A DNA stretch of 31,547 bases from Saccoglossus kowalevskii (Eukaryota; Hemichordata; Enteropneusta; Harrimaniidae): contig NW_003131859.1 in assembly GCF_000003605.2 (NCBI RefSeq), forward strand, positions 341,680-373,226, in the 5' to 3' direction. The translations under genes and the position numbers were made by a program. The notes beneath the pieces are model-generated. The model saw only the letters and a list, made by a program, of their open reading frames with translations, was not told the DNA's origin and made no database searches. Shown here in pieces: positions 1-31,547 of the stretch (positions are counted from its first letter, which is position 1; every line of letters starts with the position of its first letter).

Positions 1-774
1 AAAATGCTGGTTCTCAATTGGACAGTTTCAGCCAGCAGCAATGTATTCAAAATGCTGGTTCTCTATTGGACAGTTTCAGCCAGCAAACGCTGTATTCAAA
101 GTGCTGGTTCCCCATTGGACAGTTTCAGCCAGCAAACATTGTATTCAAAATGCTGGTTCTCCATTGGACAATTTCAGCCAGCAACAATGTATTCAATATG
201 CTGGGTTCTCAATTGGACAGTTTCAGCCAGCAAACAATGTATTCAATATGCTGGGTTCTCAATTGGACAGTTTCAGCCAGCAAACAATGTATTCAAAATG
301 CTATTTCCCCATTGGACAGTTTCAGCCAGCAAACATTGTATTCAAAATGCTGGTTCTCCATTGGACAGTTTCAGCCAGCAAACGCTGTATTCAAAATGCT
401 GGTTCTCCATTGAACAGTTTCAGCCAGCAAACGCTGTATTCAAAATGCTGGTTCCTCCATTGGACAGTTTCAGCCAGCCAGCAAACAATGTATTCAATAT
501 GCTGGGTTCTCAATTGGACAGTTTCAGCCAGCAAACAATGTATTCAATATGCTGGGTTCTCAATTGGACAGTTTCAGCCAGCAAACGCTGTATTCAAAGT
601 GCTGGTTCCTCCATTGGAAAGTTTCAGCCAGCAAACAATGTATTCAAAATGCTGGTTCCCCATTGGACAGTTTCAGCCAGCAAACAATGTATTCAAAATG
701 CTGCTTCCCCATTGAACAGTTTCAGCCAGCAAACAATGTATTCAAAAAGCTAGTTTTCCATTGGACAGTTTCAG
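1..774. repeat. Minisatellite, 48-bp unit, about 16 copies
   Basis: A tandem array of a unit about 48-50 bp long, seen through repeated ATTGGACAGTTTCAGCCAGC and TGTATTCAAAATGCTGG blocks. It runs off the left edge of the window. The unit contains CCAGCA and TGCTGG as a short inverted repeat. Because 48 is a multiple of three, the array stays open in several frames and produces long spurious reading frames. It lies in the intron upstream of the block A propeller exon. Confidence 0.95.
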
Positions 775-1325
775 CAAAAAAACAGAAGAAGACATTTTTT
801 TTTAACAAATATCAATGTGAAGTGTATTGCCCTTTCACATTTTCTCAATATCTTACCTTTACTTTAGCAAATTTGGTGCAATAAAGGGAAAGATTTGTTG
901 TTTACTGATTCTGAACAATCTCTTGTTTACTTCTGTCAACATGATTGATCTGGTAGTCTATTTAGCATTTCTTGTGTACCAATCAGAAAACTAAACGAAT
1001 GCGTTAAGAAAGTATTTTCAGTGTAATATTTTATTTCAAGTGTTTCATATACACATACATGAAGAAAATTTTTGCAAAATTAGTGTGCTGTAAAGTAGTA
1101 AATATTTCATTTATGACCCCCACATGAAGAGATATATTCACAGCTGACAACTTTGAAATGAAGTTGTATATCTGGTATAAAACTGTGTGATTGCTAGCTG
1201 TCTTATCAATCTAACTTATATGCATGTACAATTTAACATAACTGGATTGTGACTGCGTGGACAGTCATGAAGTGATATACACTCAACATTGACACGACTG
1301 TTCTTCTGTTTTTTTCTCATTCTAG
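775..1325 (+). other. Intron remainder, no recognisable feature
   Basis: AT-rich intronic sequence between the minisatellite and the first recovered exon. I looked for a YWTD exon equivalent to 16797-16939 and found none. It ends in a normal acceptor (TTTTTTCTCATTCTAG). Confidence 0.6.
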
Positions 1326-1595
1326 GCAAGAAATTATTCTGGTGTGATTGGGAATATGAGCAAATTGAAGTGTATGATATGAATTTAGGAGAGAGAAAAG
1401 TAATTATTTCTGTCACCTACCCGATGGATGTCGCTGTGTCCGCCACTCACATCTACTGGACAGATCAGTTTGCAAATGGGCTGTTTCAAATTGAACAAAG
1501 TGCAAATAATGTTTCAGAAGTGGTCCCATTTGGGCCACAGAATTATACAATGCCAACTGGGCTCTTTGTTCAAACACTAGTCTCCATACCTGACG
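1326..1595 (+). CDS. Exon: LDLR class B (YWTD) beta-propeller, last blades, block A
   Basis: A 90-codon exon with phase 1 at both ends (acceptor TCTAG, donor GTAAG). It encodes KLFWCD at exon residues 3-8 and IYWTD at 43-47, each preceded by the usual strand pattern (PMDVAVSATHIYWTD). These are two blades of a six-bladed YWTD propeller of the LDL-receptor/LRP type, which binds protein ligands outside the cell. The earlier blades must lie upstream of the window. Exon 17058-17324 is its paralogue, with the same KLFWCD start and the same ending (GLFVQTL versus GLYVQTL, then PDG). Possible N-glycosylation sites are NVS and NYT. The exon is followed by the LDLR-type EGF module, as in LDL-receptor family proteins. 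Confidence 0.9.
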
Positions 1596-1796
1596 GTAAG
1601 TAGCTAATGCAGTCTTATTAATATTCAATAAAATTGAAGAGACTGATAAAACTGTTCTATCTATCAGCGTAATACTTAGCAGTACATATGAATTTTGTCG
1701 TAGAAACCATATTCCATAAGGCTATGGCATGATAAAGCCAAAATAGGATTTGTAGTTTGGCTTTAAATACAAATTATGCAATTGATATGCATTTGT

Positions 1797-1925
1797 TAGC
1801 TCTGCTGTCGTCGCAAATGACAGAACAGAGCTGTTCATATCACTGATTGGTCGTCGTCACCGTCATCAACTTTACATTTTCAACTTCTTTTTGAAAAATT
1901 ATAGCTTTATTGGTATCACTATAAA
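1797..1925. repeat. Dispersed repeat, TTAGCTC(T/C)GCTGTCG family, copy 1
   Basis: Shares TAGCTCxGCTGTCG, an AGAGCTG/GGAGCTT block, CATAT, TGATTG, GTCGTC and a CAACTT/CGACTTCTT stretch in the same order with 27391-27485. Probably a fragment of an interspersed repeat; class not determined. Confidence 0.5.
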
Positions 1926-2239
1926 TGTACCTTGAATGGTTCTCACTCAGATTTGTTCATTTGATGGGATATTCTCATTATATGCATCTCAAACAGCATA
2001 GCTATATCAGCAGACTGGCTGCTAGTTCTTATTTATTCATTTTGCTATTTTTTTTTTTGATTTTCACAACATTATGACAAAAACCCTGAACAAAAGGTGT
2101 GAAAACCTTTTAAACTGACCTGCTGCTACATATGTACTGACTTAAAGAAAATCTGTTGTTTTGGCCTAATCGTCACATCTTTGTGTTCTCAAAACTTTGG
2201 ATAAACAGTTTACTGGCCTCTAAAACATCTTCTTTTCTA

Positions 2240-2426
2240 TACTGTAAAATATTTTATTTTAGCTGGAATTAATTTTCGCTGGAAAGACTTGTTGGGTGTT
2301 TTGTATGGAAGTTATTTTCATTGATTTTTGACAAGTTGTATGTAAAATATAGGAAAAAAAGTGTATTTTATTTTCACTGAAACAGCGGAAAATTTATTTC
2401 AAGTGAAAATAAAGTATTTTACAGTA
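2240..2426. mobile_element. MITE-like hairpin element, copy 1
   Basis: A 187-bp element with near-perfect terminal inverted repeats: it starts TACTGTAAAATATTTTATTT and ends AAATAAAGTATTTTACAGTA. Internal sequence is shared with copies at 8654-8777 and 10829-11022 (for example GGAATTAATTTTCGCTGG and TTTATTTTCACTGAA). There is no coding capacity, so it would be non-autonomous. TA at both outer ends may be a target duplication. Confidence 0.8.
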
Positions 2427-2483
2427 TATCAGACAAATTGACAATATGATTCAATAATTGAGTTATCATGTATATTTGACTAG

Positions 2484-2588
2484 GCACTAATGGATGTGCT
2501 GTGGATAATGGTGGGTGTGATCATTTCTGTTTTCCTGTACCAGGACCAAATATCACTTGTGAAAACCCAGATGGTGGGATAGGAGATG
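2484..2588 (+). CDS. Exon: LDLR-type EGF module following the propeller, block A (four-cysteine form)
   Basis: A 35-codon exon, phase 1-1, acceptor GACTAG and donor GTGAGT. It encodes TNGCAVDNGGCDHFCFP followed by NITCENPDGGIGDG. The C-x6-C-x3-C spacing and the NGGC-x2-FC motif are typical of the EGF module that packs under a YWTD propeller. Only four of the usual six cysteines are present: where LRP proteins have CxCPDG, this has CENPDG, and the final Cys is missing. The paralogue at 18075-18179 has exactly the same length and the same loss (CEDPDG). In EGF folds Cys5 pairs with Cys6, so one whole disulfide is absent. Confidence 0.88.
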
Positions 2589-3597
2589 GTGAGTGTTTGT
2601 TTCATTAATCAAGACTTTGATTACCAAGTTAATATTTGTGCAACACATTTTGCATACTGTTCACATTCAAAACGTCGCATGGAATGCTAAAATATATTTG
2701 GGTTTTTTTCACGCCTATTAATGTGCTTTACACATTTGATGATGGTCAATTTTGATAAAGTAAGGATATCTTAAGACAATATTCCCCTCTCATTATTGGC
2801 ATTTCGGCATAGAGCTATGAACAAAAAAAATTACCCCGGTAATTCAAAACCAAATTGTTTGATTTACACAATACACAAGATCTCGCAGTGAATGAAAAGT
2901 CACGTATTTTGCACCAAATGAACAATATTCCCCATCGCAGATCATATTAAATCCTGCCAGCCTCTTTTACATTGACAAGTTAAAAATTATGTTGTTTTTT
3001 TTAATATTTTGTGTGTGAATGAAATGGTGACAGAAACTTTGGTGGTGTTCTATTGAAAGAAGTTCCTATAATTTTAGACTGTTTTTGAACTCAACACAGT
3101 AATAACAATATCTTTATCTTCAAAATAATAAAATATAAAAAGTAAAATAAGAGACAATAAAGACAGCAAATCTTTTAGACTATGTTTTATACGAAATGAG
3201 GTTTTTAAAAATTTAACCACTTGTTTTGAATAATGGCTATTTTCTCAAACCCACCATCTTTTAACCTTTTCATCACCAGACTTGCTCACCCCAAATTTTT
3301 CTGCCCTTTTTTCTTATATTCTTCATTAGTTCTGGAAAATAGCCCTAACTTTGGAGCCAACAGACAAAATTTGTGTCAATTCTCAGGTTTTTAGGCAAAA
3401 AATTTGGCTATTTTTGTCCCAATCTTCTGAAGAAAAGTGCAACTGGAAAACTGGTCCAGGACTATTTTGTGAATTTGTGATGAAAAAAAGGAACTGGTGG
3501 TTAAAAGGCTAAGACAGCCAAACATACCAAATACCATACACTGTATTTGGTTTTGAAAAGTTAAAATGTAGAAAGTGTTTATTTTTATTTTTTCAAG
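2589..3597 (+). other. Intron with a TTAA-bounded repeat
   Basis: A 1,009-bp intron. The segment TCTCGCAGTGAATGAAAA near 2881 resembles a piece of 12930-12950, and a dispersed element lies at 3261-3512. Otherwise featureless AT-rich sequence. Confidence 0.55.
3261..3512. mobile_element. Dispersed MITE-like element with CACCAG inverted ends, copy 1
   Basis: Starts TTAACCTTTTCATCACCAG and ends CTGGTGGTTAAAAGGCTAA. These ends are inverted repeats with about three mismatches over 19 bp. The interior is shared in order with 28068-28282 (TTTTCTGC, GGAGCNAACAGAC, AATTTGGCTATTTTT, GACTATTTTGTGAATTTGTG) and, less well, with 25030-25205. Non-coding. Confidence 0.7.
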
Positions 3598-3936
3598 ATT
3601 GTGGTGAATGGATAGACATATCTATGTATAATACAGATCTGGTTTATTATCTGGATACTGACATCCTAAATGGTGAGGATGAATGTACCTGGATCATTCA
3701 GGGTACTGCTGGGTTACTCGTGGATGTAACTTTCATCAACGTACCTTCAGACTGCACATATAGTATCACCATAGGAAGCGGTTCAGACGTATTGATGAAC
3801 ACCATTGTGACTTTCACCGAAGCATTGTTTTATTCAGGTGTTTCATTCACATCGGATGTAAGCTCTCTGTGGATGCAGAGGAATAATATGAGTTCTGGAT
3901 GTAGTGGCGATGTTGAGGTGTTCGTTGGAAACACAG
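3598..3936 (+). CDS. Exon: divergent CUB domain (CUBa), block A
   Basis: A 113-codon exon, phase 1-1 (acceptor TTTTCAAG, donor GTAGG). It begins CGEW and has CTWII about 38 residues on, which are the Cys1 and Cys2-x-W landmarks of a CUB fold, an extracellular beta-sandwich used in protein-protein contacts. It lacks the SPNYP loop. An extra pair of cysteines sits at DCTYSITIGSG and SSGCSGDVEV. The paralogue at 18394-18729 has the same two positions (SCAYNISAGNG and EDCAVDDIAV), so the unusual pair is old. Assignment as CUB rests on the Cys/Trp pattern, exon size and position between clear modules. Confidence 0.75.
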
Positions 3937-4363
3937 GTAGGACTGTCATGGTAGTTTTGAGCCAGCTCATGATTTTTGCAAAAGTTTGTCATAAATTACA
4001 GGTTCATTGCTTAAAGGGTGGCAGTCGTCGTGCCGTGTCCTGTTCGATGTGGGACTCATAACGACGTATACAATGCGTGTAAAATAAAATTTACATGAAA
4101 TTCGAACACGCGCTGCGCGAAACCACCGTGCTTTAATGTTGTTAATGTAAATATTTGAGGTGTTCACGATTGACATACAAACATTTAGGCAGTTAATCTT
4201 GATTTTGAGGTATTTATGCTTGATAGAAGAATGTTTGAGGTGTTTATAATAACATAATATTATTCTGTTTTATTTAAGTTTCTAATGCACTGTTCTAGCG
4301 ATGGGGCCTATATTTGCATCCTTGATATGTTTTTACAGATCTGAGTTGTATTTTTTTTGTTAG
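3937..4363 (+). other. Intron, no recognisable feature
   Basis: A 427-bp AT-rich intron. Three loosely similar stretches (TTTGAGGTGTTCACGATTGA and relatives, 4155-4250) form a short degenerate repeat. Confidence 0.5.
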
Positions 4364-4705
4364 TGTGTGGAAGACACATCACATCTACTGACTACGTAAC
4401 ATCAATCTGGTCTCCAAATTATCCATATGATTACGGACGCAACCGGGAATGCATCTGGACTGTCTCGTTTGAACCTGGAGAAGAAATTCATGTCCAGTTT
4501 TGGGATTTTGCAACAGGACAAAACATTGATGTTTTGACATACGGGAATGGATTACAGCCAGACACTTCAGTTATTAGATCTTCATCAGGGTTAGTGCGTC
4601 CTGAGAATTTTGTATCAGATAGCAATGAGCTATGGTTTACATTCACTACTGGATCGCAGCAGTCTTCCAGGGGATTCTACATTGAATTGAAAGTGTATGA
4701 CCAAG
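4364..4705 (+). CDS. Exon: CUB domain (CUBb), block A
   Basis: A 114-codon exon, phase 1-1 (acceptor TTGTTAG, donor GTAAC). It encodes CGRHITSTDYVTSIWSPNYP, then RECIWTV, and ends with ELWFTFTTGS and GFYIELKVYD. The SPNYP loop, the C-x-W motif and the closing F-Y-I-x-L strand are classical for CUB. Only Cys1 and Cys2 are present; the second canonical CUB disulfide is missing. The phase is kept with the next exon, and the paralogue is 21996-22349. Confidence 0.92.
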
Positions 4706-4898
4706 GTAACTCAAATTATTTCTCAAATTATGTATACTAGATTTATTTAATATCAAATCAATTATGAGAATTCTTTTATGGAGTCTTGCGATTCTAGAAA
4801 ACAAACACAAGTAATAAATACTCTAAAACATCTGAATTTATTATATTTGTATAAATTGTTCATTGTTTTTCCTAATTGTATACCTTTTTATTTTACAG

Positions 4899-5060
4899 CC
4901 TGCAGTCCAACTGAGTTTGTGTGCACAAATGGTGCTTGTTTATCTCCAGCGATGGTTTGTGATGGGAATAATGACTGTAGTGATAGTGTGGATGAGTGGC
5001 TCTGTTTTGATGTCGTTCAGCCAACTATAAAGCCTAGTGTATCCAGCCCAATCACAACTA
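4899..5060 (+). CDS. Exon: LDL receptor class A repeat plus Ser/Thr-Pro linker, block A
   Basis: A 54-codon exon, phase 1-1 (acceptor TTTTACAG, donor GTATGT). All six cysteines are in class A spacing: CSPTEFVC, GACLSPAMVC, then DGNNDCSDSVDEWLC. The acidic DGNNDCSDSVDE stretch is the calcium-binding and ligand-binding region. After the last Cys comes a linker rich in Pro, Ser and Thr (KPSVSSPITT) that may be O-glycosylated. The paralogue is 23289-23459, which also ends in a Ser/Thr/Pro linker. Confidence 0.95.
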
Positions 5061-7217
5061 GTATGTTGTCCTTGCATTTTTTATACATAAAGTACTGTAT
5101 TTGTGTTACAAGCCCAGTGTTTTCTCCAGCTTTGTATGAGGGGGATTGTCTGAACCTTACAATCAGCGGAATCTTGTCTATACAATGTACCAGATTCTGC
5201 CGTAAATTCACCCTTGGCCATCAAATGGCAGTTTGGTTTTTAAAATAAAATGAGTCCAAGAAATCATGTTTTTCAGCAGTTTTTTAAGGTATTTTTTTTT
5301 AAATATTTTGGCATCATTTTTTGGACATTTAAATCATTCTGGCTGGATGCCTAAAATAGTCTAATCTAAGTTTTACCGTAGTCATTGACGCCTATTCAAG
5401 AGTATGATTTTTATTGTGACTAGCGTGAATGGGTAAGCTTCGTTTCGACAATGAGCTGTTATCACTGTAAACAATGTTAAATTATTCTTCAAATGTTCAG
5501 TTTATCTTTTGAAAACAATTAATTTTTTGTTTAAAAAAAAAATCATGCCGTTTTCCTATCTAAATACAAGCCAAAAGATCGTACTACAATATCGGCAAAT
5601 CTCTTCCGTGTTGCGTCCAATAACATTAACATATTTAAATGAGCTATAATTTGAGCACATTGGCATCATCCACCATTTTGATTGGTCAATTAGCGATTTG
5701 ACCTATCAGGTCTAAGAACTCTGTCCCAGGTCAAAACATGGCGATATTCTCGTTTAATTAGCGACAGGAATCATTCGCTTAAGATAAAACTGAGTTGAAA
5801 TTTATTTGCATTTCATACCAATTCAACAAATTTATTTTTTGTACGTTAATATACTCACTACTAATAATCAACAAAATAATTAATTAAATCACGCAACAAG
5901 CGGGAAGGACAATTCATTGTTGCCTCGGCAAGTTGCTCACGCGTCGCCCTGCCACACACACTCCAGAAACTCAATGCAGGCTGTTCCAACTTACGTACGC
6001 ATACCTGAATAAGGTAATGTTTTTAAATATAAGAACGCACAATTTATTTTAAACGAAATGTGTGGGAGGATGATTGTTATTTGTATCAGCAAGCTAGTTG
6101 GCGCGTCACAGTCCAATACACGCACAGACCATCATTAAAAAAATTCAATGGGCAGTGAGGAAAGGGGCGATTTTCGCCCTTGTAGTATTTTTTTAAGGGC
6201 GCATAAAGTGTAGTAGGCGTGGAATCGTGCACCCTAGAGTAAACACTGCATGCCCATCTGCAACAAAAGTGCACATAAACTAAAATTGCATTAGTTTTAT
6301 ATTTAATCATAAAACATTTCTTTTAACCCAAGGAAACCTTTAATTTTACACTGTCATTTAATTTTACTATTTTGTTATTTTTAAATAAAACGTAGATGTA
6401 AATAACCTGTCAATGCATCCACTGTTCTCCTGATCTATGTAACTATTATATTTGAAAAAGTGTACGTGAGAGGAGAGAATTAAACATAATTGAAATTAGT
6501 TCTCCAGTTCTTTATTTTTCATTAATGTGTAGTAATCTTGCATAAAGCTATGGAAAATAGTGTAACCACTAACAGTTTGAATACTAAGTCAACATTTGAC
6601 ACCTTACAAAAAATAAACGTGCATATTATTAATTATGTTCATTTGGTTCAAAATTAACAAAAACATTATTGAAAATTGCATAAAATTTTGCAAAATGTTA
6701 GGCATTCACAAGGTTACATATTGAATGAAACTATTTTATTCCTAAGATTATTTTATTTTTTATTATTATACATATGACACCGTAACACCAGCGTGTTGTA
6801 ATTTTGCGGTATTTTACGGGTTATTTTCATCCTACCATATTAGTAAATGCGAATTCCAAATATGGAATTGATTACACACATAAATGTCCTCTAATAATAA
6901 AAACAAACATAGCTGCCACCAGGGTTTGGCCGGACTCCACACAAAGAAGTTAGCTGATTCTGTTCTAAATATTTTGGATTTTGGCATTCCCATGAAGGAA
7001 AAGATGTATAATAATAAGGTTATTATACCTCAAAGTATGCACTCAGACAGTACACCGTCGCATTGACCTCTGCTGCGCGTCAGTTGATACTCCAGCTGTT
7101 TTTAAATCATATTATAAAGCAGCATATTATAAATCTCTTTTAGTTCATTTACATGTAATAACAATTGATGACCAAATTTCAAAACGCTCATGGTGTCATT
7201 TAAATTTCTTCTTGCAG
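5061..7217 (+). other. Long intron, mostly featureless
   Basis: A 2,157-bp intron. I saw no further module exon by cysteine or motif pattern in the three + frames. A segment at about 5626-5745 matches, in inverted orientation, sequence around 9640-9745. The rest is AT-rich, with some CpG around 5900-6000. Confidence 0.5.
5626..5745. repeat. Dispersed repeat, inverted relative to 9670-9740
   Basis: Contains ATTAACATATTTAAATG, then CATCCACCATTTTGATTGGT, then TTTGACCTA and CAGGTCA. The complement of 9640-9745 shows the same blocks in the same order (ATTAACATATTTAAATG, CACCATCC, TTCTGATTGGTTAA, TTTGACCTAAA, CAGGTCA). Likely two copies of one interspersed repeat. Confidence 0.55.
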
Positions 7218-7556
7218 AACCACCTATATATATTTACCTGTCTGAAGATGGCATCGCCAATATTTCAACTCCCAACTATCCTGAAATTTACCCTGAGAAC
7301 GAAGACATCACATGGATAATTATTGGTCCAGCACATCAGCGTCTTTTAGTGACATTTATGCGTATTTTTAAAATAGAGACTAATTATGATTTTCTCTATA
7401 TTGGCGATGGTGATACCCCGAGTGATGATTTTATTATACTAATGGGCACCCTGAAACCTTTAGATTATCTAGCATCAGGTAATTCGGTGTGGATGCGATT
7501 CACTTCCGATGATATATATTCGTTGGATGGATTCCAAGCTATAATTTACTCTGTAG
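7218..7556 (+). CDS. Exon: CUB domain lacking its conserved cysteines (CUBc), block A
   Basis: A 113-codon exon, phase 1-1 (acceptor CTTGCAG, donor GTAAGT). The CUB landmarks are clear: ISTPNYPEIYP, ITWIIIGP, NYDFLYIGDGD, SVWMRFTSDD and GFQAIIYSVG. Both cysteines of the first CUB disulfide are gone (it starts EPPIYIY or KPPIYIY, and has DITW where C-x-W is expected), and there are no others, so the domain is cysteine-free. The paralogue 23648-24001 keeps them (STCGE and NCLW). The frame is open and the splice sites are good, so it looks functional rather than decayed. Acidic residues in YDFLYIGDGD and FTSDD fit a calcium-binding CUB. Confidence 0.9.
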
Positions 7557-7924
7557 GTAAGTTAGAAAACTAGTTATATTTCTTGTGATCATTATTACCG
7601 TAATTCGTTATAGATATGGAAATTATGTATACTGCTCTATGTATTTGGCTATAATTAAAACAAGTGATCGGATTTCTTCGACTTTAACATTATGCTTATA
7701 TTTTAAAGTGTTATTTACAAAACCCAGATAAAATATTTGACCACTGAACTTTTCAAATCAATTGTTTCTTTGCTACAAAATGTCAGTGGATGTCACAGGA
7801 CTCATTGTCTTTCTAAGTAATTTGTTTTTCCTACAAAATTTCAGTGAGAGTCACTTTGCTTAATTCACTGTCTTCCCAAACCAATTAGATATCAAACTAT
7901 GATGAATTCATTTTCTTATTTCAG
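7557..7924 (+). other. Intron, no recognisable feature
   Basis: A 368-bp AT-rich intron. Two similar stretches (TTTGCTACAAAATGTCAGTG near 7770 and TTCCTACAAAATTTCAGTG near 7828) suggest a local duplication of about 60 bp. Confidence 0.5.
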
Positions 7925-8038
7925 AATTGTGTCCTGCTAATTATAGCTGCGAGAATCAGGCAATGTGTGTTGTGACTGCGGATAACCCATCCTATTGTGT
8001 CTGTCCAGAAGGATGGGTGGGGTCCTTTTGTGAAAACG
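7925..8038 (+). CDS. Exon: EGF-like domain 1, block A
   Basis: A 38-codon exon, phase 1-1 (acceptor TTTCAG, donor GTAAAT). Six cysteines in EGF spacing: LCPANYSCENQAMC, then YCVCPEGWVGSFC. The CxCPEGWxGxxC ending is the standard second half of an EGF module. No calcium-binding signature (D-x-N/D-E) is seen. It is the first of three consecutive EGF exons that are unique to block A; in block B the equivalent position holds a CUB and an FZ domain. Confidence 0.92.
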
Positions 8039-8849
8039 GTAAATGCTATGATACTGCCTAACTATGCTATTATACTACCTAGCATTACAATGAACATTGT
8101 AATCTTTGTATTAATAGCTCAACCCCCTGAATTATATTAAAACCATGTTTTATTTTTCTTCATCATTTCAACCACCGTGTTTCTTCGTATTAATAAATTA
8201 TTAAATTACCAAGTAGTTACACATTTTAATCCTTGGTTTCTAACTTTTTGTGTTTGAAATTATCTTCTTTGTTATCATCTACATACAGGCAGTTAGTAAT
8301 CTTGCAACTGTTTAAAACATATTTAGAACATAATAATGTATGGACACTCACAACAATTATAAAATCATAATGGAATCACTAAAAGATCCCACAATAGAAT
8401 ATGTATACACGCACTAGGTAAAAGACACAGGGAATGAGTTGAACAGTTTGTTAATTTTCAGACAGTATATAGATTCCTCATTGGCGTACCCAAGTTGATT
8501 TGCATTGCCTTGACAACACATACGCCAGAAATGGATGGATGTTTTGTCATTTATTTTGTCATTTGATATGTATCTCATATTATGGTATGCTAGTTACAGA
8601 AAACATTTCATCCCAGAAATATCCAAAATGTTTTGTTGCAGTTAATAATTGCTTACTGTGAAATACTTTATTTCCACTTGCAAGAGATGGGTCAGTGAAA
8701 ATAAAATCCAGTGAATATACTTTTATTTCACTTTCAAATCAGTGAAAAATAAATTCCATACAAAATATTTTACAGTATTCAGAGCAAAAACTATATATTT
8801 GTGGATGTCAACAAATTATTTAATCTTGTTTCAATCTTTTTGTTGACAG
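8039..8849 (+). other. Intron with one MITE-like element
   Basis: An 811-bp AT-rich intron whose only recognisable content is the hairpin element at 8654-8777. Confidence 0.6.
8654..8777. mobile_element. MITE-like hairpin element, copy 2 (reverse orientation, shortened)
   Basis: Starts TACTGTGAAATACTTTATTT and ends CAAAATATTTTACAGTA. Its interior (CAGTGAAAATAAAATCCAGTG and AAATTCCATACAAA) matches the complement of the copy at 10829-11022, with about 70 bp missing. So it is the same family inserted in the opposite orientation. Confidence 0.75.
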
Positions 8850-8963
8850 AATTTGACCCATGTGAAGTGCACCAGTGTGCCAATGGTGGGACATGTGTTT
8901 CTGAAGGTTCTACCTACAACTGTCTGTGCCGACCAGGAACACTAGGAACTCTCTGTTCCATAA
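8850..8963 (+). CDS. Exon: EGF-like domain 2, block A
   Basis: A 38-codon exon, phase 1-1 (acceptor TTGACAG, donor GTAAGA). It encodes FDPCEVHQCANGGTCVSEG, then YNCLCRPGTLGTLC: six cysteines and the CANGGTC loop typical of Notch-like or protease-associated EGF modules. There is no calcium-binding D-x-D/N-E motif. Its last base (A) joins the next exon to make an Ile codon, keeping the frame. Confidence 0.94.
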
Positions 8964-10525
8964 GTAAGACACTGTCATATTTCATAATCTACTGTGACAT
9001 TAAGAGATATAACTTACCTAGCATGTTAATACAACAATATTGTATGGTGATTGTATCAATGAACAGATTTGTAGCTGTGGTTTATGTGATATTGTACTTG
9101 CTGAGTGCACACTTCAGGGTATTTTTGTGATATCCTTATTATTGATCATAGTTGCCAGTTTACAGAAATATATCAGCCAAGATATATGATTTATTAGATT
9201 TTTTTTTTAATATTTATGTCTACTGGAATAAAAAAGTTACTTGTCACGCTAATTTAGGTGTCAGAGTGAAAGGCCTCCCGAACTGTTGAAGTTTACAGTC
9301 AAATAAAAAAAATTGTTGGTATTTCAAAATAGTAAAAAATACTTTTTTTTATGTAATATTCATTGTTTTGAATTTGTTGGTAACGAAAAGAATAGTCTAG
9401 AAAAAGTTTCAAATAAAAAACAAACATGAATGCATTGCATAGTAGCAAATGATCACGGCTGTGTATGCTGTGTTTCACAAATGAGTAACTTACTCACTTT
9501 GGGGTATTGCAAATAAGATCATTACTCAGTAGTCATTATAATAACGTATAAAAAAAATCAATTTGTTATGAATGCAAGTAAAATTCAACTTAGTTTCATC
9601 ATAAGCGATTGTTTTTGGTCACGCAATCATCCTCCATACTTTTTTCATGACCTGAAACTTTGATTTTTAACCCTTTAGGTCAAACAAATTATTAACCAAT
9701 CAGAATGCTGGATGGTGTGCATTTAAATATGTTAATAAGGGTTTGACAACCTTACTGAAATGGTCAACCAATTTTGTACATGTAGTACAGTCTTTTGGCA
9801 TTAATTTTTTTGGGAAAACAAAATATTTTTTTACAATCAGGAAACTAGGCATTATTAATGGCCCAGAATTTATTGATGTTCCTTGTTTATTCAATGATTT
9901 AATTCTATTCTTTTCTTCATATCTGGACATTTTGCTCTGTTACATCGGCTGAAATTTTGTTCACAGATATGAATCATTATGTTTTAAACATTCTTATTTA
10001 ATTTACTTTCCATTAAGATAATATTTTTCTATTATATTCAATTTGAATTATTATCCCACAATGCATTTCACTTGATTAGTGAACTTGAAACATTTTTCTC
10101 CCATAATGCATTGCACATATGCCCACTAGGCACAAAACAGAATTTGACTCAAACTTCTTCAAAGTATTGGTCACCAGCTTAGAAACTTTTGATCCAAAAT
10201 TGTAAACAATATCAAATTGCGTCTGTTTTAATAATTTCTGTTTGAATTTAAACTTCAGGAACTGAATAATGTTCTCCAACTTTCGATCAAGTAAAATATT
10301 ATATTGTTAAACTTGATTTACATTATGCAAAAACAATATGACATTTATTTGTTGCAAAGCTTTTGAAGCAGGGGCTCGCCATTTGTATATCAAATAAATA
10401 GAAGCTGCATAATGATATTGCGATTGAGAATAAATAGTATTTTTAACTACAAACTATCACAAGTGAAGGGTGTAGCTAGCTAATATTACCAGGGTATGCT
10501 TACTAAAAGTTTTTCTTGTTGTCAG
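8964..10525 (+). other. Long intron, mostly featureless
   Basis: A 1,562-bp AT-rich intron. The only recognisable content is the inverted partner (about 9640-9745) of the repeat at 5626-5745. Confidence 0.5.
9640..9745. repeat. Dispersed repeat, inverted partner of 5626-5745
   Basis: Contains TGACCTGAAA, TAGGTCAAAC, TTAACCAATCAGAATG, GGATGGTG and CATTTAAATATGTTAAT, which read on the complement in the same order as 5626-5745. Class not determined. Confidence 0.55.
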
Positions 10526-10645
10526 TTCGAGACGATTGTACGTCCAATCCATGTGTTGGTGAATCTGAATGTATTAGTATTATTAATGGTTTCCTATGTC
10601 AGTGTGGACCTGCTTATACCGGGAAACGCTGTCAAATCTACATTG
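10526..10645 (+). CDS. Exon: EGF-like domain 3, block A
   Basis: A 40-codon exon, phase 1-1 (acceptor TTGTCAG, donor GTAGGT). It encodes RDDCTSNPCVGESEC, then FLCQCGPAYTGKRC: six cysteines with the C-x-C-G-x4-G-x2-C close of an EGF module. It is the last module before the SEA domain. Confidence 0.92.
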
Positions 10646-11200
10646 GTAGGTAACAAAATCTTTCGTGTTTTACATGCTATATTACTTTTGAATATTTCTC
10701 TACCAAATGTACATGAAGCAAAATTAGTATTAGCAAAATACCTCACATGTATTCCATATCTACTAACTTTATTCTTTAATTTGTTTTGAAAAATCTATTC
10801 ATATGTTTACCAATATGTGTGAATAGACTACTGTAAAATACTTTATTTTAGCTGGAATTGATTTTCACTTTTTGGTGCTTTGTATGGATTTAATTTCCAC
10901 TGATTTTGGACAAGTTTAATGTAAAAAAAAGGTATATTCGCTGGATTTTATTTTCACTGAATCATTCCTTCAGTGAAAATAGCAAAAATTAATTCCAAGT
11001 GAAAATAAAGTATTCTACAGTATTTATGATATCATAGGTGTTATATAAATGTTTTCAAATATTCAGAAAAATTTGAACTAGTGCAAAAAAAATGAAAAGT
11101 TTTTAATGACTAATCAACCAATTTATCATTGCATATGACAAAATGCCCCCCCCCAAATATGATTGCCCATGACATTGAAATTTTTGTTATTTTATTACAG
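10646..11200 (+). other. Intron with one MITE-like element
   Basis: A 555-bp intron that holds the hairpin element at 10829-11022 and otherwise nothing recognisable. Confidence 0.6.
10829..11022. mobile_element. MITE-like hairpin element, copy 3
   Basis: Starts TACTGTAAAATACTTTATTT and ends AAATAAAGTATTCTACAGTA, giving near-perfect terminal inverted repeats about 20 bp long. At 194 bp it is the longest of the three copies, in the same orientation as 2240-2426. It contains GCTGGAATTGATTTTCACTT and its near complement, so the whole element can fold into a long hairpin. Confidence 0.8.
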
Positions 11201-11313
11201 AGCCGATCACATTTAGTGTTGAATTCATGATCACAAATATCACCTTTGTTGAGGAGTATGAAGACTCTACAACAGTTGAATACCAGCAACTAGAGATGAA
11301 GGTCTTATCATCG
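11201..11313 (+). CDS. Exon: SEA domain, first part
   Basis: A 113-bp exon, phase 1 in and phase 0 out (acceptor TTATTACAG, donor GTAAGA). It encodes FSVEFMITNITFVEEYEDST followed by EYQQLEMKVLSS. The pattern (F-x-V-x-F-x-I-T-N-I-x-F, then S-x(2-4)-Y-x2-L-E-x-K-V) is the start of a SEA domain, an extracellular module that in many mucins and membrane proteases cleaves itself at a G-SVVV site. The change from the uniform phase-1 introns to phase 0 and then phase 2 fits a multi-exon SEA module. It continues at 11633-11703. Confidence 0.8.
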
Positions 11314-11632
11314 GTAAGAATACTCAAACTTAAAGTTGTAAATGATTTATATCTTTTGGTCTCAAGCTGCTGTTCAGCAACCTTTACCACTGTCATTGAC
11401 AATATGACCATTTATTGTGTTTATTTTTGTAAGGTAAATAAAAGTGGCTTTGAGCCCCAATTGTGGTTTACTAATCTTATATGTGAATAGTATGACACAT
11501 AATTTAATTATTTTGGGTTTGCTTTTCATTTTATTAACTCTTATATCTGCCAACTAACTTAAAGTACCTTTTTTCGGAGTCTGTAAGCTTGCTTGTTATG
11601 TTAACAATTTCCTTTGAATATTCTGTTCACAG
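11314..11632 (+). other. Intron, no recognisable feature
   Basis: A 319-bp AT-rich intron between the two SEA exons; I see nothing in it. Confidence 0.5.
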
Positions 11633-11703
11633 TTAAGTGAAGTTTATGAGCCAACTTTGATAAACCATGCTGATACAGTGGTAGAAATTACAGGATTTAG
11701 TAG
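11633..11703 (+). CDS. Exon: SEA domain, middle part (continues into the assembly gap)
   Basis: A 71-bp exon, phase 0 in and phase 2 out (acceptor GTTCACAG, donor GTAGGT). It encodes LSEVYEPTLINHADTVVEIT then GFSR. In SEA domains the V-x-V/I-x-G-F-R strand comes just before the G-S-V cleavage loop, so the next exon should begin with that loop. It falls in or next to the 837-bp run of N. Whether this SEA domain can self-cleave therefore cannot be seen. Confidence 0.75.
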
Positions 11704-11765
11704 GTAGGTTTATTATTGCAACTTTATTAAAGTCTACCTTCAGTCCAGTCGTTTGTCCACACATG

Positions 11766-12602
11766 NNNNNNNNNNNNNNNNNNNNNNNNNNNNNNNNNNN
11801 NNNNNNNNNNNNNNNNNNNNNNNNNNNNNNNNNNNNNNNNNNNNNNNNNNNNNNNNNNNNNNNNNNNNNNNNNNNNNNNNNNNNNNNNNNNNNNNNNNNN
11901 NNNNNNNNNNNNNNNNNNNNNNNNNNNNNNNNNNNNNNNNNNNNNNNNNNNNNNNNNNNNNNNNNNNNNNNNNNNNNNNNNNNNNNNNNNNNNNNNNNNN
12001 NNNNNNNNNNNNNNNNNNNNNNNNNNNNNNNNNNNNNNNNNNNNNNNNNNNNNNNNNNNNNNNNNNNNNNNNNNNNNNNNNNNNNNNNNNNNNNNNNNNN
12101 NNNNNNNNNNNNNNNNNNNNNNNNNNNNNNNNNNNNNNNNNNNNNNNNNNNNNNNNNNNNNNNNNNNNNNNNNNNNNNNNNNNNNNNNNNNNNNNNNNNN
12201 NNNNNNNNNNNNNNNNNNNNNNNNNNNNNNNNNNNNNNNNNNNNNNNNNNNNNNNNNNNNNNNNNNNNNNNNNNNNNNNNNNNNNNNNNNNNNNNNNNNN
12301 NNNNNNNNNNNNNNNNNNNNNNNNNNNNNNNNNNNNNNNNNNNNNNNNNNNNNNNNNNNNNNNNNNNNNNNNNNNNNNNNNNNNNNNNNNNNNNNNNNNN
12401 NNNNNNNNNNNNNNNNNNNNNNNNNNNNNNNNNNNNNNNNNNNNNNNNNNNNNNNNNNNNNNNNNNNNNNNNNNNNNNNNNNNNNNNNNNNNNNNNNNNN
12501 NNNNNNNNNNNNNNNNNNNNNNNNNNNNNNNNNNNNNNNNNNNNNNNNNNNNNNNNNNNNNNNNNNNNNNNNNNNNNNNNNNNNNNNNNNNNNNNNNNNN
12601 NN
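11766..12602. other. Assembly gap (837 N)
   Basis: A run of N. By phase it should contain at least the rest of the SEA domain (phase 2 in, phase 1 out to match the CUB exon at 13105). It is the only place where a gene boundary between blocks A and B could be completely hidden. Confidence 0.99.
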
Positions 12603-12621
12603 TTTCCGTACTATTGCGAGA

Positions 12622-12631
12622 TCTCGCGAGA
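12622..12631. promoter_or_regulatory. TCTCGCGAGA palindrome (CGCG promoter-type motif)
   Basis: An exact TCTCGCGAGA lies 20 bp to the right of the gap within CpG-rich DNA. In vertebrates this palindrome is a known core-promoter element at CpG-island promoters (bound by BANP; Kaiso/ZBTB33 has also been linked to it). Its function here is only an inference; it could be a chance or repeat-borne site. Confidence 0.25.
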
Positions 12632-12860
12632 TGCATGAAAGACGCGCGTCGAACGTCTGCCGCAAAAATCGAACGATTTGATTTTGAACTAGAATTTCTT
12701 TATTTCGTAGCTTACATTGACCGGCCGATCTTCGACAGAGGAATATTGATTCCGAATACCCTTACTTAATCGAAATTGCCTATCATCAAATGTGTACAGC
12801 ACATTATTAAGCATGGAAATGTCCCCCCAAATACTTTCGCGTTTGTCGAATCCCACGCGA

Positions 12861-12963
12861 TGTTTGACGCGACTACGACGCTATGACCTTTGTTTGTCCT
12901 GTTTTTACGTTCGATTTCACGCATAACGCGTGATTCTCGCAGTGAACGGAAAATGGTCTATTG
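12861..12963. repeat. Dispersed repeat shared with 16636-16732, copy 1 (CpG-rich)
   Basis: Shared ordered blocks: TGTTTGACxxxACTA, CTATGAC, TTTGTTTGTCCTGTTTTTAC, GTTCGATTTCAC, TAACGCGTGATTCTCGCAGT and GAACxxxAAxxGTCTA. The copy at 16636 has lost most CpGs. A short related piece (CTCGCAGTGAATGAAAA) also occurs at about 2882. Confidence 0.65.
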
Positions 12964-13104
12964 TCTTGAGTGGATTTTAGTCTGACTTGTTTATTTTATG
13001 ACGATATCTTCTATTCTCTAATATTAGTGAATATTTTGGTCTTGTTTTTGGTAAAAATAGTTATTTTCAACTTCAACAATTTGTATATTATTTTCATATT
13101 TCAG

Positions 13105-13455
13105 AAAGGGTATGCGGTGATGAATTTGTGATCAGCATTGGGGAAGTTGTTTCCCTGACAACTCCAGGGTATCCAGGCTACTATGTAAGCAATACAACAT
13201 GTATATGGAAGGTAACCACAGATGTAGACCGACGTTTGTTTGTCCATGTAGATTTTCTTGATGTCGAGTATGAACATGATTATTTGTATGTAGGCAATGG
13301 AGCCGATTTATATGACAACTCTACTATTTACTACATTACTGGATCTGTGCCACCTGTGGATGTCCTCACCGAGGGTAACCAATTATGGGTTAAGTTTAGT
13401 GCTGATGATTTTATCAATAAACAAGGATTTTCCATGTCCATCTATGATACAATCG
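13105..13455 (+). CDS. Exon: CUB domain preceding the block B propeller
   Basis: A 117-codon exon, phase 1-1 (acceptor ATATTTCAG, donor GTAAGA). It encodes VCGDEFVISIGEVVSLTTPG then YPGYY, TTCIWKVTT, HDYLYVGNG, NQLWVKFSADD and GFSMSIYDTIG: a complete CUB with Cys1 and Cys2 but not Cys3/Cys4. DYLYVGNG and FSADD carry the acidic residues of calcium-binding CUBs. It is closest in style to the CUBc exons (7218, 23648). Since an acceptor opens it in phase 1, at least one coding exon must precede it, consistent with continuation from the SEA domain across the gap. Confidence 0.93.
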
Positions 13456-13574
13456 GTAAGAGTGCCCAATGTTCATTTTTTTTTTTCGTTACTAGTGTCA
13501 AAATTATTAGATATTTTCTGCACTGTGCAATGGTATGCTGTCTCTCGTGATGCAATTCAAATAATATAGTCTAC

Positions 13575-13915
13575 TAATTCCAGGATGCAATGACAATCTC
13601 TTCTAAAACGCAATGCTAGTCTTCCATAATGCAGTATTGATCTCCCGAAATGTAATATCAGTCTTATACTAATGCAATGTAAATCTCCCAGAATGCAATG
13701 TGAATCTCTGAAAATGCAAAGTAAATCTCCCATAATGCAATGCCAGATTCATATGCAATGCAATGCAATGTGGATCTCCCATGATGCAAAGTAAATCTTC
13801 CATAATGCAATGCCAGATTCATATGCAATGCAATGTGAATCTCCCATAATGCAAAGTAAATCTCCCATAATGCAAAGTAAATCTCCCACAATGCAATGCC
13901 ATATTCATATGATGC
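13575..13915. repeat. Degenerate minisatellite built on about 21-bp ATGCAA/TCTCCC units
   Basis: An imperfect array of units such as ATCTCCCATAATGCAAAGTA. A higher-order segment of about 70 bp (AATGCCAGATTCATATGCAA) is repeated at 13739 and 13809, with a diverged third copy near 13896. It fills most of the intron between the CUB exon and the first propeller exon. Confidence 0.85.
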
Positions 13916-14014
13916 AGTGACAATTAAGATTACATAATACAGTTTCAGCATGATTTATAGTTATGATGCAACTTGTATTCAAAATAACAATATAGTTGTG
14001 TGTTTTTTGTACAG

Positions 14015-14251
14015 GTGACTTTATTCTGACTGCTGATTACATTGACAATCTGGGACGTATATTTTTGGATATTCCTGAGGAATCTTACAATCTCAATCTG
14101 CCGATACATTTGGTTGACAAACCAAGACGTGTGTCGTATGATTTTGTCAGTGATGGTATTTACTGGGCAGAAGAAAAAGGTCAGATTAAAGTTGCTGAAC
14201 GCAAGAATGAAAGATACAATGTGCAAACTGTTGCAAGTTGGAAAGTTTCAG
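14015..14251 (+). CDS. Exon: YWTD beta-propeller, first blade, block B
   Basis: A 79-codon exon, phase 1-1 (acceptor TTGTACAG, donor GTAATA). It opens DFILTADYIDNLGRIFLDI, the typical first strand of an LDLR-type propeller (L-x-x-A-D/N-x-x-x-I-x-x-I), and later has VSYDFVSDGIYWAEEKGQIK, a YWTD-type motif in the form IYWAEE. The exon at the equivalent position in block A would lie upstream of this window. Together with the next three exons it makes a propeller of about 270 residues, the normal size for six blades. Confidence 0.88.
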
Positions 14252-15816
14252 GTAATATTGATCAGAATTGTTTTGTTGAAATGTACTTGTTAAATTTCTG
14301 CTAATAGAAATAAAATTAACAAAAAAAATGATAATTATAATTAAGTGAATGCATACTAACATGCATTATTTGTGTTCAAAAGAGTAAAATGCACACAGGA
14401 TTAAAAAAAGGTCACCATTTCAATATGTCTCGCAATTGATTTGCTGAAAATGGTTTTCACAGAAAAAACAATCAACTGTCCAGAGTACCATCTGCAACTG
14501 ATTCAGAAATATCTATGAACAAGGTTAATCAACAGATATATGGACGACGTCTCATAGTATTCAATAATATTTACAGCCATAAATCAAACTTTCATTCTCA
14601 ACATATGTGAGTTAATATGACAACGTCTCATAGTATTCAGTAATATTTACAGCCATAGATAAAATTGTCAACATATGTGAGTTAATATGACAACGTCTCA
14701 TAGTATTCAGTAATATTTACAGCCATAGATAAAATTTTCAACATATGTGAGTTAATATGACAACGTCTCATAGTATTCAGTAATATTTACAGCCATAGAT
14801 AAAGTTTCATTCTCAACATATGTGAGTTAATATGACAACGTCTCATAGTATTCAATAATATTTACAGCCATAGATCAAATTTTCATTCTCAACATATGTG
14901 AGTTAATATGACAACGTCTCATAGTATTCAGTAATATTTACAGCCATAGATCAAATTTTCAACATATGTGAGTTAATATGACAACGTCTCATAGTATTCA
15001 GTAATATTTGCAGCCATAGATAAAATTTTCAACATATGTGAGTTAATATGACAACATCTCATAGTATTCAGTAATATTTACAGCCATAGATAAAATTTTC
15101 AACATATGTGAGTTAATATGACAACGTCTCATAGTATTCAGTAATATTTACAGCCATAGATCAAATTTTCAACATATGTGAGTTAATATGACAACGTCTC
15201 ATAGTATTCAGTAATATTTACAGCCATAGATAAAATTTTCAACATATGTGAGTTAATATGACAACATCTCATAGTATTCAGTAATATTTACAGCCATAGA
15301 TCAAATTTTCATTCTCAACATATGTGAGTTAATATGACAACGTCTCATAGTATTCAGTAATATTTACAGCCATAGATAAAATTTTCATTCTCAACATATG
15401 TGAGTTAATATGACAACGTCTCATAGTATTCAGTAATATTTACAGCCATAGATAACATTTTCAACATATGTGAGTTAATATGACAACGTCTCATAGTATT
15501 CAGTAATATTTACAGCCATAGATAACATTTTCAACATATGTCAGTTAATATGACAACGTCTCATAGTATTCAATAATATTTACAGCCATAGATCAAATTT
15601 TCATTCTCAACATATGTGAGTTAATACATGGGTGAAACAAAAAATTCAAAAACTAAGTTTATATACTGTATATATATTTTTTGATTGAAAGTGCCAAAGT
15701 GTGAATAAACACTCACTGCTAAACATTGCAATATTTCAAATGATTTATTTTTGCATTTCCTGTAATTAACAGTGACCAGCTATAAACTCTGGTGTTGTTT
15801 ACTTTAATTTCCATAG
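14252..15816 (+). other. Intron largely occupied by a 70-bp minisatellite
   Basis: A 1,565-bp intron; about 70% of it is the tandem array at 14537-15627. The flanks show nothing recognisable. Confidence 0.8.
14537..15627. repeat. Minisatellite, 70-bp unit (with 75-77-bp variants), about 15 copies
   Basis: The unit includes GACAACGTCTCATAGTATTC, AGTAATATTTACAGCCATAG, then ATAAAATTTTCAACATATGT and GAGTTAATAT. Some units carry an extra CATTCTC-type insertion that lengthens them to about 75-77 bp, and these alternate with the plain 70-bp form. The first unit (GACGACGTCTCATAG) is more diverged. Confidence 0.97.
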
Positions 15817-15976
15817 ATGTAAAAGGATTGAATATTGATCCACTGTCAAGGAATGTTTACTGGACTGACACTGCCAGGGGAACGATTGAAGTGGTTAATT
15901 TGGAGAACGGTTGGCGTCGTGTTCTGCTTTCAGGGCTTGCCAGGCCTGGCCCAATAGAAGTAGCAGCCGTTTCTGG
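15817..15976 (+). CDS. Exon: YWTD beta-propeller, second blade, block B
   Basis: A 160-bp exon, phase 1 in and phase 2 out (acceptor TTCCATAG, donor GTAATG). It encodes GLNIDPLSRNVYWTDTARGT, then IEVVNLENGWRRVLLSGLAR and PGPIEVAAVSG. NVYWTDTARGTIEV is a textbook YWTD blade. The split Gly codon joins to the next exon, giving VSGWMFWAD, so the phase-2 intron cuts exactly within the next YWTD motif region. Confidence 0.95.
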
Positions 15977-16067
15977 GTAATGAAACAATGTCTATTTTAT
16001 GACTATCAGCATTTCTTCATGAATTGTATCTCTCTCCATATCATCCCTTTAATATTGTATTTTCAAG

Positions 16068-16101
16068 TAAGATCCCACTCTGGGATACGGTTTCAATAAA
16101 G

Positions 16102-16150
<49 letters not shown>
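16068..16150 (+). repeat. (ATT)n microsatellite behind an AATAAAG tail, probable end of a retroelement
   Basis: AAGATCCCACTCTGGGATAC followed by GGTTTCAATAAAG and about 16 ATT triplets. A unique sequence ending in a polyadenylation-like signal and then a simple repeat is the usual look of a truncated non-LTR retroelement or SINE 3' end. The class is inferred only from this form. Confidence 0.6.
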
Positions 16151-16151
<1 letters not shown>

Positions 16152-16179
16152 AAGATACCATTAACTTTTGTTAAGTATA

Positions 16180-16274
16180 GGTTAGATCACAGTCCAAGGT
16201 GACTATGAGAATTTGAACGAGGGCCGTGGGCCAGAATTCTAATTCTCATAGTCACAGAGGGACGTGATCTAACC
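16180..16274. repeat. Inverted repeat (hairpin) element
   Basis: GGTTAGATCAC (16180-16190) pairs with GTGATCTAACC (16264-16274), and GTGACTATGAGAATT (about 16199-16213) pairs with AATTCTCATAGTCAC (about 16241-16255). Two aligned stems around a short GC-rich loop make a 95-bp hairpin, perhaps a small MITE. Confidence 0.75.
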
Positions 16275-16635
16275 GACTTAGCACTGCCCAATAAGCCCGA
16301 GAAAAAATTCGTATTAACCAATCAAAGGATGGCATTTTGAGAGCAATCAAACTTGTGAAATAACATTTTAGTACATTATGTTACATTTTGTCAAAATGAT
16401 GGCCTACGTGCTGCCAGTAGTGTCAGTTGAATCGAGCATAACTCAATGGATACTTTATATCTGATCTTGGTGTTATAAATAAATTGTTGCAATGAAAACC
16501 CTTTGTTTTCTTGCGTTTTTTCAGCTGTGATAAAAGTGAATTCGTGGTGAAATAGAACCACACTTTATCGTGACTCTGATTGGCTGTTGGCCATGTGCTA
16601 AGCTTTGAAATCTAAAAAATATGTTGAGTAGCACA

Positions 16636-16732
16636 CAATGTTTTGACATCACTATGACGTTCGTTTGTCTTGTTTTTTACGTTTGAGTTTACACCTAACA
16701 CATTGTCTTGCAGTGAACAAGAATTGTCTACT
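16636..16732. repeat. Dispersed repeat shared with 12861-12963, copy 2 (CpG-depleted)
   Basis: Same ordered blocks as copy 1 (ATGTTTTGACATCACTATGA, GTTCGTTTGTCTTGTTTTTT, ACGTTTGAGTTTACACCTAA, TTGCAGTGAAC), with fewer CpGs than copy 1, suggesting an older or more methylated copy. Confidence 0.65.
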
Positions 16733-16796
16733 ACATACTAAGTATTTGCATATGGTAATCTAGCATACGTTCCTGACTTAATCAATTTCTTCTTAG

Positions 16797-16939
16797 GTGG
16801 ATGTTCTGGGCAGATAACGAAAACGATGAAGTTAATGCAACTGATAATGTTATTTATCGTGCATACACCAATGGTAGCAATATGGATAGTTTTATCAGGG
16901 GAGTTGGTTATGTGTCTGGAATGGCAATTGACCATAAAG
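16797..16939 (+). CDS. Exon: YWTD beta-propeller, third blade, block B
   Basis: A 143-bp exon, phase 2 in and phase 1 out (acceptor TTCTTAG, donor GTAAGA). It encodes WMFWADNENDEVNATDNVIY then RAYTNGSNMDSFIRG and VSGMAIDHK. WMFWAD is the YWTD motif of this blade and VIYRAYTNGSN the typical I-x-R-A-x-x-x-G strand. The insertion NENDEVNATDN is longer than usual after the motif. The short 118-bp intron that follows contrasts with the more than 1.3 kb intron at the same place in block A. Confidence 0.93.
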
Positions 16940-17057
16940 GTAAGAACTGACCCAAATTATCGATAGTTACCAGTAAACCACTTTTATTTTGTGAGGAACA
17001 AAGTTTAATAAATTTTAAAAGCCTCTCAATGAATAAAATGCTTTTTTTTTTTGACAG

Positions 17058-17324
17058 ATAAAAAGCTGTTTTGGTGTGACTATCGCACCGAAACTGTTGA
17101 AGTATACCATTTTCTGAGTGGAACAAGATCGGTTGTGTTAAATCTAGGTTTGTCAGTATCGATTGACGTTGCTATAGACTCCAACTATATCTATTGGATG
17201 GATCAGTATTCTAAGGATTTGATGCGAGCCGATCGGAGTGGCAATAGTAGTGATACATTCATATCACAGCAGTACTCACTCGGGTGGGGGTTGTACGTGC
17301 AGACTCTTCATTCACAACCTGATG
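17058..17324 (+). CDS. Exon: YWTD beta-propeller, last blades, block B
   Basis: An 89-codon exon, phase 1-1 (acceptor TTTGACAG, donor GTATGT). It encodes DKKLFWCDYRTETVEVYHF, SVSIDVAIDSNYIYWMDQYS and GLYVQTLHSQPDG. KLFWCD and YIYWMD are the two motif strands. It is the paralogue of 1326-1595, with matching motif positions and a matching end. It completes the block B propeller, which visibly spans four exons (14015, 15817, 16797, 17058). Confidence 0.95.
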
Positions 17325-18074
17325 GTATGTGTCATTCATGATATTTATACTGTCTGAAATTTGATGTTTAATTGTGCTCGAGTGAAGTATTTGATTTGCT
17401 CATCATGAAAAGGACAAATGATGTTCTTGCGCAACAGGCACACATTTTTGAACAGTTATATTTGACATATTTGAATAATTGTTGGTCGCTCAGCAGCCGT
17501 GAGTATGATGACCACCATTTTGAATAATTGTTGGTTGCTCAGCAACGTTGAATATGATGACCACCATTTTGAATAATTTTTAGTTGCTCAGCGACTGTCA
17601 ATATGATGACCACCATTTTGAATAATTATCAACTTATGTCAACAGTCACTAAAAACTGGACAGGGACTATGTCATAGACATTGACTTGATTTAACTTTCC
17701 TGTATCTATCACATTAGTTACCTATAAAAGTGTAAACCAACATAATTTTTGATCATCACCTGAAGCCAATAGAAAAAATATTCATTCGGTCAAAAATTAG
17801 TAAAAAATGGCAAAATACTGCAAAATGTTGGATCAATACTTTGATGGGAAAATTATCTTGAAAGGTTGGAGAGCTAATGTGATAGTCCGATCATTATGCA
17901 CCATTCCAAATAGAGTGTCATATTCGGAGTATGTGGAAGAGATTATATGTATTCCCATATGACCAACATGTGACCAATGATTCCACAGATCACAGCAGCC
18001 ACGACATATGTTATAATAAAATAGAGGTACTTACCAATTAAAGTTTCTTTATTAATTGATATTATTCCATGCAG
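17325..18074 (+). other. Intron with a short tandem repeat
   Basis: A 750-bp intron. Besides the three-copy repeat at 17470-17627 I see nothing recognisable. Confidence 0.55.
17470..17627. repeat. Tandem repeat, 49-bp unit, three copies
   Basis: TTGAATAATTGTTGG(T/C)(C/T)GCTCAGC followed by AGTATGATGACCACCATTTT occurs at about 17471, 17520 and 17569, with a partial fourth start at 17618. The copies differ by several substitutions. Confidence 0.9.
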
Positions 18075-18179
18075 GGACAAACATGTGTGCCAATGATAAT
18101 GGCGGTTGCCCGTACTTTTGCTTCCCGATACCCGGAAATGACAGATCTTGTGAAGATCCAGATGGAGGAATTGGGGATG
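18075..18179 (+). CDS. Exon: LDLR-type EGF module following the propeller, block B (four-cysteine form)
   Basis: A 35-codon exon, phase 1-1 (acceptor CATGCAG, donor GTAGGT), exactly the length of its paralogue 2484-2588. It encodes TNMCANDNGGCPYFCFPIPG then RSCEDPDGGIGDG. The NGGC-x2-FC motif identifies the EGF module that follows YWTD propellers. As in the block A copy, only four cysteines are present: CEDPDG stands where CxCPDG is usual and Cys6 is absent. Confidence 0.9.
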
Positions 18180-18393
18180 GTAGGTCAAGTTCCTTATCTC
18201 AGATAAAATATCATTTTCACACAATTTAATCACTGAAGTTATCAAACCACAACTTTGGTTTTGACTGCCAATTAAAGATGGCTTCCAGACTTGCTGGCAA
18301 GTTATATTTCCAGTATATGGGTCTTCGTTCTTTAATATACACAGAAGTTTTTTGTTGATTATAAATTAATATATTTTTTTTCTTTGATCGCAG

Positions 18394-18729
18394 CATGTGG
18401 AGAGTTTGTTGAATTGGAAGAAGCTGAGAACATCACTTTGCACCCACAGTTTGTAAATAGTTATGATTGTGCCTGGATATTCAACACTCAGCCGGGTCGG
18501 TTCGTAGAGGCGACTGTAGATACGACTAGCGTCTCGCAGTCATGTGCTTACAATATATCAGCTGGAAATGGTGTGACGATTGAGAGTGGAATAATTGGTG
18601 CATGGGACCAGTCAGTTGATCTTCACAGAGTTCAAACTTTATTATCCAGTGGGCAAACTTTATGGATACACGCACAATTCTCAGAGGACTGTGCCGTAGA
18701 TGATATTGCTGTTACAGCCAGGGACACAG
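18394..18729 (+). CDS. Exon: divergent CUB domain (CUBa), block B
   Basis: A 112-codon exon, phase 1-1 (acceptor GATCGCAG, donor GTATGA). It starts ACGEFVELEEAENITLHPQF, has YDCAWIFNTQ (Cys2-x-W), SCAYNISAGNG and ends EDCAVDDIAVTARDTG. Like 3598-3936 it lacks SPNYP and carries an extra cysteine pair at the same positions. LWIHAQFSED replaces the normal LW-x-x-F-x-S-D strand. Assignment as CUB rests on this strand order, the Cys spacing and the paralogy. Confidence 0.78.
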
Positions 18730-19206
18730 GTATGACGCATAAGTAGTTGACACAATTTCATATCCTTGGGGCGGACATCCAGACATTTTCACCTCATGGC
18801 AACCAGCACGGTGAAAACAAAGGCCGAAAACCCTCTGAAAACAGTACTTTGGGATGGTTGTTGAGACTCCCCTGAACAGTGTAACAAGATTACCCCTGCG
18901 TGTGTAACGCATACAAATTTTATTTTTCAGGATTACTTCAAAGTTGAGTTCCTGTTGTTTTCTCAAATTTTCATCGGCTCTTCGCTCGTTCCTCAGCAGC
19001 GCACAGAGCCCATAGAAATATGTGGTACAGTGGTGCGTGTCTTAGCAACGTGAAACGTCTTGTGACGTAGCTCCGTCCTGAGGATAGTTGAAGGATAATT
19101 TTTAGTTGAATATTATTAATCCAAAACAATCTTAAAACGAAGCAGCTGTAACTAATTTATTTATCAACACTCAAATATATGTGTAGTCATTAACAATTAT
19201 GCAGGT

Positions 19207-19398
19207 TTAACACTTTGAACGCCAAAGTCAACTTTCAGCATCATCCACAAAGTATTTATATAGTCTGCTCTTTCCCACAAGAAATGTTGCTAAAATTTCC
19301 AAAGTCATATTTTGTTTATTTAGTTCATAATTAGTTATTCACTGAAAATTACAGAAAATCTGAAAAAAATTCACCAAATGTGATGCTGAAAGGATTAA
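19207..19398. mobile_element. TTAA-bounded dispersed element, copy 1
   Basis: Runs from TTAACACTTTGAACGCCAAA to GTGATGCTGAAAGGATTAA, 192 bp. GCCAAAGTCAACTTTCAGCA, TCATCCACAAA, TATAGTCT and CTCTTT blocks are shared in order with 28443-28628, which also ends at a TTAA. TTAA at both edges recalls piggyBac-type target sites; this class assignment is only an inference. Confidence 0.55.
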
Positions 19399-19560
19399 TG
19401 TAGATATTGATGGTTTGTTATTTGCGCAGTGATTTGAATATGAATGTCAAATGTATGATAAACTGTAATACTTTCTGTATGATAAAACTAAACTTCTGTA
19501 GACAGTGAAACTTGTGACCACCATTGAATAAAAGACAACCTGTTCAGGGAGTGGTCATTA

Positions 19561-21946
19561 ACACAGATTTGACTCTACTTTGGGTGGTCACTATACACAT
19601 GTTTGACTGTACCTTGGGTGGTTGCTATATACAGGTTTGGCTGTACCTTGGGTGGTCGCTATACACAGGTTTGGCTGTACCTTGGGTGGTCGCTATATAC
19701 AGGTTTGGCTGTACCTTGGGTGGTCGCTAAACACAAATTTGGCTGTACCTTGGGTGGTCGCTATACACAGGTTTGGCTGTACCTTGGGTGGTCGCTATAC
19801 ACAGGTTTGGCTGTACCTTGGGTGGTCACTATACACATGTTTGACTGTACCTTGGATGGTCACTATACACATGTTTGACTGTACCTTGGGTGGTCACTAT
19901 ACACATGTTTGACTGTACCTTGGATGGTCACTATACACATGTTTGACTGTACTTTGGGTGATCGCTATATACAGGTTTGGCTGTACCTTGTGTGGTCACT
20001 ATACACAGGTTTGACTGTACCTTGGGTGGTCACTATACACAGGTTTGACTGTACCTTGGGTGGTCACTATACACATGTTTGACTGTACCTTAGGTGGTCA
20101 CTATACACAGGTTTGACTGTACCTTGGGTGGTCGCTATACACAGGTTTGGCTGTACCTTGGGTGGTCGCTATACACAGGTTTGGCTGTACCTTGGGTGGT
20201 CGCTATACACAGGTTTAGCTGTACCTTGGGTGGTCACTATACACAGGTTTGACTGTACCTTGGGTGGTCACTATACACATGTTTGACTGTACCTTGGGTG
20301 GTGACAATACACATGTTTGACTGTACCTTGGATGGTCACTATACACATGTTTGACTGTACCTTGGGTGTTCACTATACACATGTTTGACTGTACCTTGGG
20401 TGGTCGCTATACACATGTTTGACTGTACCTTGGGTGGTCACTATACACATGTTTGACTGTACCTTGAGTGGTCACTATACACATGTTTGACTGTACCTTG
20501 GGTGGTGACAATACACATGTTTGACTGTACCTTGGGTGGTCACTATACACAGGTTTGACTGTACCTTGGGTGGTCACTATACACATGTTTTACTGTACCT
20601 TGGGTGGTCGCTATACACATGTTTGACTGTACCTTGAATGGTCACTATACACATGTTTGACTGTACCTTGGGTGGTGACAATACACATGTTTTACTGTAC
20701 CTTGGGTGGTGACAATACACATGTTTGACTGTACCTTGGCTGGTCACTATACACAGGTTTGACTGTACTTTGGCTGGTCACTATACACAAGTTTGACTGT
20801 ACCTTGGGTGGTCACTATACACATGTTTGACTGTATCTTGGATGGTCACTATACACAGGTTTGTACCTTGGGTGGCCACTATACACAGGTTTGACTGTAC
20901 CTTGGGTGGTGACAATACACGTTTGACTGTACCTTGGGTGGTGACAATACACATGTTTGACTGTACCTTGGGTGGTGACAATACATGTTTGACTGTACCT
21001 TGGGTGGTGACAATACACATGTTTGACTGTATCTTGGATGGTCACTATACACAGGTTTGTACCTTGGATGGTCACTATACACAGGTTTGACTGTACCTTG
21101 GGTGGTCACTATACACAGGTTTGTACTTTGGCTGGTCACTATACACAAGTTTTACTGTACCTTGGGTGGTCACTATACACATGTTTGACTGTATCTTGGA
21201 TGGTCACTATACACAGGTTTGACTGTACCTTGGGTGGTGACAATACACATGTTTGACTGTACCTTGGGTGGTGACAATACACATGTTTGACTGTACCTTG
21301 GGTGGTGACAATACACATGTTTGACTGTACCTTGGGTGGTCACTATACACAGGTTTGACTGTACCTTGGGTGGTCACTATACACAGGTTTGACTGTACCT
21401 TGGGTGGTAACTATACACAGGTTTGACTGTACTTTGGGTGGTCACTATACACATGTTTGTACCTTGGGTGGCCACTATACACAGGTTTGTACCTTGGGTG
21501 GCCACTATACACAGGTTTGTACCTTGGGTGGCCACTATACACAGGTTTGACTGTACCTTGGGTGGTAACTATACACATGTTTGACTGTACCTTGGGTGGT
21601 CACTATACACATGTTTGTACCTTGGGTGGCCACTATACACAGGTTTGTACCTTGGGTGGCCACTATACACATGTTTGACTGTACTTTGGGTGGTGACAAT
21701 ACACATGTTTGACTGTACCTTGGGCGGTCACTATACACAGGTTTGACTGTACCTTGGGCGGTGACAATACACATGTTTGACTGTACCTTGGGCGGTCACT
21801 ATACACAGGTTTGACTGTACCTTGGGTGGTGACAATACACATGTTTGACTGTACCTTGGGTGGTGACAATACACATGTTTGACTGTACCTTGGCTGGTCA
21901 CTATACACAGGTTTGACTGTACCTTGAGTCGTCACTATACACAGGT
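19561..21946. repeat. Large minisatellite, 34-bp unit, about 70 copies
   Basis: Unit: GTTTGACTGTACCTTGGGTG followed by GTCACTATACACAG. Variants are arranged in zones: GTTTGGCTG with GTCGCTATA dominates the left end, a GTGACAATA form is common from about 20300 onward, and 28-bp units lacking GACTGT (GGTTTGTACCTTGGG) appear from about 20860. The array keeps open frames on both strands for up to about 95 codons; these are not genes. Confidence 0.98.
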
Positions 21947-21995
21947 TCATAAAATTATTCTTTGTTATACTTCAGTTTTTCTGATTTGATTACAG

Positions 21996-22349
21996 ATGGG
22001 TGCGCAGGTGTCTATGATATCACCAATAATGATGAGTATGTCAGAATTACTTCACCGAACTTCCCACTAAAGTACGACAATTCTCGAACTTGCGTCTGGC
22101 TCTTTAGCTCTCCAGCCAACACCAAGATGAACATTAATTTTTGGTCATTCCAAACGGAGGTTGATTCTGATTTATTAGGTTATGGAGTTGGCTTGGATCC
22201 CACACAAGAAACGCTTCAAGATATTTTTTCAGGAGATCACAGACCGACCAATGTTGTCTCTCAAACTAACTTAATGTGGATCTACTTTTCTTCTGATTTG
22301 TTGGTCACAAAGAGAGGATTTGTCTTTGATGTTCATCTCTACAATTCTG
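21996..22349 (+). CDS. Exon: CUB domain (CUBb), block B
   Basis: A 118-codon exon, phase 1-1 (acceptor TTGATTACAG, donor GTATGC). It encodes GCAGVYDI, EYVRITSPNFPLKY, RTCVWLFSSP, NINFWSFQTE, NLMWIYFSSD and GFVFDVHLYNSG. The SPNFP loop, C-x-W and the closing strands are typical CUB. It is the paralogue of 4364-4705, sharing YGxGLxP and RPxNxVS between the domain halves. Only two cysteines are present. Confidence 0.93.
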
Positions 22350-23288
22350 GTATGCATATTTAAGTTTTTGAATTCTGACTCAGCAGTCCAGGGATACTTG
22401 CCTTGATTTTTATGTAGGGGTGTTTCACCACCAGATAAAACTTAATCCTAAAAGATGAATATTGAGAGCATTTTTTTGTTCAAAAATTGCCTAAATGACA
22501 TATGATATTTAAAATTGAAAGAAGTATTTAAATTATTATTGTTCTCCAACTTTTCAAAGAAAATAGCATAAAATCCACCAACATAATAAGATGTTGGCAA
22601 ATTTTGATATTGTCAGCCATGATTGTAAAAGTTTAATCTGGTTTCATTAACCAATTGGATTACTGAGTTTTCTTAATTATTACCTTATATGCAGATATCT
22701 GGTTGCATTGACCAATTGGATTACTGGGTTTTCTTAATTATTACCTTATATGCAGATATCTGGTTGCATTGACCAATTGGATTACTGGGTTTTAATTATT
22801 ACCTAATATGCAGATATCTGGTTGCATTGACCAATTGGATTACTGGGTTTTAATTATTACCTAATATGCAGATATCTGGTTGCATTGACCAATTGGATTA
22901 CTGGGTTTTCTTAATTATTACCTAATATACAGATATCTGGTTGCATTGACCAATTGGATTACTGGGTTTTCTTAATTATTACCTAATATGCAGATATCTG
23001 GTTGCATTGACCAATTGGATTACTGGGTTTTCTTAATTATTTCCTAATATGCAGATATCTGGTTGCATTGACCAATTGGATTACTGGGAATTCTTAATTA
23101 TTACCTAATATGCAGATATCTGGTTGCATTGACCAATTGGATTACTGGGGATTCTTAATTATTACCTAATATGCAGATATAAAAAAATATTACACTGCTT
23201 TGTTATACAAAAAAAACAGCTGTAATAAATATCATTTTCATTGGAGCTGTAAAATGTAATTCAAACTTATTGTATTCATCTGTTTTAG
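22350..23288 (+). other. Intron with a 61-bp minisatellite
   Basis: A 939-bp intron; the array at 22635-23180 occupies more than half. Nothing else is recognisable. Confidence 0.75.
22635..23180. repeat. Minisatellite, 61-bp unit (57-bp variants), about 9 copies
   Basis: Unit: ATCTGGTTGCATTGACCAAT, TGGATTACTGGGTTTTCTTA, ATTATTACCTAATATGCAGAT. Two neighbouring units lack TTCT-type bases and are about 57 bp. The unit contains the palindromes AGATATCT and CCAATTGG. The first unit is most diverged (TTTCATTAACC) and the right-most two carry GGGAATTC/GGGGATTC variants. Confidence 0.96.
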
Positions 23289-23459
23289 TCTGTGAGGAAA
23301 GTGCTATGGTTTGTCCGAATGGCATGTGCTTTTCTGAAAATATTATCTGTGATTATGTGGCCGATTGCAGTGATGGAACTGATGAGAAATATTGCTTTGT
23401 GCCAATGAGGCCAACAGCTTCCTCTTCGCCTATGACAACAGCATTATTTACAACTCCAG
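23289..23459 (+). CDS. Exon: LDL receptor class A repeat plus Ser/Thr-Pro linker, block B
   Basis: A 57-codon exon, phase 1-1 (acceptor TGTTTTAG, donor GTAATA). Six cysteines: CEESAMVC, GMCFSENIIC, DYVADCSDGTDEKYC. The DCSDGTDE calcium-binding motif is intact. A linker (RPTASSSPMTTALFTTP) rich in Ser, Thr and Pro follows and may be O-glycosylated. It is the paralogue of 4899-5060. Confidence 0.96.
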
Positions 23460-23647
23460 GTAATATTCATTATGTATTTTGATAGAATTAAACTTCAAGG
23501 GCCAGTTACTGCAACTTCTGTATTTTTGGCAGAATTTTGTAATTTGAATAAAATATTTCTTGACCAATCAATAAATGATAATCAGATACAGTAAAATTGG
23601 TGCATTATCTGTCAACATTTGTTGATTTTTTTTTCTCTTTTCATTAG

Positions 23648-24001
23648 AGTCAACATGTGGAGAAACAATATACTTACCACCAAATGGAAAAAGAAACATT
23701 ACATCACCAAATTACCCTGAAGACTACCCCCCAGATAGCAACTGCTTGTGGTTGGTGTCGACTGAAGTCGGATACAATATTCGACTAGACTTCACATATG
23801 TTAAGCTTGAAAATACATATGATTATATTTATTTTGGATTTGGAGATGACCCCAGTGATGTTACAACGCAAATAGATGAAATAACAGGCGTTGAAATACC
23901 TCCTGATTACATCGCTAATGGTCGTGACATATGGATACTTTTTACCTCAGATAATATAGTACAGGAAAAAGGTTTTCTTGCATCTGTGTATAGCCTTGAA
24001 G
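23648..24001 (+). CDS. Exon: CUB domain (CUBc), block B
   Basis: A 118-codon exon, phase 1-1 (acceptor TTTTCATTAG, donor GTAGGA). It encodes STCGETIYLPPNGKRNITSP then NYPEDYPPDSNCLW, YDYIYFGFGDDPSD, EIPPDYIANGRDIW and FTSDN, ending GFLASVYSLEG. It is a standard two-cysteine CUB. It is the paralogue of the cysteine-free CUB at 7218-7556 (shared DxPSDD/V, P-x-DY-I/L-A-x-G, FTSDN/D), showing what that copy has lost. Confidence 0.94.
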
Positions 24002-24356
24002 GTAGGATTTTGGATAGACATTTTAAGATAATGCCGTCAATACTTGTTACTGTCTTTTTTTGAATATTTACCACATTATCAATTCACTACCATTCGTAGC
24101 AAGTATAATCTTTATTTTCATTGAGTTGAACAGTTTGAGGGGTTTGTTCATATTTTTCAGATCAGATTTAAAATGACCATTTTATTCTAGTGAATAGAGT
24201 TTTGGAGTCATATTTCTTACATTCTCTGTGATGGTTGATAATGTACAGGGGACTATGTAATAGAATTACATGTGTGTTGCTTATGTTCATGACAAATAGT
24301 GACAATTAAGCGTTAAGGCTTAGGTGGGACCAGCTGTATTTATGATTATATTGCAG
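24002..24356 (+). other. Intron, no recognisable feature
   Basis: A 355-bp AT-rich intron; I see nothing in it. Confidence 0.5.
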
Positions 24357-24704
24357 GATGTGGAACAGATCTCACTTTAGTAGAAGAAGAAACTACTACA
24401 ATATCATCGCCTAATTACCCAGAGAGCTATGACTTGAACAAAGTTTGCACCTGGATGGTTCACGTTTCAGAAAATCGTGGCATCAGGCTCACCTTCCTGG
24501 CTTTCAACACCGAGGAATGCTGCGATTACTTGACTGTTGGAACTGGAAGTGATATCAATTCAGAAGATTCTGTTATTGCGTCGTATTCCGGAATGGTTGT
24601 TCCAGAAGAGTTAGTTGTCATGTCTCGGGATATATGGATCCAATTTTCATCTGATGTGAGCTTTGCATCATCAGGTTTTGAGATACTCATAAGTGATACT
24701 TCAT
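24357..24704 (+). CDS. Exon: CUB domain (CUBd), block B only
   Basis: A 116-codon exon, phase 1-1 (acceptor ATTGCAG, donor GTACGT). It encodes CGTDLTLVEEETTTISSPNY, KVCTWMVHV, EECCDYLTVGTGSD, DIWIQFSSDVSF and GFEILISDTS: a clear CUB. Two adjacent cysteines (ECCDY) replace the usual single Cys3, with no evident Cys4, leaving an odd arrangement. Block A has an EGF at this point, so this domain was gained in B or lost in A. The last base joins the next exon to give the Phe before the frizzled domain's first Cys. Confidence 0.94.
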
Positions 24705-25443
24705 GTACGTATATAGAGTGTGAGCATGTGCAAGTGTTTCTATGCTGTGCATAAAACAAATAACTGAATATACTAGTATTAAAACAGGATGTCACCTGTG
24801 TATGCGGCAGATGGCCATTGCATACGTCACTTACAAAAAAGCATCTACCCATTTGCCTTAATTGCATTTTTATTGTCGCTTAGCACTCAATTCTTGCATT
24901 CACACTTTGAAGGTCAGTGAAATTCCAAACCTTTGACCAATATTTATATATAAAAATTATACATACCATAAAATACTGAGATTATGGATAGATAATGATA
25001 TATTAATCAATAACCGAATATCAATTTAACCTCTTTTTCACCAGAAAATATTCTTCAATATTTCTGGAAATGAACCCCAATTTTGGAACAAAAGATAAAA
25101 TTTATCTACTTTCAATATATCATTTTTTAGCAAAAACATATTTTAAGTTTTTAACTTGTTCTTGGAAAAATGGTTAACAAATTTGCAAAATGGGAATGCA
25201 ACTTTTAAGACATAACAAAAGATGTGCTTAGTTAAGTTGAATAGTTTTTGAGTTAACAGAAAAAAAACTTATTGCACAGTTATTCTATATTTCCTTGCAT
25301 TTTCACAATCCATTTTAATTTTACTTTAATATTTTATCATCAGTCATAAACAGTTGCAAGCATTGATCTATAGTAATTGTCAAGACAATTACAATTTATG
25401 AACACAATATAAATTAATAACAGTACATTATTTTTGCTTGCAG
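24705..25443 (+). other. Intron with a degenerate dispersed repeat
   Basis: A 739-bp intron. Sequence at about 25030-25205 (AACCTCTTTTTCACCAG, GGAAATGAACCCCAATTTTG) resembles the 3261/28068 element; nothing else is recognised. Confidence 0.5.
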
Positions 25444-25770
25444 TTTGTGTTGACTTATCAACACCCAGTTGTGATCCCTACCGACCGTACAGTGGCCTGA
25501 GAGTCGCCAGTGAAGATAAATCAATGAAGCGAAACAAAAGGCAAAGTGGAGGCGGATTTGAATATGAAGGCTGCCACCAATACATTAATCTTTTCATGTG
25601 TGCCGTCCTTAGTCCAGAGTGTATGTCTAACGGCGATTATCGACAAGTCTGCCAAAGTTTCTGTGATGAAGTGGAAAGTGCTTGTAAATCAGTTATTGAA
25701 GGTGGTGGGAGTGTGTGGACTATTGATTGTTCCACTATGCCGGTGTTGAGTAATGAAACAGGATGTATAG
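25444..25770 (+). CDS. Exon: frizzled cysteine-rich domain 1, with internal furin-type site
   Basis: A 109-codon exon, phase 1-1 (acceptor TTGCTTGCAG, donor GTACGT). Ten cysteines match a frizzled CRD: FCVDLSTPSC, EGCHQYINLFMC, SPEC, QVCQSFCDEVESAC, WTIDC and ETGC. Such domains bind Wnts or lipids in frizzleds and help recognise substrate in the protease corin. Between the second and third cysteines is a long basic and Gly-rich stretch, KSMKRNKRQSGGG, containing R-N-K-R (25530-25541), a furin-type R-x-K-R site. Cleavage there would leave two chains held by disulfides. The domain sits directly after the CUBs, and the second FZ follows two EGF exons. Confidence 0.92.
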
Positions 25771-26509
25771 GTACGTATTTATAGCATTGGTCATTATATT
25801 ATTAACATACTTATTTAAGAACTGACTTGATAGTAAACAGGTGTGTGGACAACAAAGAACTCATCAGGATGTGCATGGGTTTGAGTCCTGCAAATGTCAT
25901 AACCATGTATGGTGATGTGCAATGAAGATTTTACGCTAAGTTATCTCTCACACTTTGCTAGCAATAAAAGCAATCCTGCTTTCCCAGAAATTTTTTTGAA
26001 TAAGGGAATAGGGGCTCAGCGCCCTCATGACATGGCCATGCACCCCCCCTTACCCTGGGGAGCAGATCCTCTGGCAACCATAAAATTCTGATTACATGTG
26101 GCCACAGTCTACAACTGTGACCTATCTGATAATATTTTTGTCCCCAAGGAAGGCTCCATTTTAACTTAGAATTATCAAATACTCCACACCCTTGTAGGGA
26201 GAACCCTTTAGCCCCCACTTGGTGGCGCCGCTGAATTGCAGTGCTCCTGTTTCTTATTCTGTACATGTCAGTTAATGTATTTCTAAAAAATACAGTAGAA
26301 GCTTGGAAATGTTTAGTTGCACAAAAGGTAATGAGTGCTTCTCATGGCAATAATTACAAAATTTATAGTATCTGTATCATTGGTTAATTATTGGGTATCT
26401 TCAGATTTCATATTTTCCTCTTTCACAAATAGGAGTAAAATAGTGGCAGATTTGAAAAAAAGTCTGAAACTTGAGTCTTTTAATAAATGGATTTCATATT
26501 TTGTTTCAG
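25771..26509 (+). other. Intron, no recognisable gene
   Basis: A 739-bp intron with a locally higher-GC stretch (about 25980-26240) that includes short C-runs and looks like part of an unrecognised interspersed repeat. Reading frames on the minus strand there show no family resemblance. Confidence 0.45.
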
Positions 26510-26623
26510 AAATAACAGGGTGCATTGGAAATCCTTGTGTATATGGTGAATGCCAGCCACTGGAAAACACTGATTATGAATGCGATTGCATACCGGGATG
26601 GGAGGGGACAAACTGTGATATTG
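26510..26623 (+). CDS. Exon: EGF-like domain, block B tail
   Basis: A 38-codon exon, phase 1-1 (acceptor TTTGTTTCAG, donor GTAAGC). It encodes GCIGNPCVYGECQPLENTDY then ECDCIPGWEGTNC: six cysteines with the C-x-C-x-PGWEG-x2-C ending. It lies between the two frizzled domains. Confidence 0.94.
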
Positions 26624-27257
26624 GTAAGCTACATTGTATGTCTACTTTACCTGCAAAAACACAAATACTGTTGTTAAAATACATATACTGCGATGAATAT
26701 GATTCTCAAAACAATGTAAATTGGCCATGAAAAAACAACAGAAAACGACTGTCAGACAGTTTTAGTACTGTTTTTTTTGCACATTTACAATAATCTGTTA
26801 CCGGTAATACACCCATATTCACATGCATGCAGCAAGGAAAATCACTATAGCAGGGAACTAGCAAATAAGTTGCCTAATCACCCCTCCTATTGTTGGCACT
26901 ATAACTCAAAACTCATCTATTGGTGACAGTCAAAGATTTGTGATGCTCAAATGTTCAGAGTGGCCTGGTTGGCACCTGGATAATGCTTTAAACTGCCATT
27001 TGACTGAGAGATGTAGTCTGGTTTCCACTTGAGCTTACAATAGTCACATAAAGACTTATCACAAAACTATTATTTAATTAAACATGGAAATAACACTTAA
27101 TTTAGTTTTATCTGTTGTAAAGTATAGTTGTTTGATAGTTTTACAGACTATTTATTTTTTTATTTCTATTTCTCTGCATAGAAATTGCAGGGAATAGTTC
27201 ATAGTTCCTGAAATGATATATCCATATGACATTTTTAATTTTTATTTTCATTCCTAG
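26624..27257 (+). other. Intron, no recognisable feature
   Basis: A 634-bp AT-rich intron; I see nothing in it. Confidence 0.5.
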
Positions 27258-27365
27258 ATACAAATGAATGTGCTGAAGATCCTTGTTTCAATGGTGGTAC
27301 TTGCATCGATGACGTTAACGATTTTTCTTGTCAATGTCCCAACAATACTGCAGGCAAAAATTGCT
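27258..27365 (+). CDS. Exon: calcium-binding EGF-like domain, block B tail
   Basis: A 36-codon exon, phase 1-1 (acceptor CATTCCTAG, donor GTAAGT). It starts [20 protein letters not shown] and continues [16 protein letters not shown]. The D-T-N-E-C start and C-x-D-x4-F-x-C-x-C pattern (including the Asp that can be beta-hydroxylated) are the calcium-binding EGF signature. It is the only calcium-binding EGF in the window. Calcium would stiffen the link to the preceding EGF. Confidence 0.96.
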
Positions 27366-27390
27366 GTAAGTGTTTGCTACTTTAAATTTT

Positions 27391-27485
27391 TAGCTCCGCT
27401 GTCGACTTTGTTGAGCGGAGCTTATCATATGAGTGATTGTCCGTCGTCCGTGTCAATGTTTTACTTTTTCGACTTCTTCTACTTT
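27391..27485. repeat. Dispersed repeat, TTAGCTC(T/C)GCTGTCG family, copy 2
   Basis: TTTTTAGCTCCGCTGTCGAC, GAGCGGAGCTTATCATATGA, GTGATTGTCCGTCGTCCGTG and TTTTTCGACTTCTT, with the same block order as 1797-1925. Further right, ATGGCCGAATGGCAGCCATT (27611) and ATGGCCAACTGGTGGCCATT (27782) may be internal parts of the same longer element. Confidence 0.5.
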
Positions 27486-28067
27486 TAATTTTTTTTAATT
27501 TCTGATGACCAAATAATGTTCAGATGATTACAGATGTGTCCGTCCATATCTCACACATACTCATGTCGATCAAGTTCAAATTTCATTTATTTTTATGATC
27601 TGATTCAAGATGGCCGAATGGCAGCCATTTAAATTCAAAGAGTACATCAAAATAACAAATTTTCGCAATTCTGTAACCAGATCTTAGTCATGTGTGGATG
27701 GATTTGGTTTAAACTTGGTAAATACATTGAACACAATGGGTAATTTATGCAGGTCATTTTATTTTTTCGGAACAAGTTCAAATGGCCAACTGGTGGCCAT
27801 TTTGTTTCAAAGAATGCAGTTCAGGGTCTAAGGATCAAGCATGACTGGACTGATTCAGTTCAAACTTAAAGTTCAAAAATGGTTCAAACTTAGTGCACAA
27901 CACAATAGGTCATATATCACATATATAATATAAGTAATATAAAATATATTGACAATGACTTTTTTAGTTCATGATATAAAATCATAATTTGCCACATAAT
28001 CAACAGTATGGACTATCAAACAAAAATAGTGAAAAATGCATGTTTGCATAAATGCGCATTGAATCTT

Positions 28068-28282
28068 TCTTGCTAAAATTTTTCTGCACTTTTTTAATTA
28101 TATTCTTCAAAATTTCAGGAAATAAACCCTAATTTTGGAGCTAACAGACATAATTTTAGTCAATTTTCAGTTTTTACTCCAAAAATTTGGCTATTTTTTT
28201 TCCATTCTTCAGAAGGAAAGTGCAGACTATATACAGACTATTTTGTGAATTTGTGATGAAAAAAGGGTACTGGTGGTAAAAT
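28068..28282. mobile_element. Dispersed MITE-like element, copy 2 of the 3261-3512 family
   Basis: Shares AAATTTTTCTGC, ATATTCTTCA, GGAGCTAACAGAC, AATTTGGCTATTTTT, GAAGGAAAGTGCA and GACTATTTTGTGAATTTGTG in the same order as 3261-3512, ending GTACTGGTGGTAAAATG. The left inverted end is degraded. Confidence 0.7.
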
Positions 28283-28385
28283 GAATAAATTCCATGATTT
28301 TCTTCATAGTGCAATTTCATGTATGTTTCTGTACTTTTCACTCTTTGGTGTTCTCATTCAAAAAATTGCAAGGAAAATTATGAAC

Positions 28386-28628
28386 TTAACCCTTAGAGCA
28401 CCTGCCAACATTTTTGCACATTTTCATATTTTGTTGGTAAGTACCCTTTGAGGGCCAAAGTCAACTTCAGGCACCATCCACAAAATAGTTCTATTTTATA
28501 GTCTCCTCTTTTCCTTATGAATGTTGATCAAAAACTAGAAGCAATGTCACATTTTGACTGTTTGGTTCGAACTTAGATTGAATTCATTAAAAATTCCAGA
28601 AAGTGTAAACAAATTTACCCCAAATTAA
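28386..28628. mobile_element. TTAA-bounded dispersed element, copy 2 of the 19207-19398 family
   Basis: CTTTGAGGGCCAAAGTCAAC, CACCATCCACAAAATAGT, TATAGTCTCCTCTTTTCC and TTTACCCCAAATTAA correspond in order to blocks of 19207-19398. Homology begins near 28443; the left 55 bp are unrelated. Confidence 0.5.
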
Positions 28629-28821
28629 GCGTAAAAAATGAAGTTTATTTACCAGTAAGACCAAATGAAATTCCATTTGTTACAGTTTTAAGAAAATTTC
28701 TTGAACAATATAGACACAATAATTTACTGTCTATTTTGTGATAGATAAGAAAAGATTACCTTTGACATTCAGAGAATTAAATATAATGCGGGTAATTCAA
28801 ATTTTGTTGTTTATTTTTCAG

Positions 28822-29175
28822 TTTGTCAGCTTGAAACCACTCCAATATGCCAGTCATCTCCGATATCAAAGTACACTGGATCAGGAAGCTTGCTATATAC
28901 AGAAAATGAATTCAACATTTTAATGCATAATCTAACACAGCTTGATTGTTATCCATATACAGACATATTATTATGTGCTTTGTATGACCATCCATGTGAT
29001 GATAACGGCAACACACTGCTACCCTGCAAAGGCTTTTGTCGAGCTGCTAAAAATAACTGTGCCCGTCCACTTGCATTGATTGGTATTACTTGGCCATTTG
29101 AGTGTGATGATCTGCCTGAATCACTAGACCCAACCATATGCTATGGTAGTCAATACATCTTGTATAACACAACTG
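28822..29175 (+). CDS. Exon: frizzled cysteine-rich domain 2
   Basis: A 118-codon exon, phase 1-1 (acceptor TTATTTTTCAG, donor GTAAGT). Ten cysteines: FCQLETTPIC, QLDCYPYTDILLC, HPC, LPCKGFCRAAKNNC, WPFEC and TIC. LLPCKGFCRAAKNNC and ITWPFEC match the frizzled CRD consensus (PCR-x-LC-x-A-x-x-x-C and WP-x-x-x-C). It directly precedes the protease domain, as one of two FZ domains; corin also has two FZ domains upstream of its trypsin domain, though separated by LDLa repeats, not EGFs. Confidence 0.94.
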
Positions 29176-29560
29176 GTAAGTATGATGGAGTTATGCAGAA
29201 TTCATTAACCCTTATCTGGTCAAGTCAATGTAAAAGTAAATAAGACTAGCAGAATAAGGGTAATTACTTCAACAGTTTGTTTCATTGTGAGAAATGTTTC
29301 CAAGTGTTAAATAATTGCCAATTTTATTTGACTCATGAATAAATAATGAAGACATATTTTTCCAGCAAAATGTGTCCTGTTTTTATGTATTTTTCCATAC
29401 ATGTATTTGTTTTCAAAATTTTGAACCAAATATATATAATTATGGCTATGAGCTTTTTGGAAAAATTATAAAAAACATTTTTGGTTTAAAATTTGCTATG
29501 ATGACAAAACTGTGGTGCTCAAAGGCTCTTCTGTTTATACTATTATGTTTGTATTACTAG
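29176..29560 (+). other. Intron, no recognisable feature
   Basis: A 385-bp AT-rich intron before the protease exon; a hydrophobic open stretch at its end is discussed among the rejected items. Confidence 0.5.
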
Positions 29561-29729
29561 GCATTTGTGGAACACGACCAGCATCAGTCGTTAGGAATAG
29601 AATAGTTGGTGGAGATGAATCCTCCCTTGGAGACTGGCCATGGCAAATAGCACTCTACAGATGGGGTGTACACTGGTGTGGAGGTACTGTCATTGACAGC
29701 CAGTGGATTTTGACAGCCGCCCACTGTGT
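29561..29729 (+). CDS. Exon: trypsin-like serine protease domain, activation site and catalytic His
   Basis: A 169-bp exon, phase 1 in and phase 2 out (acceptor ATTACTAG, donor GTGAGT). It encodes [14 protein letters not shown], then [20 protein letters not shown] and [20 protein letters not shown]. The R-IVGG junction is the zymogen activation site (cleavage after Arg). The Cys in GICG is placed to form the disulfide that keeps the protease tied to its long N-terminal part. TAAHC carries the catalytic His (codon 29722-29724). The intron right after the His codon is a common position in this protease family. The exon joins in frame with 30758-31038. Confidence 0.97.
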
Positions 29730-30757
29730 GTGAGTATTTATTTTACCCGGTAGTGCCATGCACGATTCGAACACCAGCAACTGTGTAACTTTGCTATTTG
29801 TTGTATAGTACTTTGTATGATTGGATGAAATAATTGACAAGCAATTCAACTAATTCTATTAATGTGAGCAAATCTTAGAGCCATGTTTTGGGGCTGCAGT
29901 ATCACTTGTATTTTTTTGTTTTCACGCAGTGTGTATTTCAATTAACCCCTGTCGATTTTGGATTTGTGTTCACTGACATATTGGTCACTGTTTATCCCAG
30001 ATCCCTGTTTGATGACTTGCCTATATGATAGACCTCTTTAAGCACCAGTCTCTCTAAACTGAACACCTGCCTTTGTAACTGAACACCTACCATTGTAACT
30101 GAACACCTGCCTTTGTAACTGAACACCTGCCTTTGTAACTGAACACCTACCTTTGTAACTGAACACCTACTTTTGTAACTGAACACCTACCTTTGTAACT
30201 GAACACCTGCCTTTGTAACTGAACACCTACCTTTGTAACTGAACACCTGCCTTTGTAACTGAACACCTGCCTTTGGAACAGAACACCTGCCTTTGTAACT
30301 GAACACCTACCTTTGTAACTGAACACCTACCTTTGTAACTGAACACCTGCCTTTGTAACTGAACACCTACCTTTGTAACTGAACACCTACCTTTGTAACT
30401 GAACACCTACCTTTGTAACTGAACACTTACCTTTGTAACTGAACACCTGCCTTTGTAACTGAACATCTGTCTTTGTAACTGAACACCTACCTTTGTAACT
30501 GAACACCTGCCTTTGTAACTGAACACCTGCCTTTGTAACTGAACACCTGCCTTTGTAACTGAACACCTACCTTTGTAACTGAACACCTGCCTTTGTAACT
30601 GAACACCTGCTTTTGTAACTGAACATCTGCCTTTGTAACGGAACACCTACCTTTGTAAACTTAACATCTATATCATCATTTAACATCATTGTAACTTTTT
30701 ATCATAATTTCAGAATTGAGTTTGTTACAATTGACTTTTGTTTCAATTATATCACAG
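29730..30757 (+). other. Intron with a 20-bp minisatellite
   Basis: A 1,028-bp intron inside the protease domain; 30057-30658 is a tandem array, and the rest is featureless. Confidence 0.85.
30057..30658. repeat. Minisatellite, 20-bp unit, 30 copies in perfect register
   Basis: Unit GAACACCTGCCTTTGTAACT. Thirty consecutive copies show no insertion or deletion, only substitutions; the commonest is CCTGC versus CCTAC, which alternates irregularly along the array. A reverse-strand open frame exists because three units make 60 bp; it is not a gene. Confidence 0.98.
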
Positions 30758-31038
30758 GGAAGGAGACTCAGAGACAATATTCGACGTTATTCTGGGAATT
30801 GTGAACTTAGAAAACTCAGCATCACCTCATAGAGTTGCCAGGCATGTATCGGAAATACACATCCATCCTGGTCGTAATTCAGTAAAACGAGATTATGATT
30901 ATGCACTTCTTCGCTTGAATATGCCGGTAGAGTTCAACGACTTCATACGACCAGCCTGCTTGCCTACAGATGATCCTAATTTTTTCCCTGATACACAGAT
31001 ATGCTATATAACTGGTTGGGGTAGTCTCTATGAAAATG
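30758..31038 (+). CDS. Exon: trypsin-like serine protease domain, middle part with catalytic Asp
   Basis: A 281-bp exon, phase 2 in and phase 1 out (acceptor TATATCACAG, donor GTGAGT). It encodes EGDSETIFDVILGIVNLENS, RDYDYALLRLNMPVEFNDFI, RPACLPTDDPNFFPDTQICY and ITGWGSLYENG. DYALLRL carries the catalytic Asp (codon 30897-30899). RPACLP provides the Cys that usually bonds with the propeptide Cys, and C-x-ITGWG is a standard trypsin-family motif. The catalytic Ser (GDSGGP) and the specificity-pocket residue must lie on exons beyond the window, so activity and specificity cannot be confirmed. Confidence 0.97.
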
Positions 31039-31547
31039 GTGAGTCAAAGTTGTTGTATACCGTATTAGTTGCGTCGTCATTGACTTTTACAATAAAGAAA
31101 CAGAAATGGTCACAAAAAATATACACATTTTATTACAATATTAATTACACACCACCTGAGTTCACGAGATTAAAAATATTAGAGTCTGCTGGAACACAGT
31201 CAAAGTCAAAGTCAAAATCTTCATCATTATCTCCACTGACGTATGTGTTAGGTCATACGCAAGCTCTCAAAGAAAAACACTTTCCGCCATGATGTATTTG
31301 ACATGCAACAATGTCCTTTGACCTAATATGGTATGAAATATTTGCCGCATTTTACTTTTATTAATAGGTCATTGTCGAAGTGTAGTTTACGCACGGTTAC
31401 CGTGGTCTACGCATTCACAACATATTCACTGTGGTCAATATCCACGCTGTTTCATATAAAAACAATTGCCAGTATTCGTTAAGCAATGATTAAAGACCAA
31501 GTTTTAAATTAGTGGCATTTTGAGGCGCTAACGCAGTCAAGTATGGC
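31039..31547 (+). other. Intron start, with a possible reverse-strand coding remnant
   Basis: The donor GTGAGT at 31039 is followed by intronic sequence to the window end. On the minus strand, 31145-31252 reads PNTYVSGDNDEDFDFDFD and ends in GGV-stop, with AATAAA downstream (31129-31134). The frame is open again further upstream (to about 31345) across a single TGA. This may be a degraded transposon or retrocopy end. I do not recognise the family. Confidence 0.35.

Follow-up and report, generated by a model that had tools for sequence, protein, structure and literature searches.

A candidate mosaic serine protease of a hemichordate, with an LRP-type propeller, CUB, LDLa and frizzled modules encoded upstream of a trypsin domain

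Introduction

Several described proteins combine modules of the kinds considered here. In corin, LDLa arrays lie between the frizzled domains FZ1 and FZ2 and again after FZ2, followed by an SRCR domain. Enteropeptidase is laid out as SEA, LDLa, CUB, MAM, SRCR and trypsin. MFRP (membrane frizzled-related protein) carries CUB and LDLa modules and then FZ, but has neither a protease domain nor a propeller. Both propellers and FZ domains have many different ligands; the extracellular part of LRP5/6 has a propeller and that of Frizzled an FZ domain, and Wnt uses the LRP5/6-type propeller and the Frizzled cysteine-rich domain as separate receptors. SEA domains often adjoin a membrane helix.

Corin is described as membrane-bound, with a tail at its N-terminus, two FZ, eight LDLa, a scavenger-receptor domain and a C-terminal trypsin domain, and the figure legend in the same source names no CUB, EGF or propeller (PMC9138375). 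The domain architectures of trypsins are little conserved across animals (PMC6767649). We describe here a locus of Saccoglossus kowalevskii, contained in a stretch of 31,547 nucleotides (the window), in which a trypsin domain is preceded by a long series of such modules.

Results

Seventeen exons (unit B; Table 1) lie on the + strand between 13105 and 31038, all with AG acceptor and GT donor and with compatible phases, and their joined reading of 1392 codons has no stop. Unit B encodes CUB–propeller–EGF–CUB–CUB–LDLa–CUB–CUB–FZ–EGF–EGF–FZ–trypsin. The uninterrupted, frame-compatible series described in an earlier, sequence-only reading is therefore there, but it is weak evidence for one gene, because nearly every module of unit B is phase 1-1. 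For that reason, frame compatibility was dropped as proof of a single gene and replaced by the order of modules at other loci and the lengths of the intervals between modules. When the smaller of the copies is taken at each junction, none of the 16 intervals between CUB a and trypsin exon 2 exceeds 750 bases, and 13 fall below 450. The interval from 18729 to 21996 measures 3266 bases and contains a large minisatellite; its counterpart in unit A (see below), where the module order is the same, is only 427 bases. Eleven intervals, with LDLa-CUB c, CUB c-CUB d and EGF 1-EGF 2 not among them, were scanned for signal-peptide-like starts. Ten had none; the interval that separates CUB d from FZ1 had a single one, at 24789-24912, and the reverse strand had none. 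The window holds several minisatellites.

Table 1. Exons and other features of the window
Feature	Position	Strand	Evidence and remarks
Unit A: second half of upstream YWTD propeller, two YWTD-type repeats	1326..1595	+	phase 1-1; 19.6 bits, cut-off 21
Unit A: EGF after propeller	2484..2588	+	FXa_inhibition and EGF_LRP2 matches below cut-off
Unit A: divergent CUB	3598..3936	+	without Pfam match; profile comparison
Unit A: CUB	4364..4705	+	Pfam 67 bits
Unit A: LDLa	4899..5060	+	Pfam 40 bits
Unit A: CUB	7218..7556	+	Pfam 50 bits
Unit A: EGF 1	7925..8038	+	Pfam EGF (three stretches within unit A)
Unit A: EGF 2	8850..8963	+	Pfam EGF
Unit A: EGF 3	10526..10645	+	Pfam EGF
SEA, first part, phase 1-0	11201..11313	+	Pfam SEA with next exon
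SEA, second part, phase 0-2, runs into assembly gap	11633..11703	+	Pfam SEA with preceding exon
N run, 837 bases; SEA remainder and link to 13105 expected inside	11766..12602	.	
Unit B: CUB a	13105..13455	+	Pfam 56 bits
Unit B: propeller exon 1, closing strand and YWTD repeat 1	14015..14251	+	LRP alignment
Unit B: propeller exon 2, phase 1-2	15817..15976	+	LRP alignment
Unit B: propeller exon 3, phase 2-1	16797..16939	+	LRP alignment
Unit B: propeller exon 4, YWTD repeats 4 and 5	17058..17324	+	LRP alignment
Unit B: EGF after propeller	18075..18179	+	LRP alignment
Unit B: divergent CUB	18394..18729	+	hhalign to CUB profile; without Pfam CUB match
Unit B: CUB b	21996..22349	+	Pfam 64 bits
Unit B: LDLa	23289..23459	+	Pfam 28.3 bits as lone exon (cut-off 24.1), 21.8 in whole chain
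Unit B: CUB c	23648..24001	+	Pfam 72 bits
Unit B: CUB d	24357..24704	+	Pfam 78 bits
Unit B: frizzled domain 1, ten Cys	25444..25770	+	Pfam 46 bits
Unit B: EGF 1 between FZ domains	26510..26623	+	Pfam EGF 14.9 bits, below cut-off; six Cys by eye
Unit B: EGF 2 between FZ domains	27258..27365	+	Pfam EGF 29.6 bits
Unit B: frizzled domain 2, ten Cys	28822..29175	+	Pfam 50 bits
Trypsin exon 1: linker Cys, activation site R|IVGG, His57; phase 1-2	29561..29729	+	Pfam 53 bits
Trypsin exon 2: Asp102 and Cys predicted to pair with linker Cys; phase 2-1	30758..31038	+	Pfam 61.5 bits

The claim that a propeller with its EGF, five CUBs, an LDLa and two ten-cysteine FZ domains precede the trypsin domain was borne out by Pfam, phmmer and hhalign, with some of the modules below cut-off. 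By phmmer, the propeller and EGF align over residues about 12-300 of 304 to LRP2, LRP4 and LRP6, and against single-propeller chains E is 9.2e-26 for LRP4 and 2.6e-23 for LRP6; the Pfam short class B repeat falls below its cut-off on this propeller. Four of the five CUBs pass Pfam. The fifth (18394-18729) was aligned with its unit A partner and compared by hhalign with a CUB profile built from seven CUBs found in the present analysis, and since this comparison matched (95.8%, E 7.7e-9), the exon is called a divergent CUB. Its predicted fold, with a mean pLDDT of 57, had no match at E up to 0.001, and CUB chains stood at ranks 33 and 39 among the best 50 matches listed. Both FZ domains pass Pfam; the best solved match of FZ1 is sizzled (E 4.1e-6) and that of FZ2 is FZD8 (E 7.5e-10), and the two domains are, judging by sequence, diverged. 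EGF 1 between them matches the same place at three other loci by tblastn (E 1e-4 to 4e-4). The domain scores exclude chance.

The sequence-only reading had the array start near 13105 or 14015, which is probably too late: eleven further in-frame exons (unit A) lie to the left, at 1326-11703, in the order propeller, EGF, CUB, CUB, LDLa, CUB, three EGF and SEA, the last only half a domain. The two SEA exons give 30.8 bits in Pfam over profile positions 2-55 of 106, and 24.8 bits, just below the cut-off of 26.4, within the whole unit A chain. Units A and B share the core prop–EGF–CUB–CUB–LDLa–CUB, and the propeller exons at 1326-1595 and 17058-17324 are 43% identical. The link between the units runs across the N gap. 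Unit A is probably the 5' part of the same gene as unit B, the array beginning to the left of 13105.

The trypsin domain of unit B scores 116 bits in Pfam over positions 1-132 of a profile of 220, and its nearest solved chains are TMPRSS6, TMPRSS2 and enteropeptidase. Inspection by eye upheld the statement that activation site, His and Asp are intact (RIVGG, AAHC with His57, DYDYALL with Asp102). On the strength of the predicted trypsin fold, the activation site, His57 and Asp102, unit B would class as chymotrypsin-like (S1A). One Cys precedes RIVGG and a second lies in RPACLP; a linker-Cys disulfide may hold the protease to the modular stem. The Ser195 exon would lie beyond the window, where the next 30 kb are N. 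GDSGGP, with Ser195, is present in all three related loci that end in FZ–EGF–EGF–FZ–trypsin (C1058, C2858 and C2346:281-288k); all three match along the entire Trypsin profile and, by eye, keep His57, Asp102, Ser195 and Asp189.

The mitochondrial code of this genome agrees with the Saccoglossus row as published, in keeping with an acorn worm; mitochondrial gene order was not decisive. Four other genes of this genome carry FZ upstream of trypsin. Four loci, the window gene among them, share the FZ–EGF–EGF–FZ–trypsin end and differ in their fronts: two have propeller/CUB, and the others LDLa/CUB with a probable membrane anchor, or additional FZ/EGF. In all six comparisons, FZ1 is like FZ1 and FZ2 like FZ2 of the other loci, and therefore the end module was probably duplicated in one piece. 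Trees of the FZ and trypsin domains served only for identities: none of seven branches was well supported in the FZ tree and one of three in the trypsin tree, joining only C1058 and C2858.

A second locus, C1058 (minus strand), reads propeller, EGF, CUB, LDLa, three EGF, two LDLa, CUB, CUB, FZ, EGF, EGF, FZ and full trypsin, the same order from propeller to trypsin as in the window. With phase left free, its best-scoring splice sites give the propeller (1-2, 2-1) and the first trypsin exons (1-2, 2-1) the split phases of the window; for the remaining exons, the search for splice sites considered only those that give phase 1 at one end or at both. The exon in the CUB a position was not supported as a CUB by domain searches. 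Five further parts of this locus, assigned from position and pattern, score below the Pfam cut-off or have no match: the EGF after the propeller, LDLa 1, EGF c and both halves of the last propeller exon. Since the frame changes inside the last propeller exon, decay or misassembly may have affected C1058 at that point. An open stretch that looks like an exon lies 157 bases ahead of the CUB-position exon and leaves in phase 1. The exon just upstream of the CUB-position exon is SEA-like by eye, but Pfam did not support that assignment. Elsewhere upstream in C1058, the SEA exons of the window have a short match (E 0.001).

At C2858, one exon encodes a cytoplasmic tail and a signal-anchor helix and leaves in phase 1. 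By analogy with this relative, the N-terminus of the window gene, lying in N sequence, would be a membrane anchor. A signal anchor was looked for and not seen upstream of C2346:281-288k and of C1652, and no propeller was recognised in the stretches read of C2858 (which has 7.8 kb of N inside) or C2346:281-288k.

Discussion

How does the window gene compare with the known systems? Like corin as it is described in PMC9138375, it has two FZ domains and LDLa before a C-terminal trypsin. It differs in having two EGFs between the FZ domains and no SRCR before trypsin; its FZ2 and trypsin are 385 bases apart, and corin-type LDLa arrays with SRCR are not found in it. The C1652 gene, with one FZ, seven LDLa (six by tblastn, one by eye) and full trypsin, looks closer to corin. 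With enteropeptidase the window gene shares SEA, LDLa, CUB and a trypsin of the TMPRSS/enteropeptidase sort with linker Cys, but it has FZ and a propeller, and the Pfam scan of the readable parts of units A and B gave no MAM or SRCR. As in MFRP, CUB and LDLa modules are followed by FZ; unlike MFRP, the window gene has a propeller, and trypsin after FZ2. Its YWTD propeller is closed by an EGF, as in LRP4, LRP5, LRP6, LRP2 and LDLR, but in the readable sequence leads to CUB, FZ and trypsin, whereas those receptors go on to a type I membrane helix and an endocytic tail.

The architecture thus differs, as had been claimed, from the families named in the earlier reading, and among the literature matches listed none concerned a combination of propeller and protease. 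The combination of receptor-type docking modules with a trypsin-type protease is a new arrangement within a familiar class of mosaic proteases. The word 'unfamiliar' fits the arrangement, but the gene is less unusual than that word suggests, because trypsin architectures are little conserved (PMC6767649) and four other genes here have FZ upstream of trypsin.

We give a probability of about 0.6 to the reading that a single gene encodes an extracellular serine protease of mosaic build and very large size, of the same type as corin and enteropeptidase (type II transmembrane serine proteases). A doubtful but serious alternative makes unit A a different upstream gene, ending in SEA as a membrane-bound receptor might, with unit B beginning in the N gap. 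The gap would hide the junction, the frequent neighbourhood of SEA and membrane helix would suit a receptor, and the shared core fits a tandem duplication of genes as well as an internal one; however, no start exon was found in 12603-13104, and the open stretch in front of the CUB-position exon of C1058, a putative exon of unassigned domain type with a phase 1 exit, speaks against it too. It is rather unlikely that the division falls within unit B, separating a propeller/CUB receptor-like gene (to about 18729 or 24704) from a CUB–FZ–EGF–EGF–FZ–trypsin protease, so that phase 1 modules only seem joined. Modules of phase 1-1 would make any two such genes look compatible, no propeller is recognised ahead of the FZ-trypsin end in C2858 and C2346:281-288k, and one may point to the minisatellite-bearing interval after 18729 and to the lone signal-peptide-like start at 24789. 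Against this, propeller and trypsin occur in one array at C1058, the long interval shrinks to 427 bases in the like-ordered unit A, and ten of the eleven scanned intervals lack such a start.

That the front end is coupled to a protease, as had been proposed, is supported by C1058; the Wnt or lipoprotein binding proposed along with it would have to be weighed against the divergence of the FZ domains and the many ligands of propellers and FZ domains. C1058, together with the two that share the FZ–EGF–EGF–FZ–trypsin end, makes a scaffold misjoin unlikely, so that, for all the N gap and the minisatellites, it is scarcely credible that misjoined contigs or collapsed repeats brought unrelated exons together. 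Perhaps, then, the protein is a scavenger, a decoy or something like a Wnt co-receptor, with a protease that is inactive or of secondary importance? Propeller and FZ are indeed extracellular parts of LRP5/6 and Frizzled, and Ser195 of the window gene lies outside the readable sequence. Yet its His57, Asp102 and activation site are intact, and in three relatives the complete triad and Asp189 can be read by eye, alongside full-length Trypsin matches, which leaves this idea improbable.

If the window gene is indeed a single mosaic protease, its product would be synthesised as a zymogen and docked by its propeller, CUB, LDLa and FZ modules to a substrate, a partner or the matrix. A trypsin-like enzyme would cleave R|IVGG, the catalytic domain would stay tied to the stem through a disulfide of the Cys1-Cys122 type, and the active enzyme would then cleave the docked protein after Lys or Arg. 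One might go further and imagine a membrane-bound, ligand-gated protease in which an LRP5/6-like propeller, Frizzled CRDs and an active trypsin combine to cut Wnt-pathway, lipid-modified or lipoprotein ligands on binding, a putative function to which we give very long odds.

With one end module and differing fronts, the four loci are well suited to studying how cell-surface proteases exchange their docking stems. If the stem selects the substrate, the set provides natural domain swaps with which to test that.

One further propeller, at C3768, was considered as part of another such protease and set aside: its contig has no trypsin match, and no other exon of the window is matched within 7 kb. 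The propeller exon there lies near a probable membrane helix.

Gene structure in the window

On the plus strand of the window, which spans C2346:341680-373226 in a 572-Mb animal genome, 28 exons were placed by hand, each with an AG acceptor and a GT donor. They form two units separated by an N gap. Unit A (11 exons, 695 residues, no stops) encodes the second half of a YWTD propeller, EGF, a divergent CUB, CUB, LDLa, CUB, and three EGFs. The first half of a SEA domain follows, leading into the gap. Unit B (17 exons, 1392 residues) encodes CUB, a complete YWTD propeller spread over four exons, EGF, a divergent CUB, CUB, LDLa, CUB, CUB, FZ, EGF, EGF, FZ, and a trypsin domain whose first two exons fall within the window. 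The Ser195 exon and the 5' end of the gene fall in stretches that read N. The best explanation, to which we give a probability of about 0.6, is a single gene for a very large extracellular mosaic serine protease zymogen resembling corin and enteropeptidase.

Features of the window and related loci in the same assembly
Feature	Location	Strand	Record	Remark
Unit A	1326-11703	+
N gap	11766-12602
Repeat-like stretch just right of gap	12604-12780
Unit B	13105-31038	+
CUB a	13105-13455	+		first module of unit B
Divergent CUB	18394-18729	+
Signal-peptide-like candidate	24789-24912	+		before FZ1
FZ1	25444-25770	+
Minisatellite	1-794			49-base unit
Minisatellite	14538-15603			70-base unit
Minisatellite	19551-21947			34-base unit, about 72 copies
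Minisatellite	22636-23180			61-base unit
Minisatellite	30057-30658			20-base unit
C1058	20 kb	-	L021-L023	propeller to trypsin
Counterpart of repeat-like stretch	C1058, 11896-12087 (reverse complement)		L022
C2858		+	L018-L020	LDLa to trypsin
FZ-trypsin gene	C2346:281-289k
LDLa-CUB-trypsin exons	C2346:264-280k	-	L028-L029
Corin-like gene	C1652:59.9-71.0k	+	L025-L027
Propeller exon	C3768:69000-75999	-	L040
Mitochondrial contig	C4830		L039

The two units share a core of propeller–EGF–CUB–CUB–LDLa–CUB (43% identity in the propeller exon, 24% in the divergent CUB). Unit A enters the gap in phase 2; its connection to CUB a would take a phase 2 to phase 1 exon inside the gap. On contig C1058, 157 bases upstream of the exon at the CUB a position, lies an open stretch (phase 0 to 1) that resembles an exon but for which Pfam does not support a SEA identity. 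Since the gap hides the link and this stretch is not shown to be SEA, we infer, rather than read, a combined product exceeding 2,080 residues. The sequence just right of the gap translates almost identically to a segment of C1058 and looks like a dispersed repeat, whose position there may be why the assembly has a gap. Introns carry the large minisatellites listed in the table.

Domain evidence

Pfam, run on single exons and on joined chains, matched CUB, LDLa, FZ, EGF, SEA, and Trypsin. Some scores depended on context: the unit B LDLa passes as a lone exon (28.3 bits) but reaches 21.8 against a cut-off of 24.1 in the whole chain, and SEA scores 30.8, over the cut-off, for its two exons alone but 24.8 against 26.4 in the whole unit A chain. 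The first EGF between the FZ domains scores 14.9 bits, under the cut-off, and the class B repeat stayed below its cut-off or was missing in those propeller exons that were scanned. Comparison with solved structures nonetheless makes the identity of the unit B propeller clear: the alignment to LRP2, LRP4, and LRP6 covers about residues 12-300 of 304, and a lone propeller chain gives an E-value of 9.2e-26 for LRP4 and 2.6e-23 for LRP6. LRP6 has five YWTD motifs plus an opening strand for six blades, the same pattern as in the window. The divergent CUB exon has no Pfam CUB match and gave a poor single-sequence fold model; aligned with its unit A partner, it gave a 95.8% match to a profile of seven CUBs. 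Of the solved chains compared, TMPRSS6 (E 4.9e-30), TMPRSS2, and enteropeptidase come closest to the trypsin part. FZ1 contains a furin-type R-X-K-R motif (RNKR before QSGG), possibly a second processing site of this gene; R-X-K/R-R is absent from the FZ1 domains of three related loci.

One gene or two

The sequence-only reading had relied on an uninterrupted, frame-compatible exon series across unit B. The series itself stands, with 17 exons and no stop, but it is poor proof of one gene: with nearly all modules in phase 1-1, any of them could be joined to any other. Two genes within unit B are possible. That the unit is one gene is nonetheless quite likely, given the order of modules at other loci, the short intervals, and a scan for signal peptides. 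For each interval the shortest available copy among unit B, unit A, and C1058 was used; on that basis all 16 junctions between CUB a and the second trypsin exon measure at most 750 bases, and 13 measure under 450. Only one interval in the window is long: 3266 bases following the divergent CUB, most of them taken up by the 34-base minisatellite. Its unit A counterpart is 427 bases. Eleven intervals were scanned for a first exon resembling a signal peptide; one candidate emerged, and the reverse strand yielded none.

Related loci were found by genome-wide mapping of Trypsin (at least 106 exon matches) and FZ (at least 38), the best candidates being scored. A same-strand trypsin exon lies within 7 kb downstream of 10 of the 38 FZ matches: two each in the window, C1058, and C2858, three in C2346:284-288k, and one in C1652. 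At C1058, the whole array lies on one strand: an unassigned exon, the CUB a-position exon, propeller, EGF, CUB, LDLa, three EGFs, two LDLa, CUB, CUB, FZ, EGF, EGF, FZ, and complete trypsin. Its propeller exons 1-3 match LRP4 over several repeats (E 4.5e-28) and a single LRP6 propeller (8.7e-10). Searches also support the first CUB, EGF a, EGF b, LDLa 2, LDLa 3, two CUBs, both FZ and both EGFs, two trypsin exons, and the full trypsin domain. Five assignments stand on position and pattern, having scored under the Pfam cut-off or matched nothing: the EGF after the propeller, LDLa 1, EGF c, and the two halves of the last propeller exon, which changes frame in its middle. The probability of one mosaic protease gene was lowered slightly for this reason. 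The site search put no constraint on the phase of the propeller and first trypsin exons, and these show the same odd phases as in the window; phase 1 was imposed in fitting most of the others. The longest intron of C1058 holds partial CUB-like and LDLa-like copies.

The FZ–EGF–EGF–FZ–trypsin end recurs at two further loci. C2858 has three LDLa (29-43 bits), CUB, CUB, FZ, EGF, EGF, FZ, and complete trypsin, preceded by exons for Ig (I-set, 29 bits), a Ser/Thr-rich region, and a signal-anchor with a tail (one candidate on the gene strand, none on the other). We infer that these upstream exons belong to the gene, whose product is probably a type II membrane protease. C2346:281-289k has EGF, EGF, FZ, FZ, EGF, EGF, FZ, and complete trypsin. 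In all six comparisons, window FZ1 is closer to FZ1 of the other copies (35, 37, and 36%, against 26, 31, and 32% to FZ2) and FZ2 to FZ2 (33, 29, and 32%, against 24, 25, and 27% to FZ1); the FZ tree has no well-supported fork. In the stretches read, a propeller was not recognised at two of the three other loci (one has 7.8 kb of N), so it need not be a constant feature of this family.

Adjoining the FZ-trypsin gene, on the window's contig, is another protease gene, with several LDLa, CUB, and trypsin exons. The corin-like gene on C1652 has one FZ, seven LDLa (tblastn found six, and one was read by eye), and full trypsin. C3768 carries a propeller exon resembling those of the window, close to what is probably a membrane helix and tail; this may be a receptor-like relative lacking a protease.

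Proposed function and novelty

The activation site, His57, and Asp102 are intact in the window. Lys/Arg specificity would be expected, since the full triad and Asp189 are present by eye in three relatives (C1058, C2858, C2346:281-289k), with full-length Trypsin matches. Zymogens of this class are activated by cleavage before IVGG, after which a bond of the Cys1-Cys122 type keeps the catalytic chain attached. Both cysteines are present here, and the zymogen would be cleaved before IVGG with its catalytic chain held to the stem in the same way. In enteropeptidase and corin, the stem helps choose the target; by analogy, this stem may dock a substrate or matrix partner. Wnt or lipoprotein as its ligand is a guess.

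Literature searches on the architecture revealed no such protein among the matches listed. A lineage-specific arrangement would not be surprising, as trypsin domain architecture is little conserved across animals, according to PMC6767649.

Mitochondrial code

On the mitochondrial contig, TGA is read inside COX1, ATA occupies COX1 sites that hold Ile (in NVIVTAHAF and PIMIGGFGNW), and AAA occurs at certain ND1 and COX2 sites that are Lys in other animals. AGA occurs at one Ser site, AGG was not found in COX1, COX2, or ND1, and the anticodon of the Lys tRNA is TTT. The contig's code has ATA = Ile, AAA = Lys, and AGA = Ser. According to Table 3 of PMC3121625, Saccoglossus kowalevskii has these three assignments, no AGG, and a Lys anticodon UUU, while echinoderms read AAA as Asn and Balanoglossus lacks AAA; PMC2697986 is concordant for ATA and AAA. 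The fit to these published codes makes an acorn worm the likely source, either Saccoglossus or a close relative. COX1 lies on the strand opposite to COX2 and ND1.
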